Shown: one piece after another, positions 1-64,000 of the stretch
Position numbering within the stretch: position 1 is the first letter of the stretch
Layout of the letters: every line of letters begins with the position of its first letter
Source: Heliocidaris tuberculata
Lineage: Eukaryota > Echinodermata > Echinoidea > Camarodonta > Echinometridae
Length of the DNA: 64,000 nt
Assembly: GCA_025618425.1 (NCBI GenBank)
Contig: CM046836.1
Coordinates: 13,621,703-13,685,702, forward strand
Direction of reading: 5' to 3'
Made by a program: the position numbers and the translations under genes
Notes under the pieces: model-generated
What the model was told of the DNA's origin: nothing
The model's database searches: none
What the model saw: the letters and a program-made list of their open reading frames with translations, nothing else

Positions 1-1587
1 TGATATTGTAATCATTATTTCTTTCAAATTTCTTCTGTGATGTTAGAAATCAGATATTATTTTATCACAATGACCACGTTTTTACAACATAACAACCTAA
101 AATATGTATTGCTGGTGTATAATCATGTTCACATGATATATGCCCAATGACAGACAATGATGTAAACAGGGAAAGTTATAACATGGGTTGCTATAGGGTA
201 AAAAGAAGTAGATGAATGGACCGGGAAATATTCATTTTAAAAACTGAAAAGATGATAAAATGATAATTATAACAATATGGATATTCACATTCTCTTTGAA
301 TATTATTGTACTAATTTGCCATCCTCCTAATTCTAAACATTGCAAATACCTTTTCTTTGGGTTACAGACATTCTTCTACATATTGTGTTATTTCATTTTC
401 AAAGTTTCTTTTTATACCAACCTGGTTCGATTGACTAATTTATTTCTTATTAACACTGGCAAATATACTTCGTACCAACTGTACGGAAAACGGCAATAAA
501 ATTTCGATACACTATTTCCGCCACTGATGTATATAACATTTTTTTTTTTTTTCAAAAATGAATTTAGATACATGCATTTATAATATCCTGTCATTGTAAT
601 CTAATCTTATACACTTCACAAAATCTCATTCATCTCCATCCAACTTTTGATATCTTATGATTGCAAACTGATCATAACTGGACACATATCCTGTAACAAA
701 AGTCGTTTATATTCCTCAATCCCACAATGCTATGCCTTTATGACTAATCACTAAAACATGGAGTCTGTTCGGTTTATGGCAAATAGTGTTTACTTGATCT
801 TCACTAAAGATCTTAATTTACTCATTCGCTGAACAAATGAATGACAGAGCGCTATAGTTACGGTAGACAAAGTGCACTAAGATGATGATTTTCGTGTCGA
901 TTTCATTCTTTATATCTTTCGTAGTACCCCTTTTCTTTTACGTTTAGACGAATCATAATAAAATATGTTATATTATAATCGGACTATCAAAGACGAGAGA
1001 GCTTCCGCATAAAAAGGAAAATCCGATCATCATGATCTTATTAAATGGGTTTGGCTCATTTTTTTTTTTTTTTTTATAACGGTATGTAAAATTTGTGAAC
1101 TCGAATTCAGAAAAAGTTATTGACTATGTTTCCTTTTTCTTTCTTCCTAATATTTGACTACGATTTATTCTGCATTTATTTCTCTCTTATTTCACTCTCT
1201 TTTTTTTCCTTTTCCTCTTCAATTTCTCTTTACTCTTTATTCTTTATTGGTTGTTTCAGTATGGATGTTGCTGCTAAACGGATAATATATAGCTCATTCT
1301 CACAAGTTTAAGATCTAATTTGTATATTTAGAAAATTGCTATTTGATTTTTTTAAATCAAAGTAATGTATAATTCTGTTAAAACAAATTATGTCTGTATT
1401 GTTATTTTACCTTTTTTTTTCTTTCTCTCTTCTCTCTCTCTCTCACTCTCCCTATTTATCTCTTTTCTCCAATTTTCTATTTTTTTTTCTTTCTCTTCCC
1501 TTCTTTCTCTCGTTCTCTCTCTCTTTCTCTCCTGGAATTTTCCCCCTTCTCTCTCTCTCTCTCTCTTCTTTTCTTTATTATAAACAG
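1..1587. other. Intron or upstream sequence of the aquaporin gene, no exon seen
   Basis: AT-rich sequence with homopolymer T runs and, from about 1420 to 1575, a long pyrimidine (CT-rich) tract that runs up to the splice acceptor at 1586-1587. I looked for the missing N-terminal aquaporin exons (TM1, TM2 and the segment before the first NPA-type motif) and saw nothing convincing. The upstream exons are probably left of the window. Short open frames here are low-complexity or lack any family signature. Confidence 0.6.
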
Positions 1588-1714
1588 TGGAGGCCTGTTC
1601 AACCCGGGACTAACATTTGCCATGGCTCTTTCTGGTGGCATCAACGCAATAAAAGCCATCATGTTCTTCATCGTGCAGATCATTGGAGCTCTGGTCGGAG
1701 CGGCTTTCGTCAAG
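1588..1714 (+). CDS. AQP8: AQP8-like exon with first pore motif (NPG)
   Basis: The acceptor is tataaacag at 1581-1587 and the donor AAG|gtaact. The first base completes a split codon, then 42 codons follow. The exon carries [17 protein letters not shown] and the third membrane helix ending in AAFVK. Phase 0 at the 3' end. Confidence 0.93.
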
Positions 1715-2157
1715 GTAACTTTTATCAGTGAGAAATTGAGACTGATAGGACAAAGAATAACGAATAATAAGGTGGTTTAATGTTGTTAGCTGATGAGGTC
1801 ATCACTGATATATAGGGAGAAGCTCCCATTGGAAATTTGGTTAAGATTTGTGGTGTCATATACCTGGACTAACACCATCATGGCCACTAACTCACTATTC
1901 GTTGTATTACTTCTTAAGATTATTCAAAATTTCCATTCTCCCAGTTTTGAAAATGGAGCTTTTTTACCCCGCGGAAGAATTATGGAGTAATAAAGAATGA
2001 CTTATGCATGAACATAAATAATCATGTGATGATAGCGCAAACTGAAGATGAATTAATGGTACAGTACTTGCTATTATTAAGCCAGTTTTGTGTCGCATGC
2101 AAAAAATTATCACAATCATGATTATGAAGCCAGTCTCTATTTCTAATATGTAACAAT

Positions 2158-2195
<38 letters not shown>

Positions 2196-3581
2196 GTTCA
2201 CCTTAGGCGGTAGTCCTCAACGACTCCTACCACGACATCAAGGGCGGAAGCAACCAGTATCGAGGCCTGGTTCCATACGACAAGTACGACTCCAACCGCC
2301 AGCTGGACATGACCCCAGGCACAGCCGTAGTCATCGAAGCCATCCTGAGTACCATGATCTTCCTCATCTACCTGATGGCCAATATGGATTCGAAAGCCCG
2401 CCAGCCCACCGGCCCACTCGCCTACGGATTCGCCGTCGTCGTCAGCATCATCTGCGCGTAAGTACACACCTTTGTACATGACCTTGATAACAAGGTCCTC
2501 TCATCGAAAGAACACAGCATCTGTTTGGAGCCAGAGGGGCGTAAAATCCTATCATTTATACAGAGTCAACGCCCTTCTGGCTCCAAACAACAGATTGTTG
2601 ACAATTTGAGGAAATAATAACGGCAATTATAATGAGCAGGTCCTTTATTTTTCAAAGCTTTGATCTCTGGTATGGAATGTTGGGGAATCATTATTCAATT
2701 CTGTTCAATTCAAATTTATTTCACTTTGCAATAAAAAGTTCAAGCAATCTAAAAAAAAAGCAAACTTGAAAGAAATATTACATTCACAGTATAATAAAAG
2801 TTATTACCGAATAAAGGGACAATAGAAACAATAGTAACATTGATTAAAATTGTCATATAATTATAGTTTTCATCGTGTTTAAATCAGTAGTTAACAAAAG
2901 GAATTAATGTGAACACAACAGTTTTTTTTTTTTTTTTTTTTTTTTAACACTGCTACAGGTACCACTCTAGCGGTGCCTCATTCAACCCTGCCCGCAGCTT
3001 CGGGCCAGCTGTCATCTCCGGCTACTGGGCAGAACACTACATCTACTGGGCAGGACCAGCTATTGGTGGACTACTGGCAGGGCTCTTCTACAGGTAGAAT
3101 TTTATACTCCTGCAGTCCTGCTAATAATTAAAGGCCCAGCTAGAACTTGGGGGGGGGGGAGCGGGCTTAAAGGATGTTAAACATGTTAAAGTCAGGTCTG
3201 CGTAAATGTCATCCATACCGGGAACTTTAAAAAAAAAAAAAAAAAATCTGGAATATTTATCTTGTCTTTAGAACTTGGGTCGAAACACGTAAAACGTAGT
3301 ATCAATATCTGTCCATTATTATTATAATTAGTTCCTTCTTTTAAAATAAAAGTGGTCGTTACTATGCAGTTTATCATGTTTGTAATTGAACTGATAACCA
3401 CTCTTGTCCTGACATCAGAAGAGGAAGATTATTTTTCGTTGCTGTTGCGACCACCTCTTGACATTTGCATTAAAAGACTGTGTTGTTTGTTTGATTATAT
3501 AATTTTAATTCTTTTCTTTTCTTCTTTTTTATTAGGTTGATTCTAGGAGATCGTAAGAGGCGCTTCATCCTCAAGCATTAA
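1588..3581 (+). CDS. AQP8: Aquaporin-8-like water/ammonia channel, 3' part of gene (four exons)
   Basis: Partial gene for a major intrinsic protein family channel. Coding exons are 1588-1714, 2207-2457, 2959-3093 and 3536-3581, all with GT-AG introns and matching phases. The translation starts inside the first half-helix (motif NPG where NPA is usual), then gives TM3, loop C, TM4-TM5, the second half-helix NPARSFGPA with the selectivity-filter arginine, TM6, and a short basic tail ending ILKH before TAA at 3579-3581. The spacing, the IYWAGP segment and the tail pattern GDxKxRxILK match AQP8 better than AQP1/4 or aquaglyceroporins. AQP8-type channels conduct water and ammonia, and in mammals also peroxide, across plasma or inner organelle membranes. 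The N-terminal part, about 80-90 residues, is outside the window. The NPG variant in the first motif is unusual. The family call is firm and the AQP8 subtype fairly firm. Confidence 0.94.
2207..2457 (+). CDS. AQP8: AQP8-like exon, loop C and TM4-TM5
   Basis: Preceded by a (TC)n tract and the acceptor ccttag; donor GC|gtaagt. There are 83 codons plus two bases. It encodes a polar extracellular loop followed by a hydrophobic helix ([14 protein letters not shown]), a short loop and the start of TM5 ([12 protein letters not shown]). The opposite-strand open frame over this exon is a shadow. Confidence 0.93.
2519..2595. repeat. Small palindromic element (MITE-like) in aquaporin intron
   Basis: Arms of about 22 bp, CTGTTTGGAGCCAGAGGGGC and GCCCTTCTGGCTCCAAACA, face each other across a short centre. 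About 50 bases of the same sequence recur as a single arm at 34634-34683 inside MAP2K4, so this is a dispersed family. Confidence 0.65.
2959..3093 (+). CDS. AQP8: AQP8-like exon with second pore motif (NPA)
   Basis: Acceptor ctacag, donor CAG|gtagaa. Encodes [15 protein letters not shown] followed by the TM6 segment. The canonical NPAR motif is intact here, unlike the first motif of the gene. Confidence 0.95.
3536..3581 (+). CDS. AQP8: AQP8-like terminal exon
   Basis: Acceptor tttattag. It joins in phase with the preceding exon to encode [14 protein letters not shown] and then TAA. The short basic tail resembles the end of vertebrate AQP8. Confidence 0.92.
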
Positions 3582-5096
3582 GCTGGGACAAGGAGACAAC
3601 AAGTTTAGGAGTTTATATGAGAAGAAACATTCACAAGTAACCTAAGAATTCTGAATATCGTATAATTGTGAATGTCTTCTATTTTGGTCTAATATCGTTA
3701 GGAAAACACTCCAAACAAAATATTTGACATTAAGAAAATACCCACAAATATTTCCTTTTCTTTTGGTGGGGGGGGGGGGGGTATAGTACATTGGATATGT
3801 CTCTGTGTGGAAAGGGATATCATTAACAGAATTAAATTTGAGTTACATTAATTTTTTTCTTTAAAAAATCGAATTGGTTGTCAGCACGGGATATGAGTAT
3901 TAGGAGTTACATGTAAATGGAAAAGTACTGAAGTCAACATACCACCAGTCCTTCGTAACTATATATCAGATCGCTTTTTGACGAATGTTTTGTTCGACTA
4001 TTTTATTTTGACCCCCTCCCCCCCCCCCCAAAAAAAAAAAATCACTCTTCGTTTCATGTTTTCCTCCCTTTTTTAGCTGTTCAATAATTAAAGATGTGTA
4101 TGAAGATAATGCACTTGTATATTTTTAAATTCATTGTTTTCTGCTGTTTGAGCTCCTTTTCTGTATATATTGACACTGTTTAGTTGCTTTTCTTTTTAAT
4201 GCTAATTGCTTCGGTTTTAGACAAAGAGTTAACTTCTTCTTTTTTTAGGTGATGCCTTTGAATAATCATTTCATGTAGAAAGGAATACTAATTAATAGCT
4301 TGCAGACCTGACTTGGATAAAGCTCTTTATGTTGTGATTGCTGCAGATGTAATTTCCTGTAAATGAACTTTTCTTTAATTTACGTCATCGTAATAAAATC
4401 TCCCAAGAAGTTTTTATTTCATTTTGGGCGGTCATCTTCCCTCATGCTTTCGCTTAAGCTACAATTTAAAACAAGTATCCACAAAATGTCACACTAAAAA
4501 AACAATTATCCCCAAAACAATCTTCAGTTTATGTGAAAAAAAAATTATAAACGAAACTAATTCGGGTTTTTGCTAATTGATAAATTACCCTTTTATAATC
4601 AATCATGTGCCATTATTTAAAAATAATGTACATAAGGAACTCGACAGATTATATGAAAATATTTGATTGTTAGAGGTAGAGAGGAGTGACAAAATCTGTA
4701 CAGATCTGATTTTTACCGGTATTAAACTTGCCTCTTAGTTTGTAAACACATTTTGAATCCTGTTTCGTTTATTTATTTCTCCAAAGAGTTTCTGGGAATG
4801 ATGTAAAAGGAAACCGTGTGCCTATAATATTGATGACGTGACTTTCTTGGCTAAACTTTGTTCATTCATTTGAATTCACATACAAAAAATATAACATCTG
4901 ATTAGGAAAAGTATAATCATAACATAAGATAGCAGTAAGAAGAGCTGATTTCTAGTTTAGACTTTCTTGTTGTTTCTTCCACAGCTGCTGCTGCTGTCTT
5001 TGTTGTTGTTATTGTTGATACAAATATTCATTCGCAACGAAATTTTCTGGATTAAAACTGCGTTTAGTGTTTTCTTATTTGGTACATTTGGTCTGG
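3582..5096. other. Aquaporin 3' UTR and convergent intergenic DNA
   Basis: AT-rich sequence without a credible ORF. A plus-strand AATAAA at about 4392-4397 is the best candidate polyadenylation signal for the aquaporin transcript. A minus-strand AATAAA (tttatt on plus, about 4768) could serve the convergent gene at 5097-6002. Poly-G (about 3766-3781) and poly-C/poly-A (about 4013-4040) runs are present. Confidence 0.45.
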
Positions 5097-6002
5097 TCAA
5101 GCTTTTAACCGTTTATATCTTTTCTTTAAGATAGGTATAACTTTCAGTTTACGTGTAGTCTCCTCTCTGTACTTCTGTGATGATACGAGTTGCCTTAAAA
5201 CGGCTATGAGAGGATTCTTTCCCCTTCTCCTCGTGGGTATTTCAATTCTGTCTTCTTTCCTGAACCATTTGATGGATGGCGCACTCGTGAATGAAACCCT
5301 CTTCCGTGGTCGTTTCTTCTCGAGGTCGTTTTGCGTCGATGACTGAACAGGTTTCTCACTGTGCCCCAGGGGGTGGTAACCTGTCGATATCGGCAGGACG
5401 ATTCCGAAATCTTCGTGTGGATACATGCCTGAATATGGAATATCTAATGGAAATGAAGTTGTTAACACAGCCGACATCGAGTCGATGTTCGAGTTGTTGT
5501 TCGCACTGTCCAATTGAACGTGACATGTCTCGTAGAAAGACTGAATGGCCTCGCTAGCGGTGTCGACCAGGTGAGCGCGATACTCGTCCAGCCTAATTCG
5601 ATCAAATTTGCTTCTGTGTGAAGATACCCTTTCGTCATCATCGTCAGCCATCTCTTCCACCATATCAACGTCTGACGAAGATGTCACCTCATGCGCAGTA
5701 CCGTCATCATCGCTGGGGTCATCTCCGTGGTTATCATCATCATCATCCAAAGCAGAGGTACTATCGGAGGTACTTCGGAGGGAAAGCTTCTCAAAACGCT
5801 TCGTTAGGTTTTCGGGAAGAGGCGTACGGTGTACCAGCAGATTGGAACTACTTGCTGGAGAGGCGCCAACTTCACCGACTCCTGCACTTCGACTTGCAGA
5901 GACAAACGATGTAAAGGACGCCATCTCCTGTCGGTTACTGCAAAGTACCATCTCGCTTCTGGCTGTTGGACGATTTCTTGTCGATGGCAGCGATGCATTC
6001 AT
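5097..6002 (-). CDS. Intronless acidic hypothetical protein with a possible PP1-docking motif
   Basis: A 301-codon open frame, by far the longest in the window and less AT-rich than its flanks. The start ATG at 6000-6002 has a purine at -3 and is preceded in frame by TAG at 6048-6050, so the frame looks self-contained. I do not recognise the family. From N to C: a Ser/Thr-rich region; an acidic tract (about 88-125) with repeated Asp; a predicted helical stretch (about 130-170, KFDRIRLDEYRAHLVDTASE); a middle segment with several Pro and Gly; and a strongly basic C-terminus (about 230-301). The basic part includes KRVSF, which fits the RVxF motif used to dock protein phosphatase 1, followed by a Lys/Arg-rich tail that could be a nuclear signal. 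No membrane segment or signal peptide is visible. A phosphatase-targeting or nuclear regulatory role is only inference. It is convergent with the aquaporin gene. Confidence 0.62.
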   Translation of the reverse strand: MNASLPSTRNRPTARSEMVLCSNRQEMASFTSFVSASRSAGVGEVGASPASSSNLLVHRTPLPENLTKRFEKLSLRSTSDSTSALDDDDDNHGDDPSDDDGTAHEVTSSSDVDMVEEMADDDDERVSSHRSKFDRIRLDEYRAHLVDTASEAIQSFYETCHVQLDSANNNSNIDSMSAVLTTSFPLDIPYSGMYPHEDFGIVLPISTGYHPLGHSEKPVQSSTQNDLEKKRPRKRVSFTSAPSIKWFRKEDRIEIPTRRRGKNPLIAVLRQLVSSQKYREETTRKLKVIPILKKRYKRLKA

Positions 6003-6097
6003 GTCTTGAGAAGAGGTGTTATTCCTTGTTCCTCCCGAATCAATATCCTATTTCCCAAAGTAATTATTGACAGAATCGTTTACATGGTTTATGTTTA

Positions 6098-6109
6098 ACT
6101 TATAAATGA
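6098..6109 (-). promoter_or_regulatory. Possible TATA-like sequence upstream of the 5097-6002 gene
   Basis: The minus strand reads ATTTATAAGT about 100 bases upstream of the start codon. Position and sequence would suit a TATA box, but such AT-rich strings are common here and no transcript evidence exists. Confidence 0.2.
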
Positions 6110-6196
6110 CGTTACTACAAATTTTTTCTTTCAAAACGATGGTCTGTCAAATGAGACATAAGAATTAAGATACCCGAATTTCAATCATTTACAATA

Positions 6197-6370
6197 CAGT
6201 GGAAACTCAATATAACGAGGACCTTATAGGGCCATGGAAATTAACTTATGTCAGGAATCTCCTCATATCAGGGTAAAAAACAAAGAACATAACGACTCGG
6301 GACCAGCAAAATCGCCTTGTTATATCCGGAATCTGGTTATTTTAGAACTCTTTATAATGAGTTTCCACTG
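6197..6370. mobile_element. pogo/Tigger-like MITE
   Basis: A 174-bp element with inverted ends CAGTGGAAACTC and GAGTTTCCACTG. It is flanked by TA on the left and by TTA on the right. The CAGT start and TA target fit Tc1/mariner-pogo type miniature elements. It has no coding capacity. Confidence 0.7.
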
Positions 6371-7219
6371 TTATTGACTAAACGTGTTTTAGAAAAAAAA
6401 ACAATGATCTCAACGAGCATAATTATTAACGTGAGTCTCGTAAGGAGCATTTTACATCGGTCAAAATCTGGATAGGTATTGAATTTCTTATTCCATTTCT
6501 TTTGTGTGTGAATATAAACAGCATTATTTTTTTTTTTAGTCAGTTATTTTCACGACACATTGGGCAAGAGGAGGCAGTGCGTAACATGTTCTGCCACTTA
6601 TTTTTTTTTTCCTCCATGATTAAACGTAATGCACTATCTATAATGGTGATAATAATGAATGTCTTTTATAGCACTATATCCAATTCAAAACTGATCATAT
6701 GCTTTTACAGAACAGATTAATCAATACATAAAAATATATGATGGGCATTGTGTATCAGGACACTTAGCAATAATTAACCTTTCAATTTTTGAAGTCAGAT
6801 TTTATATATTTAACAAAATAGCATCGAGTAACACTAAAATCAGTGAATATTTGTAATTTATCATTTTGTCAACCTATCTTGAAAAAGACTTATGACCATT
6901 TGTATAAAAAGTTGTTCGATTTACTGTTTAAAAGTGACCACACGATGTGTGGGTATACTGTAAATGTAATTCATAAGCTGGAAGTTTACAAAACAATGCC
7001 CTGAAGCAAAATAAGTGTCATTTGGCGTACTCACCATAGTAATCTTGAAAATTGAAAATTATTGACTTTTCTTTTGTCTAAATTTATACGATATAAAAGG
7101 CTTGATCTTGATCATTTCTTCGGTTATCCTTTCATTCGTTAGATTTTCATCTGCTTGGTTATCAAAGAATTGAAGAACACTGGAGATCACCAAAGCATAA
7201 TTTCACTTTCTTTCCTTAT

Positions 7220-7590
7220 TGTTTTGCGTTGCTTGGTGCGCGGCGCGGCAGGTGTCTACCCAAAGATCAACGAATGGGAGGGTACTGCGTATACGTCACA
7301 AACATTTCGCGCGTTGTGATTGGTCCAACGTTTGAGAGTTAAGTGCGACGTAACAAAGGAGTTTCGGTCTTGGACGGGGAATGAAAAAGAGTCCCGCGGT
7401 GTGATTGGTGGAAAGTTTGATGGTCAAGCGTGACGTAACAAAAGAGGTGTACTCGCTCTTGATCTTGGGCGAGGCGTACGTGGGTCGTGCGGCATGATTG
7501 GTGCAGAGTTCGATGGACAAGCGTGAGGTACAAAAGGGGTTGGGCTCTTGTGCTCGGCATGAAAAGGGTCCGCGCGGTGTCGCTTAGCTT
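7220..7590. promoter_or_regulatory. CpG-rich segment with three tandem CCAAT-box plus CRE-like units
   Basis: Unlike the AT-rich surroundings, this stretch is rich in CpG (for example gcgcggcgcggc near 7240). Three imperfect units repeat with spacings of 85 and 93 bp. Each has GATTGG (inverted CCAAT box) at 7318, 7403 and 7496, followed about 28 bp later by a CRE/ATF-like site: cgacgtaaca at 7347, tgacgtaaca at 7431, and the decayed tgaggtac near 7524. A further tacgtcac lies near 7292. CCAAT and CRE sites are typical of TATA-less metazoan promoters. The nearest gene is 5097-6002 on the minus strand, about 1.3 kb away. Overlapping minus-strand open frames are by-products of the repeats. Confidence 0.45.
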
Positions 7591-7747
7591 TGCAAGGCTT
7601 GAAAGATTACATGACCTAAAGGAGTATTGCAAAGTATTATACCTGTCTCCAAATATCAAGTAATCATTTTACGACCATCAGGTACTCCACGATGAGAGTA
7701 TTATAGCAGTTGTTGAAGTAGCAAATAAAGTCACGATTCAATTTGTC

Positions 7748-8040
7748 AAAGACAGAGAAAGAGAGAGAGAGAGGAAGAGAGACAGAGAGACAGGGGGGCA
7801 GAATTGTAGAACGACAGGAAGAATATCAATCATATTTTAAATCTTTCTTTTTTTCAGTTTCAGTATACATGATATAGTAATGGGTATGATATGACAAATG
7901 AGAGGGTTACCAGTGGAAAGAGAGAGAAAGGAAACGATAAAGAGGGCAAAGGAGAGAACGTGAGAGAAAGAGAGGGAGAGGGGTACTGAAGCGCAGAAAA
8001 TTATATAGAGGGAGAGAGAGGGAGAAATATAATAAAATGA
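7748..8040. repeat. GA-rich simple repeat
   Basis: Interrupted purine tracts of GAGA and GGGAGA type in three blocks (about 7751-7795, 7918-7980 and 8008-8027). Confidence 0.8.
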
Positions 8041-8602
8041 AATAAAAGTGGATAGGGTGATACAAAGAGAATTAGAGGGTAGTATAAATGCTGTTCCAAC
8101 TTGGAAGGAACTGATTTCTCAATACTCTATAAGGATACAATTTCGACAATCATCGGTTTACATAACACAGACTGAATATCAGTTCCATAGTATTATTTTC
8201 TTTTTATAACTATTAAAATTTGAATCTATGTCTTTAACATTTAAAATTTGATACATAATTTGATATCAAAGATCGATCATAACGAGATGATCAGTCATTA
8301 AAATTAATTCTTCATAAAGGAGTTTTCACGAGAGAAAAAAATATATGAGATTCGGATTACTTTGTATATTGCTTATTTTATTATGATTTTTTATTCATCT
8401 GAAACGCCTTTTAACATTTTCAGTTGAGGAATATGCTCTACAACGGTATCATTAGATATGACATGACCTCTCTTTGAAAATATTTCGATGCAATCAATTT
8501 TACTTTGACATCTTAATTTCTAGACGAGATTTATTCTTAATACATTCGTGGTATTCCCCATTTTTAAAAAATACCAAAAAATTCAATTCCACAAGTATTA
8601 AA

Positions 8603-8777
8603 CAGGGGCCGCGGAGCGTTTTTGAAAGTGGGGGGGGGGCTGATCTGATTTAACTCATTAATTTCAATTTTCGAGCCCTTTTTCCCGATATTTTTTTTTA
8701 CGTGTCTACTAAAAAGCTAAAAAGTGAGGGGGCTGCAGCCCCCAGCCCAACCCCCCCCCCTGGTTCCGCGGCCCATG
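8603..8777. mobile_element. hAT-like MITE
   Basis: A 175-bp segment bounded by imperfect inverted ends CAGGGGCCGCGGA and TCCGCGGCCCATG. The interior has poly-G and poly-C runs and no ORF. The CAGGGGC-type end is usual for hAT-derived miniature elements. I could not align a convincing 8-bp target duplication, so the class is less certain than for the element at 59590-59758. Confidence 0.6.
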
Positions 8778-8789
8778 TTAAATCTGAAG

Positions 8790-8910
8790 GTTGCAAAATA
8801 TAACACCGAAGGGGCTTCATTGCCATAAAGAAGACAAAAAGCTGCAATGGCGTATTCAGTAGTTCCTGGCCTACACCCCACCCCTCCCCCTCCTTCGTTT
8901 AAGGTCCAGA
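8790..8910. repeat. Dispersed repeat, copy 1
   Basis: A block containing GGGCTTCATTGCCATAAA and GGCGTATTCAGTAGTTCC. A diverged copy in the same orientation occurs at about 10095-10215. Neither copy encodes anything recognisable. Confidence 0.6.
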
Positions 8911-9739
8911 AGAAGAACACAAAAAAAAATTTAAAAAATGAATAAACCTGGCAGTTTGTTTATCAAGCATGATGCCCAATTACACCCCTTCCTCTGTTAA
9001 TCAGTCTACATAATTACGATAGTCACTGAATAAAAAATCCTTCTAAAATGTTAAATACAAAAAGTGTTAAACTTTATCGGAGTTCCGAGTTGACCGGTAG
9101 CCAATAGAAATATGGTAATTTTTACCCCGTTGCCTGGTTATTTCAAGCATATCTTCTCTAATCAAATTATCAGATTCCTGGTGAACCAAATCGATTATAC
9201 ACGGAATATAATTTACATTGAAAATTCTTAACCAAGCGTTTTCTCTTTGTATTCCAAACGGATTCAGACAGGCAAATGTCAACTGGTATTTGAAATATCA
9301 TCATTGAAAAAACAATATCTCGATTTCATCACAATCTTCCTCGCAAACATTTGTTATTTGTACCATATCAGATTCCCACTTTTAATTGATGAATACGAAA
9401 TTACCGTAATATGATACTGTGAATGTCGGTCACTACCCGCCACGCAGCAAGCAGTATCACATGAACACTATACTGTCCCCCGGCCATGTCGACGGCGTGC
9501 GCCATTTGAGACGCTTTCTCTATTTACCTTTGGACCTTTCATTATTTCATTACTGCATTATGAGGACGTTCTACCTATACTGGGTAAAATTGGTACACTT
9601 TCTCAGTCACTGAAGAATTGTCATTACCATATAAATCGTCTGCCATTGAACGCGTCTGTGTACTAAAAAACGGATGAAAAAATACAGCTGTTCTTGAAAA
9701 ACTGTATCTATTTTTGTTCGATAATTATAGAATTCATTG

Positions 9740-9940
9740 TACACTCTAAAAACTAAATTGTTAATTCACCATTTAAAGGGCCGAGGCTACCATTTTTCAA
9801 AATGGTAGCTCTTTTAACTTGGTGGATGCAGTACTATAAAGGCTGAATCCACAATGCTAAAAGTGATAATCTACCATGAAAATGTGGTCACTTTTGGGCC
9901 CTTTTAAATGGTGATTTAACACTTTAGCTTTTAGGGTGTA
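9740..9940. mobile_element. Palindromic TA-target MITE, copy 1
   Basis: A 201-bp inverted-repeat element with ends TACACTCTAAAAACTAAA and TAGCTTTTAGGGTGTA, flanked by TA. Both arms contain AATTCACCATTTAAA-like blocks and a GGGCC core. A second copy lies at 60358-60562. Ends and target suggest a Tc1/mariner-type miniature element. Confidence 0.75.
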
Positions 9941-10094
9941 ATAACGTTAAAAATCCTTCAACAGGCCAGTGCCGCCTTACAAAAATTGCGACTGATGTTA
10001 ATCGCAACATTTTACATAATTATATCATAAAATCATAATTCAATGATATTTGATACAAAATATATATAAAGCTTAACAAATATTGAATTTGAAG

Positions 10095-10215
10095 ATACCA
10101 AAATGGGCTTCTTTGCCATAAACAAGACCAAATATCAGTGGCGTATTCAGTAGTGTCTGGCCTACGCTCCCTTCTTCCATCCCTCCCTCTATTGATTCAA
10201 GCCCGAGAAAGAAAA
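10095..10215. repeat. Dispersed repeat, copy 2
   Basis: Diverged copy of the block at 8790-8910, recognisable by GGGCTTCTTTGCCATAAA and GGCGTATTCAGTAGTGTC. Confidence 0.6.
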
Positions 10216-11405
10216 TGCTCATATCATATAGGACGTCATTTTAAAGATCTATAGGAATGCGTCCGTGTTTGGCGCGGTTTTTGATTTGCCAAGTGAGAGT
10301 AAAATCGAACAAAACGTGAAAGTAAGATGAAGAGTGTAGACTTTTCGTTGAATTACTCATATATGCACGAATTCCCTTCAGGCTTGACTGGCATAGGTAA
10401 TAACACAATTGAATTGACGCCTCGTGAGTAGCGGGCATTCCAATATATGCAAAATAGGCAATATAATTTGTGATTAACTTCGGACCAATCGCACTTCTTT
10501 CAAAGACGGGCCCCCGGTCTCCTTTAACAAATCATAGGGCAAACAACATTTTGATATGTATTCATATCTCTTCATATTTAGTTCTGTTTGTCAGTCTAAT
10601 GACACTCTGGTTCAGATATTTTCCAAAGTGCAAACCTTACACAATTTTATACACAGACCTCCTAAATCTCTTTCCGATGCCAATACATTAAAAAATAATT
10701 ATTATGTTTCGTTAGGCAAGGCACCCACATTTACAATGCTAAACACGTTATTAATTTGATCACTGTCATGAAAAGGACGACCAGGCATTGTCTTTCGCTG
10801 TGCTATCATGGCTATAAGAGTAAAACACAAGCCCGAAGAACATGAATTTTATCGAATCCATCACGGTATATGAAAGTTTAGCCTACGAGATGGAGTGGCC
10901 GTCAAAGGGCCTCCATGTTACGAACTTTATACGACATCATCCGAGTTAAATACGTTCCCGATGACCTCAAGAAGGCCCTCTTATAGTGATCAGCAGGGCG
11001 GTATTAGCTTTGGAGGCAATATCAGAGCTCGTAATATCATGGACCTACTAGACCTCTAGTAGGTCCATAGTAATATCATGTTTTACATTGCGAATCTGGG
11101 TGCCTGACATAATATGTATTGCACATTAAATCGAAGTATTCACGATAAGACCACGAGAAGCACATCTGGAATTCTGTAGGTCTCCTAATATCGTACTAGC
11201 CTATAATTGTTCATTCTTTCAAAATGGGCCAGCGTGGAAACTACTTTCTACAATAACAGTTCTATATTCCTTCCGCTATCATGCTTAGAACACTCAACCA
11301 TTTCATGTGCAAAGTGCAGTATCTTCAAAACAAAATGTCTCTGACGGATTTCTTCTCGATATTCAGATGTCAGTGTGGTAGACTTATAGCTGCAGTTCGA
11401 TAACC
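10216..11405. other. Intergenic DNA, no gene seen
   Basis: Unique-looking AT-rich DNA without a credible ORF or RNA gene. The only structured feature is a short perfect hairpin at 11039-11068 (separate entry). Confidence 0.5.
11039..11068. repeat. Perfect 14-bp inverted repeat
   Basis: ATGGACCTACTAGA and its exact reverse complement are separated by two bases. The centre is too tight for a stable hairpin loop without opening a base pair or two. The function is unknown. Confidence 0.6.
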
Positions 11406-11641
11406 TCATGTGATAGGATTTATACTCTGCAGAGTAATCAGGTATTTCCCGCCAATTAATGTCCACACGATGACGTGTCTGCCGTCTGCGCGTCCCGTGT
11501 TCGGGATGTCGAAAAAGGAATAGCGACCGAGCTCGTAAATTCGCTGACCCGGTGCAGTGATCTCGCGAATCTCCATCGCAGTGCTTTCAACCCGATGATG
11601 GCTTGGGTCCTGCGAAAAGCCACAAAGTAGCTCAAGCAAGG
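11406..11641 (-). CDS. DUF4440-like copy 1, exon 2
   Basis: Encodes residues 65-142. The end LITLQSINPIT aligns without gaps to the end of copy 2 (FVIDVESFTHNA, one residue longer before its stop), which supports this as the true stop. Confidence 0.8.
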
Positions 11642-11956
11642 CTGTCGAGGGAACAAAATAAGAGAAAAGAAATGCACTTTTTTTATCATTTAGAATGAGA
11701 GAGAGAGAGAGAGAGAGAGAAAGCGCAGGTATTTGTTTGCGTATAATACTTTCTCATTTTATTTAAAGTCATGCATAATTGTAAAATATCGACACATAAT
11801 TCTTAATCATAAAGTTTATTATTTTGCACCTTTTAAAAAATTTTCTTCTGTAATTTCTGTATTTTCGTCGACAAATTTATATCGCATTTTTTTCATTATG
11901 TTCACGGCTTTATCTCTTTCTTAGACCCAGTGCCTCCCCCCCCCCCCCACACACAC

Positions 11957-12005
<49 letters not shown>

Positions 12006-12318
12006 TCTCTCTTACTCTCTCTCTCTCTCTCTCTCTACCGTAGTTCTCTCACTCAGCAAAAAAAGGAGGGAAAAAGAAGAAGGAAATCTATATCCATGAT
12101 CCATGGCTGCTATTTTAAGCTTGCAATTATTTTTTTTAGAGTCCGCCCTTTCAACTCAATAATCCCCATAAAGGTGGTATGCTAATGAGTGTCTCGGTAT
12201 AATCCACACACAACCTACGTATACATTTCCTAAACATTCTCATACGACACTGTAAAAAAAAAAAAAAAAAAAATCAACTTTGGACCCTTGTATTGGACCA
12301 ATATGTGCGCTCTTGAAT

Positions 12319-12382
<64 letters not shown>

Positions 12383-13037
12383 TTTAAAAAAACAACTTAG
12401 GTGCGAGAAATGGCTAAAGGGTTCAACACTGCACTTTTAAGGGCACGAATATGTTATAACAGCACCCTATATCGGTTTCAACTTTGCATCCCTAAATATA
12501 CCGCAATGACATTTAAGTGATTAAAATTATTTTCTAAAGCGTTTATACACGGCCTACAAGCAGTGGCGTGTATAAACGCCCCCTAAGGGGGCGCGCCGGG
12601 TTATATGTGCCATCAAAAAAGAAAAACGAAAAAAGAAAAAATATATACATGAAAAAAGAGAAAGAAAAAAAGAAGGAAGAAGAGGAAGGCAACCTGAAAA
12701 GGAGATGATATGACCCCCCCCCCCCTTCCCTTCCTAAACCCTTCCTTCTCTCGACGGCCTTGCTCTCTCGCCGCCCCCTCCCTCATGGCAGGACTCATGC
12801 TATGACACGGCCTACACGGCCTACAAGCGCTTCTCAATTCTTACCTTTCCTACCCCTGATGACGTCACGACCTTCCATCATGACGCAGCAGTCCTCAGCG
12901 TAGATGGAATCGACAACCTTCTCGAGCTGCCGGCTGTTGTAGAGCTCGTCATACAGGGAATGGGCCTCGACGATCGCCTCCGTGATCGAGACGTCCAGTT
13001 CATCGTCCCCCGTGGTCGTAGATGACGCACACGCCAT
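11406..13037 (-). CDS. SnoaL-like / DUF4440 (NTF2-fold) protein, two exons, copy 1
   Basis: Complete 142-residue protein. Exon 1 is 13037-12845, from ATG at 13035-13037 in strong context (cgATGG) to donor AAAG|gtaaga. Exon 2 is 11641-11406, with acceptor cgacag and TGA at 11406-11408. The phase-1 junction restores frame (RGRK-A-LLELL). The pattern is that of small SnoaL/DUF4440 proteins: a helix (EAIVEAHSLYDELYNSRQLEK), a short acidic IYAEDC turn, VxRGR, a second helix, then a beta-rich half with YELGRYSF, HVIVWTLIGGKY and a short tail. Family members bind small hydrophobic ligands or act as dimeric enzymes or scaffolds; no specific substrate can be assigned. No signal peptide is seen, so it is probably cytosolic. 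A paralogue with the same intron position lies at 19902-22080 on the other strand. Intron 1 carries a probable insertion. Confidence 0.8.
11956..12036. repeat. (CT)n microsatellite
   Basis: Long CT tract preceded by a poly-C and CA run, in intron 1 of the copy 1 DUF4440-like gene. Confidence 0.9.
12321..12379. repeat. (TA)n microsatellite
   Basis: About 29 uninterrupted TA units, in intron 1 of the copy 1 DUF4440-like gene. Confidence 0.95.
12551..12835. mobile_element. Probable insertion flanked by 12-bp direct repeats
   Basis: CGGCCTACAAGC occurs at about 12551-12562 and again at about 12817-12834 (CGGCCTACACGGCCTACAAGC). The interval begins AGTGGCGTGTATAAACGCCC, has A-rich, poly-C and CT-rich parts, and has no ORF. 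The direct repeats look like target-site duplications. The right copy sits only about ten bases from the exon 1 splice donor. Confidence 0.45.
12845..13037 (-). CDS. DUF4440-like copy 1, exon 1
   Basis: Encodes residues 1-64, MACASSTTTG through VIRGRK, ending one base into the next codon. The donor AAAG|gtaaga is near-consensus. GC-rich compared with its flanks. Confidence 0.8.
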
Positions 13038-13737
13038 CGCTGTTTCTTGGTCAGTCTCTTTCTGAGGGTCACAACAAACGATTAAAAAATACTACTACTC
13101 CGTTCCTGGAAAGCGCGTATCGCATCATGGTATATTGAAACTATAATTATTTTATATTATGTGCTTCCAAAGAGCTTTGAAAACCCGGCTTTAGTTCATG
13201 TAACTCTTACTGGCGCACAGTGCATGTCAAGGAATGAATCCCGTCGAGAGAAGAAAATTTCTATTACTATCTTGCCAAATTACATTAGTTCCATCCTGGG
13301 GATAAACCACAATTTTTATTAATTTTTTTTATTCATTCATTTCACATATTTACACAGGGAGGCCTGTTAAACTAATAAAGTCATTACACAAAAATAATTC
13401 AAATATAACATATAAAGATACAATGATTAATAAAGTAAACGTCCAAAAACCCATATAAAAAGCTGCTCATCCACAGAATTCTGTTCATTTTTTTTTTAAA
13501 TCAAAATGAATTACCATAGACTGTGACTTTGACAGCCTATATACTCAACCGCCGTGACCATCATACGTCATACAATAACTGAAAATAACAAAGCGTTTGT
13601 TTTTATGTACATTGCAAACCTGTTTATTTTGGTAATCCTGGTATTTTGAGGTAAACCGATATTCATGATATTATTATTCATCAAAATTTCATTACGTCAT
13701 TTTATCGAACAAGCCCTAGGTATAAGGGTTAATGGGG
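13038..13737. other. Upstream region of DUF4440-like copy 1, no gene seen
   Basis: The first tens of bases include 5' UTR and promoter of the minus-strand gene. I see no TATA box or other clear motif, and the rest is featureless AT-rich DNA. Confidence 0.4.
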
Positions 13738-14330
13738 TAATTTTAGAGGGGTAGTGGTCCGATGGTAATTGTCCGGGTATGATTGCCCTAAGGGGAAGTT
13801 ATATTGCAGCGTAGCTTTCCAGGGGTCATAGTGCCCTAAGGAGTACGTAAACGAGAGGGTAGCTGTCCGTTTGTGATGGTCCTAAGGGATAGTTATACGA
13901 TGGGGTAGTTGTCCGGGTGTGACTGTCCTAAGGGATAGTTATGCGATGTGGTAGTTGTCTGGGTGTGATTGTTCTAAGGGGAAGTTTTACGAGGGGGTAG
14001 TCATGGTAGTTGTCCCGGGTTATTTTCCAAAGGGTATAGTTATATTGGAAGGTAGTTTTCCAGGGGTTATTTTCCGAAGGGGTAGTTATATTGGAAGGTA
14101 GTTTTCCAGGGGTTATTTTCCTAAGGGGTAGTTATATTGGAATGTAGTTTCCAGGGGTTAGTGTTCTACAGGTTTGTTAAACGAAGGGGTAGTTAATTGG
14201 CTAGCATCCGGAAGGGCAGTTGTCCTGGAGTTAGTTTCTTAGGGGTAATTATACCAGGGAGTGGTGGCCCAGGGGCACTTGTCCGTGGGTAAAGTCCAAG
14301 TGGGTAAGTTGTCTGGAGGTATTTTCCATT
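13738..14330. repeat. Degenerate minisatellite, about 46-50-bp unit
   Basis: About a dozen imperfect head-to-tail units built on GGGTAGTTGTCCGGGTGTGA, CCTAAGGGGTAGTTATA and TTGGAAGGTAGTTTTCC. Units near 14035-14150 are most alike, and both edges are more degenerate. No coding capacity. Confidence 0.85.
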
Positions 14331-14831
14331 AAAAATAAACGATATTATGTAGTTTTATAGTTTAGTTGTCTTCTTACAGTTGACTTACCCCTAAAGTAAT
14401 TTCAATAAAAGAAGTGGGCAATTCCACAGGTTGGTGGACATGGACCTTAGTATTTGAGTTTGGTATTTCACAAATAGCTATGAATCTTTTTTTTTTTTTT
14501 TTTTTGCGCTACATAATTGCAGAAACTTGCACAAACATTGGTAAACCTATCATCAGTGGTTTAATTAAAGAAAACTTTATTAAAAGTTAGAAAATGGTTT
14601 TAAAAAAGATCATCTATTTTTTCACTTTCTAGTGATATTTTGGGCTATAAATTGTGTATTTTTAAATTGCTTATCTGGAGGTAAAATATCCAAAGTTTTT
14701 TTCCAGGATTTATTTAAAAATTAAATTTAAAAGGTCCATTGATCATTTTCATTGAAAAAAAACACAAAAGAAGAATGTAAGTCCTGCAAGTGAGAATGAA
14801 ACCAAAGCTACTGCTTTCTCATGGACAAAAT

Positions 14832-15277
14832 GTTACGTGAGTAACCGTAACGTGAGTAACCATTATTCCTGTGAAATCTGCAAAAATGATGGGTCCAGTA
14901 ATTTTCAGTTGTCACCCAGTGGAGGTCTTCCAAGCAAGGTTCTTTGAAAAGGGGTAAAATCATTTTTCAAGAAAGCCTCATATTCAAGTTAGCACACTTT
15001 CCATTTAACGCCTGTTTGCAATTTATGCATGTCCGAATTATGTAACGTGAGTAACCGATACATTAGTTGGGCTAGCAGTAATTACTGTTCCTGTTCTAAG
15101 GTTTTGGTTCTATAATACAGTAATTACTGTTCCTTTTCTAAGGTTTTGGTTCTATAATATAGGTACTCCAATAGGTAGGCAATGTATTAACTGAAACTGA
15201 TTTACCTAATACCTGTAATAAGAGAATAAGAGCTGAAGATGTAACCCAATACCTCTTCAACTGTAACGTGAGTAACC
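14832..15277. repeat. Cluster of four GTAACGTGAGTAACC motifs (family A)
   Basis: Copies at 14832-14846 (GTTAC variant), 14847-14861, 15042-15056 and 15263-15277, all in the same orientation. The first two are head to tail and the others lie about 180-210 bp apart in otherwise unique AT-rich DNA. The motif is itself a direct repeat, GTAAC-GTGA-GTAAC. See findings for its relation to clusters at 51.8 and 62.4 kb. Confidence 0.85.
15075..15160. repeat. Two-copy tandem duplication, about 42-bp unit
   Basis: CAGTAATTACTGTTCC followed by TTCTAAGGTTTTGGTTC occurs twice in direct tandem with one mismatch. It lies between the third and fourth family A motifs. Confidence 0.85.
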
Positions 15278-17874
15278 GTTGAATTACCCAGTGGCAGAAG
15301 TACAGGGCTGTACATATCAACACATACAAATCTTTTTTTTTTTTTTTCTCGAAATCACTCCTTGTAATTGTATAGTGAGAAAGCCAATAAATTATCCGAT
15401 GCGTCATGACTATGTTTACAATCTTCATAAACTAATGGTTAATCACACATATGACAATTCGTGCGAAAACTTTTCTGTGTTTTTTTTTCTTTTCTTTTCA
15501 CTTCATTTTTTTTTTTCTGTATCACCCACGGAATTTCATATCTATGTTCACTGAAGCGTGGTTAAAAACAAACGAATGCATGAATCATAATTTAATCAGA
15601 GTTCATCGTAAATCCCATTTTATTTACATCTTTAAAACTATACATTTATTAATTTCTTTGTTTGTGTGTTTATTTATTTGGTATGTTTATAAGCATATAA
15701 AGTTCAGGACTTCCAAGGAATAGGATTGATCTACAAACGATTAAGTACCGTAGACAAATGATGCCAAGATAGGAATGACTAAGAATATCCGTCAAGAAAA
15801 TATAACCATAATATGCAAATAAATATTTTCTTTTAAGGATATTATTTTCTTCCTGTAATGTACGTATATTATGGAAAGAACGTACAATAAGGTTTATATA
15901 TTGTAATTACAAGTAGAATACTTACAGATCTTGTTCGTATCTTCCAAGAGAGGGAAAGGCTTATCTTTCGAAAGTAGTTGAATCTTGTAAAGATCGATAA
16001 TGATGCCGCGTCCAAATTGAAGTTGACTCGTAGAATTGATCCTTACAAATTTAGGGTAAAGTATGTCAGCTCGGGAGCGCAACACGTCTCATTCATTACA
16101 TGGATGCGGATTTGGCATCTAATTCAGGCTCAGCTCGAGTTAGCTCTCCCCTTATCCTCCTCTCCATACACATTCCACAGAACTGCAGGTGTTTTTTAAT
16201 GTCAGATCGAGACATGGCAAGGCGGAGAAAAAATAACGATCAACGCCGTCTGCTAAGACCTCTCAAAACACACCTAAAAATCATTATGCGAATGAAATCA
16301 TTGTCTGCAAGTGTCGTCTACCCTTAGTTTTAATTCCACACACTCGCTGTGTCCCCCTCGGCAAGAGAGCCAGCTTGACATTACACACATATGCAGAGAG
16401 GCAGCAGACGGATAATATGCATGGAACTTTGAGCGCGGTGCAGTGGCGGAGCGCGGGAAACTGAATTCGAGGGATGCATAAAATTCTCACCGCAGCCACC
16501 GGCTATGAAAATGACACCTTTCTACCGTTCTTATACCCATTGGTACATGCAACGCTTCGATAAGGTTAGGCCTATACATAATTTAGTGTGTATTATAAGA
16601 GAACATAACATTCGCAGTTTGTGGTGTTACTTTAAGAAAAAACATAGAATGCTAGGCCTCATTTAAATTGGGAGGTACATGAATGGCGTGCACGCGGACA
16701 TTGGTTGGCCTGAAGTGTTAGTGGCGCCACTTCCCATAAGCCTTTACTATTTATAACCGAGAGTTCATTTGCAAGATTTGTAATATTGCAAGAACAAGGG
16801 GCAATTTTTTTTATTAACTTCAGCTGCCAGTAACCTTTTCATTGTATTGCATGTTTAAATTGATATCACACTGAGAGAAAACGTAATCATAAGGCATGAA
16901 TAGATTTTTTAAAAATATTATTTGAAAAGAAAATGCCCTAAGGTCATTGACTTACTGGATCTTCTTTCTAAGTTTGCCGGAAGATTTGTTTTCATTTATA
17001 CTCCCAATATCATTCCCTGTAATAACGATCTTCAGCTATATAAGATCAAGTAAAAGGGTAATACATATGACTGAAATATTCAAAGACATTTCAGGATTAT
17101 TTAAATGCCTGCAGTATTCATTCTACAAACTTTAACAAAGTTTTGTTAACAAAGAGTACATTAATTGATATTTGATGTAAACATGTATGTTGTATGTAAA
17201 CATATAGGCCTAGTTATAATTCTTTCCATTTTGAATTTTATGTATGAAAACAAAACTGGTGTTAATGAATAAAAAAATTCAAAAGTAATTTTTTATGAGA
17301 AATGATATATGAATGAGTTATGATACAGGTCTGAAGGTAGAGGTAGCGATTAGACATTTTATCGACATATTTGACATTCTGTCGACCCATTGAATGCTGT
17401 CTTCTGCAAATGTACTTCTTTTCACCTGAATTTGAGTCACGTTCTACCCCCCCCCCCCACTCCCTCCCCGAATAACTTGATGCTTCCCATTTGCATTCCA
17501 GTGTCTATATTGGCATATTGTATCTTAATATAAGCTGCATTGTAAATATATCATTTACGCCTTTCTGATGTGTGGATTGAAACTTGTCCTATGTCTTTAA
17601 AAAAATGGTCGTCGTAAATTGTATTATTTCAATTATACACTGTTTATAAAATGTTTCTGGAGTACCTGGATATCAGCCACAATATTATATTTATAAGCAA
17701 AGACTGACCAATGAATCGACAACACCTGAAACTGTTTTTAGGGGGAAATGTCCACCCCCTTAGTTTTACCCCCCTCGACATGCGGAGCTACGCCCTTTGG
17801 ATATTCACCTACGTCACATTGATGACAATGATAACACCTCAAGCAAACACACCAATATGGATTTTGTTTCAGCA

Positions 17875-17876
17875 AA

Positions 17877-17914
<38 letters not shown>
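17875..17914. repeat. (GA)n microsatellite
   Basis: Nearly pure GA tract with one AAAG interruption. Confidence 0.9.
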
Positions 17915-18504
17915 TTGGGTGATGAGTCATATCTAATGCAAACTCTGTTTTTATCGATATTATAACTATACATGGTGCACCAATGCGGAAATAAACAGCT
18001 GTCTCGGGTAACGAGATTAAACTTGAATTCATTGATGAATTGTTTGGGATACGACACGGATCAAATGGCACATGCATGCATAAAGGTGCTATTTCCAGCT
18101 CGAAACAAAAATATGTTCATTTTTCATATTCACAGTTTTTCCCATGGTGACTTTGCTCGATTAGATACATACTAGTTTATGATTGAACACATTATTTTTT
18201 TTAAATCACAAATTAGCTCAAGTTGAAAGTCTATGTTTTGCAAAACGCATGCTGTGTGAGCTTAATGATTTAACTGTAGGTATGTGATGTGAATATATGC
18301 AATTTAAAAAAAAAGTATAGAATGATAAGCAAGTGTATTTTCTTGTTACCCATCACTGTTTTGTTTATTGCATACTAGAGTAGAGAGAGAAAGAGAAAAG
18401 AGAGTAAAGAGAGAGAGAAACAGACAGAGAGTAACAGAAAGACCGATAGAATAGAGACAGATATAGAGAATGGTGTAAAAATAGTTTGAACTGCTTGCCG
18501 TTTA

Positions 18505-18506
<2 letters not shown>

Positions 18507-18535
<29 letters not shown>
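18507..18535. repeat. (TA)n microsatellite
   Basis: About 14 TA units. Confidence 0.9.
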
Positions 18536-18538
<3 letters not shown>

Positions 18539-19901
18539 AAATGGATAAAGAAGGAGGTTGAATTTAGAAATAAGGAAGGAAAAAAATAGAGAGTCCAGAA
18601 AAAAGAGGATTGAGAGGGAGGAGGTAAACAATATCGAAGAAGGTTTATTTTTTTAAAATCAGAATATGATACCAAATGTTTGATTCAGTAATTCATTCAT
18701 TAATCGATATGTTTCTTTCGTTTTGCCTTCCATCAATTTCACTAAGTTTCACACACCACATTGCATACCATACTGTTTTTGTCGAGGCACATTGTAATCT
18801 CGATAAGCTTATGCACGCTGTGTGGGCTGAGTCATTATATACGAACATGATTCTATGCCATTGTGATTACCCATGATAATCATATATAATGCATATCTGG
18901 TTACACAGTCGAACATTTCAATATTGACCCACGCCATTGTACTGCTTCAGGAATGCTCGCCATTATCTCTTTCACTTTTCTCTTCATACAGGTACGGGTT
19001 AAGATTTACTTGATATAATTTTTCTCTGATTATAAACACGATCACAAAGACTTGAAAAATCAACCCAAGGCAATTTCAATAACCTTCTGCGAAGATTACA
19101 GTGAACTCCGAACGTGAATTGTACTGGATATACAATTCAATTTCTCGAAAGTCTTTGCGATCGTGAATTAAAGAGCAAATTGTTACACATAGAATCAGTG
19201 GCTGATGTTGGTATATCGTCGTGGGTATCCTTATATCAGGGAATTCTATATCGTATACAGAGAACCCCAGAGAACAGTACACTTACTTAATCAAACAAAC
19301 TTTGTCCTTGGGAAGAATCAGTGTTCTTCTTTTCATTAATCACGAATATAAAACCTGATGTGAACGTGACCATGCCTGTATATTGAGCATACAATAAACG
19401 GCCATGTCACCTGTTTGATTCTGGGCTAGTACGACACCCGGCGACTAATGACATGTGCACGGTTAATATGGTTAGATATGCATCTCTGCCCTTCGCGCCC
19501 TGCATCCTTCTGCGCTCTGCTTATATCGTCTGCTGAAGCTCTCACTATCGACGATCCCCGACACCTTCCAAAGCGAGTTGCCACATGGGACAACATATTC
19601 AATTATAGATCAGATGAAGCTTCACTTTTATGTTTCTTTAGCGCATAAAACGGTGACACAAAGTCGGTTAATTGGATTGATTTATCAAGCAAGATCAATC
19701 AATTATTGAGCGCTAAACGTTTTAAGTTCTCAGTTACGTGGGTATATTCTGATCTCCTTATTGTCACTGACATGAATGCCAGACGGTCATATTAACCTCT
19801 GCAAATTACGCTGGTATGTTACATTCGATTTAATTTCATCTAATTTCGTCGTGGATATAAGCTCAGAGAACTCTAGATCGAGCTCCTGTTCATGTTTCAA
19901 A

Positions 19902-20079
19902 ATGGCGTCCACCCCATCGTCGTCTCGGGCTGCGGTTCGTGGGTTCGTGCTCGAGAGACGTCGTCTGCAAATGACCCTCTTCAAATTCGAGGATTTGGCG
20001 GGAATGGCTACCAAACTCTACTCACCTCAGGCACACATGATGTACCCGGGATGCAGTCCGGCGGCGGAGAAATCACCAG
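19902..20079 (+). CDS. DUF4440-like copy 2, exon 1
   Basis: Encodes residues 1-59, MASTPSSSRA through AAEKSP, plus one base. Reading frames shadowing this exon on both strands have no family resemblance. Confidence 0.77.
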
Positions 20080-22080
20080 GTCAGTGGTACCTGTTACTCC
20101 CTCCTGTGCATCTCAAGTGGCATTTACATGCTTCTACAATCTCTCTTTCTGTCATGTATTTATGTTCAAGTCTGTCTCTCTGCCCTGTCTCTGTCTCTGT
20201 CCATGACGCTCTGTTTCTATTTGTATTTCTCTTTATCTCTGTCTATATATCTATGTATCTCTTTCTCTCTTCACCTCTTTCTTTATCCCTCCCCCTCTCT
20301 CTTTCTCTCTCTCACTCAAAGAATGGGAGAGAGACATAAATCTGTATTTGCCTCCCTCCACCCAGGTGTACTAAATGGGTCTTTTAGCAAAAATCGTTGA
20401 ATTCCGTCAAATTATGTGAGCATCGAGATATAGTCTATGGCAATAAAGGTCGGGGCAATGAATGTTGTAACTCACTGAGCTCCTTGCATGGTATATTATA
20501 ATATAATACAATTAGTGTTACAAATCCATTCTCACAAATCAAAAATGAAATTCTAATTTCTCAATGGGACACACTTTTTGATTCTACATTCTTATTTGTC
20601 AATGTTAAAGCAAAAAAGATGAAGAAGCTCGAATTAGCAGTAGCATTTTATCGAGAAGGGGTCAGTCGTACGCATAAATTTCAAAGAAGGTAAGGCTCCA
20701 AATCGATTTTCGTTCAATTTTAGCTGTTGCTGAAGGTTAAGGGGTAAAGGCACCGTCTGCTATTCGTGCTATTTATGTCCCTGCCATTTGAAAACCGGGC
20801 TGATGCAAATGTAAAAGGTCACATACACGTTACTGGCCGTTTTAGCCTACAGTGAGCGCAAAAATGCTAATGGGCTGGGATAGCATTGATGCACGAGTAT
20901 GAAATGACGCAAATGTACATTTCCTTTTGATCAACAGTAAATCAACAGATTGATAGGCCTATCCACTTTCGTTTGATATTGATTTTTTTTTTTACCCGAA
21001 TTAAAATAATAACGAAAATAATATATGCCCATAAGGTCCCGGGGGACCCACATTTCTGCAAGCTAACAGGGTTTGTCGAATAAAAGTGTCGACTTCATGC
21101 ACGATTTCCCTGACCACGCTGACACATCAGTCGAGGAAACTCCACAGAAGGGCGTGGCAGGAATTCATTATTCGTCATGGACTTACGGTGTTTCCCCTTT
21201 TCACTTGAAAAAGTGTAATACATCTGTCTATTCTGACTTTGCTCGCTCGACAAATTGCTATATAATTCATACTTTTCAAAGAACCAAAAATTTATTGCGA
21301 TTTACCGACATATGGCATAGAAAATGAACGTGTGATGTATACCGATAACAGTAAATTATTGTGTAATTTTGTCAACTCAAACAGTTTTCCTTTTTTTTTT
21401 TCGAAAATCACTTGCTTCGCTCGCTCGAACGAAATCCACAGTGTATAACTGATAATCATAAAGCTTCATCAACATTAGCATTGCTATTATCATTATCTTA
21501 GAAATATTTATGTATGTTTTATGCGTTGCGTGCGACCTAAACTTGTATTTTGTATGTAAATGTTGGTTAGTTGTCGCCCCCCCCCCCCATACTGAAAAGC
21601 TTGCGACGCTACTGAGCAAGTATATTAGTTATATATAAACAAATGTCCTTATGTTTTCATTGCTAATGAAGACTAAATTGTGTTTTTGTTTTTTTAAGTC
21701 AGGTGAAAAATGAAAGTAGTGGATTTTGGTTGTATGAACCTAGTAACACAAGGGACAGTTTCTCGACACCCAATCTCATAGTAATATGCACGCTTTCAGA
21801 AGTTAGAGTTTCTGCATGCTTAACTTAATTGCTTTTTATGTCTGTTATACCCTCAGAGGCCGTTTTTCGCTGGTTCCGCAAACTCGGTGGAACAGAACTG
21901 GGAATTAGTGTACAAGAAGTCGGTGATAACATGGACAGCGAAAGACTCTTTGAGTGGAGTTATGTAAGGCTGGTCAAATCAGGTGGTCAAGTAGTCAAAG
22001 AAGGAAAATTAGCAGCAGTGTGGAAGAAAAATGGTTCTAATTTTGTGATCGACGTAGAAAGTTTTACGCATAACGCTTAG
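19902..22080 (+). CDS. SnoaL-like / DUF4440 (NTF2-fold) protein, two exons, copy 2
   Basis: Complete 133-residue protein. Exon 1 is 19902-20079, with ATG in strong context (caaaATGG) and donor CCAG|gtcagt. Exon 2 is 21857-22080, with acceptor accctcag and TAG at 22078-22080. The phase-1 junction falls at the same alignment position as in copy 1 (SP-E-AVFRWF against RK-A-LLELL). Shared layout: an N-terminal helix, LFKFEDLAGMATKLYSPQ (against LYNSRQLEKVVDSIYAED), the MMYPG turn, a second helix, then strands ending LAAVWKKNGSNFVIDVES. The conserved AVW/IVW tryptophan and Gly-rich turn fit the family. Copy 2 lacks the VxRGR signature of copy 1, so the two may differ in ligand or partner. The frame also extends upstream to an ATG at 19776, but alignment and Kozak context favour 19902. 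The ligand and reaction are unknown. Confidence 0.78.
20150..20325. repeat. CT-rich low-complexity tract
   Basis: Interrupted CTCT/TGTCT sequence in the intron of the copy 2 gene. It produces Ser/Leu-rich open frames that are artefacts. Confidence 0.8.
21857..22080 (+). CDS. DUF4440-like copy 2, exon 2
   Basis: Encodes residues 60-133, beginning EAVFRWFRKLGG and ending FTHNA before TAG. The frame is open and the composition clearly coding compared with its flanks. Confidence 0.8.
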
Positions 22081-22165
22081 CTGAAGCTAATATAATTTTT
22101 CTGAGCGTTTAATCAGTAATAGCTGCCATGAATGACCCTGACAGAAAGAACATAATAGTCGCAGG

Positions 22166-23110
22166 TATGGTCGTGTTAAAACAGTGTGGAAACGGTGCAA
22201 ACACAGTGTGAACACGGTGTTACCAAAGTGTGAACACCGTATTGAATAGTGTTAACATAATGTGAACACATTTATGAAAGTGTGAACACAATACAAACAC
22301 AGTCTTAGAAGATCGAACGTAAATATAGTATTATAGTATTAACACAGTCTGAACACAGTGTTAACAGTGTGGAAACAATGTGGACATAGTGTTACCATTG
22401 TGACAACCATGTGAACACAATATGCATACGGGTGCCAACACAGCATGAACACAAAAATAAATTAAACATTAAAGTAAACACAAAAACAAAATCAATAGTG
22501 TAAGCATAGCATCAACACAGTGTTAAAAGTGTGAACACAGTTTGACCACACGTTTAACACAATATCAGCAGTGTGGCCATAAAGTAAATACTGTTATGTC
22601 GAGACTGCCAACATTATGAAAGCGCTTTACTTCTCCTGTGTGATCACACTAAGGCGATTATACTCTTTGATTTTTCCCTATGAACAAAATGTGTAAACTG
22701 CCACAGAATGTTCACATTGTTTTCACAGAGAAAGTGATTCTATTATATTCTATGGTCGAATTGTGGTGTGCACAGGCCTACTCTGTGAGTATTCATATGA
22801 GTGTGTCACAGTGTGTATAAGGCAGTGTGGAAACAACGAGAACGCACTCTTTTCGCATAGAAATATGAAAGTGTTCAGAATTTGCTCCAAAGTCATTCGC
22901 ACAATTTTTAATTATCATGATTATCCCTGAGACCACTTTCCGTGTTTCACAATGGCAAAAACATCATGAGCACAAAATGTTTTCACATACATGACAGAAC
23001 CATGTAATTGAACCAAAGTTGCTTTAAGACAAACTGTGGTATGAACACTATGGCTATTTTTGTGGACACAGTGTCACAAAATATGGGAAGAGTGTGATCA
23101 CGGTGTTTTC
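22166..23110. repeat. Degenerate AACACAGTGTG-type repeat field
   Basis: Starting about 90 bases after the stop of the copy 2 gene, AACACAGTGT/GTGTGAACAC units recur every 10-20 bases. They are densest at 22170-22600 and thin out towards 23100. The unit can be read on both strands (ACACTGTGTT). Decayed short-period tandem repeat; no coding capacity. Confidence 0.75.
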
Positions 23111-23899
23111 TTGTAGAACTGTGAACATGATCCTTATCTAATAAAAAAAATTATACAGTCACGGTGTATTAAACGCAAGATGTGAAAACAGGGTGATTAT
23201 GCAGTTTTACACGGAATTATGAAAGTGATACAAATCTATTCTATTTCACACTGTGGTGTCTATTTAAGTATTTGACTGACTAATGTGTCACTCAACGTGA
23301 AAGCAGCCACTAAATATGAAAACAACTAAATAAAACAAAATCCAGATTTCAAACCACAGACTTTAAAACTGTGTTTGATAGAAGTTGTGAAATTGAATAA
23401 TGCAGTCGAATCCAATAAAACACCCTCATGCCGCTTTATTTACTGCAATGTTTTAAACTAGATTGATTAATTGTCATATCATTCTGATATCTGACATTTC
23501 ACCCAACCAAGAATTTAAGAAATGAAAGGTATGCTTATAAATAGGCAATTATTCAACTTGCGACAAAATAGGATAGAACAACAAGTCCTATCCGAGAAAC
23601 TATTAATTGAGGACTACATGTAAATCTAATGGTTAAGAAAAGGCCCTTTGTCATAACTGTAGCGAACTCATATCGTTTTGCAATTAAGTCCTCGATGTCC
23701 CCCAGCGCATGTTCCTTTTGTAAAAGTATAGAATATTTGAATGAAATTAGTTAGAAGAGTAAATTGACGAATGGTGACTTTCTTTCCATGGTAACGTGCA
23801 ATATTCTTTACAGAAGTAAATGGTAAAGAGATTGTTCTTATTTCTATATTGTTATCGACGATTGTAAAAAAAATATATATATATTCTAATTTTCAAATA

Positions 23900-23908
<9 letters not shown>

Positions 23909-23937
<29 letters not shown>
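23909..23937. repeat. (CT)n microsatellite
   Basis: Poly-C run followed by a CT tract. Confidence 0.85.
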
Positions 23938-23940
<3 letters not shown>

Positions 23941-24389
23941 TTCCCTTTATAATTCACTGTCGAATTATAATTTAAAGCAGTTTCTGTTTTAATCATTCAA
24001 GATTTTTTGGTAAAATTATAACTGATAATGCAATTTGACATTTTATTGTGTAATGAATCCTGCATGAACCGAAGTGATAGATTTAAATAAAAGTATGACC
24101 ATCTGACATATTACAATGGCGTTGAAATGTTTACTATAATTATTATTATTATCCGAAAAATGTCATTGGCATGATGATTATACATTGGTTATACGTTAAC
24201 AAAATATGTTACGTCGCAAAAGTTCTGTTATATAATTCCCGAATTCCAACTGTGTCTTCACTCGTTTGTAATGAATTCAAGACACTGGGAACGGTGTCTT
24301 TAATTCATTAGCAAGGCTGTGATAACAGAGGGTGAGAGGGACACTGTACAGAGACGGGATTCAACAAAATACTATCATAAACTGAGATA

Positions 24390-24581
24390 GAAGACAGAGA
24401 GACAGAGAGACAGAGACAGACAGAGAGACAGAGAAAGACAGGGTGACAGACAGAGAGACAGAGAGACAGACAGAGAGAGACAGAGAGAGAAACAGGGAGA
24501 CAGAGAGAGACAGAGAGACAGAGAGAGAGACAGACAGAGACAGAGAGACAGAGAGAGAGACAGGGAGACACAGAGAGAGAC

Positions 24582-24612
<31 letters not shown>

Positions 24613-24632
24613 GACAGAGAGACAGAAAGAGG
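24390..24632. repeat. (GACAGA)n microsatellite
   Basis: About 240 bases of interrupted GACAGAGA units. It generates long low-complexity open frames on both strands (Ser/Leu-rich or Arg/Glu-rich), which are not genes. Confidence 0.93.
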
Positions 24633-25457
24633 GGAGGTGAGGGGAGAAATGTTTGTGAACAAGACCGAAAGAGCAGGGAAGAGTTCGAATAAACAAAAGG
24701 TGAATAAGAACAAAGACAGATGAATATAAAGGAGACCTAGATATAATATGAATAGAAATTCCAATGGGAAATATATCAATTTTTATTTATAGATTTATGT
24801 TCTCTGTTCTCATACCACCCTCCCGATCTCTCACATTCTCTCTTTGGTTTCTTCCACTATGACTACTGGTATTCCTTTCCATGTTATAGTTTCAATCCTC
24901 AATGCCACTTTATTAACATTTTTATTCATAAAGCAAATCATGAATCATCATTCTCAATCAATAAAGTTTATCTAAATGAAAAACCCATCTGCTAGGACTG
25001 ATCAAATAAGCAACTAGCATTCTCCACATATATCATATGAAATGAACTGAAATATGACTATACAGGTCATGCAATAAACTGAAATTCGAAATGAGACAAT
25101 CACACACATATTTCATTTTTTTTCTTCAGTTTTTATGTTCAGTGATAGTATAACGGAACAAATCATTACACACACACAGCTTTTAGTAGTCATAGACATG
25201 TACAACGGATATCACATTTGCAATCTTGAACCAAATAATATGGCTATCCATAATAATACGAGACATACAATAATTCAACAGTCATATATATAATATATAA
25301 ATACATTCTTCTCTATTTTTTTGTTTAAAACACAACAAAAACTGACATCTCATAATAATCTTGTATCAAATATCTGTTTCTCTCTAGTAAGATATTTCAA
25401 GTTTTTAAGAGACAATTTACACCATTTCTAAGCATACATGAATATATCTATTAACAT

Positions 25458-25620
25458 CAGGGCCCCGTTGCATAAAACTTACCATTAACGGTAACTTTGC
25501 CATCAATGGTAACCCCCATGGAAACCGTGATTTTGATTGGCTGTTGAGTGATGTTACCATGGTAGTTACCATTGATGGCAGAGTTACCATTAATGGTAAG
25601 TTTTATGCAACGGGCCCCTG
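25458..25620. mobile_element. Palindromic MITE with CAGGGCCCCGTTGCATAAA end, copy 1
   Basis: A 163-bp element whose two halves are inverted copies: CCGTTGCATAAAACTTACC on the left, GGTAAGTTTTATGCAACGG on the right, each with ACCATTAACGGTAAC-type inner repeats. The centre contains GATTGGCTGTTGAGTG. A close copy in the same orientation is at 55998-56157 in MAP2K4 intron 1. The ends look hAT-like but I see no 8-bp duplication. Confidence 0.82.
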
Positions 25621-26237
25621 GGCCTGCTTTCCTTGCTGCAAGTTTGATCAAAGACCAGTCAAAAAAAGTCAACAAAAAAAAAACAAAAACACAAAAATAC
25701 AAACACGATTAGAATGTCTATATGACTCTTTCACTGCATTTCAATATTCCAAACAAATGACGAGAAATAGGACAGAGGCAATATTGTTTTACACCACTCA
25801 AGCAAACTTTTGCTACTGTACAAAATAACTACATCAGCTAAGAAAAGCTCACCTACTCTTGAACACTTTCCATTGGGGGAGAAAACTTGATGGTACAAAC
25901 TGAAAGATGAAATCACACCTCTGTTAAAAGTCCAATATGAGCTCTGCTGAGAGCCGAAAGGGCACACATTCATACCCCCTTCTGGCTCTGAACAGAGGAT
26001 ACATCTCTGTATAGATCAGGGAGACTGTGCAAACGATAGACATTCTGAAAAACATCACATGTGACCAATAACACAGAATGAAAGATATATCAAATACTTC
26101 TCTCTATAAAATAGACTGGTCTTTGATCAAACTACACATATATAAACTCCTTTTTATAGGAATGCAGGCCCATCAAAATACTGATCAATGTGAGTTTGTA
26201 GCTTTTAAACATTACTTTACAACACATACGTGTACCA

Positions 26238-26260
26238 CCCCCCCCCCCCCCCCCCCCCCC
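26238..26260. repeat. Poly-C tract
   Basis: Uninterrupted run of about 23 C. Confidence 0.9.
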
Positions 26261-26429
26261 ACTCCCAACTGCATACTGCGAATTGTGGCTTGAACTTGTC
26301 ATATTCTATTGTAATCAATACACTTCAGTAGGGATCAAGTTTCTATAAACTGCTTGTTGTGCCAATCATGACAAGATAAGCAGAGCATGGGAGATACATT
26401 TTATCCTAGTAATTCTGGTGAAGTCAAAC

Positions 26430-26571
26430 CAGGGGAGCGTTTCATCAAGGGTTTTGTCAGTGATTTTTACCGACAAATTTGCTCTCAGCCAATCAGATGC
26501 AAGGATTTCAGTAGCTTATAACAGTTGTCGGTTAAAATCACTGACAAAACACTTGATGAAACGCTACCCTG
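26430..26571. mobile_element. hAT-like palindromic MITE with near-matching target duplication
   Basis: Ends CAGGGGAGCGTTTCATCAA and TTGATGAAACGCTACCCTG, with long inner arms (TTTTGTCAGTGATTTTTACC and its complement). Flanked by aagtcaaac on the left and aagtcaac on the right, an 8-bp duplication differing by one A. Confidence 0.8.
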
Positions 26572-28614
26572 AAGTCAACTGAGAAAATGTTAAAAGTGCA
26601 TGAATTTCATGGTTGATTTCTTTCCTCAAATTTTCAGTTAAACAGGTAAAGCCAGTCGGCTGAATCGAACATGTTGTACAAAATAGAGACAAAAAAATAT
26701 GTCACAATGAAATGTTTTTGAAATGGCTCATCAGCATTTTTACAGAAATAGCACTTTTTCTATTAAGTGAAACAATAGTAAAGCAGCATTAAACATTTCA
26801 AGCAACACCTAAAAGTACCAGCAACTTTGGGGAGAGTAATATTTTTGCCTCAGGATTGATTTTGATCTAATTCCAGAGCCAACTATCACCTAAATAGTGC
26901 AACACATTCATGCTAGGGAAAATGTAAATGCACTAAAATCATCAATGTCAGATATAAAAAGCTGAGGAATCCATGATTTTAAATTGCTTTTTTGTGGAAA
27001 AAAATGGGGACATTGCGAACATTTATTTTCCAATAATGTAAACAAGATGATCCCAAAAGACCACAGAAATAAAAGAAAAAAACTTTTGAATTCCAGTACA
27101 GGTAATTTGATTTACAATATTTTGAGACTCTTTAAATGTCCTATATAGTTAAGAGCATTTTTTGTGTATACTGTATGCATTACATGAATTAAATTCATGT
27201 ATTTTCAAGCACAAATATACATTTCAAAATCTTCAAGACTCAGTTGCCATTATTCATCCATTTTTCTTTTCACAAACTCCCCAAGAGTCGATAAACACGA
27301 TTTACACTCACACATACACACAAACACACACACACACATCTAGTGAAATACATTCTATGATTGCTTCTGAACAACTTGCTGGTCTACTTCAATCAATTAC
27401 TTTTAAAAATTCATGATTCTCTTCTAAAAATATCAAATTCTCTCCCATTAACCTTCTACCGTTAAATCACTTTAAACCTGCCTAAATACATTCAAACAAA
27501 CACAGCTCGCTTTTGAAAAAATCTTCTTTCCATTCTGCCAGCAAAAAAGATAGCAATTCAATTGTTTGCACTGTCACGGTACGAGACCTCCAATTCAAAG
27601 AACTAACTCTTGAATATCAGATGATGTGTTATATGTTTGGCTTTCCCAGAAGTTTTTTCTGGTCAGTAGAAATTGAAATAATAAATCTAATGAACGAGGT
27701 ATGAAATATTAAGCCACCTCCCCCTACAACCGCTGCAAAACTTTCATCTGTTTTGCTCATTTGGCAAATACTGATATTGGGGTATAAATGCAATTCTTTT
27801 GTTGCAGATCATGACAAGTTTCTAGAATATTCTAATCTAACTTCATGGTTTAGAGGAAATACTATTTTGAAAAGGGACATCTAAGTTTGGAAGCTAAGCT
27901 AGTTTTGCTGACTAACTATACAATTTTATTCAATAATGGTTATCCGCTTCTAAATGAAAAGAAGAACATTCAAACTGCAAGCCATTTTTTTTTTTACAAG
28001 TATTTCAAGGGATAGTACTGTTAGCATTATTAATTTGGCTCTTTTAATACTTGGAAACTTTCGATCGGCATAACTACATTTTGAGATTGGATCTCAATTG
28101 GATCATTGGATATTCACTGTCTAACATTTCTATGATAATGGAATTACTGAAACTAGTTACCAGTATGTGTAAAGTTTGCCCTGAGTGTTAGCAAAAGAGC
28201 ACTATTTGGCATTCACTTTGGTTGTATGTAATTCTGAATTTCCTGAAAGAATCTTTTTTTCTAAATTTTCAAACCGGTACCCAAACTGTTTATAACGCTG
28301 CACAAACATGACACATATTTGTCTCAAATACTATGTAGTGAGGATCAAAGTTTGGTGCTGAAAAGTGTCACAAATAATGGTTCATGCCCTAGTCTAGATG
28401 AAGCTGGTGTGTAACACCTTTAACACTTGGTCTTCTTAACACCAGAAGGTCTCATTACCTAGCAGTCAAGCTCTGAACACTGGTTCTCATGCAGGTCGAG
28501 TATTACAGAAGATGAAACTGGGGTGATAGCAGTAAATATGATGCTACAATTATGGGCCTACGATTATGATGTGATAATGATGATTACATTCATGTGGCGA
28601 CTACCATCACAAAA

Positions 28615-28725
28615 TACAGGAAAATGGTGATGATGATGGTGATGATGATGCAGACGATGGGGGTCGTGGTAATGATGATGATAAAGAACAGTATGATAGT
28701 GATGATGATGATTATGATGGGGGAA
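28615..28725. repeat. (GAT)n-rich low-complexity patch
   Basis: Interrupted GATGATGAT and GGTGAT units, producing a Met-rich open frame that is an artefact. Confidence 0.8.
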
Positions 28726-30290
28726 ACTGTACCTAATACTTATTCAGTCTGGGTTGTAACAGTACAATTGGCAGGTGCAAAGATAGATAATCTAATACTA
28801 AAAAGCAGCAAGATTATAGTTCAGAAAATTCACAAACTCAGTATACACTGTATGCAGCTCCATATAACTGCAATTCATTTTTTTCTAACAATAATTCAAG
28901 ATAATCGTTCAATTTGGATAATTTGCTAAAATTTACAGAGTAACAAATGAAACTGCATGATCAAATGTAACAAGGATTTAATTTTCATGTCATATTAGTT
29001 TCTTTTCCCAGAATTATTTAATATCTCGCCTCAAGTTCGCATTATATTGATACAAACTGTTTCCTAACTTTAATTTAATTTAATTTCATTCTTAATGTAC
29101 CGACAGATGTTTTACCCCACAATGTTGTGGGCCAAAAACTGACAGACAAACAAACAAACAGAACAGACAGACAACACAACAAAATGCAGCTTACTTTTGA
29201 AGCACAAGTTCATCCAAAAAAATCTGAATTACTGTCAAGTCTTTTTCAACAAAATCTTTAAAATTGCAAGTTGACAGCTCTCATCCCTCTGACATCACAG
29301 ACATAGCCAACTCGTTCCAAATGGATGAATAGAAAAGGAATTGATATATGCCTATCACAGCATTATCCTTATCTATTAATAAATAGATTTTGCCAATGTA
29401 TACAATGGCTCAGGAAAGAAAATCAAAAAGCTCCTTTTGGTTTTACAAGTGTGTCCAACCAGGCATGGTGAATAATACCAGATATATCGACAGACAAACT
29501 TCAAGCTATACCTCCTAATAGAGACTCGTATACAAATTTCTTACTAGAATAGTTTAAAACTTATTGGCAGATTGGGAGAACTGCAATTTCTGCACCCCTG
29601 GGGGATGGGGTAAGAGGACAAGAAATGAATCTTCATAGGTTGCATATATATATTGGTATATTTATTTTCCATGTTGAGGAGAATTTACCCTTGCTGTTAA
29701 AAGTCCCCCATGCTTGGTGGTTGTATGCTGAGAGCAAGAAGGACATTCACTCACGTACACATGCCACACTGCAGTGCTGAAAGGTCATACAATACCTCAG
29801 CAACAGAAAGGCTTGCTCACATATGCCGCTGTAAGACGCTGTAATTCGCTGCATTGTCTTTTTTTAAACGTGTAGATGAATGGCAGATGCACGCAACGAA
29901 GGTCCTACTTATTCACTTATCTCTGTGTTATAAGATACAGACATGTAGAGCATATTACAGCCGCGGTTTACCACAGCCAGCATATTGGAATGAGCCTGAA
30001 GAGTGGACCGGTGCACAAACGATTTGCTGTTGCAAGCTACTGATGTAATGGCAGTGTTGTGCAAGTAACATAACCTTGGCATACTATAATGAATGCATTT
30101 CTATGCATTTGTACAAGCATTCAGACCTGTTTTAGCAAACCCCTGCCTAAAAAAAACAAACAAAAAACCCACAAGTTTTGTTTCCCTTTAAAAGTGTTTC
30201 TCATTGAAATGTTTATCAAGGGAACATGTACATAAAGACCATATGTTTATAAAGGCTGCTTTTCTTGTCTCCCTTAAGTGGTCTTTCGGC

Positions 30291-30453
30291 GTTATCGTGA
30301 AATAGGTCCCCTCTCATTCACTCCCCACATTATCGGTTTATTGTGTGTAACGCCATGGGGACTTCATTCCACCTCAATAGACTTAACACGCAAGTGTGTG
30401 TGCATACACACTGAATGAGAGGGGCCCTATACCACGATAAGGCCGGTCTTTCT
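30291..30453. mobile_element. Palindromic MITE-like element
   Basis: Left arm GGCGTTATCGTGAAATAGG then CCCCTCTCATTCA; right arm TGAATGAGAGGGGCCCTAT then ACGATAAGGCC. About 160 bp, no ORF. Confidence 0.65.
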
Positions 30454-31248
30454 ATACAGGTTTCACTGTATCATCAATATCATCATGTTGAGGTAATTTG
30501 TACAGGAGCTGTACACGACCGTCATATAGCAATGGCACAACCTGACACATAATACGCATCACCTCACTATCGGCAGAAGGGTGACTAATCAACTCTCCTC
30601 CTATGGCCCCAGAATAAAGGGTGCTACCAACCACCTGGCATGCTTGACCGCTGCATACTGAGGGCCTTCATGGTCAAGAGATACAGGAGCATTTCTGCCA
30701 TTTCGCACTGTTTAGGTATCACACTTGAGCAAGTAAAATGAGTGTTTCGACAACTGCTCCAATGACACTGGGCAATGGGGCAAGTATCAAGTTTGTATCA
30801 TCCTCAATAGATACTCTCACAACCTTCTTTGCCTAGTGTGAATATGCAAACGCGCATGCATATTGGACGGTGTACATTCTAACCTACCTTTAGGAGCCAT
30901 ACACCTTCCTTAATGGCAACACAATGATTTATCAAACATGTTCACTTACATGTACTCACAGTACTCATCAAGAAGTTTGAGACATTAGGAAAGGGGAATA
31001 AATGAAACTTGAAATTTACTTTTCCCAAACAAAATCTTTAAAAGCACAAAGGACTACAGGCAATGTTCACTCAAAGCCCTTTTATTCTCAGCAACATAAA
31101 CTCTTTTAAACAGTCCAACTCACAAACATCTGTGCGAGGAAAAGCAAAAGGTGAAATATAACTATCAGAATTTGGAGCTTGATTATTTTGTTGTCTCTCC
31201 TGAAATTCAGTGAAAGTCCATTTATTATCCCAAAGTCTGGTCAGTGCC

Positions 31249-31341
31249 TCAACTCTGTCCACTCATTGCCAGGTGGATCTCTGAGACGTAGGTTGCGATG
31301 TCGATATTAGCATGCTCATATTCCTTGATGAATTTGTATTC
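31249..31341 (-). CDS. MAP2K4: MAP2K4 exon 12, C-terminal MAP3K-docking helix and stop
   Basis: Acceptor taccacag; TGA at 31249-31251. Encodes [20 protein letters not shown] and ends MSGQS, about seven residues shorter at the tail than human MKK4. Confidence 0.94.
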   Translation of the reverse strand, partial: EYKFIKEYEHANIDIATYVSEIHLAMSGQS

Positions 31342-34300
31342 CTGTGGTAAAGCGGAGAGACAGAGAAGAGACTTGATCATCAAAAGTAACAAAAACATAA
31401 AACATAACAACAATATCACTAGGATTTTGCATAGTCCAATCAACATTAACAGCCCTACCCATTTTGGACACGCAGGCCAGTATCCAGTACTGACTGTTAT
31501 CCATGTTCCAACCCCTACGAGTAGATAGAGTTAGTTCACAAATTTATGGAGCGTCAAGTGTTAATCTCTTTATCATATGAAAATAACTATAATTCTGATA
31601 ATAAATGAGCACATAAAAAATCATGTCAATATGATTTCAATTTTTTTTCCAATTCTGCCTAGATTTATGTCATTTATTCAATTTGTCGTAAAGAGGTGTC
31701 ACTTGGTACTCTATGGCCTGAAATCACAAAAGTTTTATCTAACCCATGGTTTAAACCTCTACAAGCACAGTACGCTCATGTCCTCATGTCCAATGGGCAT
31801 ACAGTAATGCACTTATATACGCTTATTTTAGTCCACGGCGGAGGTTTATGCCATAGTTTAGACCATGGGTTAAGATAGGCCTCTTTCTTAAATTAGGGCC
31901 TATAAGTCAGAGGATTAAGTTAAACCGTGTTTTACTTGTGCTTGGTAGTCCAGGAGACCATAGTCATAGGACACATTTTTGGGGCAAAATATTTTCAACT
32001 TCTTTAGCAAAATGATTATTAATCATTGTGTAAAAGGATGAATTAGATTTCTTTTCATATAATCTGTTCGATAATTCCCTTTGTCACAGCCAGGATTATC
32101 TACAAATATTTTCTCTTTAAGTTTAAGAAGCATTTCACTTAGTGTTTGTTTGCACTTTTCATATTAACCCTTTCAGGACAGGAATTATTTAAGGGCTAAA
32201 TTGATCACATTTTGTTCTTTAAATTGGCAACAATAATATTTTTCTTTTAGCGCTACATGGTTCTAATAAGCTGTAATGTCTTTGAAAACAATACACATGG
32301 TCACAAATTTTGTCAAAAAGTTTTAAAAATTGCCAATTTTGTTTAAAAGCAATGATTTTGAACTTCTTAATGTGTTGCCAATTTGAGGAATTCAAAGCTT
32401 AATCTCATTTTTTAAATTCCTGGCATCAAACGCAATCTGATCATGCAACAAAAATGGACATAGAGTGGACAGAAAATTTTGCTCTTTCTACTCATGCATC
32501 TGGTATATTTTTTAGAGCTCTGAATCAAAAGTTATTGAGCCAAACCACAAAATGTGGTCAATTGTCGCGAAAGGGTTAACCATGTGCCACCTCATTTTGG
32601 GCATTACGTGATACCTTCAATATATATCTTTTTGAACCTCATGATAAATTTTACACACGATACTCACTAATAAATTCTTGTATTTTGGCCTGTACTTCTC
32701 ATCCTTCGTAAGACTATATTGACAACAACAAAAAAAGAGCAAGAGATAAACATTACATACTCATCATTCAATAGATGGTCATTCCATTCATTCTATCAGT
32801 TAATGAGCTCTTCATGAACAGGAATTATTTACTCATATATATGGTACGGGTCCACTCGCTATTCATAAGGACCGCTATTCATAGAAAACTGCTATTCATT
32901 TAACACGCATTATGAATAGCGGTCCTTATGAACGGAAGTCTTTATGAATAGCGAGGTAATTTGTCTATGGTTTGCTCGCTATGTAGAAGGACCGCTATTC
33001 ATACAAAACTGCTATTCATTTAGTCACGTGTTATGGATAGCGGTCCTTATGAATAGCAATCATTATGACTAGCGAGGTACAAACCCTGATACTGTTGACA
33101 ATGTACAAATCAAACTCACATAAAAGAACCATTCCAAATGCTGAAACTTTAATCTCACATGCACCACTAGTAAAAGCAGGTGTGTCACTAAAAGGGGGTG
33201 TGCGAGACACCCCCCTACCCCCCCCCCCCAAAAAAAAAATGTTTGTCTGCAATTTTTAAGAACTGACAACCTTTTCCCCCATTTTTTTGCTTGCTTGTTG
33301 AAAAATCTTTAGCCGTCTTGTCAGCAAAATGGATCAGACTTCCCCACCTGCCTCATTAAAAAATGGTCTAGAAACATCCCTGGTGGAATGTCCCAATTCT
33401 ATAACAAATTACAATTCAAAGGTTTACCTAAGAAAAATTGAAATACCTTTACACGGAAACACTTGTTTTTTTCAATACTGAATCGAACAGGGGAATCCCC
33501 CAAATAATACCAGCAAGATATCATTGTGCAAGACCCAATGTTTTTGCTGCTACATGACAAAGTATACAGGACGTGGTTTATAATGAATCAGAAAGTACTA
33601 AGGAGGGAAATTTAGGTACTATAAGGTTAACCTTTTCAAAAGCACAGGCAGGGAGTGTCAAAGTCATTTTGAAAGCAATATAGTAGAAAGAAATACCAAT
33701 TTTGATTAAGGCATGCTTCTGTCCTTGGTGGCTAACATTTTATTTTTTTAAAATAAGTATTCTCAACTGGGATGCCGAGAGATCAGGCATATGCTTGTAT
33801 ATTATCAAACAAGGGACCTACAGCTTGAAGTCCTATATCATGGACTATTTCTTTCCCATAGATTTTTTCAACCATTTGGATATGATCGGATATTGGTGCC
33901 TTCTCATAATATGAGTTAACCATTAGAACATGATTTCATTTTGATATAACACACATTTAGATTATACACTCCAGCCCAAGTTACCTCATGCTTTGTATTC
34001 AACAGGTCAATTAAACAGAATGTCGAGTTCTGGGAAAGGTGAACAATAATTTGTGAGCTTTCTCATTCCTTTCATGTCAGTTTGGAAGAATATCATATAG
34101 TAGAAATGTCTCCTGAAAAGGATTGCTCTTCTAATGCCCTCACATTCGGAATATGATGAGAAATAGCGGAAGTGTTCAGGTCGAACATTCATGCCACATG
34201 TGTCTACAGTCCCATATACCCATTTCTGATTGCAGTGCGTGTGCTTTTCAGCAAGAATGGGTCAATTTCTTATCATTTTAACGATTCCAAAACCTCACAG

Positions 34301-37300
34301 TATATACATGATCAGCCTTTTTCTATTGCTTTGAGACAATTTCTTGCACCACGTAAACGCATGACCAGAACTCAGTTTTTATCTTTAAATAAGTCTGCTC
34401 ACCATTTATTGACGAAAACTATAAAGTCTTCCGAGTAGGAGTTCTTCTCGCTGTGTTTCAACCTTGGAGGGTCCCCTTTGACGACCTGAGAGAGCTGCTC
34501 AAAAACACTGTTCCATTTGGGATAAGGGAATTCCCCTGTGGCTACCTCGTACTGATAATGACAAAGGCGAAGGACAAGAATACAATCAAATTCAAAATTG
34601 CTTAACAATGGTTACCACTTTACAGACTACATCATCTGTTTGGAGCCAGAAGGGCGTTAACTCTATACAAATGATGGGACTTAAATACACAGCAGGGATA
34701 CTAGTTGGATTGACACAATTAGCCTTGTAGTAGTCCCAGACCTGTTGTCTCATATATTCTGTACGATATGAAGCATGAAAAGCCTGGAAAGGATGCCTGA
34801 CATTGGGCAGAAGCCTCCAAACTTGCATCCCTTTCACACAGAAATTTTAAAACACTTCAAATTAATGATACAACATGAAAGAAACTTGAATGAAAAGTAT
34901 GAAATCAATTATCAAATGAAAGCCTTGGCTAGCAAAACTCAAAAGGCAATTAATGAAGAAAAAAAAAAAACCCAAAACAGAATACACATAAAAATTGGGA
35001 AACTCAAATACAAAGGAATTCAAATTACTTTCCATGATTTTCATCTGTAAAAAAGTCAAAAGGAACTTTTTGCCCCCCCCCAATATTACAAAAATTGTGC
35101 TACTATTAATTATTTGCAAACAAGCCCCCTTAACGCCCCCCCCCCCCAACCTTCAATCAAAAGAAGCTCTTGATAGCCCAGGAAGGAAGAAGTTAGATGA
35201 GGTTGGCTCATCGTACAGAATGTAACAGGTAAAGTACATCACTGTGGTTACAAGACTTGGATAGTAATATATCTAGACATACCATTGTGATTCCCAGACT
35301 CCATACATCTGATCTGATGTCATAGCCAGGTCTGGACTGGAAGGGATCTATCCTCTCAGGCTGAAAGAAAGCCAGAATAGAAACAACATTATACATCACA
35401 GATGTATGAAGGTCTTTTTCTTGATTAAAGCACTGAATACGAATGTTGAATGCTTTGAGATATATTTTTAGAGCAAGCGTCAAGAAAGCACAGAAGAGGC
35501 TGATACAAGTGCTACATAAGAAGCCAACATCATCAGCATCATCAGCATCATCATCGCCATCATCATCGCCATCATCATCGGCATCATCATCGGCATCATC
35601 ATCACTTTCAGTTTAATAGCTTTATACAGTCTGGGCCCTCTTGCATAAAATGTTGCGATCAAACGCAACTCAAAAAATTTAACACAAGTCCCAAATACGC
35701 GATCCTGATTGGTTGAAAATCAAGTTGCATTTAATTTTTGGAGTTGCGTTTAATCGCAGCTTTTTATGCAAGAGGGCCCTGGTCTAGGAATTGTGTTTCT
35801 ATCTTTAAAGAAGCATGTATCCAAGGCTAAGAAGACGGGCGCCATCCAACCTTTCAAAAGAAGGGACTATTCATTAGGCAGCTTTAATAGCAAAACGGAG
35901 TGGCATGAAAAGACGGACAGGTCTTTTCATGCCACACAAACACAAACGACGAAATTGTTGGTGAATTGAAAGTTGTAATCTGACATTTGTAATGACAATT
36001 TTGGTAATATTCTGCCTAATCAAGGTAGTGGAGGTATTTTTACACACTATGTGGCCTAATGATGTGTTTCTACCTTAATGCAATAACATTATGATTTTTA
36101 CCAATATGCTTTTTGAGTTCCGACTACATTTCGCTAAGCTACCTTAACTAATTCCAAAAGCTTCATGTCGCAAAAGTCTCTGGTTTTATCGTAGACCACT
36201 ACCATTACTAACCAGGGGCCACGATGCCAGCCCCCTTCCCTTACATTTGAAAGTTCTATACATGTATTGTAACCGAATGCCTGGCTGGGGAACTGAGGGG
36301 ACCAATGCTCTAAAATCATTCAACCCCTACAGATCACAAATTGATGATGGTATCAAGGCATGAGGTCAAGATATCAGGAAGAAAGCTTTTTGTTTACTCT
36401 ATGTTAACGTAATGAGAGGTCTCAGGGTGAAGGCCGAGACCAGTCTCGACTCCTTCAATACTTTGATTACCACTACATACTTACAGCCATATAGGGTTTA
36501 CAGCCAGCATCCATTGTCCTTGCTATTGAGTCTACAAGCTGCCCACTGATACCAAAGTCACACAGTTTGATGTTGCCTCCTCTGTCTAACAAGATATTTG
36601 AAGGTTTCACATCTAGAAAAACAAAATGAGAAAGTCAAATAAGAGAGGAAGAATAAGAATAACCCATCAGAAAAAAAAAAATTCTTATAGGGTACCTTCG
36701 CTCTTCCAACCCTAACTGGACATGTAACTGCATTTCTAGAAAACTGTGTAATTCTTGGTCTTACATGACTCAAAAGTCATGTTATAAACAATGTGACTTC
36801 CTTTGTTCAACAAGAATGGGCTGGGTTAAAAGTTTGGTAAAATACAATACGAAGTGTTTTAATCTTTCATAGCCTGTTACTCAGCTTTTACTCATTTTCT
36901 ATAAAAATCTCATCTTTTCTCTCAAATTCAATGTGGATTCTTGTTGAAGTTTGTTCAATTTTTTGCAGTGACCTGAACTCCAAATTACCTTTCATTTGCT
37001 ATATGTGCAAGTTCTTTTCTTACAGTTTGCAGAAGAGCAAAGATACATTTGAGAAACAAACTTACCTCTGTGAATGATTTTTAGGGTTTCTTTGAGGTAA
37101 TTGAGAGCCTTTACTGTCTGTGGAATAAAAATAAAACAAAGAATATAACCATGATGAGCTTACATGTGGACCTGACAAATACTATCTTCTTAACAAACAT
37201 AACGCATGATAATAACACAAAACTACTAAACTATAATTTTAAATGTAAATCAAATGAGAGTCACGATTTCAGTAATCGTCTTTTTCTTTTTGTAAATCTA

Positions 37301-40300
37301 GCTCAGAATCATCTAACACTGAACCAAGTGGAGGCTGGTGTATGAGTGCATATAATAAATTTTATGTTTCATCTATATTGAATGAACATTAATATTGTAT
37401 TTTTATTTGTTTTTGTTTGGTTTGCTTGTTTTGAAATACTCAAATATGGATCCTGATGTGTAAATTATAAGCTTAGAATAGTAATTCAAATTTAACTATA
37501 ATCAACAATGACGCATCATTTCTATATCTGGACCCACCCACCGCCTCCAAAAGAGACTTTCTAGGGAATACATGCATGTGATTCCAGCACCTTCCTTGAA
37601 CAGTACTCTATAAAGAGCAGAAAAGTATTGTTCCATGAAAGGAGAGTAATTGCTCAATGCTGCATGAGAATTCCCCTTGGCTCCAATCACACATGAATCT
37701 ATGACTCAATAAACACATGAAAGTTTAATGCTGTTGGGCTCATGATCATCGGCAGTGACTGCCTATCCGGAGGGAAATTCCAGACAGCATAAGTTCTCAC
37801 ATCTCCTTTGAAGAACCCAAACTTCTTCATTAACCCTTTGAATAATTCAAATACATGTAAATATAGAATTCATTTCTACGACCAAAATTAAATTTCATAT
37901 TTCACTTTCGTTTGTAGGAAGTTGGTACCGATAAATCATAATTGCCACAATTCTAAAAGAGCTGTGTGACATGTTTCACTCTATCTAAAGGAGGAAGACT
38001 ATATAGATAAATTGCAGGTAATAACTAATTCATATCAGCTGGCTGCAAGACATGTACATGTTTAGATTTCATGTTCTGGTTTTATGTTAATTAGACAAAA
38101 TGATGTCAAGTCCAAGACTTGGATAAAGCATTTTAGCAGACCAATCATCGATATTTATACTCAAAGTTAAAATGCCCTGGGCCTTCAGAAGCAAATATAT
38201 TGATGATTTGGTACCATACAAATACTACATTGAAGATGTAACTGCCATACCTGGCTACAACATGTACATGTATCTCGACTTTTGTTTTCCCCTTGACCTT
38301 TCTAAAAAGTTGTCATTTTCCAGAAGGTGGACAGGATTGCACTTTACTTCTTCATTATCATTATTATGACTACATGTAAAGAAAAAAGAAAATTTTCTTA
38401 CTGCATAAGCAACTTTTCCCATGATGTTTTCTGGTATATATGTCTTCTGGACCTCATGCACAAATTTGTAGAATTTATCGAGAGAGGAATCCATAAGCTC
38501 CATGCAGATCCAGCAGTCTCCCTGTGTATCGAATCATATTGTTTATAATTAGTTAGAGAGAGAGAGAACGAGAGACGGAGAAAGAAAAAGAGAGGCAGAG
38601 GGAGAGAGAGATAAAGAGAGTGAGAGGGAGAGAGGGGGAGAGAGAGAGGGAGAGAGAGAGAGGGGGGGGGAGGGAAGGAAGGGGGCATTGGCAAGATGGA
38701 TGCAGAAAGAAGCCAGAGAGAGAGAGAGAGAAGACAGATACATGTGTAACTACAGACAGACTGACAGTTAATTATTAGAATGTGTGGCTGGCAGAATGGC
38801 AATAATGCACAACCATTCATAAAGCAAATTTCTGGGGACTCCCTTCTACGGTTTTGATTGCTCTACATGTATACTTGTAACATGTTTACAGTTTTTTAAA
38901 CATGCTAGGGATTCCCTCTTTATTGACCAATAAAAAGTGAAAGTAGATGGTAAATACCTAATTTTAGTAGTTTCTGATCAGATAAGTACATATTTCATTA
39001 ACCCTTTCGAGACATTTGACCACATTTTGTGGTTTGGAACAGTAACTTTTGATTCAAAGCTCTATAAAATATTCCACATAGGTGAGTAGAAAGGGCAAAT
39101 ATTTCAGCACATACTGTGTCCATTTTGCGTAAGATGCCATGATGCCATCATGCCAGGAATTTTAAAAATGAGAATAAGCTTTAAAATCCTTGAATTGGGA
39201 ACACATTGAGAGGTTCCAAATCATTGCTTTTTTATCAAAATTGTCAATTTTTTACAATTTTTTGTCAAAGTTCCTAACCATGTATGTTGTTTTCAAAGAC
39301 ATTACATTTTATTAGAACCATGTAGCATTAAAAGAAAAATATTTTTGTTGCTAATTTCAAGAACAAAATGTGATCAATTTTGCCCTTAAATATTTCCTGT
39401 CATGAAAGGGGTTGACTACGGGCATTTTAATGCTAATGACCTTCCGCTTACGCCATAGTGCGTGTTCGCGTTTAGCAGAACGGCCCAACGCGTTTATGCC
39501 CTTCTGCTAGCCACACAATGATACTTCTTTTACAGGTCTACATATCATACTGAACTTCTCTTGGAAAATCTAGAAATCTGCTGATTCCCCACCAATAACT
39601 CACATAATAAATCAAAAGTCCTGGGTTTGCTTTACAACTGACAGGTCTTATGTAATGTTCCATATTATCAATAAAGTTCAAAGAAACCGTTCAAAAGAGG
39701 AGAAATTCTTTCATTTGAATTCTTCTCCCGAACCCACCTGAAATCTCTTCCCTTTCCCATATGAAACTTACCTCTTTAAAGAGAGCACCAAAGAACTTGA
39801 TGATGTATTCACAGTTTGCACTGCGCTTGACCACATCCAGATCCATCAGGAGCTGCTTCTGATCCTTCTCATCTACGGTTGATCGTATCCTCTGCCAAAT
39901 GTGAACGGAAACACAGTAAGAATGAATCAATAATGCTCTTCTAGCTCATGGAAGAAAATTCACTTTGTGCACTCTATCACAGATTGAAAAATGATCCTTA
40001 CATGAGGGAGATTGGGTCCATCTCTGGTGTGACCCATTGGCATTTTCATTAGAGTATCAATTCATTTTGTATGTAAGTACACATGTACTTGCATGATTTT
40101 CTGTTATTGAAAGGGTGAAGAGCGTTTGAAAGTAATGAATAATTTGTGAGCTTCCTCATACTTTTTATTACCATCAGGAAGAATATCATAGTAGTGATGT
40201 GATAATGAAATTACTGCTGAAAAACGAGATGCTCTCATATTTCAATACAGGCTACATGTATGTACAATGTACATCATGTAAATCTATTCTATCTATACAT

Positions 40301-43300
40301 CTAGTAATTTCACCAAATATCTATTGCCAAATGTCTGTGCGGTAGAAAGGTCATACAATGTATTTGTGTGCAGTGCCTTTCACTGTCTGTTTTTTTCAGC
40401 AAGATTTGAACATCACTTTATTGTAATAAACAATGCAGAATAACGATTAGACAGTTATTTCAAAATACAGTGGCCTGACAAGTACTTAACCTCCAATTAA
40501 ATGAACACATACTTTATGAAACTTAAAGGCATTGATTAACTTTGCCCAGGATTGAAAAAAAAAATCACTGTTCCAGCTAATGCTGTAATCATAATTGCAA
40601 ACCTTTAGCTCAGACAGGAATCGCCTGAGTTTTATAAGCTGATCGGTTGTTTATATATCAAGATATTTACGATTGAACATTGATGTCGGGATAGAGTACC
40701 ACCGAACCCCAAAGAACTCTTAGGGGTTGGCATACCTCACTCTATCACAGAATACCGTACGGGCTGGAAACCCGCTCTGAAATTGCCAAGCACTGGTGCT
40801 TGGTTTTTGTGACTGCAGCGCAGTGAAGAAGCCGAGCAACTTGCGCTAGCGATTGATCGCGATTTTCTCTTTTTTAGGATAGTAAACGGGTTCCATTTTC
40901 TCTCATACTTTCACATATCCTTAATTATATATGTAGTTAGAGGACTGCACACAATTCACTGGCATTTGAGCTGATTTTACAATTTTTCACAAAGTTAATC
41001 AATCACTTTAAAGTCATGGTCATGTTGATAAAGAAAAAAAATGCAGGTTTGAAGTTTTAACAAAATAGAAAGAACTAAAAACAAGTATAATTAGAGTTTC
41101 TGTTTCAGTGCAGTGTTTGAAAGTGAGTGCACTTCACTGTTAAGACTGCAAGATAAGAAAAATTACTTATCATTAAGGCTAGCCATGTGATACTTGCATG
41201 ATCAACTTTCTATCCCTCTCCAACAAAAAGTGAATAATGATCTATTACTGTCATAAATGCTTAGAGTGGTAACATTAATCTGTTCCCGTATTGGCCTTTA
41301 TTCAATTCAAGTAAATACAGTGTATGTACACATGTCTACAGGAAAGAGAGACAAGTTGGATACATGAAAATATATACGTGGCTGGAATATGAGTTGACAT
41401 AGCATACATGTAGAAGACATACATATGTAAATCTCACATTTGAACATGACGGTACATGTACGCTTCGTTCTGTAGCATTAAAAAAAATTACAGATTTCAG
41501 AGAAAACAGATGAATACAACTTCTGATCAGACTTTAAAATTAATCTGTTCTTTATGGTAGGAGTGGATAGGGGGGGGGGGAACAGAGCCACTGGAAGGGG
41601 GTGGGGTAGGCAATTGAGAGAAAAAACAACAACAAAAACTACATCTTCCACGTTCCTAAATAATCTTAGAATACTAACGGTTCTGATGCAAAAACAAAAA
41701 CAAAATTAACCTAATCTTTCAAACTGCATGTACATTTTCTACATGTACATGAATATTGCAGTAATAAATCATATCTTTTTTTAAAAGGACTCTGCAAAGA
41801 AGTTGAATCCAGACCAGTATATAGAACTGTGTACCTATCGAAACCCTTTCACTTGCCCATGCTTCTGACCAAGGAGAAGTTGATCAGGCATTTGCCCTGG
41901 CAACAACTGCTGCGGGCTTTATTTTGTCGAAGATAGTTACATGTACAGGTAGTCAGTTTTTATAGTTAGGGCTTCATTTGGGTTTTAGGTTACTTTGGGG
42001 GGTTATAAGCAGCATTCTCGCCAGTACACAACAACCTTGGTGTTGATATCAAGGGTGAGGAATTTCAGAAAATTTTAACCATTTCAAACAAGGGTACCGA
42101 CAAGGGTAATAAATCAGTCAATGCCTACTTTCAATCTCCAAAGTTGTTTTGGTCCTCCCAAACTACCTCCCTGAGATGTCATAAGGTCATATTTCACTCA
42201 CTATGGACCAATTAATGGGTTGATGCATACTTTCAAACCTTCAAGATTGCTTCAGATCTTCCCCATGGGATATGGTACAGCCATATTTCTGTCATTTTGA
42301 ACAATGTGTGAACTTTTTTTCTGGTGAAAAGCCTGGTTATAAATGAGTACTGGTTATACATGTACATGTAAGTACGGTTCAGGATATGAAGTTGGATCAA
42401 GAGTTTGCCAGGAGTTCATGTCAGAAATTGGCCATGGAGCAACTGTTTTGCTGGACCATGTCTTATATAAACCAGGAGATAGTACATGTACGTGGAATGT
42501 GTACCTTGACTGCCATGATGCTCTGACTCTGTTTATGCCACATCTTATTGACTGAACCGAAAGCACCCCTTCCAATTTCCCCCATGTCCTCCAGGTCTTC
42601 CGATGTGAACTCATATGTCTGCAGAATGAGATGAAAAGAAACAAGGGAACGTTAAAACCCTGTTCACACATGCCAAATTAAACTGGGAAAAAAAAGTCTG
42701 CATGTACATGTTAATAAATGGCAAGAGGCAATATTTTTGGTAGTAAAATATATTGTACAAATGTACGTAATAACGGCCCCTATAAGATATAGAGACGTGA
42801 AGCACACCCTTACATGTATCTAATTCAATTTGGACATTTTTCCTGTTTGGAAATACATGTACCTTCTGGGTGAATGGGACTCAGATGCACTTAAATCATA
42901 TCAGCATGCTCCTACTGTTCAAGGTCAATAATGTATTGTTTAACTGAAACCCTTCTTAAGCAATTTCAAGAACAAAGATCATACATTTACATTTAAGTGG
43001 TCTCTCACTCTCCCAGGAATCAGTTTTGTTTTGTTTTGTTTTTGATAACTGTATCATCAAATATAATCTTCCATGGGAACAAACATCCTAATATTCACAA
43101 TATTTACATTTGTAATGCTAGACGAATTTTCTCATATGGATGATAAAACATAAACATGTTGCTGTTTCAAGAATAAATAATGGGCTACATGTATCCTTAG
43201 TAAAAATGCACATACATGTATGCCTGGTATTACATTCTAAACATGGGTTGAATTTACCACAAATGACATGGAAACGGATTTCTTTTTAAAGTGTCAACGT

Positions 43301-46300
43301 TTCCATGATTTTTTTTTTTTTATAGTTTCGAAAGGTTTTTCATCTATCTGCTCAAGTAATCCGACTGCTAAAAAGCTTGACATTCATACAATGAAAACTA
43401 TCATTTATTATTCTGGATGTGATATAACTTAACAAATAAAGTTCAGCTTTTTGAGATAATCATTTAAAAAAAAAAATATGTGGGTAAAAATTGCAGTTGT
43501 TAAATTCAATTGAGGAAGTTACTTCAATCATGAAATTTGCTCCAATTGGCAATCCTTGAGTGATCATAACAATCATACTCCCTAGGGTATTGAGACGCAT
43601 ATGAAGTACACATACTACATGTAATCTACATGTACGTGTAGATGTAAATAGCATTTTGATGTGGGAATTCCCAAATCAAGAAACTCTACATGTACATTTG
43701 TACATGTACATGTATGTACATGGTGTCCTACTTCCAATAATGCAAAATTTATGCATATACAGAAAAGTGAAGTGAGGATTTTAAGTTTCACTTGAATGTA
43801 CAGCATAAAAAAGCTAACACCTCGCGTTATTTAATACCTACAATTTCCTGAACTACATGTACATGTACATGCTGTAACTGACATTTCCCAATGCAGTCTA
43901 CATTATTATAACAAACTGCATATTATATGTGGAATCATGAATCTCCACAAAAGTTGACCCATGCCTTTAAGAGAAAAAAAGTAGCATTATGGAGCATTCA
44001 ACATTGAGGAGTTGATCATACTTGCTGGGGGAATCGGAAATCTGTATGGAATCAATTGAGCATGTGATAAACCCGAGAGTTCTAACATGCAATATATTCA
44101 CATGTATTTTTGATTCATTTTAAAAGCAGTAAAAAATAAGTGGCACAAAATAATTTGTAAAAATCCCACTAAAACATAACAAAATTGTAGGTCCCTCATA
44201 CAGTTACATTCTACATATGTTGTCTTCAATTAATCACTTTTTCAATTACTTGAACTCCTGTAACCCCCTCTTCACTAGTATACCCTTTACAATTAGATTG
44301 TCCTTTCACTTTCCCTTTGCATACAATGTATTTATCCCCTAATCAACATTCTTACTGTAATCAATTTGTTTGTCTCATTCAACATTCCATTTATTGGTAT
44401 ACTTTCCAATCACTCTCCTTCATAACTTTTAATCTCATTCCTTTTCTGTTTGTAATTTATCTAATTGAGTTCACTTGATGTCAAACTTCCAGACTGTATA
44501 TAAACAGTTCATGTTCACTTTATGTTTTAGTTCCTGAAGATGATCTGAAATAAAAGGTTGAAAATTCGAAACTCATGACTCTGATGGAAGTATTGTTTCT
44601 AGCACTGTACATGTAGGTCAAATTATTTTGTACATGTATGTTTGCCCACTGTGCTATACCAGGGAAATGTAATCTTAGTTACATTTCCGTGGTTATACTA
44701 AATAAAATTTGAACTCTGAACATCTAAATGTTTTAAAATCTTCTGCATGATGGCATTCATGCTCCAAAAATATGTCATTCTACATTTCTTGAATTTCGAT
44801 AAATTTTTGTTAAAGAAACAAAGATCTCTCCAAATGTTAGCCAAAAACATTAACATACGTAATTGCCCCAGGACTCAACTGTCTGATTTCAAAATTGACA
44901 TACCTGTACATGTAAATGTAAGCAACCGGATTGGCAACATTTTCTGTTCATGATTACCGGGTACTTCTTCCAATTACATTACAAGTCTAATCTGTATACC
45001 GTGGTACATTTCAGTCTGTGCAAACACTGCTCCAATAGCCCCCTTCGTCGTCCAGCAGTATAACAACATACATGTAATGTTGTAATTGAATTTGTCTTCA
45101 ATCACCCAATCACCATCATCAACCACCCCTTTAAAATGGTATGCCCCAATACCCAAAACGCAACAGCCAACCAACACATTAAACCTGATAGAAAATTGTC
45201 ATTTGCCCCTCGGCAAAATGAGTTCCCTGTAATATTTATCAACCTCCACCCACAATTAGTTAGAGGAGAATGCAAGGGCATCGAGATGCATGGTCCCCTC
45301 CATGCACACACATGTCACACATCGCCACACACACACACACACACACCGATTGCAAACTCATTTTTGTGCTCGGCGTGAGATGCACGAAGCATGCAGAGAT
45401 CGGCACTGACCACAGAGAAGGTGAATAAGGATAAATGTACTAGTACCCACATTCGAGATGAAATGACCTAAGGATGTGCCGCAAGTGACCCTGCCCCAAA
45501 TACTGGATGGCCAGTGGGCCCCTAAGCAATGAATAAGTGGAGGTAGAATGCATTGCACATTCAGATGTTTGGTCACATGTCAAGAATGCATGATTCATGC
45601 CTGGCTTCTACACTTGAAATGTGTTTACTGGGGAAGGGGGGATGGAGAGGAAGAGGGGGAGAGAGTATGCCATATTCTCTGAACAAAAGTATTTGGATCA
45701 TAATTTGTTTTATGTTCACATTTAGGCCCACTTGTTTGCAGTTTACAGGTAGCAGCTGAAACTTCAAATCCACATCTTTGTTGGGTTTTTTTTCTTTCTT
45801 TCAGATTACTGTTAAATGAAATTTACAGGTTCATGCAATTAGGAAGTACGCAGAAATCATTGACAATTTCATGATGTTTCATGATTTCAAAATTGAAAAC
45901 TTCAAAATGGACACTTCAATGTAAGACTGAATACAATTTATGTTTATGATCAATACACAATGTTCACAAAGTTTATTTCATACATTATTTCACTTACAGG
46001 TGTACATATTGGAACTTGCTTAGAACTGAAAATCAATCCATAGATCAACCTTTGATGGCAAAATACATAAATTTAGGTAGTAGTAGGTTAAATGTACTTT
46101 AAATCTTTAATATTTGTTTTATAGTACATGTAGAATGAAATGATCACAGCCATGCAAAAAAAAAGGGGGGGGGGGATATCTACATGTACAGGTAAACTGT
46201 TAATGTTGATCTTATGCAACAGAATACACCATAACTGTCATTTCCTACTTTAGTCTGAGCAGTTCCCCCCCCCCCCCCCCCCCCCCCAACTCACTATTTT

Positions 46301-49300
46301 AATACATGTACACCATTTCTTGTACTTTCATTTTTCCCCCAGATTACTGAATAATCATTTCTTCACAGATTGCTGAACAATCAATCTAACTATGCCATGA
46401 ATACTTGATTGGATTTACCAAACAGGCATGACTTGCTTTCCCATCTTGAATATACTCTCTATGGAGGATCAAAGAAAAATTGTGCATTCTAAATGAGATA
46501 ATCAGCATTGCAGTTGGCTACACTATTCTGTAACAGAAATACTTGTGTCAAACTCGTTTTCATGTATATTTTAGTATATTTTAGGACTTTTGCTCTCTAG
46601 ATGCTATACATATACTGTAGTATTATCTTTCTATACTGCACTTAATGGAAATGTATCAGCGTAAATGTTACTTTTTAGTTCATGCAAGTTACATTTCCCT
46701 GGTTCAAGAGTGCTCTCTCTGGATTCGCTACAGTAAGAGAGGGATTTCTTCACAGCACTTCTTTAAAATTTCAATCTTGGAGCTCTTTTTTCCCTCCAGT
46801 TTTTAAGAGTTATTTAAGAGATTTCCCAAGCTGAATATCTTATCCCTCAAGTGTGTTTTGTCTGTTGAGAGTTATGGCTCCAATAGGACAATTTTTCTCT
46901 GTAAATGTATGAATCACCAACATGAATTTTTATTTTCACTTTGTCTCGTTACACTCAATGACATCAAAATACATCTCTTCTTTCTGACAACAACACTTAA
47001 TACATGCAGTTCATAATTTTATGTCAAGTCTTTCTACTTCAAGTAAATACAAAAGCACTTTCTGGGTCAAGTTTACAAATCAGATTACACATGTTTGTAT
47101 TACTTCCAATGTAAGTTTCCAACCACTTCCCACAACGACTGACAACGCAAATTGTATTTCAGGATTGCTCACCAATTCTCACGGATAAAATGTCACTTCT
47201 TCCTCATAGAATAAAAATTGGATACACCAAATAGGAGAAAAGATACAGGAAGTCAAGAGAGTGGAGAGACAGAGACAGAGATAGAGGGGTTGAAATAAAG
47301 GGGCTGAGGCAACAGAGTGACAGGAGTGGAGAAAAACAGAAGAGACATAAAGGCCGGAATTCACAAAGGTGGTTTAGATTTAGACCACAGTTTATGCAGA
47401 TTTTGTGGTATAAGTACGCTTGATTTAGCGCGTACGCTTAGAAAGATCCAATGATGAATGCGCGTGTTTGGCAAAGGGTGCTAAATTCACGGTAGTTGCT
47501 ATGGTTTAGACCACGGTTTATTCCAATTAACATAAACTGTAAGTTAATTTAAATAAACCGTGGTCTAAACCATAGCAACTAGCATGAATTTAGTGCCCTT
47601 TGAACGGTTCATTATTGGACCGTTCATTATTGGACCGTTCTAAGTGTATGCCCTACATTGTAAATCAAGCGCACTTATACCATGAAATCTGCATAAACTG
47701 TGGTCTAAATATAAACCACCTTTGTGAATTCTGGCCAAAGAAAGTAGGAGACAGATATGGATATTATACAGGACTGTATGAGGAATTGTGAACAGTTCTG
47801 AATACAAGAGTGGGAGGAATTGACATCACGTACATGTACATGTCAGTACGTGTACAAAGACAGACAAAGTCTGAAATAAATGTCCACAAGACAATTAAAC
47901 ATACATGTACAGTACAACTACAAGTACATGTACATGCGTACAGAAAGACAGATATAGACAGACAAATAAACAAACATCATCTTCGATTTTGTAGATAACA
48001 TACCTCATCAGGAGAGATGCTCAACTTCCCAATGGACTCCATGCTTCTTGATCTCATAGAATTTCTGTTAATTTCAAGGGAAAATATTGAACATTTTCAG
48101 TTAACACATACATGTAAATCAAGCCCAACATACAGAGAATAAAATAAGCGTATTGCTCCTCTCAAAGTTGAATTATAATGCCTGTATTTTTATGTTAAGA
48201 GTAAGACTATCCCATTTGCAATAAAAATAGAGAAACATATGGTCCATTTTCAATGTACATATTAATAACAGTGACACAGTATAACATGCTTTACCTTCCA
48301 CCCTACTTGTCTACACTTTTGTTTTCTGTGAGGACCATTGATACTTTTCTTCTTTCTAGACTGAATATCTACAGATTTGAAATTCCTACAGACCGCTCAT
48401 TACATGTAGCTCTTTGAATTCTGAGTTCTACATGTATGTCAACGTGTACTGCACCCCACAGAACATCTCAGCTAGATAGCTCACGGATCCACTTGTGAAG
48501 GCACCAAAATATCATCAATGCTACTGTACATTTACATATCCAGTTGTAAAAATCAGTGGGTTATACAACCATGACCATATTATGAAAATGAATTTGTGTA
48601 ATATACAATGCAGGAATCTTGGTACATGTAGGTAAAAAGAACTTCTTTTGTCTAAGAAATTTCTTTTGTGATTTTCAAAAAAAATATTTCTTTTCTTGCA
48701 GATATCTATTCATGTACTACATGTTCATGTACTTGGTTTTCTGACTACAGTTAAGCCCGAAAGACAGTCTTACCTTCAACACTCAAAATTCCAAGCTTTA
48801 CCTTGAAAGTCAGATAGTGTAAAAGGTAGGCTGACACTTTTGTAAAGTAGAGCGTAGAGCAGTTGTAGGTAACATGTAAAGGAACAGTTAATAATCCTTT
48901 GACCTTATCAAGCATACATGTACATGTGTACACCACCTTCATACACACGCTCTCATAGATAACATGTGCTACTTGAAGAACAAAAGACTAATCCCAACAT
49001 AGGATTAGTGAAGGGAAAAGGGTTCTTCAGAATGGCACTAATTGGAAGACAATAGAAAAATGTAACGTGTAAGCACAACACTTTTCCAATCTGTGACAGG
49101 AAGTTTTGACTGTGTAAACTGTAGGGCAACACTCAATTTTTCACTCTCACGGCTCAAATTTACATGTTTGCATGTTTTGAAGGTAAAGTGTTGAGCTTTT
49201 CATCAGGGCGGTACTGTATGTCTCCTGTGTTTCGTTTCGTATGTACATACACTGATAAAAGAACTAGAAACTGTTCCCTCTCCTGGCTGCTTTTCTTGTT

Positions 49301-52300
49301 TCCCTTGAGCTGTCCTTACACACCTACATATAGGTCTGACTCTATGTACATGTACATTGGGTGCTTATCAGATAATTTACTATATGCAGATATAATGGGC
49401 TTAACAATTTATACTTGTCTATACATACAGACTGAGATAAGAAATTAACTTACAACTGTTCCCTTTCCTGGCTGGGACCATTGTTGAGGTCAGGCTGCAT
49501 CTCTACTAGGTTGGGTGTGCTGGTATGAATCTTCAACTTGAGAGAAAGACGTCCCCTTCCTGATTCACCTGTAAGCACACACACAAATAAAAAAAAAAAT
49601 CAGCATTAGTCATTAATATGATTTGCTTAAAATACAGTGAAATTCAGATACATGTACTGTATTCATTTAGGAAAGCCTCAAGGGCCCTTCACATAAAACA
49701 AGAATGACAGGAATGAATAAATGTCATAATATAAAAACTGACACATACATGTACAGGCCAACACATTGGGCGATTTTTATTCTTCATTTTTTTGTATTTT
49801 TTACCTATAGCCTAGCCTGTAGGGTAGACTGAGGAAACTGTGGCCCCCTTTTGCGGCGACTACTTTGATTGCTGCATTTATTGTGATATGGTGGAATATT
49901 TTACACCACAATGTAAAATATTCCACCATATCACTATTCAGCTATCCATCCCAAAGCAGAATTTTTTTTCATAACTACATTCATGAAGAAATATCAAGCA
50001 GGTCAAATTGGCATGGGGTCAGGGTAATTGTGGGATTTGTGGCCCCTATTGGTCATGAATAATTGATATCATAGATTTTGGGGAAACTTCTTACGGATAT
50101 CTATAATTACTAATGTCAGGTGTTACTGATACACTTAAAATGAACTATCATTGAATCAATAACTGGTTCAGCTAAATTGTTGAAATAAGCAATCATATCA
50201 TATACATATCGTGCATCTACAGTGTCATAAAATGTGGATACCCATCCAGTTTGCACTGACTTCCCTGGTTACAGCATCTACTTTTATCCCTCTGTACAAC
50301 CCTGCTAATGAAAATATTGGGGTGCAAGTTTTTCTACTGTGTTCCTCAATTCATACTCTTCCTATTTCAACCAAAAACTCATCTTAATGACACCACACCC
50401 CAAAATGCAAAGTAGACTTGCCACTTTCCAGCTAATGGAATTTGGATCAACATACGTTTTGAGCCCTCCTGTTCACAAACTTTGAGCAAAATGGCTGATT
50501 TTTCTGATTTGAAACAAGGAATAGTTCAGCAACACATGTACATGTACCAAACATATTTATCATTGAGTGATGCTACATACAGTATGTACAAAGAATTACA
50601 AGCTCTCAAAGAAAAAGGGGCCCAAATTATACAGTCTCCCCTACATGTACATGTACATGTACATTTACATTTACATTACATGTAGGCAAACCTAATTTTG
50701 AAAAAAGATTATAAAACACTCAACAAAGCAAAATGTTCGTAAATATTGCAGGCCTGGTGTAAGAAAAAGACTTGGCCTTTGTGTAATAAACTTTATGTAG
50801 GTCAACAGGTTTATGATGCTCAGTGCACTACAAAATAATACACGTACATGTACATGTACAGTATCTAATTTCCTTAATTCCAGATTACACTTTCTTTTTA
50901 AAGAAAATTCTCAAACATTTATCGATGAGAGTGAATCTTGGCATCACATTCATTATAAGCAAATTTAATCATGAAATTATAACCAGTGCTACACAAGGAG
51001 CAGATCTTTCCCGACCTTCCCAGGATCAGACTACATGTACAATGCACACAGTTCTTCTACCAGTAACAGCTACATGTACAGATAGACAGTGTCAACAAAC
51101 AGTGTATCAATTTACACTGCTAACATCAGCAGCTGCTGCCTACCTCCAGACTGAGACTACAAGGATGGCCATGACATTGGTGGCCTAATTATAACATATC
51201 TTTACAACACAAACTATGAAACGTTTTGCCTTCAAATGGCTACATGTACATGTACATGTACATGTATACCGTGATCTTGATACCTGAGTATCCATAAGCC
51301 TTGGCCTGCACTAGAAACATTGAAATACATGTACACCATTTAAAATATAGCCTAGGCCTGCGTGCCTACATGACTTGTAGCAATTATGTACATGTACATG
51401 TATGTACAGCTGTAGTATTCCATCTAGACTGTAGGGCCTACATGTACATGTATTCTGATGGCAATGAAATTGGCGGCCTAAATGTACATGTACATACTTG
51501 TATAACGTATCTTTACAACACAAACTGTGAATGACTGAAGTACCTGTGAAAGGGTACTGCATACATGTTATGTGAATAGGCCCTAGTCCTACAATATCTG
51601 CTGTCCAGTAGCCTTTACTTATGGGCCAAGTAATCACAATATAACGTGTTGTACATTATATTAAATCGTAATTCGATCTACTGCATACTTTCAATACATC
51701 ATAGTACAATTAAATAATATGCACTGCATTTGGATCTCTGCCCTGGGTAATTCCAGCGTGACAGACGGGACATCCAACCCTCACATTTTTATGTTTTTAC
51801 TTCATATTTCATATTTCATTTAAAAGTGATGCTTAATTTGATGCAGAGATGTGATCTATAGGGTTTGGTCAACAAAATGGGGGGAAATTTTATTTTTCAA
51901 GCCCCGCCCACAAATTGTGGGTGGGGCTTCAAGTTCAGCGTGACAGACGGGACATGAATTTACCAAGCCATTTCTGCTTCGATACTTTTCGACTAAGCTC
52001 TCCTCACTGGAAAATCTTGAAACAAAATATGTGTATTCATGTTATCAGTTGTTGGTACCTTTTTGAAACCTGCTAGTATACATTTGAAATTTCATCTTAC
52101 TTTTGGAGGAAAATGCCAAATAGTGAGCGTGACAGACGGGACAATAAAAACGTGACAGACGGGACACATTGAGATTGTACACAAAATAGAATTTTTAAAG
52201 ACAATCAAATTTCCAGCATTAAATACCTTATTCTCACGTTCTAAAGGGGTTAAAGGGTCATCTGTAATATCATGAAACATAATAGCAAAAGGATTTTAAT

Positions 52301-55300
52301 TTTCATCCATCGGAAAATTCTCATGTAGTCCCATCCATACATATTTTTGCTGTAGATGCCAAACGTGACAGACGGGACATTACTTTATGAATCATAATTA
52401 TCTTCATAAAATTAAAATTCTGCCAAGTTAGCAGTAGAAATGAATTTCCCCCCTACCAAAGAGCAAGACTGCAAAATTTTATTCAAAGACAATGGTCTAA
52501 TTTATTGTAAATGCAAAAAGTACCTTAAAAAACGTGACAGACGGGACAAAAATCCATTTGACCTTTGACCTCCATTAAATCAGAAGAATATTAATATTTT
52601 TAAATTTTTTTGTATATAAACATAAAATTCCCCTTAGTCCTAACTAGATTTGGTTGTCTTTATTATTATAACAGATGAAATTTCTAAAAATGACTCAATA
52701 TGTAATTAACCATATTTTACCATAAAAATGTGTGATTTCATTTTTGGGTTAAAAAATGGCCATTTTGGGTCAAAATATTCAAAATATTAAAAAACTGAAT
52801 ATTGTTCCATAAAGTTCAAATCATGCATATTCAAGTGACATAGAAGGAAAATGTTCAAAATAAAATTTGTTTTTTCACCAAAAGTGGACATTTTCATGGA
52901 AAAGGCTGTTAATTTCAAAGTTTATTTCCCAGATAATGAATCATTCAAAAGGCAAGGAAATTTTTTTAAATCCCTAAATTTTCACAAATTATCAAATTGG
53001 GCAATGGGTAACAGTGTGACGGCAATTCAAATACTGGAATGTCTTTCTCCCATATAGCGTGATATGTACATAAACATGACCTAGATTTATAGAAACCCAA
53101 GTAGAATTTAACAAAAGCTTTGCTTTGGTTTATTCTTACCTGTACATGTATGTATACATGTAGTCACTAAGTACATGTTCATGTACATGTACATGTAAAC
53201 ACAATCAATATACATACATGTACATCACTTGCCCACTTGCCCTGCATGTACTCTCCACATTGTATTTTATTTTTTACTACATGTATTTAAGCAACAGAAA
53301 TGAATAAAAACCACCATGATTCTTGATATGAAACATCATTTTCTCAGAGAGAGAAAGAACATCCGCATGCACTATTGAAGATGCAAGCTTCAAAATTTTT
53401 AGAGGAAATTACATATTATGCACATGTAGCATGAGATTCACAACAAATTGGACATACATTTACATATAACCATGATGAATCATGCAGTTCAGTTTATGGA
53501 TATGTACATGTACATGTATTGTATTTAAAAAATAAAAAAAAAAGTATCATTTCACAACCACAAGGTGTTCCCTTATGAGTTACCACAGAAAACCTCGTTT
53601 GAGTCAAATTGCCAAACCAAAAATAAAAATAGTGGATGTAGGCTAGATTAATGATGATATAATTTTCTCCCTTTTGCAAAACTGTATTATTTTGAAATCT
53701 CAAAACAAAGTCTTGTGCTATAAAGTGTACCTGCAGTAGTAAATTATTCTAGTAACTGATTTGCTTCACATAACAATTTGGTCACACCCTAATGGGCTAG
53801 TTATAGAAATATAGACAGCAGTGTAGTATGTCTAAGGGGAATTCCCTAGAGATGATTTACATCACATACAATATACATGTATCCTCTTGTTTTTAGACTG
53901 TTCACCTACACAATTTAGGGAAAGTTTGAGTACATGTTTACATGTAGAAACAGTATAAGGCCAGGTAAAATTGATTCCTAGTTTCTCATCGAGATTTTGC
54001 AAAAATAAGGAGGAGGGGTACCATGTTATTTGATATTTGATATCAAATGATGGCTGCCACACATAGAAATGCTATTAGGCATGGCTTCCCGTTATATTTA
54101 TATTTTTCTGGGGTCCCTTTAAACCCCTAAAAGGCTTCAAGATTCAATTTTACGGGTCTGCAGCAAAATTTTGGTGGTTTATCTTTTTCTTTAAAAAAAA
54201 ACACAAAAAATATCAAATACTGTAACCAAAAAAAAGGAGGCAGGCACAAAAAAGAATGCGGGCGGGGACAAGTAACTAGTAATAATTCTTATTTGGCCTA
54301 AGAATGATACACTCATAGAGGTACATGTACATGTATGCAAGAGTGCTTCCTGGAAATTTGGGTGTACAAGTACATTTTTCCTAGAGTTTTGAGAAAAGGG
54401 ACTGCAGAGCTATAATCACTACCGGTACTCACATTAGCCCACTTGTAGCCTACACATGTATGTACATTGATGGTAGGCCCCTACAGCGTACATACTGTAA
54501 ATAAAAGCAAATTGTAGTTGCAAGCCAACCCAATAATGTTGCTCACATATACAGTTGCTTTGATGCAGCTCTTTACATGTACATGTACATTGTATTTACC
54601 TGCAAGGGTACTAAAAATTTAATAAGACAAGTATCTGTGTCCAAAATATTATCAAACAGAGCATAAAAATGGGTTCTGTACAAAAAAATACTACAATGTT
54701 TAGGAATACAAAAATGAAAAATATTTAGGATTGTAGTTAGCCTTTCACAGTGTACATGTACATGTAATTGTAAAACTCTGAATTCCGGATTAAACTGATT
54801 TCAAATGTCTGAGTCGTTACAAAACATTTAATGCAGAAAAGGAGGCCATTATAAATTCCTTATGTTTTTTTGCATGTACATCGTACATGTACATGTACAT
54901 TGTACATGTAGCCTATTGAAGATAAAATGTGTTCATGTTCATGTATTCTACGTGTATTAAGCCAAGTAACATCACAATGAAAATTTCCATGTGCAATGGC
55001 AATGTTGCACACGTTCTACCAATGTCCTTAATTCTCGACTGGCATCCGTGATTCACAAAAACCATTGACCCCAATTTGTGACTCACTTTCCTGAATTTTG
55101 CCTGGAGAAGGTTGGAGTGCTCACGTTTCCATTTGCAATTCAACCTTTCCTGTGACAAAATGTGGTCATCTTGAACATGTCACTTGTTACAAAGGGTACA
55201 TGTACATGAAAACCTAGAGAACTATTAAACATGATGCATGTAATTTCCTAGTCAAATAGTGACATTTAAAAAGTACAGTAACCTATAAAAAAGGGTTCCC

Positions 55301-58300
55301 TGGACAAGTTGTGAAGTTGTCCACCAATAAAGATCGTTTTGTAGGATGTGAATTTGTTTTCATTTTTGTCACTACATCGGATGTGGTACTGTCTTTGAAT
55401 CCTTAGTTTACCATTTGAAAGAATACTACGCAGCCTATATTTTCATATTTTTCATTTCTGTTATTTGGTATTTTTTGCTTCCCACTTTCCAAGGGAGTGC
55501 TTCATCAATCCAATAATTAATTGCAAATTTAACTCAATACATTGATATTTTCAAAATCCAATCAATAGGTGTGCAATAATCAATTTACAATTCCCCCTTC
55601 AGTTATGTGGGAAAGCATCACACTGGAAGAAATCTACAGGTGAGTTTGACATTATTATTCCCAGGGCAAAACTGAGAATCATGAGTCATCTGACCTGAAT
55701 AGAGGTCAATGGTTTTTATGGAAGTTTTTTAGAGGAAGAAAAAACCAAACCCTAATCACTGTACCAGAAGGCCTGCATGTACATTATATCTGAGAAATAT
55801 ATAATTCTCTAGCCCATCATCATCATTGTACCCCAGTTTTGAGATTAAGATAGGGCCTATATACACATACATGTACATGTACATGTACATTTTATATTTC
55901 TAAAATTTGCAAGTACCTCTATTCCAAAATGTACATGTACTACAATTTAAGCACCATGCTTTTGGTGCCTTTATACAATTTCTATATTTTATAGGACCAG
56001 GGCCCGTTGCATAAAACTTACTATTAACAGTAACTTTGCCATCAATGGTAATTCCAATGGAAACCTTGATTTGATTGGCTGTTGAGTGATGTTACTATGG
56101 TAATTACCACTGATAGCAGAGTTACCATTAATGGTAAGTTTTATGCAACAGGGCCCAGGAATAGGAATAGGGTTTGAAGTTACATGTACTTTCTTCCTTT
56201 TTTCATTTCTTTTTATTTATTTGTTTGTTTAATTTTTTTATTTTTTTGTGAATATGTTTTTTACTTGTAACAAAGAATTCAACATGGAGAGGCTACATAC
56301 ATCGAAAACCATGTATTTGTATGATTACTTGAATAAAAATTATGTTTCATGGAATGTTGGTTATTTTGTGACTGCTATCTTACAATTTGACAGACTTTTC
56401 TGTTGAAGCCCACAATGGTGATAGAGTGTTTTTGCCTCATTTCTTTTCTGTCAGAGGTATACTGTATAGTAATAGGGATTCAAAATACCCTACGCAAAGT
56501 TCTAAAGAATTCAAATAGAATTAATGATAACGGACCGTAAATCAATCACTACATGTAACAGAGCATGTGTCATTCAACCTCCTATCCCCCATCCCCTGAA
56601 AAAAAAAAAAAAAAGTTCTGAATTCTAAAAAATTAATGAATTTTTAAAAAATCTGATAAAGGATTTATAAGGAAGATAAAATACAAACTGGCAAATCTAT
56701 GAGTTCCCTTCCAGGAGCCCTCCAGTGGTTTTGTACTACATACATGTAACAATCATTTTTTTTAATCCTTCTTTTTGTTTGTTAATGAGGGATACATGTA
56801 AAGGGTGTGTAAAATCAAATACAATATATACATGTACATGGATCAAATACTGTAGCATGCCGCAGAAGAATGATAAACTATTTTCTTCAGAGGAAAAAAT
56901 GGAAAGTTATGAATTTCTTAGTGTAAAACCAATGGAGAGAGCTGCTCACAAGGAAGGTTACAAAGTCACCTACATGTGATTCCACCAGTAAATATCCAAG
57001 TCATTAGTTTTTTGTATGTACATGTACGTTTATGCACAATCACACATATTCGAGGTTATTATAGATGACCTCACACTCCACATACACTGTACAACATGTA
57101 CCTTTATACCACAGAGAATTTGCCTCCCATGGAGAGTGTGTAATCTCCAGCTACATGTACGGTACATGTATGCGTGTTTTGAAAGAACAATATCGCTCGA
57201 CAAAAATAACCTGAAAATTTCACTTAATCAAGGTGATAAAGATCCTATTGAACTTGAAGAATTTGGTGTGAAATCAGCTTTTCAATCATCCTGAAATATA
57301 GAAGGAAGTATTTTTTCAAAAAATTTTCCTATTAATATGGTGTTTTCACCTCTTCAATCTAAAAAGTTAGAGGTCGTGATCGCCGCTGAAAATGGCATAG
57401 CCCCACATAGTGATGGTTCCATGTGTGTCCATGTACATGTCATGAACATACAGTACATGTACATGTACTTGTACCTGGTCCTAAACTACAAGTTGTAAAG
57501 TTTGCCTCCAAACACTACGGGAAGAAAAATCAAGCCTTTCATATTTTTTTCTTTAGATTCAAGTTTTAGTGGTCTAATCAAAGAAAGAGCACAGAGTCTA
57601 ATTCATGTTGATCAAAGTGTAAAAACATGCGAACTAAGCCACCTACAAGTAAAACTAATTCTTGCTCATAAATCCAATCAGACTGCTTTGGTAATTGAGC
57701 ATCTAAGTTTTAAAAATCAACTTCTTATTTTCAAAAAAATTTTCAGAAAGAGGTTCGATTACCCAAACAGTACATTAGATGTACCAAAGAATAAGACTTT
57801 GCTTTAAAAAGTAAAGATACAAGTAAAGTTCTACATGTATGTTGTTGTGGATTGGTTTTAACAGCGTACATGTATGTCATTCAATTGTGAATATTTATGC
57901 CCAATATACATTTTGTTGCTTTATGCGCTAGGCTATGCTGCATTATTTTAGTGCGATTTTACTTTTTGGAAGATATTACAATGTAAGACAGGCTGTCGTC
58001 ACAAACAATTGCCCGCTTTTCATGTAGTCTTAGGTTTGACCACAACGTTTGATAAACATCTGTTTTGGCAAACCCGGAGAATAGGGAACCAGACGCGCGT
58101 GCTGTATTCAATACTGTGCGTGACAATACTCCAGACACGTGTCTCTTGATGGAATAAACCGTCAAACACAGTATAAAACACAGTATTGAACACAGTACGC
58201 GTGTCTGGTCCTCTATTCTCCAGTTTGCCTCTGTTTTTACCAAAAAGTGGGAATTCAAAATGTTTATTAAAAAAAACTTTGACTTCATTACAATTTACAG

Positions 58301-58727
58301 CACAAATACATATGATCATGACATGCTGCACTGCAAATCATGCAATGGAAGGGTCATCACTGACAAGCAACTAGAGAGTAAACATCTACATGTATGATCA
58401 AAGTCACTGAGACTCCACCATGTCCACTGCCAGTCACTGCGAGGGTCAGACTGTCAGTGACCGTCACTCAGGCACATCAACAGCAATAATGCCAATACAT
58501 TAATGTATTGTAGTACACCATGTAGACTGTCACTCATTGACGCTGACACAGATCTAAATTTTATCAGCGACAGATTGACCCATTTTTTATACACTGAAAA
58601 AGAGTCAATACAGAAGCCCTTATTTCAGTATTGCTTTAAAATTGCCTGTTGATAGAATAAAGTGCATGCATCAGGTTCTAAAGGGTATTCGTCACGATGA
58701 CTCACCTTCTCTATTTGCTAGCGCCAT
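31249..58727 (-). CDS. MAP2K4: Dual-specificity MAP kinase kinase 4 (MKK4/SEK1), complete coding region in 12 exons
   Basis: Cytosolic kinase that phosphorylates Thr and Tyr in the activation loops of JNK and p38. Coding exons (minus strand order): 58727-58706, 49568-49454, 48064-48004, 42618-42505, 39891-39772, 38521-38402, 37117-37066, 36612-36485, 35360-35283, 34551-34403, 32713-32668, 31341-31249. All introns are GT-AG and phases match; total 1098 nt, 365 residues. Visible landmarks: a basic-hydrophobic docking site (RGRLSLKLK, residues 12-20), GRGAFGSV P-loop, catalytic K104 in AVK, HRD 200-202, DFG 220-222, activating S230 and T234 in SIART, PER and SDVWSLGIT, and a C-terminal helix ([18 protein letters not shown]) like the DVD region bound by upstream MAP3Ks. 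The FYKFVHEV segment and SIART loop identify MKK4 rather than MKK7. The N-terminus is shorter than in human MKK4 (399 residues), and the usual HPF before the last helix is replaced by EYKF. Confidence 0.97.
32164..32579. mobile_element. piggyBac-like MITE, copy 1 (MAP2K4 intron 11)
   Basis: A 416-bp element bounded by TTAACCCTTTC and GAAAGGGTTAA. The TTAA target and CCCTTT ends are typical of piggyBac-derived elements. It is the reverse complement of the copy at 38998-39415, similar along its whole length. No ORF. Confidence 0.85.
32668..32713 (-). CDS. MAP2K4: MAP2K4 exon 11, alpha-H
   Basis: A 46-nt exon, acceptor caatatag, donor TTA|gtgagt. Encodes [15 protein letters not shown], matching the CLTKDxxxRPKYKELL block of MKK4. 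It is short and easily missed. Confidence 0.93.
32854..33078. repeat. Nested inverted and tandem repeat (CTCGCTATTCATAAGG family)
   Basis: Two related palindromic units of about 110 bp follow one another. Each has GGACCGCTATTCATA on the left, GAAAACTGCTATTCATTTA-like centres and ATAGCGGTCCTTATGAA on the right. Outer ends CTCGCTATTCAT and ATGACTAGCGAG also pair. Likely a duplicated foldback-type element, in MAP2K4 intron 10. Confidence 0.75.
34403..34551 (-). CDS. MAP2K4: MAP2K4 exon 10, alpha-G region
   Basis: Acceptor attatcag, donor AATG|gtgagc. Encodes [29 protein letters not shown] and EDFIVFVNK. Confidence 0.97.
34634..34683. repeat. Solo arm of the CTGTTTGGAGCC palindromic family
   Basis: Matches the reverse complement of the right half of the element at 2519-2595 (CTGTTTGGAGCCAGAAGGGC, then ACTCTATACAAATGAT). 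The second arm is missing. In MAP2K4 intron 9. Confidence 0.65.
35283..35360 (-). CDS. MAP2K4: MAP2K4 exon 9, P+1 region and alpha-F
   Basis: Acceptor ctttcag, donor ATG|gtatgt. Encodes [20 protein letters not shown] then SLGITM. Confidence 0.97.
35521..35610. repeat. (CAT)n-rich low-complexity patch
   Basis: CATCATCAGCATCATCGCC-type units in MAP2K4 intron 8. They give a Met-rich open frame on the minus strand that is not a gene. Confidence 0.85.
35631..35781. mobile_element. Palindromic MITE with GGGCCCTCTTGCATAAA ends
   Basis: About 150 bp; left end GGGCCCTCTTGCATAAAA, right end TTTTTATGCAAGAGGGCCC, inner arms with GCGATCAAACGCAACTC and its partner. The ends resemble, but are distinct from, the GGGCCCGTTGCATAAA family at 25458 and 55998. 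Confidence 0.8.
35900..35935. repeat. Perfect 15-bp hairpin with 6-nt loop
   Basis: GTGGCATGAAAAGAC, loop ggacag, then the exact complement. In MAP2K4 intron 8, about 120 bp from the MITE at 35631-35781. Confidence 0.7.
36485..36612 (-). CDS. MAP2K4: MAP2K4 exon 8, catalytic and activation loops
   Basis: Acceptor tttctag, donor GCT|gtaagt. Carries [25 protein letters not shown] and the phosphoacceptor loop SIARTMDAG, then PYMA. Confidence 0.97.
37066..37117 (-). CDS. MAP2K4: MAP2K4 exon 7, leads into the HRD motif
   Basis: Acceptor ttccacag, donor AGAG|gtaagt. Encodes [17 protein letters not shown]; the aspartate of HRD is split across the next junction. Confidence 0.95.
38402..38521 (-). 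CDS. MAP2K4: MAP2K4 exon 6, hinge and alpha-D/E
   Basis: Acceptor atacacag, donor GCA|gtaaga. Encodes [10 protein letters not shown] at the hinge, then [10 protein letters not shown] and IPENIMGKV, an MKK4-specific segment. A GA-rich microsatellite lies about 40 bases upstream in intron 5. Confidence 0.96.
38550..38732. repeat. (GA)n microsatellite in MAP2K4 intron 5
   Basis: Interrupted GAGA tract; on the transcribed strand it is a CT tract just upstream of the exon 6 acceptor, where it may add to the pyrimidine signal. Confidence 0.88.
38998..39415. mobile_element. piggyBac-like MITE, copy 2 (MAP2K4 intron 5)
   Basis: A 418-bp element starting TTAACCCTTTCGAGAC and ending CATGAAAGGGGTTGA; the right TTAA has decayed to TTGA. 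Inverted with respect to the copy at 32164-32579, with several insertions and deletions. Confidence 0.83.
39772..39891 (-). CDS. MAP2K4: MAP2K4 exon 5, alpha-C helix
   Basis: Acceptor ttggcag, donor GAG|gtaagt. Begins [20 protein letters not shown], nearly identical to vertebrate MKK4, and ends FFGALFKE. Confidence 0.97.
40692..40747. other. Imperfect stem-loop, possible structured or repeat-derived sequence
   Basis: GATAGAGT pairs with ACTCTATC, and within it CGAACCCC pairs with GGGGTTGG. The 200 bases to the right are less AT-rich than the intron around them. It does not fit a tRNA or other RNA gene I know. Confidence 0.3.
42505..42618 (-). CDS. MAP2K4: MAP2K4 exon 4, glycine-rich loop and catalytic lysine
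   Basis: Acceptor ttctgcag, donor AAG|gtacac. Encodes [26 protein letters not shown] and ends with MAVK, whose lysine (K104) anchors ATP phosphates. Confidence 0.96.
44440..44600. repeat. Possible retroelement 3' end
   Basis: TTCCTGAAGATGATCTGAAA followed by GGTTGAAAATTCGAAAC resembles the conserved CTGAAGATG...CGAAAC tail seen at the 3' ends of some Penelope-like and related retroelements. A similar CTGAAGATGAATATAC...ATGAAAAC string occurs at about 62764. No reverse transcriptase frame is present. Confidence 0.3.
45326..45347. repeat. (AC)n microsatellite
   Basis: Eleven AC units in MAP2K4 intron 3. Confidence 0.85.
47352..47736. mobile_element. Long foldback MITE (MAP2K4 intron 3)
   Basis: A 385-bp element that is almost entirely inverted repeat: outer ends GGCCGGAATTCACAAAGGTG and CACCTTTGTGAATTCTGGCC, inner arms CTATGGTTTAGACCACGGTT and its complement. 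The right arm holds a small tandem expansion (CGTTCATTATTGGAC twice). No ORF. Confidence 0.85.
48004..48064 (-). CDS. MAP2K4: MAP2K4 exon 3, pre-kinase linker
   Basis: Acceptor ttaacag, donor GAG|gtatgt. Encodes [17 protein letters not shown], close to the linker just before the kinase domain in vertebrate MKK4. Confidence 0.93.
49454..49568 (-). CDS. MAP2K4: MAP2K4 exon 2, JNK/p38 docking site
   Basis: Acceptor cttacag, donor AGTT|gtaagt. Encodes [19 protein letters not shown] and a polar linker; the Arg/Lys followed by Leu-x-Leu pattern is the D-motif of MKK4. Confidence 0.9.
49883..49934. repeat. Perfect 23-bp hairpin with 6-nt loop
   Basis: Arm GTGATATGGTGGAATATTTT plus ACA, loop ccacaa, then the exact complement. 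In MAP2K4 intron 1, about 315 bases upstream of exon 2. The perfect pairing suggests recent origin or constraint. Confidence 0.75.
51757..52548. repeat. Cluster of six CGTGACAGACGGGACA motifs (family B)
   Basis: Six identical 16-mers, all on the plus strand, at 51757-51772, 51939-51954, 52128-52143, 52151-52166, 52364-52379 and 52533-52548. Spacings are irregular (23 to about 210 bp) and the intervening AT-rich DNA is not itself repeated. The motif contains GTGAC-AGAC-GGGAC. A near-perfect 31-bp palindrome (51899-51929, AAGCCCCGCCCACAA arm) lies just before the second copy. In MAP2K4 intron 1. Confidence 0.93.
55998..56157. mobile_element. Palindromic MITE with GGGCCCGTTGCATAAA end, copy 2
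   Basis: Same family and orientation as 25458-25620 with scattered substitutions (for example CTATTAACAGTAAC for CCATTAACGGTAAC). In MAP2K4 intron 1. Confidence 0.82.
58061..58240. mobile_element. Palindromic MITE-like element
   Basis: About 180 bp. Left arm GGCAAACCCGGAGAATAGGG, CCAGACGCGCGTGCTGTATT, ACACGTGTCTCTTGATGG; right arm CACAGTATTGAACACAGTAC, GTGTCTGGTCCTCTATTCTC, CAGTTTGCC. Near the 5' end of MAP2K4 intron 1. Confidence 0.65.
58706..58727 (-). CDS. MAP2K4: MAP2K4 coding exon 1
   Basis: ATG at 58725-58727 in strong context (aactATGG) begins MALANRE plus one base; donor GAAG|gtgagt. Only seven residues precede the 9.1-kb first intron. Confidence 0.8.
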
Positions 58728-58945
58728 AGTTTCATCGGTGGTAGAACTTTCAGTGCGATGGAATCTCTTGCTGTGTTCTCGCAATTACTCATCGGCTGCG
58801 CGACAACACACACACGGACAGGCACCCGCTCTGATGTTCTCGAATCCCCGCCGAGATTCAATCCTGGTTTCGTGCAACTTGTCGTGCAATAACTCGGTAA
58901 ATCAAGCGAAAACTACGACGATTCCTCGTTTCCGGGCTGAATAAA
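58728..58945 (-). promoter_or_regulatory. MAP2K4: MAP2K4 5' UTR and CpG-rich promoter region
   Basis: Immediately upstream of the MAP2K4 start codon the sequence becomes CpG-rich and less AT-rich, then reverts near 58945. No TATA box is evident. A five-codon upstream ORF (58735-58718, minus) overlaps the main ATG in another frame; its own ATG has weak context. The transcription start cannot be fixed from sequence. A plus-strand open frame of 100 codons over this stretch is a shadow. Confidence 0.5.
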
Positions 58946-59589
58946 TAATATTTTCCAAGTGCAAATTTGTATTTCACCTATATAGCAGCAAAATCCATTA
59001 ATATCAACAAAACATAGGAAAATAATGATGCCATCCGAACATTTTCGTGACGACAATCAAACAGAAAATATTTGAAGAGGGCGCTCTTGAAATTTCACAC
59101 ACCCTGTACTGTATAACGCATGTACCGGTAGAGATTTTTATTCTGATTTTTGCCTTTTTCCTCATGATTATTTCTCAATTTCCTATTATACGCACCACAT
59201 TAATCATTCTCCACCTTTTCCTCTTCGTCTCATATACCGCACATTGTTTATTATTGGACCATTTCGCTACCCGCAGAGGGGACGGCTGCCCAAACTAATC
59301 TTTCAAAAATTAATATAGCTAACCATGTATGCATCTCTGCCCTTTATAGACTATAAAAATAAAAAATAATAAAACCCTGTAAAACACTTGAAATGGAAGC
59401 TAAATTTATTTTTTAAATGAGAAATTAAGAGAGAATGGGGATCTTAAGGGAGTTATAATGGCTTTAAATCATCCACAGTAAATTACAGCAAAAAAACAAC
59501 AAACAAACAAACGTAAAAGACCTTGATCTGAACCGTTACCAGTTTAATATGGGTTTGTAAATCAAAAGCTTGGAAAATTATAGGGCTAC

Positions 59590-59758
59590 CGGTGGCGGAT
59601 CCACTTTTTCTTTCTTTCTTTTTTTTTTTTTTTTTTTTTTTGCTTGTCAGAGATTTTTTGAGTTAAAAAGGGGCCCAAAAATGCTGAGGACATTTTTTTT
59701 TTGGGGGGGGGGGTGAATATTGAGCCCCCTCCCTCAAGAAATCCTGGATCCGCCACTG
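59590..59758. mobile_element. hAT-like MITE with 8-bp target duplication
   Basis: A 169-bp element with ends CGGTGGCGGATCC and GGATCCGCCACTG, flanked by agggctac (59582-59589) and acggctac (59759-59766), an 8-bp duplication with one mismatch. Poly-T and poly-G interior, no ORF. Target length and CAGTGGCGG-type end indicate hAT. Confidence 0.85.
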
Positions 59759-60011
59759 ACGGCTACCCCTACTTTTAAGCAAACGTTAGCACCCATGACA
59801 TCTGAGGATCGCAGTAGAAAAGTTGGTGACAGGAGAAACAACTGAATGATAATATACCCATACGGGTGTTGGACATCATAACTGTGTATATCGAGGTGTA
59901 TATAGAGAGACTATATATTAGACGTTCAATTGAAAGGCTCCAGTGGATCACCTCGTCCAGGGCCACCCCACCCATACTGCAAAAACACGAAAAATGGTGA
60001 ATAGAATCTGA

Positions 60012-60013
<2 letters not shown>

Positions 60014-60048
<35 letters not shown>
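60014..60048. repeat. (GA)n microsatellite
   Basis: About 17 GA units followed by a poly-G run. Confidence 0.9.
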
Positions 60049-60055
<7 letters not shown>

Positions 60056-60357
60056 AGGGGGGGTAAGGAAAAAGGTTTGAAAAAATGACACGCAGCTCAC
60101 TACAACTTTGCTTTTAGACACGCGCTGGAAACATTTTTTTTTTGCATGCTTGCCCCCCCCCCCCTCCCCAATTTTTTTAAGGGGGGGGGGTCGGTCCAAC
60201 ATGTCTTTGGAGCCTCGCCAAAAAAAATGATTTTGGATAAAATGTAGATCTACTACTTAACCCCCGCATGCTTTACTATAGTGAACAGTGGAGATGATGT
60301 AGGCCTAAATAGGAAATAGATATACAAGCTTGCCGCTGAGCGAATTACAGAGGCTCT

Positions 60358-60562
60358 ACCAACTCTAAAAACTAAAGTGTTAAATCACCATTCAAAAGGG
60401 CCGAGGAGTGACAACTTTTTCAAAATTGTAGATAAAAACTTTTAACATGCTGGATACAACACTATAAAGGCTAAATCCAGCAGTTTAAAAGAGTTAATCT
60501 ACCATTTTGAAAAAGTTGTCATTCCTCGGCCCATTTAAATGGTGAGTTAACACTAGAGTGTA
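60358..60562. mobile_element. Palindromic TA-target MITE, copy 2
   Basis: Same family as 9740-9940: CTCTAAAAACTAAAGTGTTA on the left, AAATGGTGAGTTAACACTAG on the right, paired AACTTTTTCAAAATTGTAG-type inner arms and CCTCGGCCC. The terminal bases have diverged. Confidence 0.75.
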
Positions 60563-60675
60563 CCCTACCCTCCCCTTACCACCCCTTACCTCATTCAGGG
60601 GTGCTGTCAGAGGGCCTGTAACATAAAGCGATAAATCAATCTTACGATTGATATCAATCGTAAAGCAGGGTTCCC

Positions 60676-61830
60676 ACTTAGCCGAGTTATAGTGGCGAGT
60701 TATGGAGAGTTGTGGCGAGTTGCCTCAAGGAGGCACTCGCGATAACTCGCGTAAAGCTCTTCAAGTGACCAGCAAATGAGCTGACATGTGTGTTTGCTTC
60801 GGAAAATATGACAATTTGTGTGAAGTGACCGTGGGCGTGTCTTCAACCACGGTACATACCAATCAGCGGTGAGGAATAGCTGAACTCTATCTGACCTCCA
60901 GCTCTACATACATCCCGGTGTATGTTGATTGCAAGCTGTGTGTTGGTCAGTGGTCAGTGGCAGTGCCATAGTGTATACTGCGTGTAATACACACACACAC
61001 ACACACACACTGACCTTATGTCAGAGGTGTCACTCAGAAATGTCAGCAGCCAAAGTGCAAATCCTTTCCAGCCGTTGGGTATAACTGAAAATAATGTGAT
61101 ATACACTTCAAACGGTTTATTATGATAAGACAACCTGCAAAGAGCCTATAGGGGTTAGAATGGGGCGGGGAGTGCCGTTTTTGCTCACATTTCTAGCGAC
61201 CAGCCGTTTTTTAATCAGTTCAGTAGCTGTACTGTACATGCGTAGGCTTGTATCATGATCCTGAGACTTGTACAACGTCTATGAATGTGGTATCGGGGAA
61301 GGTCGCTTAACTTTCGGCAGTTCGGGCAGTTCGGTCAACTTCGTATGATCTAATTTTATGGCCTTCAGTCCGATGCAAACACACATGGGATCCCAATTTC
61401 TAGTCCCTTTCATGTAACTCGGGATAACTCGCAACAACTCGGCACGGCTCGGCGTAACTCGTTGGAACTCTGCACAACTCTCCTTGAAGTCGCAAGCAGT
61501 TCCAAAATTTTTGAACATGTTCAAAATTTTCACTAACTCGTTGTCACTCGTGCTGAACTCGTTTAAACTCGTAGTATACTCGCAATACTCGCAACATACT
61601 CGCATTACTCGTAAGAAGCTCGAGATGCACTCTTCATAACTCGCCACCTTCAAGTATACCCGAGTGCTATTCGAGTTTCCAAGAGTGGGATACGAGCACT
61701 ACGATTGTGTTACGAGTCAGGCGGAGTTGCCCACGAGATTAGCGCGAGTTTAGATCGAGCACGGCGACTTACAGCGAGTTTAGATCGAGCAAGGCGACTT
61801 ACAGCGAGCTTCGTATGAGCTTATTCAGAG
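60676..61830. repeat. Foldback-like field of degenerate CGAGTT / AACTCG repeats
   Basis: Short repeats change strand twice: CGAGTT units at 60680-60725, AACTCG units densely at about 61417-61645, then CGAGT units at about 61660-61830. The edges TTCCCACTTAGCC (60672) and its rough complement CCAAGAGTGGGATA (about 61679) oppose each other. The right part contains a perfect-looking two-copy 30-bp repeat at 61744-61803. The 124-codon minus-strand frame at 61279-61653 is a product of this array. Inverted repeats built from short tandem repeats recall sea urchin TU foldback elements, but this is only resemblance. Confidence 0.55.
60988..61010. repeat. (AC)n microsatellite
   Basis: About eleven AC units within the CGAGTT field interval. 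Confidence 0.88.
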
Positions 61831-62027
61831 TGCATTGCAAGCGCACCATTATATGTCAGCTGGCCTATAACTATGCAGCGATTTACATTTTCCCAAAAGT
61901 ATTTTCAAGATAGAACACATTTATTCAACCCTAAACGCACGTGTACACAGAAAAATAGGCCATCGCCATTCCATTTCCACAACTACCAACAAACAAGGCA
62001 AGAAAAATGCCACGGCTCAAGAAATCC

Positions 62028-62093
62028 AAGAGTGGTGGACATTGCGATAATGGACATTGCTGTAGTGGACATTGCGGTAGTGGGCCATTCTTT
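62028..62093. repeat. Short tandem repeat, about 18-bp unit
   Basis: Four units of the form GTAGTGGACATTGCGGTA with substitutions (GTGGACATTGCGATAATGG and so on); the last unit is decayed to GTGGGCCATTC. Confidence 0.8.
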
Positions 62094-62409
62094 GTAAAGT
62101 GAAACTTTTTTTTGACAAAAAAGAAGTTAATTCTTGCTGTTTTAGAATAGTATATTCTTGAAGAGTAATGTGTAAAGTTAAATGGATCATATTTTTTTCA
62201 TTAACTGAAGACCCAATTATGCTAATTTTCATACAATTACATTGGCATAAGTTAAAGTTTGTTTTTTTAAATCCCCTTTTCACCATATAATAGTCATCTC
62301 GCAGTATGAGCTTTAATAGTTGTCACTATATAGTGAAATGATACCCTTCCTAGGTCCTTTGCAAGCAATTAAGTTGAAGGAAAAGGGAAATTTGTCTATG
62401 CATTCTAAT

Positions 62410-63665
62410 GTCACTCACGTGACTCCAAAACATGAAAAGTTTATGCTATTTGAAAAATACAATTTGGATAATCTATATTTTCCTGTCATAAGCTAACTTG
62501 TATATGTCCTCCATCTCACCAAATATTATTCCAAGTATGATTCTCGTTCTTTAAATATCGCCCAACTAACTTTGTCACACACGTGACCTGAGTGCAAAGG
62601 GTCAAGTGCATATGTACTGGGCAAGTCATTTGTACAGTCTGTTTCATCTATATTATTGTTGAGTTTCTTGACCTATTAATTCTGTTTTCACTTTTTGTAT
62701 TCCTCTTGTTTAATCCTCTGAATTGATTGCGTAACCCTATACAATTAAGTTTAGAAAACAAGCTGAAGATGAATATACTTGTATATCAGCATGAAAACTT
62801 TTGATTTGTTTACTTTGATTCTTTGGTCTGAACATTAATGATAATGGTAATAGAAGATATTAATGATAATTATATATAATAATGATAATAATTACAATAA
62901 CAATAATAAGAAGAATTAATAATAATAATAATAATCATATGTCTTGTTTACCCAGGGTAGCCTCATCAATACTAAATATTGCTCATCTTAAGGGCCCTAC
63001 AAGCATATTATTACCCTGGTTTTAGCACGACAACCGTAGCGCTCAGTGCATTCAAGAAATAAATCCTACAGGTACTCACTTTACACCTGGATCGAGCATG
63101 GCAAATGCAGATAAAATGTCTTGCCAAAGGACGTTAGAGCAATGGCAATTAAATTGAACTCCATACCTTGTGATCTGCAGTAGGGTTACACGGTTACTTA
63201 TCTACTAGAGCAAAACACCTCCACGGTATCTCAATAAATATATCAATAAATGATATCCATAAATGTATAAAAATGAAAAAGAAAATAAATTGTGTGTTCC
63301 CTGTGTATTTTTCATAAAGAAAAGATCTGAGAATCACTTTCTACCGTATTGATGATAATTCATATAGAGCTCATGCAAAATGAATTAAAAATACTAAATA
63401 TTATGATTTTTTCAATAGTTCACCAAATCTGTACACATTACCTATGGTATATCACACACGTGACCATACATCATGATACAAAATATTACATAACAAAAAT
63501 TTTATGCAACTTCGAACAAAATTAATGCTATTTTCTAAGAAATAGTACCATGAAATATAACTACCATTAATATGAACATTGAAGCTTCTGAAAATTCAGA
63601 GAGATTTAAAGATAAAATGTAAGTTTCAAAAACCTGCTTCTGTGCGAGGTCACGCACATGACCTG
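62410..63665. repeat. Cluster of four GTCACACACGTGACC motifs (family C)
   Basis: Copies at 62410-62426 (GTCACTCACGTGACT), 62574-62588 (GTCACACACGTGACC), 63451-63465 (ATCACACACGTGACC) and 63649-63663 (GTCACGCACATGACC), same orientation, irregularly spaced in AT-rich DNA. Three contain the E-box CACGTG. The layout GTCAC-N4-GTGAC parallels families A and B. Confidence 0.7.
62945..63235. repeat. Probable dispersed repeat (SINE-like appearance)
   Basis: Contains CACTTTACACCTGGATCGAG, GTCTTGCCAAAGGACGTTAG and a GTGATCTGCAGTAGGGTT block, which together recall common dispersed invertebrate repeats. It has no coding capacity. I recognise the wording but cannot verify the family. Confidence 0.4.
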
Positions 63666-63848
63666 AACGTGTTGACCTCTGACGTAGAACAGGTATCATC
63701 ATTGACAATTTTTTTTGTTATTTAATCCATGTACCTATGTCTGTATTTACTGTATATATAGAGGAAAAACCAACACACTTGGAAGGTTTTTAACATTATA
63801 TAGAGCTCACAATAGCCCAGTTGCCTGGGGTTTTTGTCATACACGAGA

Positions 63849-63995
63849 CTAAGAATGGCCCCTTTGCATCACTTTGGTCTCCTCCTGAACATCCGTTTTT
63901 CTGCGGCGCCTCCTTGACGACAGGGTCACACAAATTGTGCAGAAGATCAAGGTCTCTTCTCCCTCAAGCAGAGCGAAAACGCTTCTGGCATCCAT
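63849..63995 (-). CDS. Small GC-rich open frame at window edge, unidentified
   Basis: A 48-codon frame from ATG at 63993-63995 to TAG at 63849-63851, beginning MDARSVFALLEGEETLIFC and containing SSRRRRRK. It is clearly richer in GC than its flanks. An N-terminal acidic-hydrophobic stretch followed by an arginine run is vaguely like the start of some Harbinger-type transposase-derived proteins, but there is too little to call. It may be a first exon or a relic, or not coding at all. Confidence 0.25.
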   Translation of the reverse strand: MDARSVFALLEGEETLIFCTICVTLSSRRRRRKTDVQEETKVMQRGHS

Positions 63996-64000
63996 CTTTA

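Follow-up and report, generated by a model that had tools for sequence, protein, structure and literature searches.

The window analysed here, a stretch of 64,000 nucleotides from contig CM046836.1 of the sea urchin Heliocidaris tuberculata, contains three clusters of an iterated 14-bp site, each of which lies inside a member of one of three interspersed, apparently non-autonomous DNA-transposon families, designated A, B, and C (Table 1). All sites of the three clusters in the window are on the plus strand, in agreement with the initial annotation, whose description of the motif as almost invariant holds for A and B but not for C, where one exact copy is accompanied by four degenerate ones. 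The four C copies that it listed are confirmed, but a fifth, at 63836 and with two mismatches, had been overlooked. A scan of the window for 12-mers with at least four copies within 2 kb recovered A and B and missed C because its copies are too divergent. The same scan revealed an additional inverted cluster at 32867–33037.

Table 1. Elements, terminal inverted repeats (TIRs) and 14-bp sites in the window
Feature	Position	Strand	Remarks
Family A long element	14416..15289	+	874 bp in window; ends GGGCAATTCCAC / GTTGAATTACCC
A left TIR head	14416..14427	+	GGGCAATTCCAC
A site 1	14832..14845	+	doublet partner, 1 mismatch
A site 2	14847..14860	+	
A site 3	15042..15055	+	
A site 4	15263..15276	+	13 bp from right end
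A right TIR	15278..15289	-	GGGTAATTCAAC on - strand, diverged from consensus
Family B element	51745..52901	+	alignment with L049, L050, L051 up to 52901
B left TIR head	51745..51755	+	GGGTAATTCCA
B site 1	51758..51771	+	exact; 13 bp from left end
B site 2	51940..51953	+	exact
B site 3	52129..52142	+	exact; doublet
B site 4	52152..52165	+	exact; doublet
B site 5	52365..52378	+	exact
B site 6	52534..52547	+	exact
Larger transposon carrying C element	60666..64000	+	TIR CAGGGTTCCCACTTAGCC...; right end ~330 bp past window, in L072
Family C long element	62082..63861	+	nested in larger transposon; inverted ends 62082-62095 / 63848-63861
C site 1	62410..62423	+	1 mismatch
C site 2	62574..62587	+	exact
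C site 3	63451..63464	+	1 mismatch
C site 4	63649..63662	+	2 mismatches
C site 5	63836..63849	+	2 mismatches; 12 bp from right end

The long form of family A, in whose window copy no open reading frame of at least 150 aa was found, has a consensus of 800 bp, built from 14 copies. BLAST with this stretch of the window retrieved further A copies at other loci, and a 31-mer from the left end, with up to two mismatches allowed, occurs at 88 places in the genome (controls, 0). Elements of family B are about 1160 bp long and show the same site spacings at the listed genome places; in the window copy, the final bases of the right end are lost or altered. Family C comprises a long form of about 1.8 kb and a shorter form, C-short. 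The window C element has the same outer flanks in 10/10 other copies fetched, which taken by itself casts doubt on its ends. We accept them as element ends because they recur at three further loci (L073, L074, and L077) with other flanks and 4-bp duplications; C site 5 is exact in L073 and L077.

The termini of the three families are related. A, B, and C share the TIR GGGYMATTCY, which is exact over 12 bp in A, 11 bp in B, 10 bp in C-short, and 11 bp in C-long and extends to 14, 12, 11, and 14 bp, respectively, if one mismatch is allowed. Exact AT-rich 4-bp target duplications flank 18 of 60 candidate end pairs, as opposed to 1.48 expected (10 in A, 4 in B, and 4 in C); the first base is A in 13 and the last is T in 15 of these 18, with eight fitting AWWT and 12 fitting ANNT. 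None of the window copies of A, B, and C has an intact 4-bp duplication. In each of the three families, one site lies 12–13 bp from an element end. A TIR and a site in this fixed register occur in the A/B orientation at 175+193 places and in the opposite orientation, as in C, at 167+164 places (controls 0 and 0 in either case); the orientation of the site relative to the adjoining end sets C apart from A and B. Both this difference and the missing duplications in the window copies weigh against the explanation favored below. The proposed check for shared boundaries with target duplications comes out in favor of the finding, and the suggestion that the motifs are sites of a transposon family, each cluster with its own version, is supported by the related ends, the 4-bp duplications and the family-specific site. 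The term subterminal fits the one site per family that adjoins an end but not the others, which run through the element body, and nothing that we found speaks for the zinc-finger or receptor-type operators also proposed.

Counts of the exact 14-mers across the 897-Mb genome are 367 (A, 202+165), 1811 (B, 905+906), and 1947 (C, 966+981), as opposed to 1 (0+1), 2 (1+1), and 15 (6+9) for the respective reversed-letter controls. The clusters are therefore real, and the comparison of genome counts proposed in the initial annotation as a check on chance clustering comes out in favor of the finding. The site consists of half-sites GTNAC and GKNAC with a 9-bp period around NNAC. The common layout expressed by the original frame, GTNAC-N4-GKNAC, stands, but reading A on the opposite strand raises the number of columns it shares with B and C from seven to nine, so the frame is better written GTNACNNACGKNAC. 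With A flipped, 9/14 columns are common to all three families, an agreement reached by 0/200,000 shuffles, and columns 3, 6, 7, 11, and 12 differ. This aligned form, which was picked post hoc, is found 12 times in the window, whereas 20 Markov sequences gave 0.0 on average. A fourth spelling, GTTACAGACGTTAC, found next to a TIR in one instance, does not represent a family, with three genomic occurrences against 12 and 8 in the controls.

Contrary to the irregular spacing noted previously, the sites are quasi-regular: once tight doublets are set aside, 12 of 13 intervals fall within 160–215 bp, with a mean of 186 +/- 12.5 bp, and none of 20,000 random placements matched the observed regularity. 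Sites of A-long, B, and C each run in one direction. Among neighbouring listed sites within 2 kb, 72 in B and 55 in C are on the same strand and none on the opposite one; in A the numbers are 24 and 6, and the six opposite-strand neighbours fit the palindromic form of this family. The unusual feature of these elements is the nucleosome-length, one-strand array. Sites are identical inside an element, and the spacers there mostly do not align: only 2 of 14 within-element spacer pairs do so above shuffles (A, 0/1; B, 1/10; C-short, 1/3). The previous view of the spacers as unrepeated and unconserved is therefore correct within an element for the most part but not genome-wide, where they reappear along with the rest of the element and equal the sites in conservation from copy to copy. 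In the 14-copy alignment of A-long, whose loci were chosen by exact site, conservation is 0.929–0.949 at the sites and 0.931 over the whole element. The A-long sites are not better kept between copies than the element as a whole, which counts against the explanation favored below.

The autonomous, transposase-encoding relatives that had been envisaged did not turn up: neither a transposase nor an autonomous copy was detected in the ORFs near A copies or in the long C pairs inspected. Ten ORFs near A copies gave matches to RVT_1, zf-C2H2, Exo_endo_phos (two ORFs), and, under the curated cut-off, MULE (one ORF), with five having no family. When left and right ends among the matches listed on contig C1 were paired, the 25 left and 23 right B ends formed 18 pairs (15 at 1120–1175 bp and three at 2002–2095 bp), and the 40 left and 35 right C ends formed 15, whose lengths range from 238 to 9529 bp. 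One of the two 3.0-kb C pairs (L077) was inspected whole, together with one piece each of a 6.0-kb (L078) and a 9.5-kb pair (L079). As judged by eye, frames resembling reverse transcriptase are present in L077 and L079, and a frame rich in proline in L078; we take all of these to be nested insertions.

On TIR and target duplication, A, B, and C would best be read as one Sola2-like group. Sola2-type elements of Dictyostelium have TIRs of 12 or 13 bp (PMC3627910), and Sola2-type target duplications are described as AT-rich, 4 bp long, and of the form AWWT (PMC3627910, PMC10741241); A, B, and C likewise combine short TIRs (10–12 bp exact) with AT-rich 4-bp duplications. They differ in that no Sola2 transposase was recognized in the ORFs inspected by family matching or by eye, and in the iteration of a site every ~186 bp, which the sections seen of these two papers do not mention for Sola2. 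Miniature inverted-repeat transposable elements (MITEs), given as under 800 bp in PMC5199201, are exceeded in size by family B, at about 1160 bp, and by C-long, at about 1.8 kb. A, B, and C resemble MITEs in being AT-rich and multicopy, with short TIRs and no clear transposase ORF, and family A has a second form, of about 260–460 bp, whose sequence matches itself in either orientation; the ordered one-strand site array sets them apart.

CACTA/EnSpm and hAT elements carry subterminal arrays of short transposase sites near both ends. The short, putative transposase sites repeated within A, B, and C are reminiscent of these but occupy one strand and the whole element at a quasi-regular interval. 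hAT elements make 8-bp target duplications, which were seen in 0/60 candidate end pairs, and CACTA/EnSpm elements have CAC ends and duplications of 2–3 bp, whereas A, B, and C end in GGG and, with their 4-bp duplication, are unlike either group. PIF/Harbinger elements duplicate 3 bp; a 3-bp match alone was found in 3/60 end pairs (1.37 expected). The TTAA of piggyBac and Kolobok is absent from all 18 duplications. Among the papers listed for subterminal sites, Sola-type superfamilies, nucleosome spacing, and sea urchin MITEs, none was listed as dealing with such arrays, and the papers matched by sequence strings included none on transposons, judging by title.

From sequence comparison, the arrays are probably family-specific transposase sites in three apparently non-autonomous cut-and-paste families of one Sola2-like group. 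Each 14-bp site would be recognized by the transposase of its own family; the site 12–13 bp from one end would position the enzyme for cleavage, and the further one-strand sites, about every 186 bp, would load additional enzyme over the length of the element. Specificity would be set by columns 3, 6, 7, 11, and 12, so each family would answer to its own source element. Speculatively, the nucleosome-like interval leaves one accessible site per linker. It is possible, if doubtful, that the gene-less members are chromatin-matched docking arrays, with one direction-sensitive putative site per nucleosome length over much of the element and a private spelling per family; if so, selection would act on the array for its capture of transposase within chromatin, and the spellings would preserve a legible history of how transposase and DNA co-evolved.

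The extension of the sites beyond the ends and through the element body, as well as an interval that would fit a chromatin factor, could also reflect binding of a host repressor, activator or insulator protein, the arrays being carried for expression or as targets of silencing. We consider this unlikely, as each of the three families holds one site in a constant register with its TIR and a single factor would not explain a spelling that varies by transposon family within one genome. Less probable still are relics of a ~186-bp unit, tandemly duplicated in an ancestral element, whose spacers drifted while constraint, or the chance of age, preserved the site. The regular interval agrees with such an origin, and the residual spacer homology, in 1/3 C-short and 1/10 B pairs, leaves room for it; however, 9/10 B pairs and the single A pair show no homology above shuffles, their sites are identical, and drift by itself would not leave one and the same 14-bp stretch intact in every unit. 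Duplication is also compatible with transposase sites, as their origin. That a short motif is locally iterated might suggest ordinary minisatellite remnants or chance matches lacking a common layout, a view that can hardly be right given genome counts far over controls, fixed ends with target duplications, and the same layout at many places; a head-to-tail unit including the spacer is at odds with spacers that align in just 2 of 14 pairs.

Under the favored interpretation as transposase sites, three related families of small elements, apparently without genes of their own, may carry a 14-letter site about every 186 letters as a docking array. If the sites bind transposase, alike ends combined with different spellings would offer a natural series for the divergence of transposase specificity, and the three families would show how gene-less copies remain tied to their own source. 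An even spacing of nucleosome length, in families whose spacers show no detectable homology with one another, would link transposon anatomy and chromatin in a testable way.

The three site clusters, A, B and C, lie where the initial annotation had placed them, although cluster C proved more degenerate than described there and has an extra fifth copy at 63836. In the strands that align best, the family-specific 14-mers (A GTTACTCACGTTAC, B GTGACAGACGGGAC, C GTCACACACGTGAC) are identical in 9 of 14 columns, and nine was reached by none of 200,000 letter shuffles. Across the genome (897 Mb, 69 contigs; the window is G000:C5:13621703-13685702), the exact 14-mers occur at 202+165 (A), 905+906 (B) and 966+981 (C) places, versus controls of 0 and 1, 1 and 1, and 6 and 9, respectively. 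A candidate fourth-family spelling was rejected on its genome count as not being a family.

Each cluster lies within an element of a distinct transposon family, and the families share similar heads (A GGGCAATTCCAC, B GGGYAATTCCA, C GGGCCATTCT) and terminal inverted repeats (TIRs; group form GGGYMATTCY) of 10–12 bp when exact and 11–14 bp with one mismatch allowed. Exact 4-bp repeats flank 18 of 60 candidate left/right end pairs, wrong pairings inside a locus counted too, versus 1.48 expected from pairs taken between loci. Ten of these duplications belong to A, four to B and four to C; A is the first base in 13/18 and T the last in 15/18. Among the same 60 pairs, repeats of other lengths numbered 7 for 2 bp (6.32 expected), 3 for 3 bp (1.37 expected), 1 for 7 bp (locus L021) and 0 for 5, 6 and 8 bp. 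No intact 4-bp repeat was found at the three window copies: the A flanks read AAGT/AGTG, the B copy lacks the terminal bases of its right side, and the C copy is nested.

Features of the window and their coordinates
Feature	Position	Strand	Description
A element	14416-15289		
B element	51745-52901		
C element	62082-63861		
Larger high-copy transposon	60666-64000 + L072:1-330		TIR CAGGGTTCCCACTTAGCCGAGTT; 50-bp arms 82% alike
Stretch in larger transposon	60770-61408		639 bp in window copy; missing from other copies listed
ORF	5097-6002	-	301 aa; without Pfam match
Minisatellite-like repeats	13800-14340		degenerate GGGGTAGTTATATTGGAAGGTAGTTTTCCAG, 46-bp step
Dense repeats	22160-22590		degenerate, GTGTGAACACAGTGTTAAC-like; AAAGTGTGAACAC three times
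Inverted and direct repeats	32862-33060		around AAGGACCGCTATTCATA; two alike hairpin-like halves
Palindrome	60400-60530		131 bp (82%), starts GCCGAGGAGTGACAACTTTTTC

All 20 A loci compared by BLAST match others, among the matches listed. Family A comprises two forms: one of ~260–460 bp, whose matches run in either orientation, and a long one (A-long; 800-bp consensus of 14 copies, sites at 393, 408, 596 and 774), the left end of which occurs at 88 places with at most 2 mismatches (controls 0). The B element is ~1160 bp long, the window copy and three further loci being 88.0–97.3% identical pairwise; on contig C1, 15 of the 18 end pairs lie 1120–1175 bp apart. Family C has a short form of 594–624 bp (loci L073 and L074) and a long form of ~1.8 kb (the window copy and L077, 83% identical, L077 carrying a ~1.2 kb insert); genome-wide, 191+205 places carry its left-end 24-mer and 128+139 carry its right end together with the site, with controls of 0 for both. 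Three C-type elements with left head GGGTAATTCTGAAG plus C sites, recognised as pattern matches, lie ~70 kb apart (G000, C2:46031498-46033028, 46099775-46103320 and 46169728-46171258), and one is ~2 kb longer.

The host of the window C element is a larger transposon (TIR CAGGGTTCCCACTTAGCC) running from ~60666 to 64330, its right end past the window; its CAG start gives it a hAT-like appearance. Among 40 candidates scored, 25 copies besides the window cover 61409-64000 at 96–99% identity. Since the C flanks are common to all 10 copies with flanks examined, C was probably inserted once into the ancestral larger transposon and then carried along. Dense ACTCG/CGAGT repeats, often ~10 bp apart, occur near both ends of the host, and none were found inside the nested C element. 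The matches flanking the 639-bp stretch overlap by ~10 bases in many other copies listed, resembling a target duplication. Near-identical counterparts of the window A element (A sites at C5:13297819-13298244) and C element (C5:13344546, 99% identity) lie ~339 kb lower on contig C5, and window 60000-60769 matches C5:13343109 at 98%; the window from ~14416 to 64000 and this lower region are probably a large duplication. The 301-aa ORF has KRVSF at its end, which resembles a PP1-docking motif, so it is perhaps a host gene.

TIR and site occur in a single register (GGGYMATTCYNNNGTNACNNACGKNAC) at 175+193 places and, with the site in the opposite orientation (C right-end type), at 167+164, with controls of 0 and 0 in each case; among the first 100 places listed per search, in rows with letters, every spelling beside the TIR is that of A, B or C or close to one of them. 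The site is oriented differently relative to the end in C than in A and B, which counts against strict homology of the terminal site. Between families, spacer alignments are at chance level (2/41 at p<0.05, 0 at 0.01). Within elements, spacer pairs align above chance in 1/10 cases for B, 1/3 for C-short and 0/1 for A, so part of C may have arisen by tandem duplication. Although the A-long loci were selected by an exact site, the sites are no better kept (0.929–0.949) than the whole element (0.931) across 14 copies, as expected for dead copies of few masters; constraint on the sites is suggested by their identity inside one element and not across copies.

Omitting doublets, the sites are separated by 188 and 178 bp in A-long, 182, 189, 213 and 169 in B, 186, 198 and 185 in C-short, and 164, 877, 198 and 187 in C-long (mean 186, standard deviation 12.5, 877 left out). 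Within 160–215 bp, a range chosen after the data were seen, fall 12 of 13 intervals (12/15 with the A and B doublets), versus at most 7 in 20,000 runs of random placement. Among the first 100 places listed, neighbouring sites on the same strand that are separated by more than 50 bp but no more than 2 kb lie 160–220 bp apart in 16/23 (A), 53/62 (B) and 29/50 (C) cases, counts that are non-independent, as copies of few masters. The tight doublets of A-long and B measure 15 and 23 bp, respectively, and those at some C places 21–34 bp.

The families resemble Sola2 (PMC3627910, PMC10741241) in TIR and target duplication only, two features by which they may be filed there; the Sola2-defining transposase was not found among the ORFs inspected. 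Such elements did not appear in the open-access literature searched, and may be catalogued in Repbase. Because the site is fused to the TIR, each family's sites are candidate binding sites for its own transposase; the one-way array suggests that further transposase protomers may be loaded along it, and the length of the interval that site spacing may be adapted to nucleosomes.
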